Assembly: GCA_913055645.1 (NCBI GenBank) | Contig: CAJXLC010000008.1 | Span: forward strand, 1-64,000 | From: an uncultured Pseudomonadota bacterium | Lineage (GTDB): Bacteria > Pseudomonadota > Zetaproteobacteria > Mariprofundales > Mariprofundaceae | Direction: 5' to 3' | DNA length: 64,000 nt | Notes under the pieces: generated by a model | The model's database searches: none | Seen by the model: the letters and a program-made list of their open reading frames with translations, nothing else | Told to the model about the DNA's origin: nothing | Position numbers and translations under genes: made by a program | Shown here: one piece after another, positions 1 to 64,000 of the stretch | Layout of the letters: every line of letters begins with the position of its first letter | How positions within the stretch are numbered: the first letter of the stretch is position 1

Positions 1-15
1 GGCTCTTTCTCATAT

Positions 16-52
16 TGTCCCTCACGATAACTTTTCCTAGTTATCTGGGACA
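16..52. repeat. Hairpin at left edge
   Basis: TGTCCC (16-21) and GATAAC (26-31) are mirrored by GTTATC (40-45) and GGGACA (47-52), giving a two-part stem. It could be a terminator of a gene left of the window or the end of a mobile element. No coding sequence is visible in 1-137. Confidence 0.4.
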
Positions 53-129
53 GCCCCTAAGATTTTTTAAATGATGTTGTTGCGGGATGTCTGTAAATTT
101 CTTGCAGGAATGTAAGGGTTCGATAGAAA

Positions 130-361
130 GCGCAAATGTAACTATTCAGCTCACCACTGATTTACACAAGTTATGCGTTGAAAAATGCTCACGTACAAGA
201 AGTACGCTGCGCTTTTTCGCCTTGATCTTGGACAAATCGGCGGCAATCTGAACAGTTACTTCACAATGCTGAATAGCGACACATGCCGCGTTGTGAAAAC
301 CGAACGAGTGAATAACAAATGATAAAATGCATCATTTGTTATTCAAGAGTCACGCGCAAAT
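130..361. mobile_element. Composite MITE-like element with 8-bp target duplication
   Basis: The element occupies 138-353 and is flanked by the direct repeat GCGCAAAT (130-137 and 354-361). Its first part (138-259) is the roughly 120-bp palindromic unit found at 44136, 46261 and 61927, with ends GTAACTATTCAG and CTGAACAGTTAC. The second part (about 268-353) is a different unit containing a perfect 15-bp stem, TGAATAACAAATGAT (311-325) with its complement (333-347). The 8-bp repeats lie outside both units, so the pair appears to have inserted as one. This accounts for most of the gene-free 1-401 stretch; no transposase is present. Confidence 0.75.
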
Positions 362-425
362 TATAAATAGATTTGGCGTGTTTTGATGCGTTAAAGGATA
401 AATGTTGGATGCTTGGAGAGATGGC

Positions 426-2804
426 ATGATTAAGCAAATTGCACAGGAATTAAATGTGGCGGTAAAACAAGTCGCAGCAGCAGTTGAACTGCTCGATGGT
501 GGCGCAACGGTACCGTTTATTGCGCGCTATCGTAAAGAAGTCACTGGTGGTTTGGATGATGGGCAATTGCGCCAACTTGAAGAGCGCTTACGCTATTTGC
601 GTGAGCTTGAAGCACGCCGCGAAAGCATCTTAAAAAGTATTGCAAAACAAGATCTGTTAACACCTGAATTGGAAAAAAAGATTCGTGCTGCCGACACCAT
701 GACACGTTTGGAAGATTTGTATTTGCCATATAAACCACGCCGTCGAAGCAAAGCACAGCAAGCGCGTGAAGCTGGTTTGGAGCCATTGCTGGATAGTTTA
801 TTGCAGGATATGAATCTATCCCCTGAAACTGTGGCGGCGGATTTTTTGAATAGTGATGCTGGCATTGATGATGTTGAAGCCGCACTTGCTGGCGCACAGC
901 ATATTTTGATGGAACGCTTGGGTGAGAATGCCGAAGTTTTGGTAATATTACGTGATTATATGCAAAAACACGCTGTGTTAACTGCATCAGTGGTGAAAAA
1001 GAAAGCCGAAGAAGGCGAAAAGTTTAAAGATTATTTTGAGTTTTCTGAAAGCTGGAAAAAAGTGCCTTCACATCGAGCATTGGCAATTTTCCGCGGTCAA
1101 AAAGAAGGCGTGTTGCGCGTGAAACTATTGGCTGGAGCTGATGAAGCGCGTGCTGATAATTTTTGCCAAGGCGCAATGGCAAAACCTTTGGATATTCGTG
1201 ATGCGGGACGTGCTGCGGATGCATGGCTTTTGGAAAGTGTGCGCCTGGCGTGGAAGAGCAAGGTGTTGATGCGTTTGGAAGTGGATTTGTTGTTGGCATT
1301 GCGCTGCAAAGCTGAAGATGAAGCGATTAAAGTGTTTGCCAATAATTTGCGTGATTTATTGTTGGCTGCTCCTGCTGGGCAACGCGCAACGATGGGCTTG
1401 GATCCGGGTTTGCGCACGGGTGTGAAAGTCGCAGTTACTGATGTGACAGGCAAAGTGCTTGATACAGCAACGATTTATCCACATGTGCCTGCTCGCCGTT
1501 GGGATGAAGCATTGGCTGCTTTGGCGGTCTTGGCAGATAAACATAAGGTGGATTTGGTGGCGATTGGTAATGGCACAGGCTCGCGTGAAACGGCAAGCTT
1601 GATTAAGGCATTGAGCGAGCAGTTTCCACAGTTGCATTTAACACCTGTGATGGTCTCGGAGGCAGGTGCATCGGTGTATTCAGCATCGGAAATTGCCGCC
1701 AATGAATTTCCAGATTTGGATGTGACTTTGCGTGGTGCGGTATCCATTGCACGGCGTTTGCAAGACCCGTTGGCAGAGCTGGTGAAGATTGAGCCTAAGG
1801 CTATTGGTGTAGGTCAATATCAGCATGATGTGAATCAAACATCGTTGGCACGTACGCTGGATGCAGTGGTGGAAGATTGTGTGAATCAGGTGGGTGTGGA
1901 TGTGAATACAGCATCGGCGCATTTGTTGGCGTATGTGGCTGGTTTAAGCCGTAGTATGGCGGAAAATTTGGTGGCTTATCGCGATGAGCATGGGCGTTTT
2001 CCGAATCGTGATGAAATTCATAAGGTCAAAGGCATTGGTCCGAAAGCCTTTGAGCAGGCGGCTGGTTTTTTGCGTATTTTGGATGGTGAGAATCCATTGG
2101 ATGCATCGGCGGTACATCCCGAAGCTTATCCTGTGGTTGCACATATCGCAGAAAAGAAGAAAACGACGATTAAGGAACTGCTTGGTAATCAAACGATTTT
2201 GCATGGTCTAAAAGCCAAAGATTTTATCAATGATGAATTTGGTGAGTTGACGGTATCGGATATATTTTTGGAATTGGAAAAGCCAGGTCGTGATCCGCGC
2301 CCCGAATTTAAAACAGCGACTTTCCGTAGTGGTGTGAATGAAATTCGTGATTTGAAAGAGGGTATGATTCTTGAAGGTGTGGTGAGTAATGTCGCTAACT
2401 TTGGGGCATTTGTGGATGTTGGCGTGCATCAGGATGGGCTTGTACATATTTCCGCATTGGCGAATACTTTTGTTGATGATCCGCGTAAGGTGGTGAAGAC
2501 AGGTGATGTGGTGAAGGTGAAAGTTTTGGAGGCTGATGCCAAACGCAAACGTATTTCCCTGACCATGCGCCTAGAAGATGCGGTTGAACCTTTGCAGGAA
2601 GAAAAGCCGCGGTGGAAAAAAAGCGAGTCAGGACATGCTTTGCAACGTGAGCCTGAAAGCGTGCAGCAAAAGGTGAAACGCCAAATGCATAAACAACAAC
2701 AGCAAGCACAAAAGAAACAGCGTAAAGGGCAGAAAAACAATCATAAGAAACCTGAAACCATGAGTGCTTTGGAAATGGCCTTTGCCAAGGCGCTGAACAA
2801 ATGA
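426..2804 (+). CDS. tex: Tex family RNA-binding transcription accessory protein
   Basis: This is a cytoplasmic nucleic-acid-binding protein of the Tex/YhgF family, implicated in transcription. The N-terminus carries the family block [18 protein letters not shown] YqgF/RNase H-like domain begins near residue 320 (LDPGLRTG), helix-hairpin-helix repeats lie near 490-560, an S1 domain lies near 640-710 ([17 protein letters not shown]), and the tail is Lys/Gln-rich. The reading frame opens at 402, but GGAGAG at 415-420 is well placed for ATG 426, whereas the sequence before 402 leaves only 3 nt of spacing. The stop overlaps the next gene by ATGA, indicating translational coupling. Confidence 0.95.
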
Positions 2805-3721
2805 ATGAGCTAGAAGCAGCTCAAAATGAGGCCGTTGAACTACTCAAGTCATCGGATGAATATCGTGTGATTCAACGTCTGCATGCACCTAATTGTTATC
2901 AACAGGGCGAGCCATTAACCAAGCGTATCGGCTTGGTGATTGATACGGAAACCACAGGTATTGATACAGCCAAGGACAAAATTATCGAGCTTGGTTTTGT
3001 GGCATTTGAGTATGATGCAGGGTCGGGCAATATTTATCGTATTTTACATACCTATGATGGTTTTGAAGACCCCAAAGAGTCGCTTTCTGATGTGGTGAAG
3101 AAGTTGACAGGCATTGATGATAGGATGCTTAAAGATCAATGCTTGGATGATGCTGAGATTAATAGCTGGTTGGAAAAATCCAGTCTGATTATTGCTCACA
3201 ACGCAGCGTTTGATCGCGCTATGTTGGAGCGTCGATTGCCGACCGTAAAAGATACAGCATGGGCATGTACATTTGCAGATATTGATTGGCAGACTGAAGA
3301 TATTGGTAGCCGCAAGTTGGATTATATTGCTTATCAGTTGGGTTACTTTTTTGATGGGCATCGCGCCGTGAATGATGCACAGGCAACCTTGCATTTGTTG
3401 ACCTATGCACTGCCTGTGACAAAAAAGCTGGCGATGGGCGAATTGTTGGCTTCGGCACGCGAAAAAAGCCAGCGTTTGTTTGCCATTGGAGCACCATTTG
3501 ATAAAAAAGATGCACTCAAAGAGCGTGGTTATCGCTGGTTGGCCGGTTTTCATCAGCCGAATGGAAAAAAAGGGGTGTGGAGCATTTGCATTGCTGATTC
3601 TGATGCTGCAGCAGAGCAACAATGGTTGTCTGAACATATATATACAGGCAAAAAAGCGACCTATCAATGTAAAAAATTAACGGCACGAGAGCGTTATTCC
3701 ATACGCGAATTTGAGTTGTAA
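2801..3721 (+). CDS. DnaQ-like DEDDh 3'-5' exonuclease
   Basis: This is an RNase T/DnaQ superfamily exonuclease. Exo I is DTETTG (about residues 48-53), Exo II is the [11 protein letters not shown] segment, and Exo III is [10 protein letters not shown], so all acidic residues and the His of the DEDDh class are present. A C-terminal segment of about 70 residues ([17 protein letters not shown] onward) is additional to the nuclease fold and I cannot name it. The gene overlaps tex by ATGA, so the two are probably co-translated. The family acts on single-stranded DNA or RNA ends; the substrate here is unknown. Confidence 0.85.
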
Positions 3722-3807
3722 CCACCAAAAAAATATAGCTAAATCTTTTCATTAGAGGCTTATTTATTTAAGCTGCGCCACCTATTCATGGTTTTTAAGG
3801 AGTTTTA

Positions 3808-4977
3808 ATGAGCCGTAATTTTGTATTTACATCTGAATCTGTGGGTGAAGGTCATCCAGATAAAGTCGCTGACCGTATTTCTGATGGTATCTTGGATGCT
3901 ATTTTAGAGCAGGATAAATATGCCCGTGTGGCATGTGAAACCATGGTGAATACAGGCATGATTGTACTCTCTGGCGAAATCACAACATCGGCAATCATTG
4001 ATTATCAACAAGTGGCGCGTGAAGCGGTGAAAGAGATTGGTTATAACTCATCGGACATGGGTTTTGATTATGCTTCTTGTGCAGTTTTGGTGACCATGGA
4101 TAAGCAATCTGTGGATATTGCGCAGGGTGTGAATGAAGGCGAAGGCATTGATTTGGATCAAGGTGCAGGCGACCAAGGCTTGATGTTTGGTTATGCCTCC
4201 AATGAGACAGATGTATTGATGCCAACACCGATTCATTTATCGCATCAATTGGTGGCAAAACAAGCCGATGTTCGTAAAAGCGGCGTGGTGAATTTCTTGC
4301 GCCCCGATGTGAAATCGCAAGTGACAGTGCGTTATGAAAATTTCAAACCTGTTGCTATTGATGCGGTGGTTTTATCCACACAACATGGTCCTGATGTTTC
4401 ACATAAAGAGCTTTCTGAATCTGTGATGGATACGATTATTAACCCAGTGCTAGGTGATACAGGCTTGTTGCATGCAGGCACTGAATATCACATTAATCCG
4501 ACAGGACGTTTTGTGATTGGCGGTCCTGTGGGCGATTGTGGTGTAACGGGTCGTAAAATTATTGTGGATACCTATGGTGGTTTTGGTCATCACGGTGGCG
4601 GCGCATTTTCTGGTAAAGATCCAACCAAGGTGGATCGCTCTGCATGTTATATGATGCGTTATGTGGCTAAAAATATTGTAGCGGCAGGTCTTGCCGATCG
4701 CTGTGAAGTGCAAGTGGCTTATGCCATTGGCGTTGCACACCCATTGAGTGTGATGGTGAATACATTCGGCACAGGCAAAATGGAGGAAGGTAAGTTGGCA
4801 GATATTGTGCGCGAAGTATTTGATTTGCGTCCAAAAGGCATTGTACAAGAGCTTGATTTATTGCGCCCAATTTACGCGAAGACGGCTGCTTATGGTCACT
4901 TTGGTCGTGAATTGCCTGAATTTACATGGGAACGCACTGACAAAGCGGATGCATTGAAGGCTGCTGCGGGAATTTAG
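3808..4977 (+). CDS. metK: S-adenosylmethionine synthetase
   Basis: The enzyme makes S-adenosylmethionine from methionine and ATP. The protein is full length at 389 residues. Diagnostic motifs are GEGHPDK near the N-terminus, [12 protein letters not shown] in the middle, and the glycine-rich loop [27 protein letters not shown] precedes the ATG at good spacing. It sits just upstream of a SAH riboswitch and ahcY, forming a methyl-cycle cluster. No SAM riboswitch is visible in the 86-nt leader. Confidence 0.97.
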
Positions 4978-4987
4978 AAAACTTATA

Positions 4988-5057
4988 GACTGAGGAGCAC
5001 TGCGACGGTTTGAAGATCAAATCGCTAGGCTCAGTCGCAAAATGTTTAACTGTGCTC
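4988..5057 (+). promoter_or_regulatory. S-adenosylhomocysteine (SAH) riboswitch
   Basis: GACTGAG (4988-4994) pairs perfectly with CTCAGTC (5030-5036) as P1. An inner hairpin CGGTTTGA/TCAAATCG (5006-5024) follows. GAGCAC (4995-5000) can pair with GTGCTC (5052-5057) as a pseudoknot. The conserved blocks GAGGAGC.CTGCGAC and AGGCTC match the SAH riboswitch class known upstream of ahcY genes. Known members switch the gene on when SAH accumulates. The location 5' of ahcY makes the assignment strong. Confidence 0.85.
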
Positions 5058-5098
5058 ATATTTTTTATACCTGAAAAGGTACATATAGGAGTATGAGA

Positions 5099-6394
5099 AT
5101 GTCTGAATTTACAGATTATAAAGTTGCCGATATGTCATTGGCAGAATGGGGTCGTAAAGAAGTTACGATTGCTGAAACGGAAATGCCTGGTTTGATGGCA
5201 TTGCGTGAAGAATATGCGGGTAAGAAGCCATTGGCTGGTGCGCGTATCGTGGGCTGTTTGCACATGACTATTCAAACAGCGGTATTGATGGAAACCTTGG
5301 TTGATTTGGGTGCAGAAGTGCGTTGGTCTTCTTGCAATATCTTTTCTACACAGGATCAAGCTGCAGCAGCCATGGTTGCTGCTGGTATTCCAACCTTTGC
5401 TTGGAAAGGTGAAACAGAGGAAGAGTTTTGGTGGTGCATCGAACAAACTATTCATGGCCCAGATGGCTGGACTCCCAACTTAATTTTGGATGATGGTGGC
5501 GATGCAACACAAATAATTCATGATAAATATCCTGAATTATTGGCAGACATTAAAGGTCTATCTGAAGAAACAACCACAGGTGTGCATCGTTTGTATGAAA
5601 TGGCACGCGACGGCAAATTGAAAGTTCCAGCTATTAACGTAAATGATTCAGTGACCAAATCTAAATTCGATAACCTTTATGGTTGTCGTGAGTCTTTGTT
5701 GGATGGCATCAAGCGTGCAACAGATGTGATGATTGCGGGTAAAATTGCAGTTGTTTTGGGTTATGGCGATGTGGGTAAAGGCTGTGCGCAAGCATTTAAA
5801 GGTATGGGGGCAACGGTTTGGGTGACTGAAATTGATCCAATCTGTGCTTTGCAAGCTGCGATGGAAGGTTATCGCGTTGTGAATATGGATGATGCCTGTA
5901 AAGAAGGTAATATCTTTGTAACCACGACGGGTAACTATCATGTGATTCAACATGACCATTTGGTGAATATGAAAGACCAATCCATTGTTTGTAATATTGG
6001 GCATTTCGATAATGAAATTGATGTGGCATCACTTAAGCAATACACATGGGAAAATGTTAAACCACAAGTGGATCAAATCATTTTTCCAAATGGTAATCGC
6101 ATTACATTGTTGGCAGAAGGTCGCTTGGTGAACTTGGGTTGTGCAACAGGGCACCCAAGCTTTGTGATGTCAGCTTCATTTACCAACCAGGTCATGGCGC
6201 AAATCGAGCTTTGGGAAAATGCTTCAAACTACAAGAATGAAGTCTATGTGTTGCCGAAACGCTTGGATGAAAAAGTGGCGCGTTTACACCTTGCAAAAAT
6301 TGGCGTGAATTTAACTGCTTTGAGCCAGCAACAAGCTGACTACATTAATGTGCCTGTTGAAGGACCATATAAAGTTGAGCATTATCGTTATTAA
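5099..6394 (+). CDS. ahcY: Adenosylhomocysteinase
   Basis: It hydrolyses S-adenosylhomocysteine to adenosine and homocysteine, relieving product inhibition of methyltransferases. Visible features are the substrate domain ([28 protein letters not shown]), the NAD-binding loop [16 protein letters not shown] and the C-terminal KVEHYRY. AGGAG at 5087-5091 lies 7 nt before ATG 5099 but only 1 nt before the upstream in-frame ATG 5093, so 5099 is preferred (431 residues). Control by the riboswitch just upstream is expected. Confidence 0.97.
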
Positions 6395-6395
6395 G

Positions 6396-6686
6396 ATGTT
6401 CAAACGTCTATGTTTGGCAGGAGCGGCAGCAGCAATGCTACCGCTCTTCTCTTTTGCATCCGATCAAGCTGCAGGTGATGCTGTAATGACTGTGGATGTG
6501 CGTTTTGATAAAACAGGTGATGGTATTGTTGACGCATCCGATTGGAGTAAGATGACAGCGGATGAGCAGCAGTTATATGCGCGCGAGTCTGTAAAATCTT
6601 TGGGTGAAGATCCTGATGTGTTGTTATTGCAAGGCAAGAGCCGTGCGCAGCAATATTTGGAAGGGTTGCGTTCCGTTTACGAATAA
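6396..6686 (+). CDS. Small secreted protein with one EF-hand-like loop
   Basis: This 96-residue protein starts 1 nt after the ahcY stop. Residues 1-21 form a signal peptide (basic N-terminus, Ala/Leu core, FSFASD cleavage region). Residues 38-49 (DKTGDGIVDASD) fit a 12-residue EF-hand/dockerin-type calcium loop, with Asp at positions 1, 5, 9 and 12. I recognise no family beyond this. The function is unknown; an exported calcium-responsive or structural protein is possible. The reading frame extends upstream into ahcY, but the signal peptide identifies this start. Confidence 0.7.
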   Translation: MFKRLCLAGAAAAMLPLFSFASDQAAGDAVMTVDVRFDKTGDGIVDASDWSKMTADEQQLYARESVKSLGEDPDVLLLQGKSRAQQYLEGLRSVYE

Positions 6687-6745
6687 GCTGTTATTTCTAA
6701 TCTTGAATATTTCAAGCTGGCGGTTCTTTACTGTGCCATTTATTT

Positions 6746-7384
6746 CTAAATAATTTTTTCAGGCCATTGGCAACAATCGTTGATTGGACAACTATGGCAC
6801 TTTGGCTTGCGGGCAATGCAGGTATACCGCCCATGTAATATTAACCAATGATGGGCATGCATCATGAATTCCTGAGGAATGACTTTAAGCAACTTTTTTT
6901 CAACATCCAAGGGTGTTTTCCCAGGTGCTAATCCTGTGCGGTTGCCGACACGAAAAATATGGGTATCTACGGCTATGGTGGGCTGATTAAAAAGTATATT
7001 TAGTACGACATTAGCAGTTTTTCGTCCGACGCCAGGTAGGGCTTCGAGTTCTTTGCGTGTACTGGGAACTTGTCCATTGTGTAGCTCCATAAGCATGTTG
7101 CAGGTTTTTATCAAATGTTTGGCTTTACTATGATATAAACCAATCGTGGAGATATATGTTTTTAATGCATCCTCCCCTAAATCTAGTATGGCTTGGGGGT
7201 TATTGGCGATAGGATAGAGCTTGGCAGTGGCTTTATTGACACCAACATCGGTGGATTGAGCCGATAGCATGACTGCTGCGAGTAACTCAAACGGAGTTGT
7301 ATAATTGAGTTCAGTTTTTGGTTCGGGATCAAGGCTGCGCAAGTGTTCAAACAGGCGTTGAACCTGCTCTTGAGACATTGCCAT
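6746..7384 (-). CDS. nth: Endonuclease III
   Basis: This is a base-excision repair DNA glycosylase/AP lyase for oxidised pyrimidines. The helix-hairpin-helix LPGVGRKTANVVLN carries the catalytic Lys, VDTHIFRV carries the catalytic Asp, and the C-terminus has the [4Fe-4S] cluster pattern C-x6-C-x2-C-x5-C (CIARKPKCHSCPINDCC). The length of 212 is normal. It lies 5 nt downstream of pilP on the same strand and is probably co-transcribed with it. Confidence 0.96.
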   Translation of the reverse strand: MAMSQEQVQRLFEHLRSLDPEPKTELNYTTPFELLAAVMLSAQSTDVGVNKATAKLYPIANNPQAILDLGEDALKTYISTIGLYHSKAKHLIKTCNMLMELHNGQVPSTRKELEALPGVGRKTANVVLNILFNQPTIAVDTHIFRVGNRTGLAPGKTPLDVEKKLLKVIPQEFMMHAHHWLILHGRYTCIARKPKCHSCPINDCCQWPEKII

Positions 7385-7389
7385 AGGGC

Positions 7390-7899
7390 TTATTCGTTAA
7401 CTTCTTTCAGTGTAAGTGTGACTTGGTGATCGATAATGTCGCCAGCAGGGTTGATGACTTGCTCGACAAGGTAAAGAGTGTCGAGGTCAATTTTCTCAAC
7501 AACGCCATTATTTTTACCCATATAATCACCGCGCGTGACGGTATAACCTTGCCCTTGATTGTCTTGTACCATGGCAACACGTTTCTCACCCATGCTAAAA
7601 ATACCTGTAAGCGTGAGGGTACTAAGGTCAAAAGCTTCAAGTGGTTGGCGAGTACGATTGGCAAGTTTTGATTGTTTTTCAGTCAGTAGCATGCGATTGC
7701 GCAGGGCGACTGTTGCAAGGTAAGATACAAAGGGGTCGCGCAAATCTTCAATGTTAATGTCGGGCGCATGAACGAGGTGTTGCATAGCATCGGGGAGAGT
7801 TTCGCTGTTTGATTTTGAGGTCTCAACGGCCTGTGCAGAAGTGCCCAAAGCAGCAAAGATGGCGAGTGTAAAAGTAGGGGTTATGACCTTGTGAAACAT
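7390..7899 (-). CDS. pilP: PilP-like type IV pilus assembly protein
   Basis: This 169-residue exported protein has a cleavable signal peptide (cut after TSAQA) without a lipobox cysteine. The block RDPFVSYL...RQPLEAFDLSTLTLTGIF and the following beta-rich segment (VTRGDYMGKNNG) match the PilP family, which links the inner-membrane PilMNO platform to the PilQ secretin. It is separated from pilMNOQ, which are not in the window, and is coupled instead to nth. pilBCSRD lie about 28 kb away. Confidence 0.8.
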   Translation of the reverse strand: MFHKVITPTFTLAIFAALGTSAQAVETSKSNSETLPDAMQHLVHAPDINIEDLRDPFVSYLATVALRNRMLLTEKQSKLANRTRQPLEAFDLSTLTLTGIFSMGEKRVAMVQDNQGQGYTVTRGDYMGKNNGVVEKIDLDTLYLVEQVINPAGDIIDHQVTLTLKEVNE

Positions 7900-8058
7900 T
7901 TAAAGCCTCCATATGTTAGCATGCACACTAAAAGCGATACATGAAGAAGCTTAGTAGAACTGCTTGATATTGCAAGGTTTGCAGGTTGACAGATGTTCTT
8001 TATGATTCGAGTTTATAGTCGTTGCTATGCGTTATGGAAGCCTAGTTTAGGAGTGTTT

Positions 8059-9087
8059 GTGAATATTTTGGCGATAGAGTCTTCGTGTGATGAAACTGCT
8101 GTAGCGATATATCAGGGTGATGTTCATACGGGGCAAGGAAGCTTGATTGCTGAATCTATTGCCTCACAAATTGATACGCATGCTCGTTTTGGAGGTGTGG
8201 TTCCAGAAGTTGCATCGCGTGAGCATCTGCGAGTTTTACCTATGCTAGCGGATGATGTGATGGCTGATGCAAGCTTGGCATGGAACGATATTGATGCTGT
8301 TGCGGTTACCAGTGGGCCTGGGTTGATGGGGGCGTTACTGGTCGGCTCGTCGTATGCGCGCGGTTTAGCATTGGCGAATAATATTCCCGTGTTACCCATT
8401 CATCATATGGAAGGGCATCTACTGGCTCCTGGGATTGGCGGTGAGTTGCCCGCATTCCCTTTTATTGCCTTGCTGGTTTCAGGTGGTCATACGATGTTAA
8501 TTCGGGTGAATGGCATTGGTGGTTATAAAGTTATTGGGCAAACGCTGGATGATGCGGCAGGGGAATGTTTTGATAAGTCGGCACGCGTATTGGGGTTGCC
8601 TTATCCTGGCGGCCCTGAGATTGCAAAACTGGCTGTTCATGGTGATTGCAAGCGTTTTAAATTACCGCGCCCTATGTTACAAAAAGATAATTTAAACTTC
8701 AGTTTTTCAGGTTTAAAAACAGCGGTGATGTACGCAGTGCGGGATTTGGATGTGTTAGATGATGTCAGCAGGCAAGATATGGCGGCGAGTGTTGAGGCGG
8801 CAGTAGGCGAGGTCTTGGTAAAGAAAAGCCTTAAAGCTTGTGAGCAGGAGGATATCTCACGCTTACTTATTGCGGGCGGTGTAGCAGCAAACAAGTATTT
8901 GCGAGATCTGTTGAATGTAGAGGCAGGGAAAAAAGGCATTAGCGTTTCGTTGCCCTCACCATCGTATTGTACGGATAATGCGGCGATGATTGCATATGCT
9001 GCTTTTCAGAGGCTCTGCGTAAAGGCATGCTTTGAACATGTGAAAGATGTTAATCCGCGCTGGTCTTTGTCAGGACTAAGGTTGTAA
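8059..9087 (+). CDS. tsaD: tRNA threonylcarbamoyladenosine transferase TsaD
   Basis: TsaD transfers the threonylcarbamoyl group to A37 of ANN-decoding tRNAs. The start NILAIESSCDET, the metal-binding HxxGH in HHMEGHL, and LLVSGGHTML are diagnostic. The reading frame extends to 7993, but TTAGGAG (8047-8053) is correctly spaced for the GTG at 8059, which gives the usual N-terminus and 342 residues. It is divergent from pilP, so both promoters lie in 7900-8058. Confidence 0.95.
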   Translation: MNILAIESSCDETAVAIYQGDVHTGQGSLIAESIASQIDTHARFGGVVPEVASREHLRVLPMLADDVMADASLAWNDIDAVAVTSGPGLMGALLVGSSYARGLALANNIPVLPIHHMEGHLLAPGIGGELPAFPFIALLVSGGHTMLIRVNGIGGYKVIGQTLDDAAGECFDKSARVLGLPYPGGPEIAKLAVHGDCKRFKLPRPMLQKDNLNFSFSGLKTAVMYAVRDLDVLDDVSRQDMAASVEAAVGEVLVKKSLKACEQEDISRLLIAGGVAANKYLRDLLNVEAGKKGISVSLPSPSYCTDNAAMIAYAAFQRLCVKACFEHVKDVNPRWSLSGLRL

Positions 9088-9125
9088 TTGAACTTTAAAT
9101 AAGCAATTATAATAAGGACTTAGGG

Positions 9126-9239
9126 ATGAATAATCTAATTAAACCTTCTTTGCAATACGAAAATAATTCACAGCAGTTGCTCCTGTTAGAATGTGTTGAA
9201 AAGGACGTTCAGCTTGCAAAATGTATTAAGAAACGCTAG
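9126..9239 (+). CDS. Possible 37-residue ORF ahead of the atp operon
   Basis: AAGGA (9114-9118) stands 7 nt before ATG 9126. The frame encodes a charged 37-residue peptide with two cysteines and ends at TAG 9237-9239, 36 nt before atpI. It has no recognisable domain. It may be a leader peptide or a remnant of a gene such as the atpI-associated AtpZ. The only support is the ribosome-binding site and position. Confidence 0.35.
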   Translation: MNNLIKPSLQYENNSQQLLLLECVEKDVQLAKCIKKR

Positions 9240-9275
9240 CAATCGCCCCCACAAAGAGATGCCTCGGAGGTTTTC

Positions 9276-9680
9276 TTGATATTTTCGGGTCAGAAGAAGG
9301 ACTCTTTGTCGTGGGAAATTAGGATGAATAAGCTTGTCTTAATTCAATTAGTTTCTTCGTTGGCTCTTGGGGGGCTTTTACTGTTGTGGTCGGATTGGCT
9401 TATTGCTGGTTCATTCATGATGGGTGGGATTCTTGTGAGTTTAAATGCTTGGATAATGGCGAAGGTCTTTGTCTCTGCGAATGTAAGTCAGAAGTCAGTT
9501 TATCGGTCTGCGGTTTTTCGATATATTGGCATTTTTCTGATGTTGTTTTTTTTAGCCGTCGTTGGTGTTGACCTTTTGGCGGTGTGTGGCGGGATGTTTA
9601 TTGCATATTTGGCAGGCTTTATTTTTTCCGCAAATAGTGCTTTGAATGGTTGCAAAAGACCGAATGGTCTTTTAAAGTAA
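9276..9680 (+). CDS. atpI: ATP synthase subunit I (AtpI-like)
   Basis: A 134-residue membrane protein with four hydrophobic segments heads the atp operon, as in most proteobacteria. Members of this family assist c-ring assembly. GGAGG at 9266-9270 lies 5 nt before the TTG at 9276, which supports that unusual start. The alternative ATG at 9324 has a poorer site and would remove only a charged N-terminal tail. Sequence similarity within the family is low, so the call rests partly on position. Confidence 0.8.
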   Translation: MIFSGQKKDSLSWEIRMNKLVLIQLVSSLALGGLLLLWSDWLIAGSFMMGGILVSLNAWIMAKVFVSANVSQKSVYRSAVFRYIGIFLMLFFLAVVGVDLLAVCGGMFIAYLAGFIFSANSALNGCKRPNGLLK

Positions 9681-9692
9681 AGGGAGGGAGTG

Positions 9693-10580
9693 TTGGCAGC
9701 TGAGGAACATAGTGGCGGAATCGCCGAACATTTACAGTATTGGACATACTCTTTTCAGCAAGATCTTCCAGTAGACGAACGCAATCCATTTATGCAAATT
9801 CATATTGACACCATGTTGGTCTCTGGGTTTGTGGCACTTCTTATTTTAGGTTTTTCTTTTTGGCTTAAAGGGCGCATTGTTGAAGGTGCTCCGACAGGTG
9901 CTCAGAACGCAGTTGAGTCTCTAGTAGGTTTTGTAAATGACACTGTGCGTGACAACTTTCCAGTCCATAATCCAGTTATTGCACCATTGGCCTTAACTAT
10001 ATTTGTATTTATTTTCCTTTGTAACTTCTTCGATATATTGCCAGCGTATCTGTTAGGACATGTGGCAGAAGGTTTGGGTGCTCCAGCATTTCGCCCTGTT
10101 GCAACTAATGATTTGAATCTGCCTGTTGCGATGGCGCTCACTGTATTTGCTATGGTGTTGTATTATGAGTTTAAATTAAAACCAGTTCACTTTGTAAAGG
10201 ACTTGTTGTTTCAGCCGTTTGCAAATCTATTGCTGATGTCTAAAAATCCGGTTGTTAAACTTTTGGGCGTTCTTATTATTCCATTGAATTTAATATTGAA
10301 GCTGATTGAAGAAATCGCTAAGCCGTTAAGTCTTTCGTTTCGATTGTTTGGTAATATGTTTGCAGGTGAAGTTATTTTCTTGTTAATTGCCTCATTGCTT
10401 CTGGTTAATAATTTTTCAGACATGGCATCAATGGGCGGTACAATTTCTGAAATTATGGGTTTATTGGTTGGCTTGGGCTGGTCACTTTTCCATATGTTTA
10501 TTGGCTTATTGCAGGCTTTTATTTTCATGATTCTTACAGTGGTGTACTTATCAATTGCACACCAACCTGTAGAACACTAA
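9693..10580 (+). CDS. atpB: ATP synthase F0 subunit a
   Basis: This is the proton-channel subunit of the F0 sector. Multiple membrane helices are present, and the fifth carries the essential Arg in LSLSFRLFGNMFAGE. The C-terminal helix contains the usual Gln (LLQAFIFMILTVVYLSIA). GGGAGG (9682-9687) fits the TTG at 9693 (spacing 5) better than the GTG at 9690. It follows atpI by 12 nt and precedes atpE. Confidence 0.96.
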   Translation: MAAEEHSGGIAEHLQYWTYSFQQDLPVDERNPFMQIHIDTMLVSGFVALLILGFSFWLKGRIVEGAPTGAQNAVESLVGFVNDTVRDNFPVHNPVIAPLALTIFVFIFLCNFFDILPAYLLGHVAEGLGAPAFRPVATNDLNLPVAMALTVFAMVLYYEFKLKPVHFVKDLLFQPFANLLLMSKNPVVKLLGVLIIPLNLILKLIEEIAKPLSLSFRLFGNMFAGEVIFLLIASLLLVNNFSDMASMGGTISEIMGLLVGLGWSLFHMFIGLLQAFIFMILTVVYLSIAHQPVEH

Positions 10581-10622
10581 GTTTTAAAATCGTTACATAT
10601 TATTAAATAGGAGAGTATAAAA

Positions 10623-10877
10623 ATGGATGCAACAACAATCATCACAGCCGCTTCGGCAATTTCAGTGGGTGTTATCTTGGCAGCTGCCGGTTTGGGTTCA
10701 GCAATTGGCTGGGGTCTTATTTGTTCTAAAACTTTGGAAGGTATTGCGCGTCAGCCAGAAATGCGCCCTCAATTGATGTTTAACATGTTTATCTTTGCTG
10801 GTTTGATGGAATCTTTTCCTTTTATCATTATGGCTTTCGCATTGTGGTTCTTATTCGCTAACCCATTCTTAGGTTAA
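10623..10877 (+). CDS. atpE: ATP synthase F0 subunit c
   Basis: This 84-residue hairpin of two membrane helices has the loop signature EGIARQPE. The ion-binding carboxylate is Glu63 followed by Ser64 (LMESFPF). The helix-1 position that is Gln in sodium-binding rings is Trp30 here, so proton coupling is more likely. The usual glycine-repeat face is partly replaced (GLGSAIGWGLICSK), with Ser and Cys where Gly is common. GGAG precedes the ATG. Confidence 0.96.
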   Translation: MDATTIITAASAISVGVILAAAGLGSAIGWGLICSKTLEGIARQPEMRPQLMFNMFIFAGLMESFPFIIMAFALWFLFANPFLG

Positions 10878-10917
10878 ATAAGAGCAAGTTGGCAAATAAG
10901 AATACGGGACGGTACTC

Positions 10918-11400
10918 ATGAGTATTGATTTAACACTGGTAGGGCAGTTTATTGTTTTTATTACAATGCTGTTGCTATTGAAAAAAATGTTGTACGTACC
11001 ATTGAATGATGCGATGGAAGCACGTACGAAAAAGATTGAAGATGGCTTGGCTGCGGCTGATGCTGGTTTAGAAGCAAGAGCGAAAGCTGCTGCTGACGCT
11101 GCTGCGCAGATTGATGAAGCTAAGGCAAAAGCACAGGAAATTCTTGCTGCAGCGGATAAACGTGCTGCGGAAGTAAAAGAAGAAGCTGTGCAGAAAGCGC
11201 GTCTTGAAGCTGAAAGTATTGTGGAAGCAGGCAAGGAAGAGCTGGCTGCTGAATTGAATCGCACTCAACAAGCCTTGCGCGAAGAAGTTGCGGATATCGC
11301 AATTTTAGCAGCAGAACGTATTGTTGGCGAAGAGCTGGATGCGAAGAAGCACGCCAAGCTTATCGATTCTGTCGTTGAGCAAGGGTTTAATGCGGCATGA
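10918..11400 (+). CDS. atpF: ATP synthase F0 subunit b
   Basis: This is the peripheral stalk subunit: one N-terminal membrane helix (residues about 5-25) followed by a long Ala/Glu/Lys-rich amphipathic coiled coil. The length of 160 matches a conventional single b subunit, and there is no second b' gene. Its stop overlaps the atpH start by ATGA. Confidence 0.95.
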   Translation: MSIDLTLVGQFIVFITMLLLLKKMLYVPLNDAMEARTKKIEDGLAAADAGLEARAKAAADAAAQIDEAKAKAQEILAAADKRAAEVKEEAVQKARLEAESIVEAGKEELAAELNRTQQALREEVADIAILAAERIVGEELDAKKHAKLIDSVVEQGFNAA

Positions 11401-11921
11401 GTACAACTAAGATTTCACGACGCTATGCGGTTGCATTGTTTGAGCTGATTCAAGAAGGTGTGGATATTCGTCCTGCTTTGCTTGAGGTCGCGACATTTGC
11501 TTCTAATGCTGAGGCAAAAGTGATTCTTGAGTCACCTGCGTACCCCGATGCGATGAAATGTAATATGTTAGGCAAGGCTGTTTCTGGAGCCGGCGCTAAA
11601 GAAGTTTCTCGTTTGGTAGAGATTTTATGTGAGCGTAATAAAGTTATTTTATTGCCTGAGATTGCATGTTTGGTAGATCAGATGGTTGCTGAATCTGAAA
11701 GCTCGGTGGATGCGGAAGTGACCTCAGCAGTGAAGTTAACTGCAGCAGTGCAGAAATCATTGTCTGGAAGCTTAACCTCAGCGGTTGGCAAAACGGTAAA
11801 TATTATTGCTAGTAAGGATGCATCTATTTTGGGTGGTGTTGTGATTCGTATTGGCGATCGAAAGATTGATTGCTCTGTAAAGGGCAGGCTTGATGGCTTG
11901 AAAAAGGCTATTATAAGCTAA
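11397..11921 (+). CDS. atpH: ATP synthase F1 subunit delta
   Basis: This 174-residue OSCP/delta protein connects the b stalk to the alpha subunits. The N-terminal pattern ISRRYAVALFEL and the C-terminal ILGGVVIRIGDRKIDCSVKGRLDGLKK are typical. It overlaps atpF by 4 nt (ATGA) and lies in the standard operon position. Confidence 0.95.
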   Translation: MSTTKISRRYAVALFELIQEGVDIRPALLEVATFASNAEAKVILESPAYPDAMKCNMLGKAVSGAGAKEVSRLVEILCERNKVILLPEIACLVDQMVAESESSVDAEVTSAVKLTAAVQKSLSGSLTSAVGKTVNIIASKDASILGGVVIRIGDRKIDCSVKGRLDGLKKAIIS

Positions 11922-11970
11922 GCGGTTTTAGTTTTAGGGATTTAAAAGTTAAGGTCAGAGGTTGATTATT

Positions 11971-13512
11971 ATGAAGCTCGATACAGCGGAAATTAGTTCC
12001 ATCATCAAAGAGCAAATCAAGGGATTTGAGGCAACGGTCGCGGATGCAAATGTTGGCACCATCGTTTCTGTTGCTGATGGCGTAGCACTGATTCACGGTT
12101 TGGCTGGTGCCATGGCTGGTGAAATGTTGGAATTCCCAGGCAATACCATGGGTATGGTCTTGAACTTGGAAGAAGACAGTGTTGGTGCTGTAATCTTCGG
12201 TGAATATATCCACTTGCGCGAAGGTGACGAAGTTAAATCAACAGGCCGTATCTTTGAAGTTCCAACTGGTCCTGAATTGAAAGGTCGTGTTGTTGATGCT
12301 TTGGGTCGCCCGATTGATGGTTTGGGTCCAATTAAAGCTAGCTGTAGTGATGTGGTTGAGAAAGTTGCACCAGGTGTAATTGAGCGTCAATCAGTAGATG
12401 AGCCTTTGGGTACTGGTATCAAATCCATTGATGCCATGATTCCTGTAGGTCGCGGTCAACGTGAGTTGATTATTGGTGACCGTCAAACAGGTAAAACTGC
12501 CATTGCGATTGATACGATTATTAACCAAAAAGATTCCGGCGTAACATGTATTTATGTGGCTGTTGGTCAAAAAGCCTCCACTGTTGCAACGGTTGTTCGT
12601 ACATTAAAAGAACATGGTGCATTAGAAAATACAATTATCGTAGCTGCATCTGCATCTGAATCTGCGGCGCTACAATATATTGCGCCTTATACGGGCTGTA
12701 CCATGGGTGAGTATTTCCGTGACCGTGGTGAAGATGCACTAATTGTTTATGATGATTTGACCAAACAAGCTTGGGCTTATCGTCAGGTTTCTTTGATTCT
12801 TCGTCGTCCTCCAGGTCGTGAAGCCTATCCAGGTGATGTATTCTATTTGCATTCTCGTTTGTTGGAGCGTGCTTCTCGCGTGAGTGCGGCTTATGTTGAA
12901 GAATTCACCAAGGGTGAAGTTACAGGTAAAACAGGTTCTTTGACTGCATTGCCAATTATTGAAACACAAGAAGGTGATGTATCAGCATTCGTTCCTACCA
13001 ACGTAATCTCTATTACTGATGGTCAGATTTTCTTGGAAACAGGTTTGTTTAACTCAGGTCAACGTCCAGCAGTGAATGTTGGTTTGTCTGTGTCTCGTGT
13101 GGGTGGTGCTGCTCAAACCAAAGCTGTGAAAAAAGTTGGTGGTGGTTTGCGTTTGGACTTGGCTCAATACCGTGAATTGGCGGCATTTGCTCAGTTCGCA
13201 TCTGATTTGGATGCTGCGACACGCGCTCAGATTGAACGCGGTAAACGTGGTATGGAAGTTTTGAAGCAAGAAGAAAATGCACCGCAATCAATTGCGGAAA
13301 TGACTTCAATCCTATATGCCTTGGGCAATGGGGATTTGGATGATATTGAAGTAAATAAGATTGTGGCTTTTGAAAAAGCTTTCTTGAGCTTCTTGAATCA
13401 TGATTATAAATCACTTATGGATGGTTTGAATGCTAAACCAGCATTGAGCGATCAAGTTGTGGAAGATTTAAACAAGGCTATTGCAGCGTTTAAAGCAACG
13501 GCAACCTGGTAA
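11971..13512 (+). CDS. atpA: ATP synthase F1 subunit alpha
   Basis: This is the non-catalytic nucleotide-binding subunit of F1, 513 residues. The P-loop GDRQTGKT and the [12 protein letters not shown] segment are present, and the arginine-finger region [11 protein letters not shown] is conserved. The frame opens at TTG 11962, but ATG 11971, 9 nt after CAGAGG, gives the usual N-terminus ([15 protein letters not shown]). Confidence 0.97.
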
Positions 13513-13523
13513 GGAGTAGCTAA

Positions 13524-14381
13524 GTGGCTTCTGCAAAAGAGATACGGGGACAGATTAAAGCGACCCAGAATACCGCTAAGATTACCAAAGCCATGGAAAT
13601 GGTTGCGGCATCGAAAATGCGTAAGGCTCAAGATGCAGTTTTAGAGGCTCGTGCTTATGCTGAAGGCATTAAGCGTATTGTGCATAACTTGATGCGTGCA
13701 CACCCTGAATATAAACATGCTTTTTTAACCAAGCGTGATGAAGTAAAGCGTATGGGCTTGATTGCTGTATCTACAGATAAAGGTCTTTGCGGTGGTTTGA
13801 ATACCAACGCGATGAAGAAAGCCTTTGCTGTAATGCAAGCTTCAAAGGTTGATGTAGATGCGATGAATATTGGTCGTCGTGCATCGCAGGCTATGCGTCG
13901 CTTTGGTGTGAATATTGCGGCCAGTGTTGAAGATATTAATGATGCTCCGAGTCTGGATGAGATTCTAGGCGTTGTTCAAGTTGCCATGGACAAATATTTG
14001 GCTGGTGAATTGGATGAAGTTCATTTGGTTTACAGTAAATATGTTAATACCATGACCCAAGAGCCAACAAGCATGCGTTTATTGCCATGTGATGATTCCG
14101 ATGTGGATGAATCAGAAGCATACTGGGATTATTTGTACGAGCCTGAAAGTCAGGTCGTATTGGAAGGTCTTTTGCGTCGCTACATTGAAGCATTGGTATA
14201 TCACAGTGTTTTAGAAAACAAAGCATGTGAGCATTCTGCACGCATGGTGGCGATGAAAGCCGCTACAGATAATGCAAAAGATATTGTCAAAGATTTGCAG
14301 GTTACATATAACAAGGCGCGACAAGCAGCGATTACGCAAGAAATTGCTGAAATTTGTTCAGGCGCTGCGGCTTCGGCCTAA
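13524..14381 (+). CDS. atpG: ATP synthase F1 subunit gamma
   Basis: This is the central rotor shaft. The N-terminal helix (EIRGQIKATQNTAKITKAMEMVAASKMRK) and the C-terminal helix (KAATDNAKDIVKDLQVTYNKARQAAITQEIAEI) are the standard antiparallel coiled-coil halves. It starts with GTG at 13524 behind AAGGAG. Length 285. Confidence 0.96.
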   Translation: MASAKEIRGQIKATQNTAKITKAMEMVAASKMRKAQDAVLEARAYAEGIKRIVHNLMRAHPEYKHAFLTKRDEVKRMGLIAVSTDKGLCGGLNTNAMKKAFAVMQASKVDVDAMNIGRRASQAMRRFGVNIAASVEDINDAPSLDEILGVVQVAMDKYLAGELDEVHLVYSKYVNTMTQEPTSMRLLPCDDSDVDESEAYWDYLYEPESQVVLEGLLRRYIEALVYHSVLENKACEHSARMVAMKAATDNAKDIVKDLQVTYNKARQAAITQEIAEICSGAAASA

Positions 14382-14401
14382 AAGAGTTTAGAAATTGTTG
14401 A

Positions 14402-15804
<1,403 letters not shown>

Positions 15805-15805
<1 letters not shown>

Positions 15806-16218
15806 TGGCGACCGTTGATGTTTTAGTTGCAACAGCAGAGCGTGAAGTTTATCGCGGCGAAGCTGATTTTTTAGCTGCTCCTGGTGCAGCTGGTGAATTG
15901 GGTATTATGCCTAAGCATACGCCACTGTTAAGTGCTTTGGCTGCGGGTGAATTGCGTATTCACCGTGATGAAGAAATTGATGAAGTATTTATATCTGGTG
16001 GTTTTATTGAAGTACAGCCTGATATGATTACTGTGTTGGCAGATACTGCTGAGCGTGCACATGATGTTGATGAAGCGGCAGCGATTGAAGCCCAACGTAA
16101 AGCGCAAGAAATTGTTGATACCCAACAAGGCGATGTTGATTATGCACGAGCTGCATCTGAATTATCGATTGCAACGGCTAAATTGGCATTTATGCGTAAG
16201 CGTAAAAATCAAAAGTAA
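15805..16218 (+). CDS. atpC: ATP synthase F1 subunit epsilon
   Basis: This 137-residue subunit has an N-terminal beta sandwich (GELGIMPKHTPLLSAL motif) and a C-terminal helical hairpin. It regulates and couples rotation. It is the last gene of the operon and is followed by a rho-independent terminator. Confidence 0.95.
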
Positions 16219-16242
16219 TAAAGAAATTCTTCTTGCTATTAA

Positions 16243-16268
16243 AAAGGTCGCTTATGCGGCCTTTTTTT
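16243..16268 (+). terminator. Rho-independent terminator of the atp operon
   Basis: AAAGGTCGC (16243-16251), a four-base loop, and GCGGCC followed by seven T residues (16256-16268) form a strong stem with a U tract, 25 nt after atpC. Confidence 0.9.
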
Positions 16269-16350
16269 ATGCCTAACAAATACTTCTTGCTTCGCCTATG
16301 ATGATAAGAAAGATTATCGCTATACGTTATAACTTTGAACGAGGTGTACT

Positions 16351-17742
16351 GTGAATCAATATCAATATCCTAATTTGCAAGTCGTTGTTCTGGCAGCAGG
16401 GCAAGGCAAACGCATGCGATCTGCAACACCCAAAGTCTTACATGATGTATTGGGCAGAAGTATGTTGAGTCATGTATTGACCAATATTGAGGCGTTGTGC
16501 CCTCAGGGCATTGCATTGGTGACGGGGCATGGTGGTGAGCAGGTTTATGCTACAGTTGAAAAATTATATCATGTTAGTTTGGTAAAACAGGCAGAACAAT
16601 TGGGTACAGGTCATGCTGTACAACAAGCTGAATCGGCATGTGCCCATGCTGAACATGTTCTCATTGTTTGTGCAGATACACCGTTATTACAAACAGGGAC
16701 GCTTGCCGGCTTATTGGAAAGGCATATCAAGTCAGAATCAGATATATCATTTTTATCAGCAAAAGTAGATAAGCCGACAGGTTATGGGCGTGTATGTCGT
16801 AACCAGCAGAATGAGGTGGAATCTATTGTTGAAGAGCGAGATGTAAATGATGCTCAGCGCTTGTTGAATGAAGTGAGTTCGGGTATTTTTTGTGTAAAAC
16901 AAGAGCTTTTATTTAAACTTTTGCAGCAGGTTGATAATCATAACAATCAAAATGAATATTACTTGCCAAGTATTGTGCCACTGGCATTACAAGAAGGAGC
17001 CAAAGTGGAAGCGGTGCTTATGCCTAATGCCAATGAGATGTTGGGTGTGAATGATAGAATGCAACTGCGTCATGTCACAGAGTTATTGCAACAACGTGTG
17101 ATTGAAGGCTGGGAAAAAGAAGGTGTGAGCATTGAACAGCCAAACACAGTACGCATTGATGTATCCGTGAAGCTTGGTATGGATACAGTGATTCGTGCAG
17201 GAAGCCAACTGCTTGGCAATACGAGCATTGGGGATGCTTGTGAAGTCGGTCCTTATGCTGTTATCAATCAATCATGGGTGGATGATCATGTAAAAATCCA
17301 TGCGTTTTCTCATCTTGAACAAGCGCATGTTGGCGCGCATGCAGATATTGGTCCTTATGCGCGTTTACGCCCTGAGGCGGAACTTGATGAAGGTGTGAAA
17401 ATTGGCAATTTTGTAGAAATTAAAAAGTCTATCATCGGTCAAAATAGTAAGGTAAACCATCTGAGTTACATCGGTGATACAACGATGGGCCAGAATTGTA
17501 ATGTTGGGGCAGGCACCATTACTTGTAATTACGATGGTGCAAATAAACATAAGACAGTCATTGGCGATGGTGCATTTATTGGCTCAGATACTAAACTTAT
17601 TGCACCTGTCACTGTGGGTGATGGTGCGACAATTGGTGCTGGTAGTGTGATTACCAAGCTGGTGCAAAAGAATGGTTTGACCTTATCGATACGACCAGAG
17701 CAACGATATGTTAAAGATTGGAAGAGGCCAGAGAAAAGTTAA
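16351..17742 (+). CDS. glmU: Bifunctional UDP-GlcNAc pyrophosphorylase / GlcN-1-P acetyltransferase
   Basis: It makes UDP-N-acetylglucosamine for peptidoglycan and lipopolysaccharide. The N-terminal nucleotidyltransferase has LAAGQGKRMRS. The C-terminal left-handed beta-helix has hexapeptide repeats and the acetyltransferase segment GAGTITCNYDGANKHKT. The start is GTG 16351 behind GAGGTG. Its stop overlaps the glmS start (TAATG). Confidence 0.97.
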   Translation: MNQYQYPNLQVVVLAAGQGKRMRSATPKVLHDVLGRSMLSHVLTNIEALCPQGIALVTGHGGEQVYATVEKLYHVSLVKQAEQLGTGHAVQQAESACAHAEHVLIVCADTPLLQTGTLAGLLERHIKSESDISFLSAKVDKPTGYGRVCRNQQNEVESIVEERDVNDAQRLLNEVSSGIFCVKQELLFKLLQQVDNHNNQNEYYLPSIVPLALQEGAKVEAVLMPNANEMLGVNDRMQLRHVTELLQQRVIEGWEKEGVSIEQPNTVRIDVSVKLGMDTVIRAGSQLLGNTSIGDACEVGPYAVINQSWVDDHVKIHAFSHLEQAHVGAHADIGPYARLRPEAELDEGVKIGNFVEIKKSIIGQNSKVNHLSYIGDTTMGQNCNVGAGTITCNYDGANKHKTVIGDGAFIGSDTKLIAPVTVGDGATIGAGSVITKLVQKNGLTLSIRPEQRYVKDWKRPEKS

Positions 17743-19568
17743 TGTGTGGAATTATTGGTGGAGCTTCTTCTAAAGCAATTGCAGCGGATTTATTAGCAGG
17801 ACTGAAGGGTATGGAGTATCGCGGTTATGACAGCGCTGGTATCTGCACCCTGCATCATGTGTTGTTGGAGTGTACAAAAGAAGCTGGAAAATTACATAAC
17901 TTAGAAGCTGCATTACGTAACAATCGGCATGATGGTTTACTGGGCATAGGTCATACCCGTTGGGCGACGCATGGCGAACCTGTTGTGCGTAATTCACATC
18001 CACATTGTAGTCATGATATTGCTGTGGTTCATAATGGTATTATTGAAAATCATGAAGCTTTACGTAAGGAATTAGAACAAACGGGCGTAACATTCGAATC
18101 AGATACCGATACGGAAGTGATTCCTTGGATGTTATCACAAGTATTGTCAGAAGGTAAGACGATGCTTGTAGCCATGCAGAAAGTGTTGGCGCGTCTAGAA
18201 GGTGCCTACGCCATCGGTGTTGTGCATCAGGCAGATGCGGAGAAAGTCTGGTTTGCACGTAAGGGCAGTCCTTTGCTTTTGGCGCGCAATCATGATGGGC
18301 ATTATATAGCATCAGATGGTTTGGCTGTTGCAGGATTTGCATCGGATGTGATGTATTTGGATGAGGGTGACTGGGGTTATATTCAAGCTGATTCAGTGAG
18401 TGTTTATAATCGTGATGGACAGTCAGTGCCAGATGCATGGCAAGAGCTACCTTATACAGGATCCGCTGTGGGTAAGGGTGATTACGCGCATTACATGCTG
18501 AAAGAAATTCATGAACAGCCGAGTGTGGTTGGTAATATTGTGCATGCTTATGCAGATAGTGAGCACATTGCATTTCCACATGCTGACTTTGTTCAATCGA
18601 CCCCCTTAGCCGAACGTATTGTGATGGTGGCATGTGGAACTTCATACCATTCGGCATTAACTGCGCGTTATTGGCTTGAGCGTTATTTACAAATTCCCGT
18701 TGAAGTCGATGTGGCATCAGAATACCGCTATAGAAACCCTGTGATTGGTAAGAATACTTGGTTGGTTACACTTTCTCAATCTGGTGAAACTGCCGATACT
18801 TTAGAAGCACTACGATTATTTAAGCAGAGAACGCCTGATAACTATACCTTGGCGATTTGTAATGTAGTAAGTTCATCGTTGGTGCGTGAATCAAGTGGTT
18901 TTATTGAACTTTGTGCAGGACCAGAAATCGGCGTGGCATCAACCAAAGCTTATACAGCACAATTGACTGTATTGGCTTTATTTTCGATTAAATTGGCGAT
19001 GCGTGTAGGCGGTATTCAAACTGATGCATGGCAAGGGCATTATCAGGCATTTTTGGATGCTGTGGAAGGCATGAAGGAGTTATTGCTGCGAACCAATGAA
19101 ATTATACCGTTGGTTCCGCTTTTTGCGAATGTACGTGGGGGGTTGTTTTTGGGAAGAGGCCCTTGTTATCCATTGGCTTTAGAGGGTGCTTTAAAGTTAA
19201 AGGAAATTTCGTATATACATGCCGAAGGTTACGCAGCAGGTGAAATGAAGCATGGTCCGATTGCGTTGATTGATGAGCATTTGCCTGTAATTGTTATTGC
19301 ACCACGGCAGTATCATTTAGAGAAAGTTATTTCGAATCTTTATGAAGTAAAAGCACGTGGAGCAAAGGTTATTTTGCTTACCGATGCTGATGAACGCGAC
19401 TGTCCAAAACATGCTGATGCGATATTAAAGTTGCCAGAAGGAGATTTTTTCACGGCACCACTATTAGCATCGATTCCATTGCAATTGCTGGCGTATGAAG
19501 TGGCACGCTCCAAAGGCACAGATGTGGATCAACCAAGGAATTTGGCAAAATCAGTCACGGTTGAATAA
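17742..19568 (+). CDS. glmS: Glutamine-fructose-6-phosphate aminotransferase
   Basis: It makes glucosamine-6-phosphate, the substrate chain leading to GlmU. The N-terminal Ntn glutaminase begins MCGIIGG with Cys2 as nucleophile, and GIGHTRWATHG follows. Two SIS sugar-isomerase domains follow (CGTSYHSAL; SQSGETADT; EISYIHAEGYAAGEMKHGPIALI). The true start is ATG 17742, not the upstream in-frame codon, since Cys must be residue 2. No glmS ribozyme is expected or seen. Confidence 0.97.
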   Translation: MCGIIGGASSKAIAADLLAGLKGMEYRGYDSAGICTLHHVLLECTKEAGKLHNLEAALRNNRHDGLLGIGHTRWATHGEPVVRNSHPHCSHDIAVVHNGIIENHEALRKELEQTGVTFESDTDTEVIPWMLSQVLSEGKTMLVAMQKVLARLEGAYAIGVVHQADAEKVWFARKGSPLLLARNHDGHYIASDGLAVAGFASDVMYLDEGDWGYIQADSVSVYNRDGQSVPDAWQELPYTGSAVGKGDYAHYMLKEIHEQPSVVGNIVHAYADSEHIAFPHADFVQSTPLAERIVMVACGTSYHSALTARYWLERYLQIPVEVDVASEYRYRNPVIGKNTWLVTLSQSGETADTLEALRLFKQRTPDNYTLAICNVVSSSLVRESSGFIELCAGPEIGVASTKAYTAQLTVLALFSIKLAMRVGGIQTDAWQGHYQAFLDAVEGMKELLLRTNEIIPLVPLFANVRGGLFLGRGPCYPLALEGALKLKEISYIHAEGYAAGEMKHGPIALIDEHLPVIVIAPRQYHLEKVISNLYEVKARGAKVILLTDADERDCPKHADAILKLPEGDFFTAPLLASIPLQLLAYEVARSKGTDVDQPRNLAKSVTVE

Positions 19569-19574
19569 TAAAGA

Positions 19575-19596
19575 TATATTATCATTTGATAATATA
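19575..19596. promoter_or_regulatory. Perfect palindrome, candidate ArsR/BigR-type operator
   Basis: TATATTATCA (19575-19584), a TT centre, and TGATAATATA (19587-19596) form a 22-bp perfect inverted repeat just upstream of the ArsR-type regulator. Right-half bases also read as a possible -35 (TTGATA, 19586-19591) or -10 (TATAAT, 19593-19598), so binding would block polymerase. Autorepression through AT-rich palindromes is typical for BigR/SqrR/YgaV regulators. Confidence 0.7.
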
Positions 19597-19620
19597 ATGG
19601 TTTTGATATATGGTTCGTGC

Positions 19621-19956
19621 ATGCAAAGTATTCCTAAAGAAAAAATAAGCATGGCGAGTGAAGGATTGCGCGCCATTTCCCATGAATTACGTCTTAGTGT
19701 TTTATGCCATTTATTGAATGGTTCTATGTGTGTTGCAGAGTTAATTGAAGCTACAGGTGCATCACAATCCAATTTATCACAACATTTAGCGAAGATGCGG
19801 CTGATGGGTATTCTTAATAATGAGAAGCGCGGACAACAAGTATATTATCGTATTGCTAATCCAGCGTTTGCTGAGTTGGTAGAGGCATTGCAAAAGATTT
19901 ATTGCCCTGAAATGTGCAATTTTGTATTAACTGAGGATGCTTTGGAGGAAAGGTAA
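19621..19956 (+). CDS. ArsR-family regulator with persulfide-sensor cysteine pair (BigR/SqrR/YgaV-like)
   Basis: This 111-residue winged-helix repressor has the recognition helix TGASQSNLSQHLAKMR. Cys29 (VLCHLL, helix 2) and Cys95 (KIYCPE, last helix) are 66 residues apart, the same spacing as the sensing pair of SqrR (Cys41/Cys107). In that family the cysteines form a tetrasulfide with sulfane sulfur and release DNA. No metal-site pattern is seen. ATG 19621 is chosen by homology; an in-frame ATG at 19597 exists and neither has a clear ribosome-binding site. It heads the efflux and sulfur genes. Confidence 0.85.
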   Translation: MQSIPKEKISMASEGLRAISHELRLSVLCHLLNGSMCVAELIEATGASQSNLSQHLAKMRLMGILNNEKRGQQVYYRIANPAFAELVEALQKIYCPEMCNFVLTEDALEER

Positions 19957-19957
19957 T

Positions 19958-21313
19958 ATGTTTTTTATGCCTAATATATTAATAAATCGTTATATTATTA
20001 TGATAATATTGTTGTGTACACCTGTGCTGTCAGATGCTGCTGATATGCTTAGTTTAAAACAAATTATTTCGCATACTGTCAGTCATAACAGGCAGCTTAT
20101 GGCATCGCAAGAAGGTGTAAGTCAAGCGAATGAACGCATAAATGATATAAAAGGTAAGCGTTTGCCTCATGTTGATGTATCGACGGCTTGGATTTATAGT
20201 AATTCACCCTTACATGCATTTGGTAGTAAACTTCAACAGCAATCACTTACAGCAGCAGACTTTGCAGTAAATACTTTAAATAACCCAAGTTATCAGCAAA
20301 ATTATCAATCTCGTTTGGGGTTAAGTTTGCCCCTCTTCGCAGGTGGAACATTGCAAGCAGCTACAAATCAGGCAGAGAAAAGTGCACAGGCTGCCGCATT
20401 GGATTTTGAGTTTCAAAAACAACAGAAAATATATCAAGTGATTGTGACCTATATGCAGAGTTTACAATTTTCTCAAGAACTTGAAAATGATAAGCAGGCG
20501 GTGAAAGCCGCAGAAAAGAGATGGTTGGATGCACAGGCTTTACAGAGCAAAGGCATGGCGCTCAAGAGTGATGTGATGGATGCGCATGTCTATGTGTTGC
20601 GTCGCCAAGTAGCTGTGGATGAGGCTAGCAATGCTTATCAGGCATCTCTTGAACAATTGGCATTATTAATGGGGCTTAAAAAGCCATTAAACGAGCCTGT
20701 GTTGGCGCAACCAGAGATAGACATAGATAACGCTATGCTCAATGGGTTGCAGGTCAAAGCAAGTGAGAAACGTGTGGATCTTCAAGCACTTCAAATGCGT
20801 CATGATGCACTATCTTTACAGCGTGATATTGCATACGGGAATAACTTACCACATGTGAATTTGGTTGCAGCGCAAGAATGGAATAGTGCGACACCTGCAC
20901 TAAAACACGGCAATGCCATGGTAGGCGTGACTGTAAGTATGAACCTTTTTAATGGTGGCTCCGATCAGGCAAAACAACGTCAGGCAGAATCGGCTTATGC
21001 GGCAACACAATGGAAAATTGCTAATCAGCGGCAGTTAATTGCCAATCAAGTTAGGCAGGCTAGGAGAGCTTTAGATGTCGCAAAAAATAAATTAACGCGT
21101 GAAAAGCAAGTGCTTCAACAGACACAGGAATCATTACGTATTTTATCATTGCGTTATAAGCAGGGCTTAGAAACAACATCGCATGTGCTTGATGCACAGG
21201 TGGCAATGGATCACTCACAAGTCGCGCTATTACGTGCGCAATCAGATTTGATGATTGCAAAAGCAGCATTGTTGCTGGCGGCAGGATTATTGAATGAGGG
21301 AGCAGTATCATGA
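19958..21313 (+). CDS. TolC-family outer membrane efflux protein
   Basis: This 451-residue exported protein has a signal peptide ending near SDAAD, then the two repeated alpha-helical/beta-barrel halves of the OEP family (SLPLFAGGTLQAATNQAEK and SMNLFNGGSDQAKQRQAESAY at equivalent positions). GGAGG and AAAGG precede ATG 19958. It overlaps the membrane-fusion gene by ATGA, so it belongs to the tripartite RND pump encoded next. Confidence 0.92.
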   Translation: MFFMPNILINRYIIMIILLCTPVLSDAADMLSLKQIISHTVSHNRQLMASQEGVSQANERINDIKGKRLPHVDVSTAWIYSNSPLHAFGSKLQQQSLTAADFAVNTLNNPSYQQNYQSRLGLSLPLFAGGTLQAATNQAEKSAQAAALDFEFQKQQKIYQVIVTYMQSLQFSQELENDKQAVKAAEKRWLDAQALQSKGMALKSDVMDAHVYVLRRQVAVDEASNAYQASLEQLALLMGLKKPLNEPVLAQPEIDIDNAMLNGLQVKASEKRVDLQALQMRHDALSLQRDIAYGNNLPHVNLVAAQEWNSATPALKHGNAMVGVTVSMNLFNGGSDQAKQRQAESAYAATQWKIANQRQLIANQVRQARRALDVAKNKLTREKQVLQQTQESLRILSLRYKQGLETTSHVLDAQVAMDHSQVALLRAQSDLMIAKAALLLAAGLLNEGAVS

Positions 21314-22362
21314 TTGTAGGAACAACAAAACGAACGCTTACCATACGTTTATTTTCATTGATGGGGGCTATCGCAATACTTTCTTTAACAGCTTGTAGTG
21401 ATGAGGTATCAAAGACCTCAAACACACCACCTGTAAGTACAGTTGCCAAGAAGCATGTACAGGTTGTGCTGCAAGAGATTCCAACACATTATATTACCAG
21501 TGGCACCGTCACATCAGATCATAGGGTGTCTATTAGCACACGTTTGTCAGGTTATATACGCGATATGGCTGTGCGAGAAGGTGATGTGGTTAAAGCAGGG
21601 CAGGTATTGCTACATATTGATTCTGTTCATGCCAAGCAAGCTTTGCTGCAAGCCAATGCAGATTTAAGCAATGCGAAAGCTGAAATGCTGCGTTACACAA
21701 GTTTGTTAAAAGAAGGTGCAGCGACTTCTCAGCAAGTAGATAAAGTAAAGTTGCGCTATGAGGTGGCACAGTCGCAGGTGAAACAGGCTCAGCATCAGTT
21801 AAGTTATGCGAAAATATCATCACCAGTAAGTGGTGTGGTTGTTGAAAAGCGTATGTCGCAAGGTGATTTGGCTTCGCCTGGCATGCCCATTTTAACATTG
21901 GAAGATCCAAGTAGTTTATTGGTGCAAACCTATGTATCTGAACAATATATTGGGCAAATCCATGATGGCGATCAAGTGCGTGTGAACATCGCATCGTTAA
22001 AGCAATCTTTTCAAGGTGTTGTACGCCAAGTGGTGCAAGCTGCTGGGTCTATAGCGCACCAGTTCTTGGTTAAAATATCACTGCCATCTGCGGCAAATAT
22101 TCATCCAGGCATGTATGCACAAACGAACTTCCAGACAGGTGTACACAAAGCCTTGTTGCTCCCAGAAGATGCTATATTTTCAAAAGCGGGTATGCATGCA
22201 GTGTATGTGCTGGATGATAAGAGTATAGCTCATTATCGCTTAATTCGTATCGGAGAGCGTACGCAAGGCATGGTGCAAATTTTAGCAGGTTTGCATAGTG
22301 GCGATCAGGTTGTATGGGATGCAAAGCCAGCACTTCAAACAGGCATGAAGGTTCAACGATGA
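21310..22362 (+). CDS. RND efflux membrane fusion lipoprotein
   Basis: This 350-residue periplasmic adaptor has an N-terminal lipobox LTAC (Cys near residue 28), a lipoyl-like half motif (VREGDVVKAGQVLLHIDS), an alpha-hairpin of about 70 residues, the second lipoyl half (ISSPVSGVVVEKRMSQGDLASPG) and a beta-barrel domain. It bridges the TolC-like protein and the RND permease. ATGA overlaps on both sides indicate tight coupling. Confidence 0.92.
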   Translation: MIVGTTKRTLTIRLFSLMGAIAILSLTACSDEVSKTSNTPPVSTVAKKHVQVVLQEIPTHYITSGTVTSDHRVSISTRLSGYIRDMAVREGDVVKAGQVLLHIDSVHAKQALLQANADLSNAKAEMLRYTSLLKEGAATSQQVDKVKLRYEVAQSQVKQAQHQLSYAKISSPVSGVVVEKRMSQGDLASPGMPILTLEDPSSLLVQTYVSEQYIGQIHDGDQVRVNIASLKQSFQGVVRQVVQAAGSIAHQFLVKISLPSAANIHPGMYAQTNFQTGVHKALLLPEDAIFSKAGMHAVYVLDDKSIAHYRLIRIGERTQGMVQILAGLHSGDQVVWDAKPALQTGMKVQR

Positions 22363-25300
22363 GTGACTCAACACATGTTGAACCGCCATTAAATATTGCA
22401 GGCAAGCTAGGTAAGTTTGCTATGCAAAGTAACTTAACGCCGATAATAAGTGTGATTATTTTTCTTATTGGCGCGTTGGCTTTGATGGTGACACCGCGTG
22501 AGGAAAACCCGCACATTGATGTACCCGCAGCCAATATTATTGTGCAAATGCAAGGCTCTAGCCCTGAAGAGGTGCGAAACCTTATTGTGCGCCCGCTCGA
22601 AAGAGTGATGCGTGAAATGACGGACATTGACCATACGTATGGCGTTGCCATGGATTCTATGGGTGTTGTAACGGTAGTATTCAAGGTTGGTGCAGAGAAA
22701 GAGAGCAGCCTTGTTAAATTATATGACCGTATTATGCACAATTTGGACAGTTTGCCTTTGGGAGCATCGCAACCATTGATTAAACCTATGGATGTTGATG
22801 ATGTACCTGTATCGGTGATTACATTGTCATCTCAAAACATGGATAGGCTGACGTTAAAACGTTTAGCAGAGCGTGTTCGTGATCAATTGTCGCCACTGCA
22901 AGGTGTATCTGTTGCCGATATTATTGGTGGGCAGGATCATGAAATTCGTATTCAAATAGATCCAGCAAAAATGGCTGCCTATGGCATTGCTTTGGATACC
23001 TTGCATCAAGTCTTACAAGCTTCTAATCATGGTGGTCATGTGGGTGAGCTGATTGGTGATAATCAAGTGAGTAAAATTTGGTTGGATGGCTATTTAAAAA
23101 CGGCACAAGAAGTGGGTCAATTGATGGTGGGTGCATGGCAGGATAAAGCCATTTATTTGCGTGATATTGCCACTATTACTGACGGAGCTTCGGAGCTTAA
23201 TCAATTGCATAGGATTGCTTTTGGACCTGCTTCAAAGCAAGTGGTGACAGGTGAGCCTGAAACGCCAGCAGTATCGATTGCCTTGGCGAAAAAACGTGGC
23301 ACCAATGCGGTGGTTGTGACACAGGGTATTGCTGATAAGTTAAATGAATTAAAAGGTAATTTTATTCCAGATAATGTGCAGGTGAATATTACCCGTGATT
23401 CAGGTAAGCGCGCGGATGCGGCAGTGAATCTGTTGGTTGAACATCTAGCCATTGCTATTTGTACTGTTGTTATTATTTTATTGTTGTTCTTGGGCTGGCG
23501 AGAAGCCTCAATTGTTACCATGAATATTCCGATTATTTTGTGCTTGGTGTTGGCGGTTGGATTTTTAGCTGACCAAACGATTAACCGTATTACACTGTTT
23601 GCACTGATTCTCGCGCTAGGTCTTTTGGTTGATGATGCCATTGTTGTTATTGAGAATATTCACAGGCACTTGCATCGCGGTGCTCATAATCTATCAGCTA
23701 AAGCGGCTTTGATTATTCATGCTACCAATGAAACAGGAAAACCAACCATTATTGCCACCATTGCTGTAATTCTGGCATTTATTCCTATGGCTTTTGTGAC
23801 AGGTATGATGGGACCTTATATGGCACCGATTCCATTTAATACGCCAATTGCCATGGCGGCATCGTTATTGATTGCCTATGCTTTTACACCATGGATTGCA
23901 CAGCGTTTTCTACCATGTAAAATGACTGAACTTACCATGGAAGAAAAAGATGAGCAGCCTAAGGATTGGGTGCATCGCAGCTATATGAAGTTAGCACTTC
24001 CATTGGTTGAAAATAAAGCCAAACGACGTATTTTTTCGGCGGTTGTATTTGCATTGTTTGTTGCGGCTATGCTTGAGCCTGGCTGGCAGTTTATTCGCCC
24101 TGCTGGCATTAATGGACCATTAACCACAGGTGCTGTTGAATTAAAAATGTTACCCAAAGGCAATCAAAACACCTTTAATATTACATTGGATTTAGCCGAG
24201 GGTTCAACGTTGGAAGAAACTGATTTTATGGCACGCCAAATTGGTGATGTATTGCGTCAGCATCCTATGGTAAAGGATTATGAGACCTTTGTTGGGCGTG
24301 GTGGACCTATTGATTTTAATGGAATGTTGCGTGGCGCAGCATTGTTTCGTGAGGCACCACACTTGGCTGAAATTCGGGTGAATTTAATCGACAAGCATGA
24401 ACGTACTGAAAATTCTTCAGATATTGTGCTTGAGCTTCGCAAGATGCTCAAACCTCTTTTGGCAAAACACACAGAAGCTTCCGTAAAACTGGTTGAAGAT
24501 CCACCAGGTCCACCAGTGCGCGCGACATTGTTAGCAGAAATTTATGGGCCTGATTATGAGCAGCAGCGTGCTATTGCAACGCAGGTGCATCATATGTTCT
24601 CCAAGACGTACGATGTGGTTGATGTGGATGATTCGGTGGGAGCCAATCAGTTGCAGTACAATATTCATGTTGATAAAGAAAAAGCTGCCGCTTTAGGCAT
24701 CGCAACATTGCAAGTTGAAACAGCTTTGCGTGACTTTTTACAAGGTTATACGATGGGTGCAGTACATGTTCGAGATGAGCGTCATCAAGTCCATTTACAT
24801 GTGCAACTTCCACGTTATTTGCGTTCACATCTTGAGGATCTAGATCGGATTTATGTAAGCTCGAAACATGGCTCAGTTCCCTTGTCAGTGGTTGCAACGA
24901 TTGAAGCCAGCGAAGCATCAAAACCTATCTTTAGCAAAGATGGGCATGCCGTGAGTTATGTGAGTGCCGAACCAAAACAGGGCTCACAGGTGTATTCATT
25001 ATTGGATATGGATGGGCAGCTTGATGGTAGTGAAATTTTGCCTGGCGTGACATTGAAAACGGGTGGTATGCATTTTGGTGCGACCACGCCTGAAGATACG
25101 TTTGGTTATCATATGCTTTGGGATGGTGAAATGCGTTTGACGTTGGATGTATTTCGTGATTTGGGAGCGGCTTTTATTGTCGGTTTGATTCTTATATATT
25201 TGTTGATGGTTGCATATTATGGGGAGTTTATTTTACCGATGTTGGTCATGGCACCGACTGCATTGACGATGATTGGCATCTTCCCCGGGCACTGGATTAC

Positions 25301-25652
25301 TGGGCAACCATTCACTGCAACTTCCATGATAGGCATGATTGCTTTAGCGGGTATCGTGGTGCGAAACTCAACCTTGCTTATTGATTTCATTTTGGACTAT
25401 CGCAAACAGGGTTATGATGTGAAAGCGGCAGTATTAGAAGCCGGAGCCATACGTGCACGCCCTATTTTATTAACTGCTTTGGCAGTGATTGCGGGCACAT
25501 CGATTATGATTTCGGATCCTGTATTTGGTGGTTTGGGCGTGTCCATGGTGTTTGGCACGATTTCGGCAACCATTCTCACACTGTTTATCACGCCGTTGAT
25601 GTATTACTTATGGCAGAGAAACAAGCCTGTAAAGACAGAAGCTTGCACATGA
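22359..25652 (+). CDS. RND-family efflux permease (HAE1-like)
   Basis: This inner-membrane proton-driven pump of 1097 residues has two large periplasmic loops. The fourth helix carries GLLVDDAIVVIEN, with the paired Asp typical of AcrB-like drug/organic exporters rather than the metal-pump DGAVVIVEN pattern. The start at ATG 22359 overlaps the adaptor stop by ATGA. Being in a locus led by a persulfide-type sensor suggests an efflux substrate connected with sulfane sulfur or electrophile stress; that is inference. Confidence 0.93.
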   Translation: MSDSTHVEPPLNIAGKLGKFAMQSNLTPIISVIIFLIGALALMVTPREENPHIDVPAANIIVQMQGSSPEEVRNLIVRPLERVMREMTDIDHTYGVAMDSMGVVTVVFKVGAEKESSLVKLYDRIMHNLDSLPLGASQPLIKPMDVDDVPVSVITLSSQNMDRLTLKRLAERVRDQLSPLQGVSVADIIGGQDHEIRIQIDPAKMAAYGIALDTLHQVLQASNHGGHVGELIGDNQVSKIWLDGYLKTAQEVGQLMVGAWQDKAIYLRDIATITDGASELNQLHRIAFGPASKQVVTGEPETPAVSIALAKKRGTNAVVVTQGIADKLNELKGNFIPDNVQVNITRDSGKRADAAVNLLVEHLAIAICTVVIILLLFLGWREASIVTMNIPIILCLVLAVGFLADQTINRITLFALILALGLLVDDAIVVIENIHRHLHRGAHNLSAKAALIIHATNETGKPTIIATIAVILAFIPMAFVTGMMGPYMAPIPFNTPIAMAASLLIAYAFTPWIAQRFLPCKMTELTMEEKDEQPKDWVHRSYMKLALPLVENKAKRRIFSAVVFALFVAAMLEPGWQFIRPAGINGPLTTGAVELKMLPKGNQNTFNITLDLAEGSTLEETDFMARQIGDVLRQHPMVKDYETFVGRGGPIDFNGMLRGAALFREAPHLAEIRVNLIDKHERTENSSDIVLELRKMLKPLLAKHTEASVKLVEDPPGPPVRATLLAEIYGPDYEQQRAIATQVHHMFSKTYDVVDVDDSVGANQLQYNIHVDKEKAAALGIATLQVETALRDFLQGYTMGAVHVRDERHQVHLHVQLPRYLRSHLEDLDRIYVSSKHGSVPLSVVATIEASEASKPIFSKDGHAVSYVSAEPKQGSQVYSLLDMDGQLDGSEILPGVTLKTGGMHFGATTPEDTFGYHMLWDGEMRLTLDVFRDLGAAFIVGLILIYLLMVAYYGEFILPMLVMAPTALTMIGIFPGHWITGQPFTATSMIGMIALAGIVVRNSTLLIDFILDYRKQGYDVKAAVLEAGAIRARPILLTALAVIAGTSIMISDPVFGGLGVSMVFGTISATILTLFITPLMYYLWQRNKPVKTEACT

Positions 25653-25680
25653 TTATTTTGAATAAAAAAGGAGTGTTATT

Positions 25681-25890
25681 ATGACAATACAACGGGCTAT
25701 ACGCATTATTGCAGGAACATTTATTATGTTATCGGTGTTTTTATCATCGTTATATAATGGTGTGGAACTATCTGAACCAACATGGCTTTGGTTTACGCTA
25801 TTTGTAGGTGCAAACTTATTTCAATCAGGCATCACACAATGGTGCTTGATGGAAAAAATTCTCTCTAAACTGGGTTTGAAACACGGTTAA
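25681..25890 (+). CDS. DUF2892 small membrane protein
   Basis: A 69-residue protein with two membrane helices and the pattern RAIRIIAGTFIMLSV...WLWFTLFVGANLFQSG..QWCLMEKIL. This matches DUF2892, the domain fused to rhodanese in YgaP. AAAAAAGGAG precedes the ATG. It is followed by a membrane-anchored rhodanese, so the pair may act as a split YgaP. Confidence 0.85.
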   Translation: MTIQRAIRIIAGTFIMLSVFLSSLYNGVELSEPTWLWFTLFVGANLFQSGITQWCLMEKILSKLGLKHG

Positions 25891-25919
25891 AGAGTACCAG
25901 TAGGTGAGTACAGAAGCAG

Positions 25920-25937
25920 CCTCCCTCCCCCCCTCCT
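25920..25937 (-). other. Polypyrimidine tract / possible G-quadruplex on minus strand
   Basis: The plus strand is purely C/T over 18 bases with a run of seven C. The minus strand therefore carries four G-runs separated by single A residues. It lies in the 93-nt gap between the DUF2892 gene and the first rhodanese. A replication-slippage site or structured RNA/DNA element is possible. Confidence 0.4.
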
Positions 25938-25983
25938 GCGCTGTTTCTGTATTCACTTTTTAATTTTTTAGGAAGGAATCGTT

Positions 25984-26391
25984 ATGGAATGGGTACAACA
26001 ACATATAGGCAATATTCTGATTGCAATGGTTATTGCGTGGTTGCTTTGGAAACGTCTTATAGCGCCAAAGTTATCAGGTGTAAAAAGTATATCGGCAGCT
26101 GATTACCATGACTTTCGCAATGAGGAACATACATTACTGGATGTGCGTTCAGCTGCTGAATGGGAGTCTGGGCATCCAACAGAAGCACTACATATTGAAT
26201 TAGGCACACTTAGTCAGCGTATGCATGAGTTAAGCAAAGATAAACCTTTGGTAGTGATTTGTGCTTCAGGTAATCGTTCTGCGATGGCTGCAACCAAGCT
26301 CGCCAATGCAGGTTTTGCGCCTGTATATAACTTTTCAGGTGGCATGGGTTCATGGAAAGGTGCAGGTCTACCTATAAAACAAGGACGTTAA
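25984..26391 (+). CDS. Membrane-anchored rhodanese
   Basis: This 135-residue protein has an N-terminal membrane helix (residues about 8-24) and one rhodanese domain with active-site loop CASGNRS and C-terminal YNFSGGMGSWKGAGLP. Rhodaneses move sulfane sulfur between thiols. The position after DUF2892 suggests a separately encoded YgaP-type pair. GGAAGG precedes the ATG. Confidence 0.92.
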   Translation: MEWVQQHIGNILIAMVIAWLLWKRLIAPKLSGVKSISAADYHDFRNEEHTLLDVRSAAEWESGHPTEALHIELGTLSQRMHELSKDKPLVVICASGNRSAMAATKLANAGFAPVYNFSGGMGSWKGAGLPIKQGR

Positions 26392-26414
26392 ATCTTAGCA
26401 GTGAAGGAGAAGTG

Positions 26415-26834
26415 ATGAATATTATAAAACGATTTGGCATGGTGGTATTATTATTGTTGTTGCCTATGACCGCAACAGCCTGTGGTGCGGGTGAGCAAAC
26501 AGCAGATGGTTATGAAAATGCTTCGATTGAACATGCTTATGAGCATTGGCAGCAAGGGGAATACTCGCCAATTCCATTTATCATGTTGGATGTGCGTACA
26601 CCTGATGAATATAAGCAGGGTCATATTGCAGGTGCGAAGTTGATACCCATACAAGTATTGAAAGAGCATTTGGCAGAAGTGCCTAAGGATAAGCAAGTTT
26701 ATGTGTATTGCCATTCAGGAGCTCGTTCAGCCAAAGCATCTAAAATGCTAGCCAACAATGGTTTTACAAATATTGAGAATGTTATGGGTGGCATTGAAGC
26801 TTGGAAAGCTGCGTCTCACCCGGTTGTAAAATAA
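26415..26834 (+). CDS. Exported single-domain rhodanese
   Basis: The 139-residue product begins with a signal peptide (IIKRFGMVVLLLLLPMTATAC). The Cys after ATA could be lipidated, though the lipobox is imperfect. The rhodanese domain has active-site loop CHSGARS. The start ATG 26415 follows GAAGGAGA; the frame extends further upstream into the previous gene. It would handle sulfane sulfur on the periplasmic side. Confidence 0.9.
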   Translation: MNIIKRFGMVVLLLLLPMTATACGAGEQTADGYENASIEHAYEHWQQGEYSPIPFIMLDVRTPDEYKQGHIAGAKLIPIQVLKEHLAEVPKDKQVYVYCHSGARSAKASKMLANNGFTNIENVMGGIEAWKAASHPVVK

Positions 26835-26840
26835 TCAGCG

Positions 26841-27524
26841 ATGCCTATGGTATTTAGACAGCTGTTTGATAAGGATACTTGTACATATACTTATCTATTA
26901 GCGAATGAAAGAAAAGAAGCCGTGCTCATAGATACTGTATTGGAATGCATGGAGGAGTATACATTATTACTTTCTCAACTTGGGCTTACATTACGATATG
27001 CATTGGATACACATGTGCATGCCGATCATATCACGGCTGCAGGGGTATTGCGTCAACATACCGGTTGTGAAACCGGGATTTCTATTCATGCTGGTGTTGA
27101 TTGTGCGGATGTTGCGCTCACGGATGGTATGGCGCTCACTGTTGGCTCGTTTGATATTCATGTATTAGAAACACCTGGTCATACCCCCACATGTTTAAGT
27201 TTTCTTTGTGGAGACATGGTCTTTACGGGTGATGCATTACTGATTGATGGATGTGGGCGAACCGACTTTCAAGGCGGTGATGCTGGGCAATTGTATGATT
27301 CGATTACACAGAAGTTGTTTGTATTGCCTGAACAAACTGTAGTTTATCCTGGACATGATTATCATGGCAAGACCAGTAGCACGATAGGCGAGCAGAAAGC
27401 TTGTAATCCACGGCTGAAACATACCAAGCATGATTTTATTGAATTTATGAATCAGTTAGATCTACCAAACCCCAAGCGTATTGAAGAAGCTGTGCCTGCA
27501 AACCAAGCGTGTGGACAAGTTTAA
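26841..27524 (+). CDS. Persulfide dioxygenase (ETHE1-like MBL fold)
   Basis: This 227-residue metallo-beta-lactamase-fold protein has the single-iron site motif THVHADH, ETPGHT, and the ETHE1/PDO signature GCGRTDFQGGD, plus YPGHDYHG. Such enzymes oxidise glutathione persulfide to sulfite and glutathione. It is flanked by rhodaneses and a TauE exporter, a classic sulfide-detoxification context. The start has a weak ribosome-binding site. Confidence 0.92.
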   Translation: MPMVFRQLFDKDTCTYTYLLANERKEAVLIDTVLECMEEYTLLLSQLGLTLRYALDTHVHADHITAAGVLRQHTGCETGISIHAGVDCADVALTDGMALTVGSFDIHVLETPGHTPTCLSFLCGDMVFTGDALLIDGCGRTDFQGGDAGQLYDSITQKLFVLPEQTVVYPGHDYHGKTSSTIGEQKACNPRLKHTKHDFIEFMNQLDLPNPKRIEEAVPANQACGQV

Positions 27525-27544
27525 CTTGTGATACAGGTGAAAAC

Positions 27545-28294
27545 ATGAGCCTTTGGATATGGTTTCTTGCCCCAATTATTGGTCTGACATTGGCGATGTT
27601 TGGCGCTGGTGGTGGCATGGCTACCGTGCCTATCTTGCACTATGGCTTGGGCTTATCGATGAAGGCTGCGATTGCAGCAAGTTTATGGGTTGTTGTTGTG
27701 GTGAGTTTTGTTTCTCTATGGCAGCAAGGTGTTTGGAAGCAGCTTCATATACGTTTGTTATCTTGGTTTGCTGTCGGCGGTGTGATGGGTAGTTGGTTGG
27801 GGGCACGCATCGGGCTAAGCATATCGGACATGCTTCAAAGTATGATATTCGGTTTGCTAACATGTTTTGTTGCATGGTGGATGACCAAGCCTAAACCACA
27901 GCAAAATAAGCGTGAGAAAACAAAGTGCCAATGTGCTCGAACATTATTGGTTGGTGTTGCATTGGGAATGGTTACAGGTGTACTTGGTGTGGGCGGTGGT
28001 TTTTTGATGGTGCCGGCTTTGTTGTGGCTTGGTATTGTTGAATATCGTTTGGCGGTGGCGCATTCATTATTGTTGATCATCGTTAATGCGACAGTTGCGG
28101 GTCTTGGTTATTGGGGGCACGTGGAATTCTCGTGGCAACCATTGCTTCTGGTGATGATGTTGGCGATTGCAGGAACATTTATAGGCAACAAACTGTGTAA
28201 GGTGTTGCCTATAAAACAGATGCAGAAACTATTTAGTTTGCTGCTGTTATCTATCGGTGTTTTTATGCTTATGAATGCCGTACGTATGATTTAA
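27545..28294 (+). CDS. TauE/SafE family sulfite/organosulfonate exporter
   Basis: The protein is 249 residues long with about eight membrane helices, and the repeated motifs GAGGGMATVPIL and GVGGGFLMVPALL mark the two TauE halves. It lies directly after the sulfite-producing dioxygenase, so sulfite export is the likely role. AGGTGA precedes ATG 27545. Confidence 0.9.
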   Translation: MSLWIWFLAPIIGLTLAMFGAGGGMATVPILHYGLGLSMKAAIAASLWVVVVVSFVSLWQQGVWKQLHIRLLSWFAVGGVMGSWLGARIGLSISDMLQSMIFGLLTCFVAWWMTKPKPQQNKREKTKCQCARTLLVGVALGMVTGVLGVGGGFLMVPALLWLGIVEYRLAVAHSLLLIIVNATVAGLGYWGHVEFSWQPLLLVMMLAIAGTFIGNKLCKVLPIKQMQKLFSLLLLSIGVFMLMNAVRMI

Positions 28295-28318
28295 TTGAGT
28301 ATATAGAGGGCGAATGAA

Positions 28319-28651
28319 ATGAAAGTGATTGATGTGAACAGACTTTATTCAACATGGTTGGCGGCCAAAGAGCGCGGTGATTCTTGCTGTATTATTGATG
28401 TGCGTGAAGTGAATGAATATATGCAAGGGCATGTGCCTGGAGCGCGGTTGATTGTATTAAATACAGTGCCATCTCGCAGTGACGAGTTTCCCAAACAAGG
28501 CGATGTGTATGTCATTTGTCGTTCGGGTATGCGCTCATCACAGGCTATTGAATTTTTAGAGCAGAACTATGGGCATGAGAACTTGATCAATGTTACAGGT
28601 GGTACGATGGCGTGGATTGAGGAAAATTATCCTATTGAGCAAGCATTATGA
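28319..28651 (+). CDS. Cytoplasmic rhodanese
   Basis: This 110-residue single rhodanese domain has no signal or membrane segment. The active-site loop is CRSGMRS, and IIDVREVNEYMQGHVPGA is typical. Its stop overlaps the Crp/Fnr gene by ATGA, suggesting the two products are made together. Confidence 0.92.
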   Translation: MKVIDVNRLYSTWLAAKERGDSCCIIDVREVNEYMQGHVPGARLIVLNTVPSRSDEFPKQGDVYVICRSGMRSSQAIEFLEQNYGHENLINVTGGTMAWIEENYPIEQAL

Positions 28652-29304
28652 GTTGGTTAGGTAAGTTTCCAGCGTTGAAGGATGTTGAGGATAAACAATT
28701 GTATGCGGAGCTTGCTGGGCAGAAAGTATTGCATGCACCTAAAGGTCATCAGTTGTTTCGAGAAGGTGATGCATGTAAAGGTTATGTATTGGTCATTTCA
28801 GGTTCAGTGCGGGTTTATAAAATAGATGAAGAAGGACGTGAGATTTTATTATACCGCGTGGGCGAAGGTCAAAGTTGCATGCTTACCACAACATGTTTGC
28901 TTGGTTTGCAGCATTACCCTGCTGAAGGGGTTGCGGAAAGTGATGTGGACCTAATCGTGTTGTCACCGAAGCTATTTGAGCGTCTTTTGGTGGGCTCAAA
29001 TAGTTTCAGGCGTTACGCAATGGCATATATTGGGGAACGTATTTGTGATATGATGATGTTGATTGAGGATGTGGCATTTGGTCGTATGGATCAACGTGTA
29101 GCTCGTATATTGTTGAGTCGTGCTGAAAAAGAAGGTGATGTATTGACTTGCACCCACCAAGAATTGGCTTTTGAGTTAGGTACAGCGAGAGAAGTGGTAA
29201 GCCGTATGTTAAAGAGCTTCGAACGTCGTGCTTGGGTTGAATTGAACCGTGGAACCATTGTGTTGTTAGAGCGCTCTTTATTAGGACAAATGAGTCATGA
29301 ATAG
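28648..29304 (+). CDS. Crp/Fnr-family transcriptional regulator
   Basis: The 218 residues comprise an N-terminal cyclic-nucleotide-binding-like beta barrel and a C-terminal winged helix (ELAFELGTAREVVSRMLKSFERR). It lacks the N-terminal four-cysteine FeS pattern of FNR. Two cysteines in QSCMLTTTCLLG lie in the sensor domain and could be redox- or sulfur-responsive. It is coupled to a rhodanese and lies upstream of a Crp-like palindrome (29480-29494), DUF2892 and sqr. The stop codon lies at the edge of a repeat. Confidence 0.9.
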   Translation: MSWLGKFPALKDVEDKQLYAELAGQKVLHAPKGHQLFREGDACKGYVLVISGSVRVYKIDEEGREILLYRVGEGQSCMLTTTCLLGLQHYPAEGVAESDVDLIVLSPKLFERLLVGSNSFRRYAMAYIGERICDMMMLIEDVAFGRMDQRVARILLSRAEKEGDVLTCTHQELAFELGTAREVVSRMLKSFERRAWVELNRGTIVLLERSLLGQMSHE

Positions 29305-29478
29305 CGATTCAAATCGCGTTACAAATACTCAAAAGGGCGTTGCAAATACCCAATGATTGAGTAACAAAATGATAGCAACCGCTATTTTGTTACTCAAGAG
29401 CGACACATGCCGCGTTCCGAAAACCCAACGCATGAATAACAAGAAGGATAAAATTCATCATTTTGTTATTCAAGAGTA
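29298..29478. repeat. Two tandem hairpin repeats of the B unit type
   Basis: The first unit contains TTGAGTAACAAAAT (29358 on) mirrored by TTTTGTTACTCAA (29383-29395). The second contains TGAATAACAA mirrored by TTGTTATTCA (29465-29474). Both share GCGAC..C.....CGCGTT with the composite element at 138-353 and with 46788-46876. The left edge includes the Crp/Fnr stop codon. No flanking target duplication was found. Confidence 0.65.
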
Positions 29479-29479
29479 G

Positions 29480-29494
29480 TGTGACTTTGTCACA
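29480..29494. promoter_or_regulatory. Crp/Fnr-like operator
   Basis: TGTGAC-TTT-GTCACA is a perfect inverted repeat 60 nt before the DUF2892 start and just after the Crp/Fnr gene. The half-sites match the CRP consensus but the spacing is one base short. AT-rich -10-like sequence follows at about 29505-29520, placing the site where class II activators bind. Confidence 0.55.
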
Positions 29495-29553
29495 GACGGA
29501 TGAGATATTATATATTATTATTCGCTAATACATTGATGTATAGGAGGCTTGAT

Positions 29554-29757
29554 ATGAAAGCAAATGTTGGTGGTTTGGATAGAATAGTACGTGTAGTTGC
29601 TGGTCTTGCATTATTATTGGCTGGTTTTATGGCTGGTATTGCAGCGCCTTGGAATTATGTCGCGATGGGAGCGGGCGCGGTGTTTGTTTTGACATCGATG
29701 GTTAGTTTTTGCCCACTGTATGCGATTTTTGGCATTAATTCTTGCCCTACAAAATAA
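29554..29757 (+). CDS. DUF2892 (YgaP C-terminal-like) small membrane protein
   Basis: This 67-residue protein has NVGGLDRIVRVVAGLALLL, a second hydrophobic segment, and CPLYAIFGINSC at the C-terminus, all typical of stand-alone DUF2892 proteins. ATAGGAGG precedes ATG 29554. It lies upstream of sqr and downstream of the Crp-like box. Confidence 0.88.
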   Translation: MKANVGGLDRIVRVVAGLALLLAGFMAGIAAPWNYVAMGAGAVFVLTSMVSFCPLYAIFGINSCPTK

Positions 29758-29774
29758 TTTAGAAATTCAATTTA

Positions 29775-29831
29775 TTAGGGAAACTTCCCTAAAATCAGTC
29801 AGTTAGACTGGTATTACAAGGGGATTCCCCT
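29775..29831. promoter_or_regulatory. Three consecutive inverted repeats upstream of sqr
   Basis: TTAGGGAA-AC-TTCCCTAA (29775-29792), CAGTC-AGTTA-GACTG (29796-29810) and AGGGGA-T-TCCCCT (29819-29831) lie back to back in the 91-nt DUF2892-sqr gap. The outer two resemble each other (AGGG..CCCT). They could be paired operators or RNA hairpins that tune sqr expression. Confidence 0.5.
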
Positions 29832-29848
29832 ATAAAGAGAGAGAATAT

Positions 29849-31126
29849 ATGGCACATGTAGCGATTATCGGCGCGGGCATTGGTGGAATGCCCGCGGCTT
29901 ATGAAATGAAGGCAGAGTTAAAAAAACTGGGTGGTGAGCATGAAGTCACAGTGATTTCTAATGTGGATTATTTTCACTTTACTCCATCAAACCCATGGGT
30001 AGCAGTAGGTTGGCGCGATAAGGAACAGATAAGTTTTGAATGTTCTCCGTATTTGAATAAAAAAGGCATTCACTTTTTATCATGTGGTGTGGATGAAATT
30101 TTGGCTGATGAGAACCGTTTGCGTTTGGGTAATGGGCAGCACTTGGATTATGATTACCTTATTGTGGCAACAGGCCCTCGCTTGGCATTTGAGCTTGTAC
30201 CGGGCATGGGTCCAGAGGGACATACACATTCAATCTGTCATGTAGATCATGCGGTTAAGGCGCATGAGGCATTTGAAGAATTTTGTGAGAACCCTGGTCC
30301 GATTGTTGTTGGAGCCGTGCAAGGCGTATCATGTTATGGTCCTGCGTATGAATATGCTTGTATTTTGGATACAGAGCTTCGTAGGCGTAAAATTCGTGAT
30401 AAAGTTCCTATGACCTTTATTACACCAGAACCATATATTGGACACCTTGGTTTGGGTGGCGTGGAAGACTCTAAGGGTTTGTTGGAATCAGAGCTTCGCA
30501 AACGTGATATTAAGTTTATTACAAACTGTAAAACAACAGAAGTGCATGAACATACGTTGGATTATGAAGAAGTAGACCGTCATGGTGAAGTGATTGCATC
30601 GGGTAGCTTAGACCATAAGTTTGCTATGTTAATGCCACCATTTCGTGGGGTTGGACCTGTAGCAGAGTGTGAGGGCTTGGTGAATCCTATGGGTTTTGTA
30701 ACCATCAATGAATTTCAGCAAAATCCAACATTTAAGAATGTTTTTGGTACGGGCGTGATTGTGGCTATTCCTCCTGTAGAGGCGACACCATTGCCTGTAG
30801 GAACACCGAAAACAGGATTTATGATTGAATCTATGACGACCGCAATCGTGCATAATATTGTACATGATTTGAAAGGTGAGCAGCCTGAGCAATGTGGTAC
30901 ATGGGGCGCTATTTGCTTGGCAGATTTTGGTAATGGTGGCGTAGCTTTGGTTGCTTATCCGCAGATTCCACCGCGTAATATGGTATGGGCTAAGGGTGGT
31001 AGCTGGGTGCATGTTGCCAAGGTTGGTTTTGAGAAATACTTTATGCGTAAAATGAGAACAGGTGTGTCTGAACCATTTATGGAAAAAGCATTTCTTAAAC
31101 GTATGGGTATTGAACGTTTGAAGTAA
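29849..31126 (+). CDS. sqr: Sulfide:quinone oxidoreductase
   Basis: This 425-residue membrane-associated flavoprotein passes electrons from sulfide to quinone and makes polysulfide or persulfide. The N-terminal FAD motif is GAGIGGMPAAYEM. Cys130, Cys162 (GVSCYGPAYEY) and Cys356 (AICLADFG) correspond in position to the three redox-active cysteines of characterised SQRs (128, 160 and 356 in Acidithiobacillus). The C-terminal amphipathic region is KYFMRKMRTGVSEPFMEKAFL. The start follows AGAGAGA. Confidence 0.92.
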   Translation: MAHVAIIGAGIGGMPAAYEMKAELKKLGGEHEVTVISNVDYFHFTPSNPWVAVGWRDKEQISFECSPYLNKKGIHFLSCGVDEILADENRLRLGNGQHLDYDYLIVATGPRLAFELVPGMGPEGHTHSICHVDHAVKAHEAFEEFCENPGPIVVGAVQGVSCYGPAYEYACILDTELRRRKIRDKVPMTFITPEPYIGHLGLGGVEDSKGLLESELRKRDIKFITNCKTTEVHEHTLDYEEVDRHGEVIASGSLDHKFAMLMPPFRGVGPVAECEGLVNPMGFVTINEFQQNPTFKNVFGTGVIVAIPPVEATPLPVGTPKTGFMIESMTTAIVHNIVHDLKGEQPEQCGTWGAICLADFGNGGVALVAYPQIPPRNMVWAKGGSWVHVAKVGFEKYFMRKMRTGVSEPFMEKAFLKRMGIERLK

Positions 31127-31136
31127 TCGGTTGATG

Positions 31137-31168
31137 CACCACAAAGGGATGAAATATCCTTTGTGGTG
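31137..31168. terminator. Intercistronic 11-bp stem hairpin after sqr
   Basis: CACCACAAAGG (31137-31147) pairs perfectly with CCTTTGTGGTG (31158-31168). Only a short T-rich stretch follows, so it may be an attenuator or mRNA 3'-end stabiliser rather than a full terminator. Confidence 0.55.
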
Positions 31169-31203
31169 TATTTACAAAGATGCAATAAATACGGAGACAT
31201 GGA

Positions 31204-31548
31204 ATGTCTGAAACATATACACAATATACAAATGAATTATCTGCCAGCATTGGTAATTTGCGCAAAGATATACCCGATGTCATGAAAAGTTTTTCTGCCA
31301 TGGCAAGTACGGCATTGGTGAAAGGTGCACTGGATAAAAAGACCAAAGAATTGATTGCTTTATCCATTGGTGTGGCAGGGCATTGTAAGGGTTGTATTGG
31401 CTTTCATGTGGAGGCGCTTGTTGCCTTGGGCGTAAGCCGTGAAGAATTGACGGAATGCTTAGGCGTGGCTGTGTATATGGGCGGTGGACCATCATTGATG
31501 TATGCGGCAGAAGCGATGCAAGCATTTGAGGAATTTTCAAACACGTGA
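31204..31548 (+). CDS. AhpD-like / carboxymuconolactone decarboxylase family protein
   Basis: This 114-residue all-helical protein has the redox motif HCKGCIGFHVEAL, a CxxC with a downstream His as in AhpD-type thiol reductases. KTKELIALSIGVA is the family signature. It follows sqr and CGGAG precedes its ATG. A thiol/persulfide-related redox function is possible, but the family is broad. Confidence 0.85.
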   Translation: MSETYTQYTNELSASIGNLRKDIPDVMKSFSAMASTALVKGALDKKTKELIALSIGVAGHCKGCIGFHVEALVALGVSREELTECLGVAVYMGGGPSLMYAAEAMQAFEEFSNT

Positions 31549-31614
31549 GTTTCGTGTTTAACCTAGGAGTCTTCTGGACTTAGGCTGATTTATACTCAAC
31601 TATAGAGGTGATAT

Positions 31615-32076
31615 ATGAGATTCATGGTATTGTTATTGGTATATTGGCCATCAACTTTATGGGCTGACCCGCTTGATCAAGGTGAGGCATATGTAACGCG
31701 CCAAGGTCCGCCTGTATGGATGGATAAAATGGATTTTAGCCTGCTGATCGTAAATTATGCGGTGTTTGCATTGGCACTTATTGCATTGGCTTGGCTTGTG
31801 TTTAAAAGGCCGCAATACTTGCAACGTTTAGAGTCATTTATTCTAACACCTTTCCGTGCCATTTTAGCGCGAGCAAAGCGTACGGGCGGCATGATAGGAG
31901 AATTTTTACACGTGGTGACTGGCTTGCTTGCATTTGTAAGTCTTGCTGCCTGGGTTTTCTTTTGTCAGTGGTTGAAATATCAAGGCTTAGGGGCAATCTC
32001 AATGGTTGGCTTGGCATTTGGCGCGCTTATGTTGGTGCGTTTAGTAAAAGGCAATGAGAAGCCGAAGGTGATTTAA
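31615..32076 (+). CDS. Unknown membrane protein, 153 residues
   Basis: I do not recognise this family. A cleavable-looking signal (ending SLWAD) is followed by membrane helices at about 38-60 and 98-120, and a third near 128-143. Basic residues (KRPQYLQRL; RAKRTGG) suggest cytoplasmic loops. It lies between the AhpD-like gene and another small membrane protein, all on the same strand, so it may belong to the sulfur island. Confidence 0.7.
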   Translation: MRFMVLLLVYWPSTLWADPLDQGEAYVTRQGPPVWMDKMDFSLLIVNYAVFALALIALAWLVFKRPQYLQRLESFILTPFRAILARAKRTGGMIGEFLHVVTGLLAFVSLAAWVFFCQWLKYQGLGAISMVGLAFGALMLVRLVKGNEKPKVI

Positions 32077-32130
32077 TCTATGTTCCGAATCAGTTTATTG
32101 GATTTGGGAGAGTAATTAGCGAGGTGATAC

Positions 32131-32349
32131 GTGCAGTGGATTGATGATATACCGTATATTTTCTTAATTGCAGCAGCGATATTGATGGCGCTGATGCCTT
32201 TTCAGCCAGCACCTCACTTGGTTGAGAAATATCATATGTTCTTAGCAGACGAACTTCGTAAACCTATCGATATCTTTGATGTGATATGGCACTTATTACC
32301 GACATTGTTATTGCTTGTTAAAGTATTTCGAGATTTCGTGAAGCCATAG
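32131..32349 (+). CDS. Small conserved membrane protein, 72 residues
   Basis: It has two hydrophobic segments with the central pattern APHLVEKYHMFLADELRKPIDIFDVIWHLLP. Similar small proteins occur in many proteobacteria and are sometimes labelled RND transporter, without evidence I can judge. It starts with GTG 32131 after GAGGTGA. Function unknown. Confidence 0.75.
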   Translation: MQWIDDIPYIFLIAAAILMALMPFQPAPHLVEKYHMFLADELRKPIDIFDVIWHLLPTLLLLVKVFRDFVKP

Positions 32350-32385
32350 CGACACTGAGTATTTGATTACTTTCCTAAGCGAATC

Positions 32386-32402
32386 TGGCATGTTTTTTGC
32401 TT
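32386..32402 (+). promoter_or_regulatory. Sigma-54 promoter
   Basis: TGGCATG-tttt-TTGCTT has the invariant GG (32387-32388) and GC (32399-32400) separated by exactly 10 nt, matching the -24/-12 consensus. Transcription would begin near 32412, about 34 nt before the chemoreceptor ATG. A sigma-54 activator (PilR-like) is encoded at 40167. Confidence 0.75.
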
Positions 32403-32445
32403 GACTTATAGTTCTTAATAAACGCTTATTTCTAGGGGGATAATA

Positions 32446-33762
32446 ATGGATCCAGTGAAAGAGCAAGTCCTAACGCTTTTTTCCAAGTTGACTGCGGGTG
32501 ATTTCACCTATCGAGCAAGTGGTGATGACCCATTGATTCAGCAGGCAAATGTATTAGCGGAGCAGTTGGAAAGTCGCATGCTAGAGCAATTGGACGATAT
32601 GGTTACCATGACCATGAATGCATTTGAAACCACTATGAGTATGGGGCATTTAGAGCAAGGCATGGCGCATCTTGATGATAGATCGATGAATATGGCTGCT
32701 GCGAGTGAGCAAATGAGTGCCAATGTTGCACATGTAGCTGAGCGCGTTGATCAGGTGAATGAAAATATTGTACACGCTAATCAACAAAGCCAAGATGCTA
32801 CCGTTGCGGTCAATCATGCTGTGGAAGCGATGAATCATATTGATACACGGGTTGATGAAGCCAGTGAACGTGTTCAAGGACTGACAAAAGCATCGGAAGA
32901 AATTAATAGTATTTTGGGTGTGATTCAAAAAATATCTGATCAAACGAATTTATTGGCTCTTAATGCCACCATTGAGGCTGCAAGAGCGGGAGATGTTGGT
33001 AGAGGCTTTGCCGTTGTGGCAAATGAAGTGAAAGAGCTATCGCATCAAACAAAACAAGCAACTGAGAATATTGTCGAAAAGATTCACCGCATCCAAGAAA
33101 ATGTCGAAAGCATTGCAATCGTAACGAAAGATATTTCTAGTGCTGTTGAGCAAGGCAATAATGATATGGGCAAAGTAGATAAGCGCATGCATGAAATGAA
33201 TGATGCTTTAAATATTATTGCTGGAGAGGTCGATCAAATTACCCAGGCAACACACGATCAGTCAGCTGCATCACAAGAAGTGGCTGAGTCTGTAGCTGAA
33301 ACAGCTACGATGGTGGGCAGCAATCGTCAAGTTGTGACTCAAACTTTAAATGATACCGATGCATTGGAATCTAAACTTGTTAGTGAAATTCAAGAATTTG
33401 GCGAGATGAAACTACAAGATGCGGTGTTGAGATTGGCTAAATCGGATCATATTTTATGGAAAAAACGTTTGGTTAATATGATTTTAGATCGTGGAGATAT
33501 TGAGCTATCTACTGTAGCAAGTCACCATGATTGTCGATTAGGCAAGTGGTATGATGCTATTGGAAAAGATACGTATGGTACAAAAGCTGCTTTTAAAGAA
33601 ATGGCAATACCACATGAAAAAGTTCATACACTCGGTCGGCAAGCTGTAGAGCGTTACAATAGCGGTGATAAAGAAGGGGCTATTGCAGATGTCAAAGCTA
33701 TTGCGCCATTGTCAGAGCAAGTTGTGAGCTTATTGGACCGTTTGATTGTAGAGACATCATAA
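32446..33762 (+). CDS. Soluble chemoreceptor with C-terminal CZB zinc-binding domain
   Basis: This 438-residue methyl-accepting protein has no membrane helix, so it is cytoplasmic. A long coiled-coil signalling domain has the conserved hairpin tip [18 protein letters not shown]. The C-terminal CZB domain has the His/Cys ligands ([26 protein letters not shown]). CZB domains sense oxidants or zinc through a Cys-Zn site. A GGGGGA Shine-Dalgarno and a sigma-54 promoter lie upstream. Position at the end of the sulfur island suggests taxis toward or away from redox/sulfur gradients. Confidence 0.93.
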
Positions 33763-33781
33763 TTACGCGGTGGGCGTGGGA

Positions 33782-34003
33782 TTATTTTTCGACAAGAATA
33801 AGATGTTTTCCATGATCTGTGGGTTCATTGGAAAGCACCTTGTAGCCCTGCTCTTCGCAGGAACGCGGTACATTTTCCAAAGGCTCGCCCTTATTAAGCA
33901 AGACTTCTAACTGTTCGCCAGCATCCATTTTTGCTAATTGCAATTTTACTTTCACAAATGTCATGGGGCAGGTTTCATTGGTAATATCGAGAAAATGTTT
34001 CAT
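33782..34003 (-). CDS. tusA: TusA-like sulfur carrier protein
   Basis: This 73-residue protein has the motif ETCPMTFVKVKLQL, whose Cys-Pro-Met carries sulfane sulfur in the TusA/SirA family. AAAGGA precedes the start at 34003; the open frame extends further upstream. It follows the dsrE-like gene by 13 nt, forming a dsrE-tusA operon as in rhd-tusA-dsrE2 clusters of sulfur oxidisers. Confidence 0.88.
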   Translation of the reverse strand: MKHFLDITNETCPMTFVKVKLQLAKMDAGEQLEVLLNKGEPLENVPRSCEEQGYKVLSNEPTDHGKHLILVEK

Positions 34004-34016
34004 GTATGTTATTCCT

Positions 34017-34505
34017 TTAAATAAAGATAATATGTGAATTTTCAGAATCATTGAGGAAGGTGGCAACGCCAACAACATCTTGAACCTCTTCAATCATATC
34101 ACTTTGCTCAACTTCTAAGATTTTCATCGCCATTTCACAGGCAACAATGCGTACGCCCAAAGCGTGCGCTGCTTCCGCTAGCTCTGGAAGTGTGGCGACA
34201 TTGTGCTGTTTCATCATCATGGACATTAGTTTAGGGCTAGCGCCAAAAAAGTTTAAACGGGATAAGGGGAGGTTGTTTAATCCACCCATTAAGAAGTTGA
34301 ATGCTTTGGCTAAGATGCTTTTACCCATGGCTATGTGCCCCTTATCTTTTTTGAGAGCATTAAGCCCCCAAAATGTAAAAAACATGGTAACTTCGCGATT
34401 GGTTGCAGCGGCTCCTGTGGCAATGGTGAATGCTGCAACCATTTTATCAAAGTCGCCCGAAAAACAGACAATGGATATTTTTTTCTTATCTGTGGGAATG
34501 TTCAT
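34017..34505 (-). CDS. DsrE/DsrF-family (DsrE2-like) sulfur-trafficking protein
   Basis: This 162-residue protein has ISIVCFSGDFDKMVAAFTIATGAAA and FFTFWGLNALKK near the N-terminus and a C-terminal RIVACEMAM, whose Cys matches the sulfur-binding Cys of DsrE2-type proteins. GGAGG lies 6 nt before the start at 34505. It pairs with tusA. In known systems it exchanges sulfane sulfur with TusA at the membrane. Confidence 0.85.
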   Translation of the reverse strand: MNIPTDKKKISIVCFSGDFDKMVAAFTIATGAAATNREVTMFFTFWGLNALKKDKGHIAMGKSILAKAFNFLMGGLNNLPLSRLNFFGASPKLMSMMMKQHNVATLPELAEAAHALGVRIVACEMAMKILEVEQSDMIEEVQDVVGVATFLNDSENSHIIFI

Positions 34506-34611
34506 ATGCTGCCTCCATGACATTAAGGGCTTGGCAAACTAATGGCTAGTATTGAAAGCGCAAATATGGCGACTATGGACGTATAGTAATAAGCAATCTA
34601 ATATAGGCTCT

Positions 34612-34625
34612 GTAGTGTGACTTTG
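34612..34625. promoter_or_regulatory. 14-mer shared with the sqr upstream region
   Basis: GTAGTGTGACTTTG occurs here and at 29476-29489, where it forms the left half of the Crp-like palindrome. Here it lies in the divergent gap between the dsrE-tusA operon and aroE and is followed by a degenerate right half (CAAAGGTGACCGCTAC). It is a candidate second target of the Crp/Fnr regulator. Confidence 0.4.
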
Positions 34626-34683
34626 CTTCAAAGGTGACCGCTACATGGATGATACTAATTTTTAATAAGAGTGGAAAAGGTCA

Positions 34684-34767
34684 ATGGAATTGCAGTATTT
34701 TTTTCAAGAACAAGGCATGATTTTTTATGATACTCCTATAGAAAATGGTGATGTGAACTGCGCTTGA
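34684..34767 (+). CDS. Possible 27-residue leader ORF overlapping aroE start
   Basis: ATG 34684 follows GGAAAAGG (34673-34680). The frame runs 27 codons and its stop TGA overlaps the TTG start of aroE as TTGA. Since aroE lacks its own clear ribosome-binding site, translational coupling from this ORF is plausible. No family is recognised. Confidence 0.4.
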   Translation: MELQYFFQEQGMIFYDTPIENGDVNCA

Positions 34768-35660
34768 ATAACGTGGAAATAACAGGCAAAACAAATGTTT
34801 ACGGCATTATTGGATGCCCGATTAAGCATTCGCTATCGCCAGTATTTCAGGCTTATTTTGCTGAGCAGCAGGGTTTGGATGCGGTCTATGTGCCCTACCA
34901 TGTTGAACAAGTGCATTTAAAAAATGCTATTGATGGCTTGGCGGCATTGGGTGTACAAGGGGTGAATGTCACCGTACCCTATAAAGAAGCAGTGCTACCA
35001 TATGTGCAAGCAGATAAAGATGTGCAATGTATTGGAGCTGCCAATACACTTACATTGGCAGATGGAGGCTGGCAGGCAAGCAATACGGATTGGCAGGGTG
35101 TTGCATCCGTATTTGCAGGTACAGGGTTGGATTTAAAGAATGAACATATATTGCTTTTTGGTGCAGGTGGAACAGCGCGTGCAGTATTGCATGCGGCATA
35201 TAAGGAAGGTGTAGCTAGTGTGGCAATATGTAATCGCTCACCTGAGCGAGTAGAGCAACTCGTTAAACATGCTAAACAGCATTATCCAAGTATGGATTGT
35301 TATATGCTTGCTTGGCAACAGGACGAAGTGACTTCCATGTGTCATAAATCACCCATGGTTATCAATACGACAAGTATTGGCTTAGGCACATCAGACAAAT
35401 TCCCTTTTGAAATGAGTGGGGATGGTTGGTTAATGGATGCGGTGTATAAACCAGGTGGGAAAACAGCATTTATACAGGCTGCGAATTTGTCCGAACGCAG
35501 CATGACGGATGGTTTGCCGATGTTAGTGGCTCAGGGTGCAAAATCCTTTACAAACTGGCATCCGCAGCAAATACCTGATATATTGGATGCTCTGACTTGG
35601 ATGGAGACAAAGCTGAAGCGATGCGCAAGCGTGTTTCCTGGCTGGGAGGATTGTAAATGA
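34764..35660 (+). CDS. aroE: Shikimate dehydrogenase
   Basis: It reduces 3-dehydroshikimate with NADPH in aromatic amino-acid synthesis. The motifs are the substrate site PIKHSLSP, NVTVPYKEAVLPY with the catalytic Lys, ANTLT, and the nucleotide loop GAGGTARAV. The start is TTG 34764 (GTG 34773 is an alternative), with no obvious ribosome-binding site except the coupled upstream ORF. It overlaps pilB by ATGA. Confidence 0.95.
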   Translation: MNNVEITGKTNVYGIIGCPIKHSLSPVFQAYFAEQQGLDAVYVPYHVEQVHLKNAIDGLAALGVQGVNVTVPYKEAVLPYVQADKDVQCIGAANTLTLADGGWQASNTDWQGVASVFAGTGLDLKNEHILLFGAGGTARAVLHAAYKEGVASVAICNRSPERVEQLVKHAKQHYPSMDCYMLAWQQDEVTSMCHKSPMVINTTSIGLGTSDKFPFEMSGDGWLMDAVYKPGGKTAFIQAANLSERSMTDGLPMLVAQGAKSFTNWHPQQIPDILDALTWMETKLKRCASVFPGWEDCK

Positions 35661-37354
35661 GGCAGACCAGACTTGGCGATATTTTGCTACGTAAGCAGGC
35701 TATCAATAAAGAGCAGTTGGCGCATGCTCATCGTGAGATGAAGCTGAACGGTGTTAGCTTAACGGCCGAGTTGGTGAAGGCTGGACTGTTTACAGAAGAA
35801 GAACTCGCTAAATTTATAGGCAAGTCATTTGGTCGCCCTGTCATTGATTTGAGCAAGGTGGATGTTCAGGCTGATCTGACAGATATTCCCATTGATATGC
35901 TGCGTAAAAATGCAGTAATTCCGATTCACCGTAAGGGTAATGCCATTACTTTAGCGGTTGCTGACCCGTATGATATTAATGCCTTGGATGAAATTGCGTT
36001 TATCAGTGGCAGTCAAGTTGATGTAGTAGTGGTAACAGAATCTCAAATTCTTGAGAAACTTGATGAGCTGGGTGGTGCAGGACAACAGCTTGAAGATGTG
36101 ATGGGTGAGCTTGGTGCCGATGAAATGGAGATTGTGGACACCGAAGATGTCGAGATGGACGAACATTCCCTTGCTGCGGAAACAGAGACGGCCCCTGTTG
36201 TTAAATTGGTCAACTTGATTTTGTTGGATGCCATTAAACGAGGCGCATCTGATATCCATATTGAACCTTATGAGAAGTCATTGCGTGTGCGTTATCGTGT
36301 GGATGGTGTGTTGCATGAGATTATGCGCCCACCGTTAAAAATGCGTGATGCCATGGTATCGCGTCTCAAAATTCAGGCGCGTTTGAATATTGCAGAGCGC
36401 CGCGTGCCGCAAGATGGGCGCATTAAATTGCGCTTATCCAAAGCAAAGACAGTGGACTTTCGTGTGTCTGTATTGCCTACATTGTTTGGTGAAAAGGTTG
36501 TGATGCGGCTTTTAGATTCGTCCAATTTGCAATTGGATATGGTGAAGCTTGGTTATGAAGAAGGGGATTTGAAACATTTTCAACACCACATTCATCAACC
36601 GTATGGCATGGTGCTGGTGACAGGGCCAACGGGTTCGGGGAAAACGGTAAGTCTGTATTCAGCGGTGGCTGAATTAAATCAGCCTAGTGTGAACATTTGT
36701 ACCGCAGAAGATCCTGTTGAATTTAACTTTATGGGCATTAATCAGGTAAATGTAAATCCTGCTGTAGGTTTGGATTTTCCAGAAGCATTGAAATCATTTC
36801 TTCGTCAAGATCCAGATATTATTTTGATTGGTGAAATTCGTGATTTTGATACAGCTGCGATTGGTATTAAGGCAGCTCTAACTGGGCATTTGGTCTTGGC
36901 AACATTGCATACCAATGATGCGCCTTCGACCATGACTCGCATGGTGAATATGGGTATTGAATCGTTTTTGGTTGGCTCAGCTGTGAATTTGGTAACAGCG
37001 CAACGTTTGGCACGTCGAACCTGTAAAGAATGCTCGGAACCTATTGAAATACCAGCAGAAGCACTTGTTGATGCAGGTTTTTCAGAGCAAGAAGTTGGCT
37101 CTTTTCAACCGATGCAAGGTAAAGGTTGTAACACATGTAATGGAACGGGCTATAAAGGGCGTGTGGGCATTTACCAAGTGATGCCAGTCACGGATGAAAT
37201 CCGCGATGCTGTGTATGCTGGGAAAAATTCAGATGATATTAATGATATTGCAGTTTCTCAAGGCGTGAAAACATTGCGTATGGCGGCGTTGAATAAGGTG
37301 CGCGATGGTTCAATCTCACTTGAAGAGTGTCTGCGTGTAACGGTGGGTGACTGA
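35657..37354 (+). CDS. pilB: Type IV pilus extension ATPase PilB
   Basis: The 565 residues comprise an N-terminal MshEN domain (about 1-150), a Walker A GPTGSGKT near residue 323, an Asp box, Walker B LIGEIRDFDTA, and a zinc-binding C-terminal region with CKEC and CNTC. It powers pilus assembly from the cytoplasmic face. It overlaps aroE (ATGA) and shares one base with pilC. Confidence 0.97.
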   Translation: MRQTRLGDILLRKQAINKEQLAHAHREMKLNGVSLTAELVKAGLFTEEELAKFIGKSFGRPVIDLSKVDVQADLTDIPIDMLRKNAVIPIHRKGNAITLAVADPYDINALDEIAFISGSQVDVVVVTESQILEKLDELGGAGQQLEDVMGELGADEMEIVDTEDVEMDEHSLAAETETAPVVKLVNLILLDAIKRGASDIHIEPYEKSLRVRYRVDGVLHEIMRPPLKMRDAMVSRLKIQARLNIAERRVPQDGRIKLRLSKAKTVDFRVSVLPTLFGEKVVMRLLDSSNLQLDMVKLGYEEGDLKHFQHHIHQPYGMVLVTGPTGSGKTVSLYSAVAELNQPSVNICTAEDPVEFNFMGINQVNVNPAVGLDFPEALKSFLRQDPDIILIGEIRDFDTAAIGIKAALTGHLVLATLHTNDAPSTMTRMVNMGIESFLVGSAVNLVTAQRLARRTCKECSEPIEIPAEALVDAGFSEQEVGSFQPMQGKGCNTCNGTGYKGRVGIYQVMPVTDEIRDAVYAGKNSDDINDIAVSQGVKTLRMAALNKVRDGSISLEECLRVTVGD

Positions 37355-38547
37355 TGCCAATTTTTAACTGGACAGCAAAAACAAGAGATGGTCAAAGTAA
37401 GGCGGGTGAGATGGATGTGGCGAATAAAGATATCGCGATAGCCACCTTGCGTAGACAAGGCTTAACCGATATTAAAGCAAAGAAAAAGCCGATAGAAATT
37501 GAGATTTTTCCTGAAAAAGTGGAAGAAAAAGATATTTCCATCTTTTTTCGCCAATTATCGACCATGATTAATGCAGGTCTACCGCTGGTGCAGTGTTTTG
37601 AGCTTGCCGAACGTGGTTCTGATAAAAAATCCATGGCGAAATTGCTGAAAGGTGTGCGTGTAGAGTTGGAAGGCGGCACACCATTGGGGGAAACGTTTCG
37701 TAAGTTTCCAAAGGAGTTTGACCGTCTAACGTGTTCGTTGGTGGAAGCTGGTGAGCAGGGTGGTATTTTGGATAGTATCTTGTTGCGTTTGTGCACGTAT
37801 AAAGAAAAAGCTTTAGCACTTAAGGCTAAGATTAAATCGGCAATGATTTATCCCGCAGCGATTTTAGCGGTCTCTTTCATTGTAACATCGATTTTAATGA
37901 TTTTTGTGATTCCAGTATTTAGCGAGATGTTTTCATCCTTTGGTGCGGAACTGCCTGGACCTACCAAAATAGCCATGGCGGTTTCGGATTTATTTGTGGA
38001 ATATTGGTATGTTGTATTGTTTACACCATTTGTATTGATTTGGAGCGTAAAAGCTATTTATAAAACACCGCAAGGGCACTATCAGTTGGATAAACTATTG
38101 CTCAACTTGCCTGTGGTTGGCGATGTGTTGCGCAAAGGTTCCGTAGCTCGTTTTTGTCGTACTTTTTCAACGCTTTCAGCTGCGGGGGTGCCAATTTTAG
38201 AGTCCTTGGACACAGTGGCGGAAACATCGGGCAACGTCGTTATTGAAGAGGTTATTTTGAGTTGTAAGGATTCGATCAGCCAAGGTATGACGTTAACGCA
38301 ACCGTTGGAGGAAAGTAAAATATTCCCCATTATGGTGACGCAGATGATTTCTATTGGTGAGCAAACAGGTAGTTTGGAAGAAATGTTATCAAAGATTGCT
38401 GATTTTTATGAAGAAGAAGTGGATGTGGCAGTGGATGGTATGACTGCTTTGATGGAACCGATTATTATGGCTTTCTTGGGTGTCGTGATTGGGGGTTTGG
38501 TGATTGCCATGTATCTACCTATCTTCCAAATGGCATCGGTTGTATAA
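37354..38547 (+). CDS. pilC: Type IV pilus inner-membrane platform protein PilC
   Basis: This 397-residue GspF/PilC protein has two related halves, the first with FFRQLSTMINAGLPLVQ and the second with FCRTFSTLSAAGVPILESLDTVAE, each followed by membrane segments. It anchors PilB to the pilus base. It is translationally coupled to pilB. Confidence 0.96.
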   Translation: MPIFNWTAKTRDGQSKAGEMDVANKDIAIATLRRQGLTDIKAKKKPIEIEIFPEKVEEKDISIFFRQLSTMINAGLPLVQCFELAERGSDKKSMAKLLKGVRVELEGGTPLGETFRKFPKEFDRLTCSLVEAGEQGGILDSILLRLCTYKEKALALKAKIKSAMIYPAAILAVSFIVTSILMIFVIPVFSEMFSSFGAELPGPTKIAMAVSDLFVEYWYVVLFTPFVLIWSVKAIYKTPQGHYQLDKLLLNLPVVGDVLRKGSVARFCRTFSTLSAAGVPILESLDTVAETSGNVVIEEVILSCKDSISQGMTLTQPLEESKIFPIMVTQMISIGEQTGSLEEMLSKIADFYEEEVDVAVDGMTALMEPIIMAFLGVVIGGLVIAMYLPIFQMASVV

Positions 38548-38608
38548 AGTCATTGGGGAAGTGCCTATTCCTCGTGAACACTTCAATAGCCTTTTCCTTG
38601 CATAAACC

Positions 38609-40174
38609 ATGACAATACAGTTGGAAAATCGTAGCCACTTATTACAACTATTGTTGTGGCGTGGCATGGCGATGATACTGGTTTTATTCATGGTAAACTG
38701 GTTTTCTTTGCCTGATATTGGCATGGATACCAATAAAATTCTGGCGTATATAGCATTGCTGTTTGTCGTATTTGCGATATTCCAGAGCTTTTGTTTTCGC
38801 CGTCAGTGGCCTGTAGGCATTCAACTATTTTTCCAGTTTTTTTCAGATATATTATTGGTTACATTGTTGGTATTTGCTACGGGAGGCTATGAAAGCCCTT
38901 TCGTTTTATTGTTTGGTTTGGTGATTGTGGCAGCGGGTACACAAGCAGAAGTATTGTTGGTGTTAAGTATTGCGGTGCTTGCCTGCATGGGCTATTTGGC
39001 AGCTATTTATAGTTTTGCATGGTCGCAACATGTGTTATTGCCAGCGGATGCAACATTAACACTTCTTTTGCAAACATCGGTTTTGTTGTTGGTGGGTGGC
39101 GTTATGGCAGTGATTTCACGCCGTCATGCTACATTAAGTGACAAAAGCCGACGCGCAGCTCAAAAACATCAGGGTTTTCAGGTGCTACACACGCGTTTGA
39201 TGGCATCCATGCAAGAAGGTGTGTTGGTTTTAGATGAGGATTTAACTATTCGGGATAGTAACCCTGCTGCGTGTGCTATGCTTCATGTATCAGAGGATTC
39301 ATTGTTAAAGCTTAGCGAGTTGCCGTCTTTTCCGCAGCGAGTTGTGCGTTTTTTACAACAGCGAAATGAACAAGAAAGCTATCGCTGTGAATGGCAGCAG
39401 GATACATCCGAATATTTGATAACAGTGGGCAAATTTCCAGAGTTATATGCGGGTGCTTGCTGGTGGTTAACATTGGTTGATGTGAGTGAATTGCGTGGTT
39501 TGGAAAAGGAAGTTGCTGAGCACCAGAAATTAGTAGCGATGGGACGTATGGCAGCAATGTTGGCGCATGAGCTGCGAAACCCCATGCAAACTATTGCCCA
39601 AGCAGTTGAGCTGGTGACACGTGTGCAGGAAAAACAACAGGTTGATATTCAGCGTATTGTGAGTGAAGAAATATTGCGCCTCAATCGTTTGGTTGCGGAT
39701 ATGTTGGATTATACCAAGCCGTTAACACCCAAAGCAAAAGATATTGAAGCCTTTGATTTACTACTTGCATCGGTTGAGCTGATAGATTCCGAGCAAAAAT
39801 ATTTTATTGATTTAATATGCGATGTGGGTGTGTTGCACATTGATGGTGATCATATGCGTTTGGTCTTGGATAATTTGTTGCGTAATGCTGTGTTATCAAG
39901 TCCTGCACCTCACTCGGTATCGGTGCATGCATCAGAGAGTGCGGGGCATTGGCAGTTTGTTGTATGCGATCATGGTGATGGTATTCCGGAGTCAATACGC
40001 GCTCATCTTTTTGAGCCTTTTGCTTCGCAGCGAGAAGGTGGGACAGGTTTGGGATTGGCAACGGTATGGCAGGTGTGTCAAGCCAATCAGTGGCACATTG
40101 ATGTAGAAAGCGATGCCGAAACAACAACATTCCGTGTACGGTCTGATAGTACAGGGCGGGAGAAACATGGCTGA
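38609..40174 (+). CDS. pilS: PilS-like sensor histidine kinase
   Basis: The 521 residues comprise about six N-terminal membrane helices (1-165), a PAS segment (about 190-290), a HisKA box MLAHELRNPMQTIAQAV with the phosphoacceptor His near residue 320, and HATPase motifs (DNLLRNAVLSS; DHGDGIPES; GGTGLGLATVWQV). It overlaps the response-regulator gene by 8 nt. In PilSR systems it controls pilin transcription with sigma-54. Confidence 0.92.
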   Translation: MTIQLENRSHLLQLLLWRGMAMILVLFMVNWFSLPDIGMDTNKILAYIALLFVVFAIFQSFCFRRQWPVGIQLFFQFFSDILLVTLLVFATGGYESPFVLLFGLVIVAAGTQAEVLLVLSIAVLACMGYLAAIYSFAWSQHVLLPADATLTLLLQTSVLLLVGGVMAVISRRHATLSDKSRRAAQKHQGFQVLHTRLMASMQEGVLVLDEDLTIRDSNPAACAMLHVSEDSLLKLSELPSFPQRVVRFLQQRNEQESYRCEWQQDTSEYLITVGKFPELYAGACWWLTLVDVSELRGLEKEVAEHQKLVAMGRMAAMLAHELRNPMQTIAQAVELVTRVQEKQQVDIQRIVSEEILRLNRLVADMLDYTKPLTPKAKDIEAFDLLLASVELIDSEQKYFIDLICDVGVLHIDGDHMRLVLDNLLRNAVLSSPAPHSVSVHASESAGHWQFVVCDHGDGIPESIRAHLFEPFASQREGGTGLGLATVWQVCQANQWHIDVESDAETTTFRVRSDSTGREKHG

Positions 40175-41552
40175 TATTTTATTGGTGGAAGATGAGGCGA
40201 ATGCGCGACAAGTATTGTCTTTAAACTTAGAATCTATGGGGCATTTGGTCACCCCATGTGGTGGCGTGGACGAGGCTGCGACTGCTTTATCATCCAGCTC
40301 TTTTGATGTGGTTTTGACAGATTTACGCATGAATGATTGTGATGGCGGTTTGGAAGTGGTGCGTATGTCAGCAGAGCATTGTCCTCAGGCGCAGGTATTA
40401 TTACTAACAGCCTATGCAAGCTCTGAAACCGCAGTAGAAGCCATGCGTGAGGGTGCATTTGATTATTTAACCAAACCCGTTTCAAGTGAAGAGTTAGGTA
40501 GTGCTGTTGAGCGGGCTTTATCTGCTACGATAGATGAACAAACAGAGCCTGCTAAAGCAATAGCTTCGACAAAAATAAAAAAGAAAAATAACCATTCACC
40601 GCTAGAGAAAGATGATGTATTGGTAGCCCATTCAGATGTGATGCAACGTGTGAAAGAGCGCCTTTTACGTGCTGCCAAACGTGATTTCACAGTATTGATC
40701 TCTGGTGAGTCGGGCACTGGCAAAGAGCTTGCAGCACGTTTTGTTCACCAGCATTCTTTACGGTGTGATGAGCCTTTTGTGGCGGTACATTGTGGGGCTA
40801 TTCCTGAAGGGTTATTTGAATCTGAATTATTTGGTCATCGCAAGGGGGCATTTACCAGTGCTGATGCTAATCGCACGGGGCTGATTGAATCGGCACAGGG
40901 TGGCACGTTATTTTTAGATGAAATTGGTGAGATGCCACTGAATATTCAAGTGAAGTTATTGCGTGTATTGCAGGAGAAAAGCTTTCGAGCTGTGGGTGCA
41001 GATGAGGAGCAAGTGGCAGATGTAAGAATTGTGGCTGCAACCAATCGTGATTTGGCAGAAGAAGTGAAACAGGAAAGGTTTCGTGAGGATTTGTTTTATC
41101 GCTTGAATGTTGTGCCTGTGCATATGCCCGCTTTACGGCAGAGACGTGAAGATATGCCTGATTTGGTTGCGGCATTGATTAAACGGGCAGGTGGCAATGT
41201 TGATGTGCCTGATGGTTGCATGAAAAGACTGATGAAGCTGCCACTATTGGGTAATGTTCGAGAGTTGGAGAATTTATTGCAACGCTTGATTGCATTGTCG
41301 GATGACCATGAATTGGATGTGTCATTGTTGGATGATTTTTATGCATCCAAGGATGCCAGTAGTATGAGTTTGGAAGCTATGCAGCGCGCTGACAGTAATT
41401 TGGATGAAGTTGTTGAAGGTTTAGAGCGAGAGTTCATTTCGGAAGCTTTAACGGAAACAGGTGGCAATGCGACACAGGCAGCAAAATTATTGGGCATTAG
41501 CTTTCGCTCGATACGCTATCGTATGAAAAAGCTTGGCATGAAAGGCAATTAA
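40167..41552 (+). CDS. pilR: PilR-like sigma-54-dependent response regulator
   Basis: The 461 residues comprise a receiver domain (ILLVEDEANARQVL; phospho-Asp in VVLTDLRMND), an AAA+ domain with GESGTGKE, the sigma-54 contact GAFTSADANRTG and LFLDEIGEM, and a C-terminal Fis-type HTH (NATQAAKLLGISFRSIRYRMKKL). The start at ATG 40167 overlaps pilS. It is a candidate activator for the sigma-54 promoter at 32386 and for a pilin gene outside the window. Confidence 0.93.
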   Translation: MADILLVEDEANARQVLSLNLESMGHLVTPCGGVDEAATALSSSSFDVVLTDLRMNDCDGGLEVVRMSAEHCPQAQVLLLTAYASSETAVEAMREGAFDYLTKPVSSEELGSAVERALSATIDEQTEPAKAIASTKIKKKNNHSPLEKDDVLVAHSDVMQRVKERLLRAAKRDFTVLISGESGTGKELAARFVHQHSLRCDEPFVAVHCGAIPEGLFESELFGHRKGAFTSADANRTGLIESAQGGTLFLDEIGEMPLNIQVKLLRVLQEKSFRAVGADEEQVADVRIVAATNRDLAEEVKQERFREDLFYRLNVVPVHMPALRQRREDMPDLVAALIKRAGGNVDVPDGCMKRLMKLPLLGNVRELENLLQRLIALSDDHELDVSLLDDFYASKDASSMSLEAMQRADSNLDEVVEGLEREFISEALTETGGNATQAAKLLGISFRSIRYRMKKLGMKGN

Positions 41553-41553
41553 T

Positions 41554-42336
41554 ATGGATGTGCAAAGTTTTGTTATTGTGATGTGTGGTGTTTTGGGCTT
41601 GATGGTAGGCAGTTTTTCCAATGTTTGTGTGTATCGTATTCCGCGTGGGGAATCGGTGGCATTTCCCGGCAGCCACTGTCCAACATGCAATCATGATATC
41701 GCTTGGTATGATAATATACCTTTGCTCTCATGGCTTATTTTGGGTGGAAAATGTAGACATTGTAAAGGTAGCATTTCAGCACGCTACCCCTTTTTAGAAG
41801 CGTTGATGGGCATCAGTTGGGCATGGCTAGCATATCACTATGGCTTTAGCCCCGTATTATTACAGTCTATTGTCTTGATTAGCCTATTATGGATTTTGAC
41901 ACTGATTGACCTTGAGACAGGTTTATTGCCCAATGTGCTAACCTTTCCTGGCATGATTGTAGGTTTATTATTTGCGTGGTGGTTTGGTTTTTTTGTTGAT
42001 GCACTGATTGGTACAGTAGCTGGTTATGGCGCATTTTGGTTGGTGGCACGCCTTTTCTTGCTCGTTACAGGGAAAGAAGGCATGGGTTATGGTGACTTTA
42101 AATTACTTGCCATGCTTGGCGCCTTTATGGGCTGGCAAGCACTGCCATTTATTGTGTTTGTATCGTCTTTTGTGGGGGCGATTGTTGGTATCATTTACCT
42201 AAAAATTGCCAACAAAAATCGCCATGCTGAAATTCCGTTTGGTCCTTACTTGGCATTGGCGGGTATATTGTGGTTTGTGTGGGGAGAGCAGTTTTTACAA
42301 TGGTATATGGTGCTAATCATGGGTCAGCAAGGTTGA
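41554..42336 (+). CDS. pilD: Prepilin peptidase PilD
   Basis: This 260-residue inner-membrane aspartyl protease/N-methyltransferase has the zinc-type cysteines CPTCNHD and CRHCKGS in the cytoplasmic domain, and the catalytic Asp residues in LIDLETGLLPN and GYGDFKLLA. It starts 1 nt after pilR. It processes pilins and pseudopilins. Confidence 0.96.
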   Translation: MDVQSFVIVMCGVLGLMVGSFSNVCVYRIPRGESVAFPGSHCPTCNHDIAWYDNIPLLSWLILGGKCRHCKGSISARYPFLEALMGISWAWLAYHYGFSPVLLQSIVLISLLWILTLIDLETGLLPNVLTFPGMIVGLLFAWWFGFFVDALIGTVAGYGAFWLVARLFLLVTGKEGMGYGDFKLLAMLGAFMGWQALPFIVFVSSFVGAIVGIIYLKIANKNRHAEIPFGPYLALAGILWFVWGEQFLQWYMVLIMGQQG

Positions 42337-42340
42337 TGAT

Positions 42341-42946
42341 ATGATGCAAACAAACACACGAGCCATTGCTTTAACAGGTGGCATTGGCAGTGGTAAAAGT
42401 ACGGTTGCCAAGATGTTTGCTGATATGGGGGTGCCCGTTCTTGATTTGGATGTTGTGGGGCGAGACATGCTTGCTAGCCCAACGGTTCAATCTGCATTGC
42501 TGGATACGTTTGGTTCAGGTATTCAAAATGAGCAAGGTGGTATTGATAGAAAGCTGTTGGCGACACAGGCTTTTTGTGATGCGAAACAAACAGCACGTTT
42601 GAATGCTATTTTACACCCTGAAATCGTCGCTTTTGAGCAACAGTGGCTAAAACAACAACATGCCCCTTATGCCATTATTGAGGCATCGGTAGTGTTGGAA
42701 TCAGGTGGCATATCGCGTATGGATGCTCTGATTGTTGTGCTTGCAGATAAAACATTGCGTAAAAAGCGTGTTTTAACACGTGGCAAGCAGGATGAGGCAA
42801 TGTTTAAGCAAATTATTGAGCGTCAATGTGATGATGATATGCGGCGTAAATATGCGAATTATATTTTGCATAATGATAGTTCTTTGGAATCCTTACAGCA
42901 GCAAGTCATACAGCTATCCGAGCAACTTATGAAGGAGTCTTTATGA
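42341..42946 (+). CDS. coaE: Dephospho-CoA kinase
   Basis: It catalyses the last step of coenzyme A synthesis. P-loop GGIGSGKST near the N-terminus, DLDVVGRDML, and the lid region RKKRVLTR are visible. The length of 201 is normal. The pilD-coaE order is common in proteobacteria. It overlaps the next gene by ATGA. Confidence 0.95.
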   Translation: MMQTNTRAIALTGGIGSGKSTVAKMFADMGVPVLDLDVVGRDMLASPTVQSALLDTFGSGIQNEQGGIDRKLLATQAFCDAKQTARLNAILHPEIVAFEQQWLKQQHAPYAIIEASVVLESGGISRMDALIVVLADKTLRKKRVLTRGKQDEAMFKQIIERQCDDDMRRKYANYILHNDSSLESLQQQVIQLSEQLMKESL

Positions 42947-44118
42947 TGACATCATTTTACCCACCACAACGTACATTGATGGGACCAGGTCCTTCGGATG
43001 TACATCCGCGTATTTTAGCTGCGATGGCTAGACCAACGATTGGGCATCTTGACCCTTTGTTTGTAACGATGATGGATGAAGTGAAAGCTTTATTACAATA
43101 TGCATTTCAAACAGAAAATGAATTAACCATTGCAGTATCAGCGCCGGGATCTGCGGGGATGGAAACATGTTTTGTGAACCTTCTTGAGGCTGGTGATACG
43201 GTCATTGTTTGCCAAAACGGTGTGTTTGGCGGACGCATGAAAGAAAATGTCGAACGCTGTGGTGCGATTGCGATTATGGTGCAAGATGAGTGGGGTCGGG
43301 CATGTGATGCGAATAAGCTGGAAGATGCGCTTAAAGCACATCCAGAAGCACGCTTTGTTGCATTTGTGCATGCAGAGACTTCAACGGGTGCAGTTACGGA
43401 TGTTAAAGCCATGTGTGACATCGCGCATAGGTATGATTGTTTAACGATTGTGGATGCGGTGACATCGCTCGGTGGCATCCCACTTTATGTGGATGATTGG
43501 GGTGTGGATGTGGTGTATTCGGGCACACAAAAGTGCTTATCTTGCACACCGGGTTTATCACCCGTGTCATTCAATGCTGCTGCTTTGGATGTGATTAAAA
43601 GTCGTAAAACAACAGTGCAAAGTTGGTTCTTAGATTTAAATTTAGTGATGGGTTATTGGGGTACTGCAAGCAAACGTTCCTATCACCACACAGCGCCAGT
43701 GAATGCACTCTATGCTTTGCATGAATCACTCTTATTACTTAAAGAAGAAGGGCTTGAGCAGGCATGGGCTCGGCATCAGCAACATCATCAGGCTCTAAAA
43801 GCAGGTATTGAGGCTTTGGGTTTGGATTTTGTTGTGCCTGTAGCCGAGCGTTTGCCACAACTTAATGCTGTGTGCATTCCTGAAGGTGTGGATGATGGTG
43901 AAGTGCGTCGCCTTTTACTTGAGGATTATCAATTGGAGATTGGTGCAGGATTGGGCGTGATGGCAGGTAAAGTCTGGCGAATTGGTTTGATGGGTTATGC
44001 CTGTCGTAAAGAAAATATTTTTAAATGTTTATCTGCGCTGGATGATGTATTGGCACGTTTGCATGCGCCTGTGAATCATGGTGTTGCCATCGCAGCGGCA
44101 AGAGCTATTTACGCATAA
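42943..44118 (+). CDS. Class V aminotransferase (serine/alanine-glyoxylate type)
   Basis: This 391-residue PLP enzyme has the AGT/SGAT signature LMGPGPSDVHPRILAAM, the Asp in TIVDAVTSLGG and the PLP Lys in SGTQKCLSCTPGLSP. It makes glycine from glyoxylate or interconverts serine and hydroxypyruvate. The position beside folD and gcv genes favours glycine/serine one-carbon metabolism. The exact amino donor cannot be read from sequence. Confidence 0.88.
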   Translation: MMTSFYPPQRTLMGPGPSDVHPRILAAMARPTIGHLDPLFVTMMDEVKALLQYAFQTENELTIAVSAPGSAGMETCFVNLLEAGDTVIVCQNGVFGGRMKENVERCGAIAIMVQDEWGRACDANKLEDALKAHPEARFVAFVHAETSTGAVTDVKAMCDIAHRYDCLTIVDAVTSLGGIPLYVDDWGVDVVYSGTQKCLSCTPGLSPVSFNAAALDVIKSRKTTVQSWFLDLNLVMGYWGTASKRSYHHTAPVNALYALHESLLLLKEEGLEQAWARHQQHHQALKAGIEALGLDFVVPVAERLPQLNAVCIPEGVDDGEVRRLLLEDYQLEIGAGLGVMAGKVWRIGLMGYACRKENIFKCLSALDDVLARLHAPVNHGVAIAAARAIYA

Positions 44119-44127
44119 TAAATAGTT

Positions 44128-44266
44128 GATTTACGGTAACTATTCAGTTTACCGCTGATTGACCCAAGCTCTGCGTTGAAAAAATGCTCACGTACAGGAA
44201 GTAAGCTGTGCTTTTTCGTCTTGATTTTGAGTCAATCAGCGGCAATTTGAACAGTTACGATTTACG
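44128..44266. mobile_element. MITE-like element with 8-bp target duplication
   Basis: The 123-bp unit at 44136-44258 has ends GTAACTATTCAG and CTGAACAGTTAC and is a long imperfect palindrome. Exact direct repeats GATTTACG lie at 44128-44135 and 44259-44266. It separates the aminotransferase from folD. Confidence 0.85.
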
Positions 44267-44287
44267 AAAAGAAAAACCTTTGTCACA

Positions 44288-45172
44288 ATGCGGGATATGA
44301 CTCAGACAACTTCCGCTAAAATTCTTGATGGCAAGGCGCTTGCCGAACGTATGCGCACAGCTATGCATGATGAATCTGCAAGCTTATTACAAAAACACGG
44401 TCGTGCGCCAGGCTTGGCTGTGATTCTTGTTGGCAGTGACCCAGCTTCGCAGGTGTATGTTAAAAATAAAAAAATTGGCTGTGAAAAAGCTGGTATTGTT
44501 TCATTTTCTTATGAATTGGATGCAGCAACGACGCAGCAACATCTGTTGGGTTTGATTAGTGAGTTGAATGCTGATCCCAAGGTGGACGGTATTTTGGTGC
44601 AGCTCCCTGCACCAGCGCACATTCATTCGGATGCAATTCTAAGTGCCATTGACCCAAGCAAGGATGTGGATGGTTTTCATCCTTACAATGTTGGCTGTTT
44701 AACGGTTCGCCAGCCTACATTACGCTCTTGCACACCCTATGGCTGTATGAAGTTACTGGAAGAAACAGGGCAGGATTTACACGGTAAAGAAGCGGTGATT
44801 GTTGGCGCTTCAAATATTGTTGGGCGGCCGATGGCAATGGAGCTTTTATTGGCTGGTGCGACGGTCACAGTTTGTCATCGTTTTACAGAAAATCTTCAAA
44901 GCCATGTTGAACGCGCCGATATTGTGGTTGCGGCAGCAGGGAAACAGGGCTTGATTCAGGGTGAATGGATTAAAAAAGGTGCAACGGTTATTGATGTGGG
45001 TATTCATCGTCTTGAAGATGGTTCGTTGACGGGGGATGTTAATTTCTCAGAAGCATCCAAACGCGCAGCTTGGATTACCCCTGTACCAGGCGGTGTAGGA
45101 CCTATGACCATTACCATGCTACTTGCCAACACTATTCAGGCATTTAAAGCGCATGTGGGAGGTGAAGGTTGA
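44288..45172 (+). CDS. folD: Methylenetetrahydrofolate dehydrogenase/cyclohydrolase
   Basis: It interconverts methylene-, methenyl- and formyl-tetrahydrofolate. Motifs are [14 protein letters not shown] with the catalytic Lys, [19 protein letters not shown] and [19 protein letters not shown] 44288 and ATG 44297 are both possible starts; neither has a strong ribosome-binding site, perhaps because of the MITE insertion just upstream. It overlaps gcvT by TTGA. Confidence 0.95.
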
Positions 45173-46260
45173 GTAAGTTAATGAAAACGCCCCTGTTTAA
45201 TGCGCATGTCGCACTGGGCGGGAAAATCGTGCCTTTTGCAGGCTATGAATTACCTGTGCAGTATAAACATGGTGCTTTGAAAGAATACACAGCAGTGCGT
45301 GAGGGTGCAGCAGGTATCTTTGACATCACGCATATGGGGCAAGTCCGTGTGGAAGGTGTGGGCGCATTGGATTTCTTACAATATGTGACTACCAATGATG
45401 TATCCAAGCTGGTTGATGGGCAGGTGCAATATTCTGCGTTGTTGAATGAGCAGGGTACATTTATTGATGATATAACGACTTACAGAATCAGTGATCAAGC
45501 CTATTATCTCTGCATTAATGCTGCCAATCGCCATAAAGATGTAGCGCACTTGCAAAAAGAAGCTGCAAACTTTGATGTTACCGTAACCGATGAGTCCGAT
45601 GACACTACATTGTTGGCATTGCAAGGTGCAAAAGCACAAGCTGCATTGCAAACAATTACAGATATGGATTTGGAAAGTATTGGCTATTACAAGTTTGCCA
45701 GAGGAAAAATAGGCAAGGCTGGCGGGATTATTTCACGCACAGGTTATACAGGCGAAGATGGTTTTGAGATTTATATGCCTAATGCGATTGCAGTCAGTGT
45801 ATGGGATGCGTTGTTAGAGCAGGGTGCTGTACCGATTGGTTTGGCGGCGCGTGATATGTTGCGTACTGAAATGGGTTATGCGCTTTATGGGCATGAAATT
45901 TCCGATGCAGTGACACCTGTTGAAGCCAAGTTGATGTGGATTACCAAGCTTGATAAAGGTAATTTTATTGGGCAGGCAGCAGTTGAAGCGCGCAAAGCTG
46001 AGGGAGCTAAAAAACGTTTGATTGCATTGAAACTTATCGAACGAGGCATTCCCCGCGAACACTATAAAGTGTTTGTGAATGGTATTGAAAGTGGTGAAGT
46101 GACATCAGGTATGCATTCGCCTATGGCGGGCGGTGTGGCACTGGCGTATGTGATGCCTGAGCATGCAATTGAAGGTGATGTGAGCATTGAAATTCGTGGC
46201 AAACAAGTAGCCGCCGAGCGTACATCTTTGCCATTTGTAAGAAGTAACGTTAAAAAGTAA
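45169..46260 (+). CDS. gcvT: Glycine cleavage T protein (aminomethyltransferase)
   Basis: It transfers the glycine methylene carbon to tetrahydrofolate. Motifs include [30 protein letters not shown] and [13 protein letters not shown]. It starts with TTG 45169 behind GGGAGG, overlapping the folD stop. The stop codon lies inside an 8-bp target duplication of a MITE, so the insertion hit the very end of the gene without altering it visibly. Confidence 0.96.
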
Positions 46261-46389
46261 GTAACTATTAAGCTTACCACTGATTCGCCCACGCTCAGCG
46301 TTGAAAAATGCTCATGTACAGGAGTACGCTGCGCTTTTTCGTCTTGATCTTGGGTAAATCAGCGGCAATCTAAACAGTTACAAAAGTAA
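46253..46389. mobile_element. MITE-like element with 8-bp target duplication
   Basis: The unit at 46261-46381 starts GTAACTATTAAG and ends CTAAACAGTTAC. Exact repeats AAAAGTAA lie at 46253-46260 and 46382-46389. It sits between gcvT and gcvH. Confidence 0.85.
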
Positions 46390-46409
46390 AATGAATTGAG
46401 GGAGGGGAT

Positions 46410-46784
46410 ATGAGTATTCCTGCGGATTTAAAATATACCAAAGAACATGAATGGGTGCGCATCGAAGGCGATGTAGCGACCTTTGGTGTGTCTGATCATG
46501 CGCAAGAAGCTTTGGGCGATATTGTGTTTGTAGAATTGCCTGAAATCGGACGCACTGTGGATGCGGCGGAAGCTTATGCCGTGGTTGAATCTGTAAAAGC
46601 AGTCTCTGATGTGTATGCACCTGTGGCAGGTGAAATTATTGAAGTGAATGAAGCACTTGAAAGTGAGCCCGAAAAGGTGAATACCGAGCCTTACGGCGCA
46701 GGTTGGATTGCCAAGGTGAAGATGTCAGGCAATGCGGACGAATTGATGTCTGATGATGAATATGCCACATTTTTAGAAGAATAA
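46410..46784 (+). CDS. gcvH: Glycine cleavage H protein
   Basis: This 124-residue lipoyl carrier of the glycine cleavage system has the lipoylated Lys in VVESVKAVSDVYAP (near residue 64). GGGAGGGG precedes the ATG. It is separated from gcvT and gcvPA by repeat insertions. Confidence 0.96.
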   Translation: MSIPADLKYTKEHEWVRIEGDVATFGVSDHAQEALGDIVFVELPEIGRTVDAAEAYAVVESVKAVSDVYAPVAGEIIEVNEALESEPEKVNTEPYGAGWIAKVKMSGNADELMSDDEYATFLEE

Positions 46785-46884
46785 ATAAGAGGCAATCTGA
46801 ACAGTTGTGAGCTATGTAAATGCGCATACTGAATAGCGACTCAAGTCGCGTTGCAAATACCTAGCGATTGAGTAACAATAAATA
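46780..46884. mobile_element. Variant repeat with 8-bp direct repeats
   Basis: The unit at 46788-46876 joins the last bases of unit A (GGCAATCTGAACAGTT) to part of unit B (CTGAATAGCGACTC...CGCGTTGCAAATACC) and ends GAGTAAC. AATAAATA flanks it at 46780-46787 and 46877-46884. The left end lacks the usual GTAAC terminus, so it may be an internally deleted copy, and the AT-rich flanks could match by chance. Confidence 0.55.
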
Positions 46885-46945
46885 CCACTAAGCATATGAG
46901 GGCGTGCGGTTTTTGCCTCCTTTTAGGCTTGTGGTTTGAGAGTGA

Positions 46946-48295
46946 ATGATGAGATTTTTACCCCATACGGATAGCGATAGAGATACCATGCTTGAGGCGA
47001 TTGGCATGGATGTTATGTCCGACTTATTTGCTGATATTCCCAGTGAATTTCATCTTGAGCAAGATAGCTTAGATTTACCTGATGCTTTATCGGAAGCAGG
47101 TATTGTGCGTAAATTTACGCAAGCATCTGAGCAAAATAGGCATGCTGGCAATACCCGTTGTTTCTTGGGCGGTGGTACGTATCACCACTTTGTGCCTGCG
47201 GTGGTGGATTATGTCATTTCTCGCGGTGAATTTTTAACGGCATACACACCTTATCAGCCTGAAATCTCGCAAGGTACCTTGCAAACTCTGTTTGAATTTC
47301 AAACCATGATTGCGCGTTTAACGGGTATGGATGTATCCAATGCCTCGATGTATGAAGCGGCAACAGCAACGGCTGAAGCAGCTTTGATGGCACGTCGTAT
47401 TACACGTAAATCCAAAGTGGTGATGGCAGGCTCCGTGAACCCGCGTTACCGCTCGGTAACACAGAATTACCTTTCTCGCCTTGACGGTGAATATGTTGAA
47501 GTTGCAACGCATGATTTTAGTACAGATGTGGATGCAATCATTGCTAGCATTGATGAAGATACGGCTTGTGTGATTGTGCAATACCCTGATTTTTATGGCT
47601 CAGTGTATGATTTAGCTGAATTACGCCTTGCTTGTGATGCGGCAAAATGCCTAATGGTGATTGCGTTCTCTGATGCCTCGGCTTTTGCATTGATTCAATC
47701 GCCTGGTGAATGTGGGGCAGATATTGCCGTGGGTTCAGGGCAATCGTTGGGTATTCCGATGGGTTTTGGTGGTCCACATTTAGGGCTACTTACCTGCAAA
47801 CAAAAATATGTGCGTCAAATGCCAGGGCGTGTGTGCGGCATGACTACCGATGCCGATGGAAAACGTGGATTTGTACTAACGTTATCGACGCGTGAGCAAC
47901 ATATCCGCCGTGAAAAAGCGACATCCAATATTTGCTCCAATCAGGGTTTGATGTGTACAGCCGCCGCAACATATATGACTTTGATGGGTGATGAGGGCTT
48001 AAAAACAGTGGCAACACGTTCGGCAGCAGCATTGCATCATTTATTATCCAATTTACCCAAGCATGTAACGGCTGCGCAAGGTGCTAGGTACAATGAAACG
48101 GTGTTAAGTTTTGTAAGCGAAGAAAAACGCAGTGCATTTTTAGTGGAGGCGCGTAAGCGTGACATGTTTGCTGGTATTCCGTTGGAGCAACTGGATACGA
48201 AGATGGCTTCGAATCATTTGCTTGTCAGCACCACTGAAATGATTGAAGAGGCAGATATTCAAGATTATTTGGTGGCATTGGAGGTGGCAGCATGA
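46946..48295 (+). CDS. gcvPA: Glycine dehydrogenase (decarboxylating) subunit 1
   Basis: This N-terminal half of the split P protein has 449 residues. FLGGGTYHHFVPAVVDYVISRGEFLTAYTPYQPEISQG and the C-terminal LLVSTTEM are typical. The two-subunit form replaces the single long GcvP. It starts at ATG 46946 (a second ATG follows directly) and overlaps gcvPB by ATGA. Confidence 0.96.
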   Translation: MMRFLPHTDSDRDTMLEAIGMDVMSDLFADIPSEFHLEQDSLDLPDALSEAGIVRKFTQASEQNRHAGNTRCFLGGGTYHHFVPAVVDYVISRGEFLTAYTPYQPEISQGTLQTLFEFQTMIARLTGMDVSNASMYEAATATAEAALMARRITRKSKVVMAGSVNPRYRSVTQNYLSRLDGEYVEVATHDFSTDVDAIIASIDEDTACVIVQYPDFYGSVYDLAELRLACDAAKCLMVIAFSDASAFALIQSPGECGADIAVGSGQSLGIPMGFGGPHLGLLTCKQKYVRQMPGRVCGMTTDADGKRGFVLTLSTREQHIRREKATSNICSNQGLMCTAAATYMTLMGDEGLKTVATRSAAALHHLLSNLPKHVTAAQGARYNETVLSFVSEEKRSAFLVEARKRDMFAGIPLEQLDTKMASNHLLVSTTEMIEEADIQDYLVALEVAA

Positions 48296-49782
48296 GCACA
48301 GCGCATACTTCCAATACATACTCTGCTGTTGGCGGTATTCAGCATGAAGAAGCATTATTATTTGAACACGCCCATGAAGCCTCTGAAGCCATCAGTTTGC
48401 CCGGTGTTCAGGGTGATATTTCGGCTGAATTAAGTGCTTTTTCGCGTCAAGAACCAGCCAATATTCCGGGTTTATCTGAGCCTGAAACGGTGCGTCATTT
48501 TGTGCGTATGTCACAATGGAATCACGGCATTGAAACGGGTTTTTATCCACTTGGTTCTTGTACAATGAAATATAATCCACGGGTCAATGAACAAGTTGTG
48601 CGTTTATCAGGACTAGCAAATATTCACCCTGATCAACCTATGGATAGTGTGCAAGGCGTGTTGGCATTGCTGTATGAATTGCAGGAATGGCTGTGTGAAA
48701 TCGCAGGCTTTTCAGATGTCACCTTGCAACCTGCTGCAGGCGCACATGGCGAATTAACGGGCTTGATGATGATTCGCGCATGCCTTGATGCACGTGGCCA
48801 GCAACATCGCAAAAAAGTATTGGTTCCCGATTCTGCGCATGGCACCAACCCTGCATCAGCAGCATTGTGCGGCATGTATTGTGTGGAGCTTAAATCAGGT
48901 GCTGATGGACGTATTGATTTGGATGAATTGAAGAAGCATCTCGATGATGATGTTGCAGCGTTGATGATGACCAATCCGAATACGGTAGGTGCATTTGAGT
49001 CAGATGTGAAAGAAATCTGTCAGTTGGTGCATGATGCGGGTGGTTTGGTCTATGGCGATGGTGCAAACTTGAATGCGCTTGTTGGCATGGCACGCCCCGG
49101 TGATATGGGCATTGATTGCCTGCATATTAATGTGCATAAGACCTTTTCCACACCGCATGGTGGCGGTGGACCAGGTGCAGGGCCTGTGGTGGTGAATGAT
49201 ACCCTTGCGCCCTATTTGCCAGTACCGCGTATTGTCAAAGAGGGTGAGACATATCGCATTGAAACACAGGATGAAAAGTCTTGTGGAACAGTGTTAGGCT
49301 CGATTGGGCAAGTTGGGGTTTTACTCCGTGCGCATGCTTACATTGCCGCTTTTGGTAAGAATCATTTGCATAAAATCGCGCAAGATGCCGTGCTTAATGC
49401 GAATTATGTGCTTCACCGCCTTCAAGATGCTTATCACGTGCCGTTTAAAGGTTTGTGTAAACATGAGTGCTTGCTCACAGATGAATTTCAAAATAAACAT
49501 GGCATTAAAACACTGGATGTTGCCAAACAATTGATTGATTTGGGTTTCCATCCGATGACGATTTACTTTCCGCTGATTGTGCATGGTGCCATGCTTATTG
49601 AGCCGACTGAAACCGAATCCAAAGCAACCTTGGATAGCTTTTGTGATGCGATGTTAGAGATTGCAGAGCAATGTGAGGCGGGCGATACACAAGTATTGCA
49701 TGATGCACCGATGAAACCCATTCGCAGGCGTTTGGATGAAACACAAGCTGCACGTAAACCTGTATTGGTTTGGTCGGATTGA
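48292..49782 (+). CDS. gcvPB: Glycine dehydrogenase (decarboxylating) subunit 2
   Basis: This PLP-binding half of the split P protein has 496 residues. The PLP Lys is in HINVHKTFSTPHGGGGPGAGP. FYPLGSCTMKYNPR near residue 85 and SAHGTNPASA are conserved. The ATGA overlap with gcvPA ensures balanced synthesis of the heterodimer. Confidence 0.97.
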   Translation: MSTAHTSNTYSAVGGIQHEEALLFEHAHEASEAISLPGVQGDISAELSAFSRQEPANIPGLSEPETVRHFVRMSQWNHGIETGFYPLGSCTMKYNPRVNEQVVRLSGLANIHPDQPMDSVQGVLALLYELQEWLCEIAGFSDVTLQPAAGAHGELTGLMMIRACLDARGQQHRKKVLVPDSAHGTNPASAALCGMYCVELKSGADGRIDLDELKKHLDDDVAALMMTNPNTVGAFESDVKEICQLVHDAGGLVYGDGANLNALVGMARPGDMGIDCLHINVHKTFSTPHGGGGPGAGPVVVNDTLAPYLPVPRIVKEGETYRIETQDEKSCGTVLGSIGQVGVLLRAHAYIAAFGKNHLHKIAQDAVLNANYVLHRLQDAYHVPFKGLCKHECLLTDEFQNKHGIKTLDVAKQLIDLGFHPMTIYFPLIVHGAMLIEPTETESKATLDSFCDAMLEIAEQCEAGDTQVLHDAPMKPIRRRLDETQAARKPVLVWSD

Positions 49783-49901
49783 TGTGTGAATGCATGAAGT
49801 TAAATGCAGCCTTTGGGAGATGATGCGTGGATGGATAAGATCTCGGCTTTATTTGGAAAGGACTTGAGGCCAAAGGAGCGAGGGTCGAAGGAAGGTAATG
49901 A

Positions 49902-50885
49902 AGTGTATTTAGTAAACTGTCACCGTAATTGGATTCGTAAGGGGCGAGCCATGTAGTTACTCTAAGCAACACAATTCAACTTTCAAGACCTGACCCCGAT
50001 GCTCACTATCGATTATGTCCGAACGAGCGCCTTGTTAGGCGATTTACTCATTTTTTAGCCTTGTCGTTTCGTTTCTCTATAGCTTCACGCTTATTTTCAG
50101 GTAGTTTGCCATATAACTCCTCGACTTTTTTAGGGTGACTTATCATCTGGTCTACAATTGAATTAATTAATAACAGAAGTTGACTGGCTGTATCTCTATC
50201 ATCGTTTAAATCAATGATACCAGGATGTACTGCCTCATTACCTATGACTCGGACTATATCTAATGATTTTTGAACAAGTGGGTTTAATCCTTTAGAAACA
50301 AGACTTGCAATGTCGTCATCAATGTTTTTACCTTTTTCGCCTAAATGCATACATAGCTTTTGAACACATAATCGAAGAAGCGCAGCCGCCCCTCTTGGTG
50401 ATTCGCTAAGTATTCCACGCGCTTCCTCATAATCGCGAGTAATATGATCTGGTAAGTCAGGGTTCGGATGAGCACCTAGCTTTTCATTTGGAAATATAAG
50501 GTTATCATGCAACCACACTGCAACTTTGTTGCAGTTGTAACACCTGCTTAGATTTAGGTTATGGACGTTGTTGTAAAAGTATTGACCATTGTTTTTTTCT
50601 AAAAATACAAGGCCACGGTCCATTTTCTCGCACCATTCAAGAAATTCTTGTTTGTTATTATCAGGGATATTCGTGTCACTAGATATATGGTTTCGTATTT
50701 CTTCATTGGGGATAACAGGCGTAGCATTTTTATCTCGAGGATTAGCGAACACCTCAAACCAGTACTGAGTTGTATATGCCCCACAATGTGGGCAATCAAA
50801 CGCGGTTTCAGATATTGATGGAGGTGTCGGTTCTTTTGGCATTGCTGTTTCCTATGAATTACGGTGACAGTTTACTGAATACACT
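49902..50885. mobile_element. 984-bp cassette bounded by 29-bp inverted repeats
   Basis: The 29 bases at 49902-49930 (beginning AGTGTATTTAGTAAACTG) are repeated in inverted orientation at 50857-50885 with one mismatch. Between them is a single gene on the minus strand. No transposase and no target duplication is visible. The stretch 49783-50047 otherwise holds only an open 41-codon frame (49831-49956) running through the left repeat, and a short hairpin CGCCT-TGTT-AGGCG near 50031-50044. Confidence 0.6.
50048..50842 (-). CDS. DUF4145-like zinc-finger protein
   Basis: This 264-residue cytoplasmic protein has an N-terminal zinc-knuckle pair (FDCPHCGAY near residue 15 and CYNCNKV near 100) and a C-terminal helical domain with SPRGAAALLRLCVQKLCMHLGE and RVIGNEAVHPG, the hallmark of DUF4145. 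Such domains occur in restriction, defence and other accessory genes, but the function is unknown. It is alone in an inverted-repeat cassette between gcvPB and nrdJb, suggesting recent acquisition. Confidence 0.7.
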   Translation of the reverse strand: MPKEPTPPSISETAFDCPHCGAYTTQYWFEVFANPRDKNATPVIPNEEIRNHISSDTNIPDNNKQEFLEWCEKMDRGLVFLEKNNGQYFYNNVHNLNLSRCYNCNKVAVWLHDNLIFPNEKLGAHPNPDLPDHITRDYEEARGILSESPRGAAALLRLCVQKLCMHLGEKGKNIDDDIASLVSKGLNPLVQKSLDIVRVIGNEAVHPGIIDLNDDRDTASQLLLLINSIVDQMISHPKKVEELYGKLPENKREAIEKRNDKAKK

Positions 50886-50915
50886 AATTAGATAATGCAC
50901 AACAACTTTCTTATA

Positions 50916-51551
50916 CTACCCACACTTAGAATGACCACATTCAAGGCACGTATCGCAATTATCCATACGCACGAGACTCATGGCGGCGCATTTCGGGCAT
51001 TGCATGGCATTGCTTAATGCAGAATCGCCGAGCTTTTCTTTGATCTTCTGCTTTTTGGCTTCAAGTTCAGGCGTATTTAACATGCCTTCCATCAGTCCAA
51101 TAGAAATCAAATGCTGTTGAATAACTTCGCCAATTTCAGCCACAAGTGATGGCATATATTTACCACCTTTCTTGAAATAACCACCTCGCGGATCAAACAC
51201 AGCCTTGAGTTCTTCTACAAGGAAGGTGATATCGCCGCCTTTGCGGAAAATAGCAGAGATAACACGCGTTAGTGCCACAATCCACATGAAATGTTCCATA
51301 TTTTTTGAGTTAATGAACACTTCAAAAGGTTGGCGATGTTCATTGGCGTGTCCTTTATTGATCACAACATCATTGATGGTGATATACATGGCATGTTCAG
51401 AATCAGGTGTTTTAATTTTATAGGTGCTGCCTTCAAGCACTTCATCGCGCTCAAGGAGCGGGGCAATGGCGGTGACATTGTCTTCTTTTTCATCTTCTTG
51501 AGGTTTGGCAACTTCATAGGCTGTAATTTTCTTTTCGATTTTAATGCTCAT
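50916..51551 (-). CDS. nrdJb: Class II ribonucleotide reductase accessory subunit NrdJb
   Basis: This 211-residue protein has a TSCPD-type domain (PFEVFINSKNMEHFMWIVALTRVISAIFRKGGD) and a C-terminal zinc-ribbon (CPKC...CDTCLECGHSKC). It corresponds to the C-terminal part of class II reductases, split off as in Pseudomonas NrdJb, which is needed for full cobalamin-dependent activity. It overlaps orf76 by ATGA. Confidence 0.88.
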   Translation of the reverse strand: MSIKIEKKITAYEVAKPQEDEKEDNVTAIAPLLERDEVLEGSTYKIKTPDSEHAMYITINDVVINKGHANEHRQPFEVFINSKNMEHFMWIVALTRVISAIFRKGGDITFLVEELKAVFDPRGGYFKKGGKYMPSLVAEIGEVIQQHLISIGLMEGMLNTPELEAKKQKIKEKLGDSALSNAMQCPKCAAMSLVRMDNCDTCLECGHSKCG

Positions 51552-51778
51552 ATTTTTCCTCCACGAACAGCAAGCAATGTTTCAAGCCGTCGATGTAATT
51601 TGTGCAATGATCCAGAACTTTTTCTTGGAGCACTGATTGATTTCTTTTGTGTGTCAGTATCACCATTGGGATTCACTGAAACGGATGATAATGATGCCAT
51701 CACCCACAGATTGATTGGCGGAAACTTAAGTTCCGCCCAGCGAACGCTAAACTCTGAGGAGAGTTTAGAACTTGCCAT
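51548..51778 (-). CDS. Small ORF between nrdJa and nrdJb
   Basis: The 76-residue frame starts inside the nrdJa end (14-nt overlap) with AAGGA four bases before its ATG, and ends overlapping the nrdJb ATG. This placement strongly suggests it is translated. The protein is basic and Ser-rich, with WAELKFPPINLWVMASLSS and a helical C-terminus (SLHKLHRRLETLLAVRGGK). No family recognised. It may help assemble the split reductase. Confidence 0.6.
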   Translation of the reverse strand: MASSKLSSEFSVRWAELKFPPINLWVMASLSSVSVNPNGDTDTQKKSISAPRKSSGSLHKLHRRLETLLAVRGGKI

Positions 51779-53921
51779 AATATCCTTCTTTCAATGCGTC
51801 GAATAAGTTGGCAGCCGTATGCATTTCACCATCATATTCAATTTCTTGATTGCCTTTGGCTTCAACGACCGTTCCATCATCCAAAGTGAATTTGTATGTG
51901 GTATTTTCCAAATCTTCTTCTTTCACCAATACCCCTTGGAATACTTCAGGGTTAAAGCGGAACGTGGTGCATCCTTTTAAGCCTTTATCGTAGGCATACA
52001 TATAAATATCTTTGAAATCTTCATATGGGAAATCAGTGGGTACATTGGCAGTTTTTGAAATAGATGAATCAATCCATTTCTGTGATGCAGCTTGAATATC
52101 CACATGTTGTTTGGGTGTGACGGCATCGGCAGAGATGAAATAATCAGGCAATTTCGTATCTTCATCTTCGCTAAATGGCATCGCTTCAGGATTAATAAGC
52201 TCACGGTATGCCAATAGTTCATAGGAGAATACATCAATCTTTTCTTTGGACTTTTTACCTTCACGAATCACATTGCGAGCATAATGGTGTGAAAAGGATG
52301 GCTCGATGCCATTGGAGGCATTGTTTGCCAAACTGAGTGAGATGGTGCCTGTTGGCGCAATCGATGAGTGATGGGTAAAGCGGCAACCTTTTTCAATCAA
52401 CGCTTCAACCAATGCTTTATCTTCTGGGTTGCCTGTTTGTAAAAACTGCTGCATATAAGAAGAATATTTCGCCCATAAAATACGCGCTTTTATTCTATCA
52501 CCAACTTTGATGCCGTCATCCGCCATTTCAGGGCGTTTTGCCATGATTTCAGGGGTGATTTGAATATCTTCATTCATGATGGGGGCAAGACCTTTTTCTT
52601 CGCCCAGTTGTAAGCCTGTTTCAAAGCCTGTGCGTGCTAATTCATAGGAAACTTTTTCAGTAAATGCCAAAGATTCTGCTGAACCGTACTGACAGCCCAT
52701 CATGGTCAGTGTGGAACCCAGACCAAGATAGCCCATGCCATGGCGACGTTTGGATAGAATCTCGTTACGTTGATTTTCCAGTGGTAAACCATTGATATCA
52801 ACAACATTATCTAACATACGGGTAAAGATTGCGACGACTTCTCGGTAAGTATCCCAATCAAATTCAGCTTCTTCAGTGAAAGGATTTTTTACAAACTTGG
52901 TAAGATTAATTGAGCCAAGTAAACATGCGCCATACGGTGGTAGAGGCTGTTCACCACAAGGGTTGGTAGCGCGAATATCTTCGCAGAACCAGTTGTTGTT
53001 TTTATCATTCACTTCATCAATCAAAATAAAACCAGGCTCGGCATAATCATAGGTCGATGCCATAATCACATCCCAAAGGCGTTTGGCTTTGATGGTGCGA
53101 TAAACCTTACAAGCGATTTCGGCCTTATCATTGCGCACAACATTGTTTTTGAAATGTGGTAAGTGTCGCCATACGATGGTGTTTTCAGGGTCATCAATTT
53201 CAGATTGATTGGCTGGGAAAATGAGCTGCCAATCACCATCTTGTTTCACGGCTTCCATAAAATCTTTGGTAATCAGGCAGGATAGATTAAATTGACGTAA
53301 TCGTCCGTCTTCACGCTTGGCTTTGATGAAATCAATCACATCGGGATGCGAAATATCAAATGTGCCCATTTGTGCGCCACGACGACCACCCGCAGAGGAT
53401 ACGGTAAAACACATTTTATCGTAAATATCCATGAATGATAAAGGCCCAGATGTATAAGCGCCCGCACCAGTCACATAGGCACCCTTTGGGCGCAAAGTGG
53501 AAAATTCGTAACCAATGCCGCAACCTGCTTTAAGGGTTAAACCAGCTTCTTTGACCATGGATAAAATACCATCCATAGAATCAGGAACGGTACCCGATAC
53601 CGTGCAATTGATGGTGGAAGTTGCTGGCTTGTATGCCTCTGCACCCGCATTGGACATGATGCGACCCGCTGGAATAGCACCATGCGCCAACGCCCAAACA
53701 AAACGGTTGTGCCAATATTCTTGTTTACCTGCTTCTTCGACATTTGCCAAAGCTTTGGCAACACGAGACCAAGTATCAGCAAGTGTGGCATCGACTGCTT
53801 CACCCGCTTTATTCTTTAAACGGTATTTCACATTCCAAATATCTTCACTGGCTGGTTGTAAAGTAACTTCTTTTTCAGAAATTGTTTTTTGTACAGCAGA
53901 GGACTGAAGTTGCGAGCTCAT
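51765..53921 (-). CDS. nrdJa: Adenosylcobalamin-dependent ribonucleotide reductase, catalytic subunit NrdJa
   Basis: This class II reductase of 718 residues makes deoxyribonucleotides with or without oxygen. Visible motifs are GRIMSNAGAEAYKPATSTINC, LKAGCGIGYEFSTLRP, NLSCLITKDF and the catalytic NPCGEQPLPPYGACLLGSINL. GGAG lies 9 nt before the ATG at 53921; a further upstream ATG at 53936 is less likely. There is no nrdB partner, as expected for class II. Two NrdR-like boxes lie upstream. Confidence 0.94.
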   Translation of the reverse strand: MSSQLQSSAVQKTISEKEVTLQPASEDIWNVKYRLKNKAGEAVDATLADTWSRVAKALANVEEAGKQEYWHNRFVWALAHGAIPAGRIMSNAGAEAYKPATSTINCTVSGTVPDSMDGILSMVKEAGLTLKAGCGIGYEFSTLRPKGAYVTGAGAYTSGPLSFMDIYDKMCFTVSSAGGRRGAQMGTFDISHPDVIDFIKAKREDGRLRQFNLSCLITKDFMEAVKQDGDWQLIFPANQSEIDDPENTIVWRHLPHFKNNVVRNDKAEIACKVYRTIKAKRLWDVIMASTYDYAEPGFILIDEVNDKNNNWFCEDIRATNPCGEQPLPPYGACLLGSINLTKFVKNPFTEEAEFDWDTYREVVAIFTRMLDNVVDINGLPLENQRNEILSKRRHGMGYLGLGSTLTMMGCQYGSAESLAFTEKVSYELARTGFETGLQLGEEKGLAPIMNEDIQITPEIMAKRPEMADDGIKVGDRIKARILWAKYSSYMQQFLQTGNPEDKALVEALIEKGCRFTHHSSIAPTGTISLSLANNASNGIEPSFSHHYARNVIREGKKSKEKIDVFSYELLAYRELINPEAMPFSEDEDTKLPDYFISADAVTPKQHVDIQAASQKWIDSSISKTANVPTDFPYEDFKDIYMYAYDKGLKGCTTFRFNPEVFQGVLVKEEDLENTTYKFTLDDGTVVEAKGNQEIEYDGEMHTAANLFDALKEGYYGKF

Positions 53922-54046
53922 AAGGGTAATCTCCATGTGGTATTCAATAAAAATACTGAAAACAGGTACAGTTTATCAGCGTCGGCTGTTGCCATCATCG
54001 TATGAAGCAAACAGCGTTGAATGAATCACTTGCAGCCAAGCTTAGA

Positions 54047-54093
54047 ACACCATATCTTGGGTGTCAAATAATTTTAAGTACATTTTATAGTGC
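54047..54093. promoter_or_regulatory. Tandem NrdR boxes upstream of nrdJa
   Basis: ACACCATATCTTGGGT (54047-54062) matches the 16-bp NrdR consensus at 13 positions. GTACATTTTATAGTGC (54078-54093) matches at 11, including the key C and G. Their starts are 31 bp apart, the three-turn spacing typical of NrdR sites. They lie 126-172 nt before the nrdJa start, so repression by NrdR is likely. Confidence 0.65.
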
Positions 54094-54191
54094 CAATCTT
54101 GCACAATTCATCCACTATTTATACATGTTTTACACACAGCTTATGCACAGGAACAGTGTGGTTTTTCAGGGAAGCGGCAATGAACGCCATG

Positions 54192-54270
54192 TGTCATCTT
54201 GAGCGAAGTCGAAAGATCGTTGTCTTCAAGATATTGTGAAATGGTCCCCTCCACTTCGGTCGAGATGACA
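54192..54270. repeat. REP-like inverted repeat
   Basis: TGTCATCTTGAGCGAAGTCG (54192-54211) is mirrored imperfectly by CCACTTCGGTCGAGATGACA (54251-54270). The arm resembles a dispersed repeat seen in many bacterial genomes. The rest of the gap between nrdJa and ubiE holds the NrdR boxes and no gene that I can support. Confidence 0.6.
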
Positions 54271-54336
54271 TCTTTAATCTGCCTAAGTCCGACGGATTTC
54301 TAGAACTTAGTTCAGGCTGCTGTTAGCTTGCTTGCC

Positions 54337-55107
54337 ATGAATCAGCAAACAAATCAGCAAACGCATTTTGGTTATGAAACCGTCTCAGTAAACGAGAAAG
54401 CTGGCAAGGTGATGGGTGTTTTTTCATCGGTTGCGAGCAAGTATGATATTATGAATGATGCCATGAGTGGAGGCATGCACCGATTATGGAAGTGTCGCAT
54501 GCTTTCGATGTCAGCGGTGCGCTCTGATAGCGTGGCCTTGGATGTTGCTGCTGGTTCTGGAGATATTGCCATTGGGCTGCTCAAAAAAATGCGTAAAGGT
54601 GGTGAACATCAAGGACGTGTCGTATTGACCGATTTGAACGGTCCGATGTTGGCAGAAGGTGCACGTCGTGTGGTAGATGAAGGTTATTTGCCAGGGGCTG
54701 CTGATTGTATTCAATCCGATGGCACCAAGCTCCCGTTTGCTGATAATAGTTTTGATTCTGTGACCATTGCTTTTGGTATTCGTAATTTTGTTGATATTGA
54801 TGCGGGCTTGGCAGAATTTTATCGTGTTTTAAAATCAGGCGGGCAATTTATGTGCCTTGAATTTTCCAAGCCTGTATTGCCATTATTGGATGTGGTGTAT
54901 GATGCGTATTCGTTTAATGTGATTCCTGCTATGGGCGAGCTGATTACAGGTGATCGGGACTCTTATCAGTATCTTGTTGAATCGATTCGCCGCTTTCCTG
55001 ATCAACAACGCTTTGAACGTATGATTAGCCAAGCTGGTTTTGATTTGGTGCGCCATGAAAATATGACAGGTGGCGTGGTTGCATTGCATCGAGGTTATAA
55101 AGTATGA
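54337..55107 (+). CDS. ubiE: Ubiquinone/menaquinone C-methyltransferase UbiE
   Basis: This SAM-dependent methyltransferase of quinone synthesis has 256 residues. FSSVASKYDIMNDAMSGGMHRLWK, the SAM site LDVAAGSGDIA and IAFGIRNFVD are diagnostic. ATG 54337 is preferred over an in-frame TTG at 54328. It overlaps ubiJ by ATGA. Confidence 0.96.
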   Translation: MNQQTNQQTHFGYETVSVNEKAGKVMGVFSSVASKYDIMNDAMSGGMHRLWKCRMLSMSAVRSDSVALDVAAGSGDIAIGLLKKMRKGGEHQGRVVLTDLNGPMLAEGARRVVDEGYLPGAADCIQSDGTKLPFADNSFDSVTIAFGIRNFVDIDAGLAEFYRVLKSGGQFMCLEFSKPVLPLLDVVYDAYSFNVIPAMGELITGDRDSYQYLVESIRRFPDQQRFERMISQAGFDLVRHENMTGGVVALHRGYKV

Positions 55108-55760
55108 GTGTGATGTTTCTACCACTGCGTTTGATTCCATTACCTGTGCAATGTGTGGTGATGTCATCCGTGTTGGACTTGGCATTTTCGCGTGATGCGA
55201 ATTTGAATGAGCATTTGGATGGCCTGAACGGCAAGGTTTTCCGTATTCATGTGACAGATACCAATGCGGTGATGTTTTTAGGCTTTAAGTCAGGGCGGGC
55301 ATGGGTACATGCTGATTGTTCAGATGAGGTGGATGTTCGCATTGAAGCGACCACGGCAGGTTTTGCACGTATGTGCTTTGCCAAAGAAGATCCTGATGAT
55401 TTGGTGTTTCAACAGGTATTGAAATTATCAGGTGATTCAGAATCCATGTTGCGTTTCAAAAAATTGCTTGCTGCTGCTGATTTGGATTGGGAACGCGAGT
55501 TGCGTGCTATATTTGGTGATTTCTTTGGTATACGGGTTGCCAAAGCGGCACATGCATTGGTGGCTGCTGAAGCCAAACTTTCATCGGCTTCCAAAGCGGT
55601 TGTGCAGGATTGTCTAACGGATATGCAAACACCCAATGCTGACCGTTTACAGGCATGGCAAGCTGGTGTTGAGCAGTTATCACATCAAGTGAGCAAACTT
55701 AAAGGCAAGACCACACGCTTGGAACATCGAGTCGATGCTTTATCGCCGCAAGATAAATGA
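55104..55760 (+). CDS. ubiJ: Ubiquinone biosynthesis accessory factor UbiJ (SCP2 domain)
   Basis: The 218-residue protein has an N-terminal SCP2 lipid-binding domain (about 30-125) and a C-terminal coiled coil (VEQLSHQVSKLKGKTTRLEHRVDAL). UbiJ scaffolds the soluble Ubi complex and binds quinone intermediates. ATGA overlaps with both ubiE and ubiB support the assignment more than sequence identity does. Confidence 0.88.
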   Translation: MSVMFLPLRLIPLPVQCVVMSSVLDLAFSRDANLNEHLDGLNGKVFRIHVTDTNAVMFLGFKSGRAWVHADCSDEVDVRIEATTAGFARMCFAKEDPDDLVFQQVLKLSGDSESMLRFKKLLAAADLDWERELRAIFGDFFGIRVAKAAHALVAAEAKLSSASKAVVQDCLTDMQTPNADRLQAWQAGVEQLSHQVSKLKGKTTRLEHRVDALSPQDK

Positions 55761-57370
55761 GACTGCCCAGTAAAATTCGTCGTAATCTGCGCTTGTTGCG
55801 TATTGGTTATATCTTAACAAGCCATGGCATGGCAGCGATTGCAGTACGTTTACGTTTATTAAGCCCCTACGCTTGGTTGGTACAATTATTTCGCGAAGAT
55901 GCATTGCCGCATGATTTGGGAGCACAGATTCGAGAGGCGCTTGAAAAGCTTGGCCCAACCTTTATCAAATTTGGGCAAATGCTTTCCACGCGTGTTGATT
56001 TGTTGCCTTTGGAAGTCGCACTCGAATTAAAAAAACTGCAAGATGATGTGCCGCCAGCCCCCTTTGAACATGTCAAAGAGGTGATTGAGCGAACATTTAA
56101 AAAGCCCTTAACGGGTGAAGGTGGTTTGTTTGCATCCTTTGATGAACAAGCCATTGCGGCAGCATCCATTGCACAGGTTCATTTTGCAGAGTTGCATGAT
56201 GGTCGTCAGGTGGCGGTAAAGGTTAGGCGCCCGCATATTCACAAAACCATTGAAGCAGATTTAGCGATTTTACGTTTACTAGCAGCGATGTTTGATCGCT
56301 ATTTTCCTGAATATCGCCGTTTAAAAGCACCGTGTGTGGTCGAAGAATTTGCTACCAGTATTCGTGGGGAATTGAATTTGCGAGCAGAAGCTGCGCATGC
56401 GAGTCGCTTTGCCGAAAACTTCAAATCCCTTGATGGTGTCCGAGTTCCCGAAGTGTTGTGGGATTATACCCAAACAGAAGTGCTAACCAGCGAGCGTATT
56501 TCAGGTATTCCTATTGATGAGCATGATACATTGCGTGCGGCAGGGCATGACACATTAAATCTATGCGAGCGTGCCACCACATTATTTTTCCACATGGTAT
56601 TTGAGGATGGCTATTTCCATGCTGATATGCATCCGGGCAATATTTTTGTGGCTGCCAATGGTGATATTGTGCTATTGGATTTTGGTATTGTTGGACGTTT
56701 GGACGTGCGCCCACGCCGCTATTTAGCGGATATGTTGTTGGCTTTTTTGCATGGCGATTACCGTAAAGCGGCGATGGTGCATATTGAAGCAGGGTATGTG
56801 CCGCGCGACACCAATATTTCAGCCTTTGAAGATGCTTTGCGTGAAGTTGCTGTACCTATTTTTAATCGCCCATTGGGTGAAATATCGATTGCAGAACTAT
56901 TGCTGTGCATGTTTGCAGTGACAGAGCGCTTTCAAATGGAAACCCAGCCAGAGTTGCTATTGTTGCAAAAGACTATGGTGGTTATTGAAGGTGTTGCACG
57001 CGAATTGGCGGACGACATCAATATTTGGGAGCTTGCGAAACCGCTCGTGTCCAAATGGATGATGCAGCATATGGGACCAAAAGCACAACTCGAATTTATG
57101 GCAAATGATGTTAAAGATCAGTTGCATGACTGGATGGTATTGCCATCACGTATGGAGTCTGTATTCGAACACATTGAAAACACCAGTCAGACTATGAGAG
57201 ATCAAAAGCCGTCGTATATCTTGCTTGTGATGGGCGCGTTATTCAGCGCATTTGGTGGTGCCGCATTGGCTGCTTATGCGATGGACATACCTGAGGCGGC
57301 TCAATGGGGCGGGTTTGTTGGCGTTGGTTTTTTATTGGCAGGCATTGTGATGATTGTACGGGCAAGATAA
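55757..57370 (+). CDS. ubiB: UbiB family ATPase/kinase-like protein
   Basis: The 537 residues have the ABC1/ADCK signature: KFGQMLSTR (KxGQ motif), AAASIAQVHFAEL in place of a glycine-rich loop, VAVKVRRP, HADMHPGN and LLDFGIVG. Two C-terminal membrane helices (about 485-535) anchor it. It is required for ubiquinone synthesis and completes the ubiEJB operon. Confidence 0.96.
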   Translation: MRLPSKIRRNLRLLRIGYILTSHGMAAIAVRLRLLSPYAWLVQLFREDALPHDLGAQIREALEKLGPTFIKFGQMLSTRVDLLPLEVALELKKLQDDVPPAPFEHVKEVIERTFKKPLTGEGGLFASFDEQAIAAASIAQVHFAELHDGRQVAVKVRRPHIHKTIEADLAILRLLAAMFDRYFPEYRRLKAPCVVEEFATSIRGELNLRAEAAHASRFAENFKSLDGVRVPEVLWDYTQTEVLTSERISGIPIDEHDTLRAAGHDTLNLCERATTLFFHMVFEDGYFHADMHPGNIFVAANGDIVLLDFGIVGRLDVRPRRYLADMLLAFLHGDYRKAAMVHIEAGYVPRDTNISAFEDALREVAVPIFNRPLGEISIAELLLCMFAVTERFQMETQPELLLLQKTMVVIEGVARELADDINIWELAKPLVSKWMMQHMGPKAQLEFMANDVKDQLHDWMVLPSRMESVFEHIENTSQTMRDQKPSYILLVMGALFSAFGGAALAAYAMDIPEAAQWGGFVGVGFLLAGIVMIVRAR

Positions 57371-57473
57371 ATCCGAATTTATGAGCAGCAGTCTGTCTGC
57401 CTGTGATAAAGATACCGCTAACTTATAGTTAAGTTATATTTAAAGAAAAACTTAAAATAGCCGATATAAACAT

Positions 57474-57884
57474 ATGCCTTTCGTTAAACAACTACCGCTT
57501 GGAATGACTCTTCTATCACTGCTTATTTTTTGGGTATTCCCATCTGATATACAGGCAGAATCCATGAATGAATGGACAATTAATATGCAGGATGAGGCAG
57601 ATGGTTATGCACGGTGGTTAGATCACCCACCAAAGAATAGGTATCATTATGAGGAAGCTTTAGTTATGCGGAAGTTCATTTATACTTGTACCATGTTAAA
57701 GGCGTATTCCTCAAATGATTGGTGCGGGTCATCGTCACTCACTATGAGGTGGCTTGGATATGCTGGAAAACATGGCTTTGACCCAGAAATAAGAGGTTAT
57801 AAACAAACAACCGTTGGTAATTTTCGCTTTCCCAAAAAGATTCTCAAAGAAATTAGTAAATCACTCAGTAAAAAGAAACGTTAG
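57474..57884 (+). CDS. Unknown secreted protein, 136 residues
   Basis: I do not recognise a family. An N-terminal signal peptide ends near DIQAES. The mature part is small and charged with two cysteines (TCTMLKAYSSNDWCGSSS) that could form a disulfide, and a basic tail ([10 protein letters not shown]). Its stop region overlaps the convergent ilvH end by 4 nt. Confidence 0.6.
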   Translation: MPFVKQLPLGMTLLSLLIFWVFPSDIQAESMNEWTINMQDEADGYARWLDHPPKNRYHYEEALVMRKFIYTCTMLKAYSSNDWCGSSSLTMRWLGYAGKHGFDPEIRGYKQTTVGNFRFPKKILKEISKSLSKKKR

Positions 57885-58366
57885 CTGATTGTAAAACCTT
57901 TGGCACCACGGCGCATGCCAACAGGACCAGTGCGCGTGATTTCGATAATGCCAAATTCACTAATTTTACCGAGAAAGTCATTCAATTTATCGGCAGAACC
58001 CGTTAATTCAATGATACGGTATTCATCCGAATCAGCATCAACCAGTTTCGCACGAAACTCCTCAATCAATGCATCCACTCCTGAAGATGCATGCGTTTTT
58101 ACAAGTAACATTTCACGCTCAAGATGTACCATATGTGAAATATCTTCTGTTTTGATGACAGGGATCAATTTATTAAGTTGTTTCTTAATTTGCTCAATAA
58201 TATTTTCATCACCACGGGTTACCAAGGTCATGCGGCTCATTGTTTCATCCAATGTTGGAGCCACGCTTAAGCTTTCAATATTATAGCCACGTGCGGAAAA
58301 TAGCCCCGCAACACGTGTTAATACGCCAAATTCATTCTCAACCAGTACGGTGATTGTATGTTTCAT
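57881..58366 (-). CDS. ilvH: Acetolactate synthase small (regulatory) subunit
   Basis: This 161-residue protein has an N-terminal ACT domain ([30 protein letters not shown]) that binds branched-chain amino acids for feedback inhibition, and a C-terminal half ([15 protein letters not shown]). It overlaps the large-subunit gene by ATGA. Confidence 0.96.
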
Positions 58367-60066
58367 GATAACACCATCTCATTCAATGCCGCACCAGCTG
58401 GCACCATTGGAAATACGTTTTCTTCTCTTGCCACTGCAATATCAACAAATACGAAACGATCTTTTACAGCAAAAGCTTGCTCAAGCCCTGCATCAAGTTC
58501 TGCAACCGTATCAATACGAATACCCACGCCGCCATAGGCTTCTGCAAGTTTTACAAAATCAGGCAATGAATCAAAATAGGAGTGTGAGAAGCGTGATTCG
58601 TGGAACATTTCCTGCCATTGGCGAACCATGCCCATGTAAGCATTGTTGAGCAGAATCACAACAATCGGTTGTTGATATTGAAACACTGTTGCCAATTCTT
58701 GAATGCACATTTGAATCGAGGCATCGCCTGTAAACACCACAACTTGCTCATCAGGTTTTGCCATTTGCGCACCAATCGCAGCGGGTAAACCGTAACCCAT
58801 GGTTCCTAAGCCTCCAGATGTTAGCCATTGATGGGGTCTTTTTAAGCCGTAATGTTGTGCTGCCCACATTTGATGCTGTCCAACATCGGTAGTCACAATG
58901 GCATCGCCATTGGTGATGTCATGCACCTTACGAATCACTGCTTGTGGTTTGATGGCTTCATCTTCTTTTTGCTCAAAACCCAAACAATCTTTTGCACGCC
59001 ACGCATCAATTTGCTGCCACCATAATTTTAAGGCTTCGCTATCGGATGATTTATTCTGATGTGCCAATTCATCCAATAATTGCTGTAATACAATGCCAAC
59101 ATCACCAACAATGGGTAAATCAGCATGGACATTTTTGGATATAGATGTTGGGTCGACATCAATATGAATAATTTTTGCATCAGGTGCGAAAGCATCCAGA
59201 CGACCGGTTACCCTATCATCAAAACGCGCGCCAACAGAAATTAATAAATCACAATGTGAAACTGCCATGTTGGCTTCGTATGTGCCGTGCATACCAAGCA
59301 TGCCGACAAAATGTCTGTCATCAAAAGGGATGCCACCCAAACCCATCAAGGTATTGGTGACAGGCATATTTAATTGCTGACTTAACTCTAGTAACAATGC
59401 AGCAGAACCTTGGGCATTCATCACGCCACCACCTGAATATAACATCGGGCGCTTGGCTGTGACCATGGCTTTGATGGCTTTTTTGATTTGTCCAGGGTGC
59501 CCTGCTGTTTTGGGCTGATAAGAGCGCATATCCACACGCTCTGGCCATTCAAATTCACAGACCGCAAAACCAATATCTTTGGGAATATCGACCACCACAG
59601 AACCTGGGCGACCTGTTGTGGCAATATGAAATGCTTGGCGGATAATTAATGCCAAATCTTCGACATGTTTTACCAAGAAATTATGTTTTGTTGCCGAGCG
59701 TGTGATGCCGACAATATCGGCTTCTTGAAAGGCATCGCTGCCAATCAATGCGGACGGAACTTGCCCTGTAAAACATACATTAGGGATAGAATCAGCATTG
59801 GAGTCTGCCAAGCCTGTAATAGCGTTGGTTGCACCTGGTCCGGAAGTTACCAAAGAAACACCACAACGACCTGAAACTCGAGCATAACCATTGGCAGCAT
59901 GAAGTGCTGCTTGCTCATGGCGTACTAGGATATGTTTAAAATGATTTTGTTTAAAAATCGCATCATAAATGGGCAGCACGGCTCCGCCAGGATAACCAAA
60001 AATAGTCTCCACGCCCTCTCGTCTTAGGCATTCCACAAAGATTTCAGCACCAGTCAGTTTCATCAT
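58363..60066 (-). CDS. ilvB: Acetolactate synthase large subunit
   Basis: This thiamine-diphosphate enzyme makes acetolactate or acetohydroxybutyrate for Val/Leu/Ile. Visible motifs are [14 protein letters not shown], the catalytic Glu in [15 protein letters not shown], and the ThDP-binding [14 protein letters not shown]...[12 protein letters not shown]. Length 567. AAGG precedes the ATG pair. ilvC is not in the window. Confidence 0.96.
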
Positions 60067-60072
60067 TCTGCC

Positions 60073-60261
60073 TTATAAATATGAATGGATTTGGCGTTTG
60101 TTTGCCCGTAAAAAAAGGTAATCAGACAGCCAGAAAAGGTATGCGAGCATAGGATTTGTACGGAATAAGTCAAGAATATCAACAAAATATAAATGACCCT
60201 TTGCAGGATAGTTGGCAATGGCTAGCTTAGCTGCAAAATAGATATTGAAGTCTTCCTGCAT
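60073..60261 (-). CDS. Possible 62-residue ORF ahead of ilvB
   Basis: The frame ends 6 nt before ilvB on the same strand and encodes a hydrophobic, Leu/Tyr/Phe-rich peptide ([20 protein letters not shown] near its end). No family or clear ribosome-binding site is visible. It could be a leader of the ilv operon or a chance frame in the dapD-ilvB promoter region. Confidence 0.3.
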
Positions 60262-60323
60262 TAGGCGTTGAATGGTGTTGTGGCTTGGATGCAGACTTCA
60301 TGGACATCCAGAAAGAGGTTTAT

Positions 60324-61145
60324 ATGAATCATTTACAAGAAGTTATCGAACAAGCTTGGGATACCCGTAGCGATTGGGATATGCACAATGTTGAGCCGGA
60401 AATGCGTGAAGCAGTCATCCGCGCCATTGACCTATTGGATAACGGCGGTATTCGGGTCGCTGAAAAAGGTGAAGATGGTGTTTGGAAGACCAATGAGTGG
60501 CTAAAGAAAGCCGTGTTATTGTTCTTTAAACTGCACGATAACGAAGTGATTCATGGCGGCGATACGGTTTATTATGATAAAGTGCCACAGAAGTTTGCCA
60601 ATTGGGGTGAAGATATGTTCCGCAAAGGTGGCATGCGTGTTGTTCCCCCTGCAACTGTTCGTAAAGGCTCTTATATTGCGCCGAAAGTGGTATTGATGCC
60701 GTCCTATGTGAATATTGGTGCATATGTGGATGAAGGAACCATGGTGGATACATGGTCAACGGTGGGTTCATGTGCGCAAATTGGTAAGAATGTACATTTA
60801 TCAGGCGGTGTAGGCATTGGCGGTGTGTTGGAGCCATTGCAAGCCACACCAACCATTATTGAAGATAATTGTTTTATCGGCGCACGCTCTGAAATCGTTG
60901 AAGGTGTGATTGTGCGCGAGGGATCAGTGATTTCTATGGGTGTATATATTGGTAAATCAACCCGCATTATTGACCGTGCAACAGGCAAAGTATCTTATGG
61001 TGAAATTCCACCCTATTCGGTGGTTGTTTCAGGCTCTATGCCAGGCGCGTCAGGTGGTCCGAACTTGTATTGTGCAGTGATTGTAAAAACAGTGGACGAA
61101 AAAACACGTTCTAAAACAGGCATTACTGAGCTTCTTCGCGAGTAA
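60324..61145 (+). CDS. dapD: Tetrahydrodipicolinate N-succinyltransferase
   Basis: It catalyses a step of lysine/diaminopimelate synthesis. The left-handed beta-helix with hexapeptide repeats and [36 protein letters not shown] are characteristic. ATG 60324 behind AGAGG gives 273 residues, close to the normal length; the frame opens further upstream at 60285. Confidence 0.96.
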
Positions 61146-61180
61146 GCATTGCTTAAAAAGTTAGTGGAGGGGGGCTTATT

Positions 61181-61202
61181 CTTTCTTGCTTTCCCAAGAA
61201 AG
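61181..61202. terminator. Hairpin after dapD
   Basis: CTTTCTTG (61181-61188) and CAAGAAAG (61195-61202) form an 8-bp stem with a six-base loop, 36 nt after dapD, followed by an A-rich stretch. It may terminate dapD or the convergent rdgB transcript. Confidence 0.5.
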
Positions 61203-61249
61203 GAACAAAAAAGGGAGCCCTGATTATCTGCTTATTTCCTTCACTTACA

Positions 61250-61293
61250 GCAAACAAAAGGGCGCGTATTACTGCGCTCTCCCTTTTGCTTGC
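61250..61293. terminator. Long stem-loop between convergent dapD and rdgB
   Basis: GCAAACAAAAGGGCGCG (61250-61266) pairs with GCGC and CCCTTTTGCTTGC (61274-61293). The position between converging genes suggests a bidirectional terminator. Confidence 0.6.
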
Positions 61294-61342
61294 TGAGGTT
61301 ACGGCACAGCTAGGACAGGGGGGGCTTGTGGCTCTTTAGAGA

Positions 61343-61927
61343 TTATTTAGAAAGCTTTTCTGCCAATATTCGTAATGCCCGCCCACGATGAGAGACGGAG
61401 GCTTTTTCTTCAGGTGTTGAAGATGCAAATGCCTTGTCCAGTTCAGGGCAAAAAAATAATGGATCATAACCAAAACCAGAATCTCCCACTGGTTTTTTCA
61501 GTATTTCTCCATCAACTTGAGCTTCACAGCTTAGATCTGTCGAGCTATCAGGGTATGCCAAGTGCAAAGCACAGATGAAATGGGCGCTGTGATTGTCTTT
61601 ACCGTTCAAGAGCTCCAGCAATTTGGCATTATTCTCGCTATCTGTAGCAGTCTCTCCTGCGAAACGTGCCGAATAAATGCCTGGCGCACCGTTTAAAACA
61701 TCGACACATAAACCTGAATCATCGGCGAGTGCAGGCAGGTCATTCGCCTTAGCAAAGGCTTCGGCCTTTTTGCGAGCATTGCCCGCAAAGCAATCGGCAT
61801 CTTCTTCGACATGCACAAAAGCAGTGGCATTGGCAGGGACAATTTCAATGCCTAAATCACCAAGGATTTCTGCAATTTCTTGGCGTTTTTTAGCATTATT
61901 GCTGGCAATGATAAGCTTGTTCAACAT
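61343..61927 (-). CDS. rdgB: dITP/XTP pyrophosphatase (RdgB/HAM1)
   Basis: It removes non-canonical purine triphosphates. The motifs are IIASNNAKKRQEI at the N-terminus, ALADDSGLCVDVLNGAPGIYSARFAG, and GFGYDPLFFCPE. The 194-residue length is normal. The start codon abuts a MITE insertion: its 8-bp target duplication spans the first codons, and there is no ribosome-binding site immediately upstream. Confidence 0.95.
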   Translation of the reverse strand: MLNKLIIASNNAKKRQEIAEILGDLGIEIVPANATAFVHVEEDADCFAGNARKKAEAFAKANDLPALADDSGLCVDVLNGAPGIYSARFAGETATDSENNAKLLELLNGKDNHSAHFICALHLAYPDSSTDLSCEAQVDGEILKKPVGDSGFGYDPLFFCPELDKAFASSTPEEKASVSHRGRALRILAEKLSK

Positions 61928-62056
61928 GAACTATTCAGCTCACCACTAATTTGCCCAAATTCTGCGTTGAAAAATGCTCACGTACAGAAAGTAAGCTGCG
62001 CTTTTTCGCCTTGATGTTGAATAAATCAGTGGCAATCTGAATAGTTACGTTCAACA
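61919..62056. mobile_element. MITE-like element inserted at the rdgB start codon
   Basis: The unit at 61927-62048 has ends TGAACTATTCAG and CTGAATAGTTAC. GTTCAACA is duplicated at 61919-61926 and 62049-62056, and the following T extends the match to nine. On the minus strand both copies read ATGTTGAAC, the start of rdgB. The outer copy keeps the probable original ribosome-binding site (GGGAAG). Confidence 0.85.
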
Positions 62057-62057
62057 T
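61935..62057 (-). CDS. 40-codon ORF created by the MITE upstream of rdgB
   Basis: From the displaced ATG (62057) the frame runs through the MITE for 40 codons and stops at TGA 61935-61937, 7 nt before the rdgB ATG. GGGAAG lies 7 nt upstream of the displaced ATG. It may act as a coupling ORF for rdgB; the peptide itself probably has no function. Confidence 0.45.
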   Translation of the reverse strand: MLNVTIQIATDLFNIKAKKRSLLSVREHFSTQNLGKLVVS

Positions 62058-62071
62058 TGAATAGCTTCCCG

Positions 62072-62776
62072 TTAATTGTTTTCTAACCAAGCTTTTAATT
62101 GCGTTGGGTTTCCTGAAAATCTACGACCATCGCCTGCAATAATGGTTGGCGTGCCATTAATACCAAGCTTTCTAGCCAATGCGATATTCGCGTCTATAGG
62201 GGTCTTACATGTGCCTTTTGGTAGAGATTTCCCTTTTAGCATGACATCAAGCATGGCTTCATGCTGATTTTTAGCGCACCAAATGGATTCGCTCTTTGTA
62301 CGTGCATTGGGGTGAATGCTCTCTAGAGGAAATAAAAATGAATAAAATTTGATGCCTGTTGCTCCTTTGAGAGAAACTTCAAGCTTTTTGCAGTAAGGGC
62401 ATTCTGGGTCTGTGAAAATCGCTACGGGTAAACCGTTGGGGTCTCCTGATACAATAGCTTGATTTAATGGTAGAGATGACCAGTCAATTTTGTTAATTTC
62501 TTGTAAGCGTTGAGCGGTTAAATCTTTTCGTTGCGCCGTATCAAAAATATGACCACTGGCGATTAAATGTTTGCCTGTACGGTCGGAATAAAAAATTTGC
62601 CCGCCTACTTTTAATTCATAAAGCCCAGCGATAGGGGATGGCTGAATAGCATCAATAGGCAATGAAGGAATATTTTCTCGAATTTGCTTGGTAATCGCTG
62701 GTGCAACATTAACGCTATCAGCCGCCCAAGCAGTGCCATTTATTAAACCTATCAATAATATGATTGCAAAACGCAT
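62072..62776 (-). CDS. dsbC: DsbC-like periplasmic disulfide isomerase
   Basis: This 234-residue exported protein has a signal peptide ending at WAAD, an N-terminal dimerisation domain, and a thioredoxin fold with active-site CPYC at residues 126-129 and the cis-Pro loop GTPTIIAGDG. A second cysteine pair (WCAKN and GTCKTP) is also typical. It isomerises wrong disulfides in exported proteins. Confidence 0.93.
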   Translation of the reverse strand: MRFAIILLIGLINGTAWAADSVNVAPAITKQIRENIPSLPIDAIQPSPIAGLYELKVGGQIFYSDRTGKHLIASGHIFDTAQRKDLTAQRLQEINKIDWSSLPLNQAIVSGDPNGLPVAIFTDPECPYCKKLEVSLKGATGIKFYSFLFPLESIHPNARTKSESIWCAKNQHEAMLDVMLKGKSLPKGTCKTPIDANIALARKLGINGTPTIIAGDGRRFSGNPTQLKAWLENN

Positions 62777-62838
62777 AACGAACTCCTTGAATAACTTCCA
62801 TCCCGCAGCATGTCGGTAGTCTGCTTAAGCTTCAAGCA

Positions 62839-63357
62839 TCAATTGTCCTCAATATGGGTAATTTTTGCGAGAGACGTGTTTTTTTCGAGATGTTCGGATG
62901 AAAACAATGCTAGAAGTTGATTAGTCCATGATTTTTGTTGCCAATTTTGCATGCCGAGGCGGCCTCCAATAACCTTGCCATGTGCATCAATCAGAATTGT
63001 AGTGGGTAAGCCGCGCACGCCCATGTGCCCTGCTTGCGAGCTGTCGGACAATAAAGCTGGTAAATTGATATGATGTTGCTGCAAAAATACTTGTGCTGTT
63101 TCCAAGTCGTTATCTAAAGATACGGGCAATACCTTTACTTCCGGGTGTTCTTTTAGCCACGCCGACATTTCAGGCATTTCAGCTACACATGGGGGGCACC
63201 AAGATGCCCAAAAATGAACGACAATTGGCTGATTGTTATAGGCTTCAGAAAGGTTATATACCTGACCTTTATCATCCATCCATTTAAAGTCTGCGGCTTG
63301 TGCAGAGACCCCAATAAATATTGAAATTAAAACACCTAGCCATATTTTTTTAATCAT
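62839..63357 (-). CDS. TlpA/ResA-like thiol-disulfide oxidoreductase
   Basis: The product is 172 residues with a signal peptide (MIKKIWLGVLISIFIGVSAQAAD) and a thioredoxin-like domain with WASWCPPC (Cys54 and Cys57) and cis-Pro in RGLPTTILID. GGAG lies 9 nt before the start at 63357; the frame extends upstream. It is likely periplasmic and acts as a reductant for DsbC, cytochrome maturation or sulfur chemistry. Confidence 0.9.
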   Translation of the reverse strand: MIKKIWLGVLISIFIGVSAQAADFKWMDDKGQVYNLSEAYNNQPIVVHFWASWCPPCVAEMPEMSAWLKEHPEVKVLPVSLDNDLETAQVFLQQHHINLPALLSDSSQAGHMGVRGLPTTILIDAHGKVIGGRLGMQNWQQKSWTNQLLALFSSEHLEKNTSLAKITHIEDN

Positions 63358-63650
63358 ACAATTGAACTCCATTTGAACTACTATGATGCTAGTGGTCGCA
63401 GAAAAATTAAAACCTTGCATGTAAGTATTTGGTTGTATGTTCATGATGTATACATGTGAATATATCATATAAACAACTCAAATAACGTATGCTAGGGTAG
63501 CCCAATGTCAACCTAAATTGATAACAGGTAGAAGACAAGGACGGAAATTCTATGAAAGCTGTGCGAGTTCAAATCAGTAAGTTTGCCCCCTATTAGAGTT
63601 GCTGCACGTATCGGACAAGGCTAAGGGTGGCGAAGCTTTCGGGAGGCTGC

Positions 63651-64000
63651 ATGCTGAAAATACTTGGTAAATTTATTGAGCGTAAACAGCATTGGTTTGG
63701 TTATCCACTCATTGTGTTAATGTCCTTTGGCGCTTTTGTTGTAAGCATTTATCCACCAAGCTTATTTGAGCAAATTGAATACAAAATGCTGGATCAGCAT
63801 TTCCTGTCTCGTGGGGCACTACCCGCGAATCAACATATTGTTATTCTAGCGGTAGATGATGCATCGCTGGCAGAAGTTGGTCGTTGGCCATGGTCGCGTA
63901 ATAAGATTGCGATGCTTATTGAACGAGTCATGGGTGAATATGGTGCTGCCACCATGGGTTTAGATATTGTGTTTTCGGAAGTGCAAGAAAATCCGTTGAA
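63651..64000 (+). CDS. CHASE2-domain protein, 5' part
   Basis: The window ends inside this gene. An N-terminal membrane helix (about 17-36) is followed by the start of a periplasmic CHASE2 sensor domain (HIVILAVDDASLAEVGRWPWSR and MGLDIVFSE). GGGAGG (63641-63646) precedes ATG 63651. CHASE2 proteins usually end in an adenylate/diguanylate cyclase, kinase or similar output, which is outside the window. Confidence 0.85.
   Translation, partial: MLKILGKFIERKQHWFGYPLIVLMSFGAFVVSIYPPSLFEQIEYKMLDQHFLSRGALPANQHIVILAVDDASLAEVGRWPWSRNKIAMLIERVMGEYGAATMGLDIVFSEVQENPL

Follow-up and report, generated by a model that had tools for sequence, protein, structure and literature searches.

The 64,000-nucleotide stretch of DNA analysed here (the window; contig C8 of G000, a genome of 1.88 Mb in 56 contigs) carries four copies of a short element at sites that are empty in a second genome of the same genus (G007). 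They are MITEs, and the enzymes that mobilise them in trans are very probably IS66-family transposases of the single-ORF ISBst12 group. As expected of MITEs, the units are 52-347 bp long and contain no gene, they are bounded by terminal inverted repeats (GTAACTATTCAG/CTGAAYAGTTAC), and they show both target-site duplications (TSDs) and empty sites.

Window copies and their empty sites

The four imperfect palindromes of about 120 bp that the initial annotation placed at 138, 44136, 46261 and 61927 are all present; they are near-palindromes of 121-123 bp, belong to one family and are 84-88% identical in pairwise comparison (Table 1). The GTAAC ends which they were said to share are found with one exception, the left end of copy 4, which reads TGAAC. 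Exact 8-bp flanking repeats directly adjoin copies 2-4 as described, whereas at copy 1 the repeat GCGCAAAT encloses a 216-bp composite and not the 122-bp unit, its second occurrence lying 94 bp past the end of the latter. BLAST of G000 with the MITE unit returned 38 matches, and the 12-bp end was found 101 times with at most one mismatch, as against 12 times for the reversed pattern. All four window copies fold into a hairpin of nearly full length (z, -3.5 to -6.0 for the plus and -5.5 to -10.5 for the minus strand). One strand of the hairpin has G-U rather than A-C mismatches, and there are 12 pairs in which both sides are changed. An Rfam scan revealed no known RNA family at the MITE repeats, its sole match being a SAH riboswitch.

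Table 1. Positions of the elements, their duplications and associated segments in the window.
Feature	Positions	Strand	Basis
Left TSD GCGCAAAT of composite	130..137		sequence read; once in G007 empty site
Non-autonomous composite of 216 bp, comprising MITE unit, outer-end segment, repeat B and a final TCAC	138..353	+	TSD scan; entire 216 bp absent in G007
122-bp MITE unit within composite, GTAACTATTCAG...CTGAACAGTTAC	138..259	+	read from sequence, genome matches
Outer right-end segment TTCACAATGCTGAATAG, 17 bp, counterpart of TTTACCATGCTGAATAG(TTAC) in 143-bp form	260..276	+	comparison with L006 and L028 copies
Repeat B (second hairpin repeat family), interrupting outer end CTGAATAG^TTAC	277..349	+	sequence comparison
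Right TSD GCGCAAAT	354..361		TSD scan
Left TSD GATTTACG	44128..44135		exact, adjoins copy 2; once in G007 and G002
123-bp MITE (copy 2) between aminotransferase gene and folD	44136..44258	+	sequence read
Right TSD GATTTACG	44259..44266		exact, adjoins copy 2
Left TSD AAAAGTAA, includes gcvT stop TAA at 46258-46260	46253..46260		exact, adjoins copy 3
121-bp MITE (copy 3) immediately 3' of gcvT, upstream of gcvH	46261..46381	+	G007 site empty
Right TSD AAAAGTAA	46382..46389		exact, adjoins copy 3
Decayed remnant: MITE right end GGCAATCTGAACAGTT, then repeat B	46783..46878	+	similarity matches
TSD GTTCAACA, minus strand TGTTGAAC = beginning of rdgB	61919..61926		exact, adjoins copy 4
122-bp MITE (copy 4) within rdgB start codon, A|TG	61927..62048	+	sequence and G007 comparison
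TSD GTTCAACA	62049..62056		exact, adjoins copy 4

The element is absent from G007 at all four window sites, and each 8-mer is present there once (GAAAGCGCAAATATAAG, GTTGATTTACGAAAAG, GTTAAAAAGTAAAAGAA and, with one mismatch at site 4, TTGTTTAACATTTAATG), in DNA that is approximately 85-94% identical to that of G000. Queries made of the joined flanks of 19 further sites gave a contiguous match across the join at most of the sites that matched. A single 8-mer, exact or nearly so, was found in G007 at L007, L013, L022, L023, L028, L099 and L104; L002, L003, L009, L017 and L021 are empty with no clean 8-mer, and L026 is occupied in G007, which makes that insertion an older one. Since the window sites, and some seven others, are empty with a single 8-mer, we regard the copies as insertions and not as REP sequences, in agreement with the transposition first proposed for them. 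That they are instead static REP/BIME-like or regulatory hairpin repeats, flanked by ancestral or fortuitous 8-mers, is hardly credible: strong hairpins, intergenic locations, the lack of TSDs at some MITE copies and the preservation of some pairs through changes on both sides would suit such repeats, but the empty sites refute them as a full account, and an excess of TSDs over shuffled flanks (below) and ends in common with IS66 also speak against them.

A comparison of two genomes alone gives no direction, and the sites might have been occupied ancestrally, with G007 having lost its elements by precise excision. Precise excision from many sites is rare for bacterial elements. Site 2 is also empty in G002, site 4 is unoccupied in both G001 and G002, and at site 3 the element is missing from several other species; because these other species of the genus are likewise without elements at sites 2, 3 and 4, the direction is one of gain in G000, and we consider loss from G007 very improbable.

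Among 26 aligned G000 copies the mean identity is 83% (89% between nearest neighbours), and at most loci the copies resemble one another less than the host DNA resembles that of G007. The transposition had been called recent, and this holds in so far as the four insertions followed the split from G007; the low mean identity argues against a single master copy having given rise to them all in one recent burst. Exact TSDs and empty G007 sites are nonetheless numerous among these diverged copies, and it would appear that more than one source copy was active, the sources having diverged beforehand.

Two of the insertions touch genes directly. At site 3 the gcvT stop codon is contained in the TSD, with the element following at once. 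At site 4, where the insertion separates A from TG in the rdgB start, the MITE end has been altered from GTTAC to GTTCA (minus strand), which re-creates an ATG at 61927-61925 and presumably keeps rdgB translated. The G-U mismatches and the doubly changed pairs of the hairpin no more than hint at selection for its preservation at the RNA level, and MITE copies occur in both orientations relative to the neighbouring genes.

Target-site duplications and alternative right ends

A scan for inward-facing end pairs across all fetched G000 copies revealed 12 elements with exact 8-bp TSDs and a further four whose flanks match at 7/8 positions. In the chance test, which took the 47 pairs of G000 ends that face inward at a spacing of 40-400 bp, and 2000 shuffles of their flanks, the flanks matched exactly over 8 bp in 10/47 pairs and with at most one mismatch in 14/47; the shuffle means were 0.23 and 0.39, with a maximum of 3.

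The G000 units bounded by TSDs are 52, 121-123, 143-145, 172, 216 and 347 bp long. Units of 122 bp with TSDs at the inner end thus coexist with units of 143-145 bp, whose TSDs adjoin an outer end 21 bp farther on, and with those of 216 and 347 bp, which have them at a composite end. On contigs of gammaproteobacterial relatives the TSD adjoins an outer end, some 30 bp past the inner one; a provisional statement that these relatives are without TSDs was dropped, as those found are located at this more distant end. That this family has more than one right end, each of them found with duplications, is a new observation.

The right end comprises at least two candidate end sites, an inner one (CTGAACAGTTAC) and an outer one (CTGAATAGTTAC), the second of which is pushed outward by repeat B in some copies. 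Several such sites could yield units of about 122, 143-145, 216 and 347 bp, each with its own duplication, and it may be the transposase that chooses between them. We put forward only tentatively the broader proposal that tandem end sites let the transposase pick the right boundary, such that a MITE lineage can change size and pick up adjacent DNA, repeat B for example, and that gene-less elements across phyla live off ISBst12-type IS66 transposases by way of one nearly invariant end, GTAACTRTTCAG.

As to the composite itself, we lean slightly towards a two-step origin, in which a 143-bp MITE inserted first and repeat B entered its outer end later, over movement as one unit. Repeat B interrupts two composites at the identical point, CTGAATAG^TTAC, and is also found solitary elsewhere, after similar bases and without TSDs. 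The different TSDs of the two composites (GCGCAAAT and AATTAAAC) are equally expected from transposition of the unit, and the empty site is compatible with one step as with two.

The candidate transposase

The transposase would recognise GTAACTRTTCAG at both ends and carry out the insertion at a cut staggered by 8 bp, the repair of which would leave the 8-bp duplication. An enzyme of this kind has been described: ISDge4, of the IS66/ISBst12 group, has terminal inverted repeats GTGACTACTCAGCA/GTAACTGCTCAGCA and an 8-bp direct repeat, and its transposition was observed in vivo (PMC12898284). The group is defined by a single ORF, and that 2026 study is, according to its authors, the first report of transposition within it (PMC12898284). 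Other IS66 elements also have 8-bp direct repeats (PMC3281130) and GTAA ends (PMC12888890).

A PF03050 profile search covered 16 related genomes. G043 possesses a complete element of 1642 bp with a single 470-residue ORF (L125), no tnpA/tnpB, and a perfect GTAACTATTCAG at both ends; the ORF product is assigned to IS66 by PF03050 (E 8e-49) and NF033517 (E 3e-90). No TSD was seen at this element. Beyond the 12 bp there is subterminal agreement between its 5' end (GTAACTATTCAGCATAATAAAG) and the outer end of the MITE (GTAACTATTCAGCATGGTAAAG). In G007 an IS66 transposase gene of 231 codons, cut by the contig end, has its stop inside a GTAACTATTCAG end, within GTAACTATTCAGCGCCCATC, and IS66 fragments in G103, G023, G015 and G011 terminate in GTAACTATTCAG or GTAACTACTCAG. 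Among plasmid-borne IS66 elements of the single-ORF (ISBst12) type, that of Oceanisphaera has perfect ends, while those of Ca. Chlorohelix and Deinococcus wulumuqiensis have ends with one mismatch and exact 8-bp TSDs.

An IS66-type transposase had been suggested as the driver, located elsewhere in the same genome. The family was well chosen, IS66 genes of relatives lying directly inside GTAACTATTCAG ends; the location was not borne out, for searches of the 56-contig G000 draft with Pfam and two related proteins identified no IS66 transposase that is intact or even plausible, and the sole IS66-like trace is a doubtful remnant of 34 codons (44% identity). An IS66 copy could be missing from an assembly of this many contigs. 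An ISBst12-type IS66 enzyme is most likely what moves the MITEs; it would do so in trans, its gene having probably been lost from, or missed in, G000.

The lack of a complete IS66 in G000 would also be expected if the MITEs were moved by another family that duplicates 8 bp, e.g., IS1595, ISL3 or IS256. We consider this improbable, as all transposases found inside perfect GTAACTATTCAG ends, in a search directed at IS66, belong to IS66. No similarity was found between the MITE interiors and IS66 beyond the ends; since the interiors share nothing found, descent from IS66 by internal deletion is unsupported, and the ends were perhaps acquired otherwise.

Distribution and relation to known elements

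The order is represented by 78 species in three families, and the MITE family of the window extends to bacterial families of this order other than its own. In G063, a relative with a 2.0-Mb genome, 236 intact-ended copies were counted (control, 0). Searching GTDB contigs for the pattern GTAACTRTTCAG-N85-113-CTGAAYAGTTAC revealed at least 115 stretches, from Gammaproteobacteria, deltaproteobacterial MAGs, Chloroflexi, Lachnospiraceae, Bacteroidota, KSB1 and others. The matches listed are GTAACTRTTCAG-ended elements 109-137 bp in length, spread over many phyla, and the flanks agree exactly over 8 bp in 35/116 and with at most one mismatch in 54/116 (shuffles, 0.35 and 0.8). The longest exact flank match in the listed set peaks sharply at 8, and 15 further elements among the listed matches have TSDs at the outer end. 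The interiors of GTAACTRTTCAG-ended elements differ between groups.

In the open literature searched we found no IS66-driven MITE, no paper linking IS66 to MITEs as driver, and no occurrence of the string GTAACTATTCAG. The present elements constitute a gene-less family with ISBst12-type ends that inserted repeatedly in one lineage, as its empty sites attest, and whose relatives number up to 236 copies in a single genome. With the 12-bp end as a probe, elements of this type can easily be sought in bacteria of any group, and nested right ends open to direct test whether an IS66 transposase chooses between ends.

REP/BIME, ERIC and Correia repeats are likewise short, palindromic, intergenic and present in many copies. 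Their sequences and ends differ from those of the MITEs, which have 8-bp TSDs and empty sites; REP/BIME sequences are marked by neither TSDs nor discrete insertion, and at the tested sites the MITEs show both. The ISDge4/ISBst12 group resembles the MITEs in its GTAACTGCTCAGCA-like ends, the end consensus being the same, and in its 8-bp direct repeat; it differs in being autonomous, with a single transposase ORF, while the MITEs are gene-less. Classic IS66 elements (ISPsko1, ISPa75, ISPpa5/7) share GTAA termini and 8-bp direct repeats with the MITEs (PMC12888890, PMC3281130), but they have several ORFs and their ends continue GTAAGCG or GTAACCG, in contrast to GTAACTATTCAG. MITEPsy1, the mobilisation of which was demonstrated (PMC3189936) and which likely derives from ISPsy2 with a 4-bp duplication, and MITECca01, with IS982-type ends (PMC9769881), are as short and gene-less as the present elements, although their ends match resident IS of other families. 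The elements described here are of a known kind, the bacterial IS-derived MITE, and the family itself is new.

Repeat family B and a third repeat

About 20 copies of repeat family B were counted, composed of a CGACACATGTCGCG hairpin and a ATGAATAACAAAATGAT..ATCATTTTGTTATTCAAGAG hairpin. Stop codons frequently precede the copies, and tandem copies are joined with TTATTCAAGAG running directly into CGACACATG. Copies come after TGAATAG/TCAAGAG and lack a target-site duplication (TSD); the family is perhaps an IS200/IS605-type palindrome element. A third repeat, GTCATCTCGACCGAAGCGGAGAG...TTTCGACTTCGCTCAAGATGAC, is found within MITEs or adjoining them.

Features of the window and of the compared loci
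Feature	Location	Positions	Remarks
Repeat B	window	273-349, 29337-29477, 46826-46878
Third repeat	L023 (MITE site)	1500-1846	also loci L012, L018
SAH riboswitch (RF01057)	window	4986-5064	between ORFs 3808-4977 and 5093-6394
Inverted-repeat unit	window	49902-50885
DUF4145 ORF	window	50048-50842	- strand
rdgB start/MITE end	window	61917-61935
Shared contig-start end	window; locus L029	1-57; 1-51
241-bp element	L130 (G009 locus)	1135-1375

Other features of the window

The rdgB start codon is interrupted by a MITE, and a two-base change in the MITE end forms an ATG anew; selection may have favored this repair. Near-perfect 29-bp inverted repeats (AGTGTATTTAGTAAACTGTCACCGTAATT) enclose the DUF4145 gene as sole ORF, with no transposase within the unit and no obvious TSD around it; this may be a gene-carrying cassette. 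Two contig starts have in common the end CCTAGTTATCTGGGACAGCCCC, probably that of an IS5-like element at which assembly breaks.

Elements in other genomes

The 2.0-Mb genome G063, of the same order, carries 236 MITE copies with intact ends (each ~114-122 bp), predominantly GTAACTACTCAG/GTAACTGCTCAG. In genome G009, the 241-bp element, bounded by GTAACTATTCAG and flanked by a near-TSD (TATTTCTC/TATTTTTC), adjoins an IS66 remnant.

What the first reader, a model, noticed from the sequence alone, without database searches (positions are those of the whole stretch)
61919..62057. MITE insertion splits rdgB from its ribosome-binding site and duplicates the start codon
The target duplication includes the rdgB start, so ATGTTGAAC occurs both at 62057-62049 and at 61927-61919 (minus strand). 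The likely original Shine-Dalgarno GGGAAG now serves a 40-codon frame through the MITE that ends 7 nt before the functional ATG. rdgB may therefore be translated by termination-reinitiation, an unusual outcome of transposition.
Basis: partly seen in the sequence, partly recalled or inferred. Interest (0 to 1): 0.68.

Follow-up and report, generated by a model that had tools for sequence, protein, structure and literature searches.

The report
Miniature transposon inserted at rdgB start
A 122-base mobile DNA repeat landed on the start codon of a nucleotide-repair gene in a marine iron-bacterium relative, leaving the original ribosome-binding site in front of a new 40-codon mini-gene that stops seven bases before the repair gene, so the repair gene is probably now translated by hand-over of ribosomes; the insertion is well supported, the hand-over is not yet tested.

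Summary
A 122-bp MITE (minus strand, 62048-61927) sits between the old Shine-Dalgarno and the start of rdgB in a Mariprofundaceae (Zetaproteobacteria) genome. The genome carries about 30 copies. Ends are GTAACTATTCAG...CTGAATAGTTAC with 8-bp target duplications, matching IS66-family (ISBst12-group) insertion sequences.

Correction: the family duplicates 8 bp (TGTTGAAC), so the A of the downstream ATG is not ordinary duplication. This copy ends TTCA instead of TTAC. Those two bases are half of its four private changes, and they rebuild ATG: either an atypical 9-bp duplication or later restoration of the start.

The 40-codon frame is real, but it is the MITE consensus frame, open in 10 of 28 copies, so the frame itself is not evidence of selection. 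Termination-reinitiation fits: 7-nt gap, the only plausible Shine-Dalgarno precedes the small frame, and the rdgB start is buried in the MITE hairpin. It is inferred, not shown. Single case; moderate interest.

The parts
61927..62048 (-). MITE copy, 122 bp: left end GTAACTATTCAG (62048-62037), right end CTGAATAGTTCA (61938-61927; family form CTGAATAGTTAC)
62049..62056 (-). left copy of the 8-bp target duplication TGTTGAAC
61919..61926 (-). right copy of the 8-bp target duplication TGTTGAAC
62064..62069 (-). ancestral Shine-Dalgarno GGGAAG of rdgB, now in front of the 40-codon frame; conserved as GGAAG in G007, G002, G001
61935..62057 (-). 40-codon frame ATG TTG AAC GTA ... AGC TGA from the old rdgB start through the MITE; no Pfam match
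61927..61928 (-). altered last two bases of the element (AC in the family, CA here) that complete the rdgB ATG
61343..61927 (-). rdgB (Ham1p_like, XTP/dITP pyrophosphatase), 194 aa from ATG 61927; TTG at 61924 is an alternative start
62072..62776 (-). dsbC-like gene upstream, 14 nt before the old rdgB start

Best explanation
An IS66-type (ISBst12-group-like) MITE transposed into the dsbC-rdgB junction, between the Shine-Dalgarno and the coding sequence of rdgB, and duplicated TGTTGAAC (shown by sequence and by the empty site in a relative). The old Shine-Dalgarno and ATG now start a 40-codon frame that runs through the MITE and stops in its right terminal repeat, 7 nt before a rebuilt rdgB ATG (shown). 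Ribosomes that translate the small frame open the MITE hairpin and, on terminating, reinitiate at ATG 61927 (or TTG 61924), which has only a weak, badly spaced Shine-Dalgarno of its own and is otherwise paired in the hairpin (inferred). rdgB is therefore probably expressed by termination-reinitiation, likely at a lower level than before (inferred).
For: Empty site in G007, same gene order and same 14-nt spacing. Family of about 30 copies with 8-bp duplications. IS66 transposase copies with the same ends: L094 in G007 ends GTAACTATTCAGC, and L134 in G042 has GTAGTCGTTCAG / GTAACCGTTCAG ends with an 8-bp duplication at 7 of 8. Shine-Dalgarno pairing -4.3 kcal/mol at 8 nt for the small frame against -2.8 at 13 nt for rdgB; rdgB ATG unpaired with probability 0.01, against 0.98 in the empty-site sequence. 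Hairpin z-score -4.6. In-frame TAG 6 nt upstream of ATG 61927 excludes an upstream in-frame start. No promoter-like match inside the MITE. Gap +7 is within the -8 to +10 taken as predictive of reinitiation in Huber et al. 2023 (PMC10666635). rdgB is single copy and intact.
Against: No expression data. The consensus frame of the MITE is open anyway (10 of 28 copies), so the uORF may be incidental. In E. coli reinitiation drops quickly with distance (by 5-70% already at +2 nt), so coupling at +7 may be weak. The GGGAAG Shine-Dalgarno is itself modest: -4.3 kcal/mol is reached by roughly 10-25% of random positions of the window. The copy is recent (two private changes outside the end), so an intact rdgB does not prove that it is expressed.
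Confidence: 0.6

Rival explanations
1. rdgB is initiated independently at ATG 61927 or TTG 61924, using weak GGTGA complementarity in the MITE's right arm; the 40-codon frame is incidental.
For: GGTGA lies upstream; relatives G001, G002 and G004 appear to start at the TTG codon; the frame is open in many unrelated copies.
Against: Pairing is weak (-2.8 kcal/mol) and 13-16 nt away; the start is almost fully paired in the predicted mRNA fold.
Confidence: 0.22
2. The insertion mainly acts on the mRNA: the MITE hairpin in the dsbC-rdgB transcript is cut by RNase III or hinders ribosomes, so rdgB is largely silenced; the gene is intact only because the insertion is recent.
For: Strong hairpin, z -4.6; RNase III cleavage of Correia elements in transcripts is described (PMC10969869); only 2 private changes outside the element end, so the insertion is young.
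Against: A start codon was kept or rebuilt against the family's end sequence; the single-copy rdgB is conserved (dN/dS 0.15 between G000 and G007, mostly before the insertion).
Confidence: 0.15
3. The left ATGTTGAAC and the preceding CTATTCA belong to the extended-left-end form of this MITE (GTAACTATTCAGCATGGTAAA added on the left), and the match with the rdgB start is chance.
For: Some copies carry a 21-nt extra left end with their duplication outside it (L014, L018, L027).
Against: GGAAGCTATTAA (G002) and GGAAGTCATTAA (G007) precede rdgB in relatives that have no MITE there; 8 of 8 bases match next to the short end but only 3 of 8 next to the extended end.
Confidence: 0.02

Closest known systems
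IS66 family, ISBst12 group (for example ISDge4 of Deinococcus geothermalis, PMC12898284)
   Same: Ends: ISDge4 GTAACTGCTCAGCA / GTGACTACTCAGCA against GTAACTATTCAG here; 8-bp direct repeats.
   Different: This element is 122 bp without a transposase; no IS66 transposase was found in its own genome assembly.
Chunjie MITE of Geobacter uraniireducens, inserted in an operon without disturbing it (cited in PMC10969869; the paper itself is not held)
   Same: MITE within an operon, neighbouring genes intact.
   Different: Here the insertion falls between Shine-Dalgarno and start codon and creates a leader frame; different element.
Correia elements and other MITEs in transcripts (PMC10969869)
   Same: Hairpin-forming MITE in a transcript that may alter expression.
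   Different: Effects described there include IHF binding and RNase III cuts; 'start codon' does not occur in that review's text.
Translational coupling by termination-reinitiation; engineered bicistronic leaders (PMC6728339, PMC10666635, PMC5995908)
   Same: Short first cistron with the Shine-Dalgarno, stop close to the second start, structure opened by translation.
   Different: Made here by a transposition; untested.

Membership tests
MITE (miniature inverted-repeat transposable element) | short (<600 bp), no transposase gene | tested here: met
   122 bp; the 40-aa frame has no Pfam match
MITE (miniature inverted-repeat transposable element) | terminal inverted repeats | tested here: met
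   GTAACTATTCAG / CTGAATAGTTAC; 24-nt arms 83% complementary here
MITE (miniature inverted-repeat transposable element) | multiple dispersed copies with target duplications | tested here: met
   about 30 copies in the genome; perfect 8-bp duplications at a dozen of 53 copies
MITE (miniature inverted-repeat transposable element) | empty site in a relative | tested here: met
   G007
IS66 family / ISBst12 group derivative | ends beginning GTAA | tested here: met
   GTAACTATTCAG; same ends beside IS66 transposase genes in L094, L099 and, with mismatches, L134
IS66 family / ISBst12 group derivative | 8-bp target duplication | tested here: met
IS66 family / ISBst12 group derivative | mobilised by an IS66 transposase | not testable with these tools
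   no IS66 transposase (PF03050) in this assembly; fragments in G004 and G007
Termination-reinitiation coupled gene pair | stop-start distance about -8 to +10 nt | tested here: met
   +7 nt (range)
Termination-reinitiation coupled gene pair | downstream expression depends on translation of the upstream frame | not testable with these tools
   needs reporters or profiling

The most novel reading that the evidence does not exclude
A transposition that hit a start codon was rescued: the element's terminal AC became CA, rebuilding the ATG, and the gene passed from direct initiation to obligatory reinitiation behind a transposon-encoded leader frame, so a MITE made a translational control unit in one step plus one small repair.
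Probability: 0.25. Interest if true: 0.6.

Novelty: new member of a known kind. Interest (0 to 1): 0.36.

Why it matters
It is a clean natural example, with a MITE-free relative for comparison, of a mobile element separating a gene from its ribosome-binding site while a fortuitous frame keeps ribosomes flowing to the gene. If the coupling is shown, it would be a simple route by which leader ORFs and translationally coupled genes arise. It also documents an IS66-type MITE family in Zetaproteobacteria, for which no description was found in the searched library.

Tried and rejected
Extended-left-end reading of the duplication: rejected, the leader sequence GGGAAGCTATT.A is ancestral. Promoter in the MITE: no promoter-like match inside it. 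Selection on the 40-aa peptide: not supported, the frame is generic to the family and the copy's changes include several amino-acid changes. Misassembly: judged unlikely because the copies differ by 10% or more and each has its own flanks. RNA family for the hairpin: none in Rfam at gathering threshold. Recurrence of the same arrangement: no other one of the 53 copies has a long frame starting within its target duplication.

Full report
Where it is. The window is contig C8 of a 1.88-Mb, 56-contig genome. The closest named relatives by RdgB are Mariprofundaceae MAGs, so the organism is a zetaproteobacterium. On the minus strand the order is a thioredoxin-like gene, a dsbC-like gene, rdgB. dsbC ends with TAA at 62074-62072.

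The observation. ATGTTGAAC is found twice, at 62057-62049 and 61927-61919, and between the copies lies a sequence with inverted ends. A search of the genome gave about 30 related copies, roughly 75-89% identical to this one. The family ends are GTAACTATTCAG and CTGAATAGTTAC, and the flanking duplication is 8 bp: perfect at L003, L015, L019, L025, L018 and L027 in this genome, and at several copies in relatives. It also occurs in seven other species of the genus and in some other genera of the order. It is a MITE.

Empty site. In G007, the nearest relative (RdgB 89-90% identical), dsbC is followed by TAACTGGAAGTCATTAA-ATG-TTAAACAAGCTT with no insert. The window reads TAACGGGAAGCTATTCA-ATG-TTGAAC-[MITE]-ATGTTGAACAAGCTT. 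G002 has GGGAAGCTATTAA before its rdgB. So the upstream GGGAAGCTATTCA is the old leader, and the old rdgB start was ATG 62057. The stop-to-start distance before insertion was 14 nt, the same as in G007.

Parent element. IS66 transposases (PF03050) were not found in this assembly, but fragments occur in G007 and G004. The G007 copy (L094) ends with GTAACTATTCAGC, the same 13 bases as the right end of the MITE read inwards in its family form; a copy in G041 (L099) ends the same way. In G042 (L134) a stretch of about 1.7 kb that holds the transposase domain is bounded by GTAGTCGTTCAGAGACCCC and GTAACCGTTCAGAGACCCC, with GTAGATTC / GTAGACTC outside. ISDge4, an ISBst12-group IS66 element, has ends GTAACTGCTCAGCA and GTGACTACTCAGCA and 8-bp repeats (PMC12898284). 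The MITE is therefore best read as an IS66/ISBst12-type derivative.

The start codon. With an 8-bp duplication and the family end TTAC, the expected junction is TTAC-TGTTGAAC, which has no ATG; only the TTG that follows, which appears to be the start in G001, G002 and G004, would remain. This copy instead ends TTCA. Of 53 copies, 45 end TTAC and only this one ends TTCA. Against the other copies in its genome it has only four private changes, and two of them are these last two bases; by simple counting (my calculation, 7140/8783390) this would happen in about 0.08% of random placements of four changes. Either the insertion made a 9-bp duplication with a lost base at the element end (L018 also shows a 9-base match with an altered end), or the ATG was restored afterwards under selection. 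The data do not separate these.

The 40-codon frame. It is as described: ATG TTG AAC GTA ACT ... GTG AGC TGA, then ATAGTTC, then ATG. The same frame is open in the family consensus (37 codons to the TGA in the right end) and in 10 of 28 copies of the genome. An insertion in this frame next to a start codon therefore gives such an ORF without further change. The peptide has no Pfam match.

Translation. The old Shine-Dalgarno pairs with the anti-Shine-Dalgarno (E. coli sequence assumed) at -4.3 kcal/mol, 8 nt before the small frame. The rdgB start has only -2.8 at 13 nt. In the predicted mRNA fold the rdgB ATG is unpaired with probability 0.01, against 0.98 in the sequence without the MITE; the hairpin is 4.6 standard deviations stronger than shuffles. 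A ribosome on the small frame would open the hairpin and terminate 7 nt from ATG 61927 and 10 nt from TTG 61924. Distances of -8 to +10 nt are treated as predictive of termination-reinitiation by Huber et al. (PMC10666635), although in their E. coli pairs efficiency already fell by 5 to 70% at +2 nt. Upstream in-frame starts are excluded by the TAG 6 nt before the ATG. Termination-reinitiation is thus the most likely way, at about 0.6, with reduced expression likely. This is inference.

How unusual. In a mechanical ORF survey of 30 copies, the MITEs lie mostly in intergenic regions, often between genes in the same direction, and several stand 14-36 nt before a downstream start, which leaves its binding site intact. 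No other copy examined has the start of a long frame in its duplication. It is a single case without recurrence.

Verdict. Observation confirmed; insertion history strongly supported; the translational consequence plausible and untested. It is a good small example of a known kind of event.

Noticed in passing
window 138-277, 44136-44259, 46261-46381, 46779-46806: Further copies or fragments of the same MITE family in the window.
   Followed up: partly
L014, L016, L018, L027 (G000 copies): A variant of the MITE has 21 extra bases on the left (GTAACTATTCAGCATGGTAAA), so two tandem left ends; in L014, L018 and L027 the 8-bp duplication lies outside the outer end, which suggests that the outer end was the one used.
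   Followed up: partly
L008, L010, L016, L021 (G000 copies): The mechanically predicted stop codon of a neighbouring gene lies inside the MITE end, so the element may supply gene ends.
   Followed up: no
L018 right end (C12:7305): Another copy with a 9-base duplication and an altered terminal base (TTAT), like the rdgB copy.
   Followed up: partly
window 4986-5064 (+): SAH riboswitch (RF01057, 47.1 bits).
   Followed up: no
G039 (same order): Very many first-look candidates (456) for this MITE in one genome, a possible large expansion.
   Followed up: no
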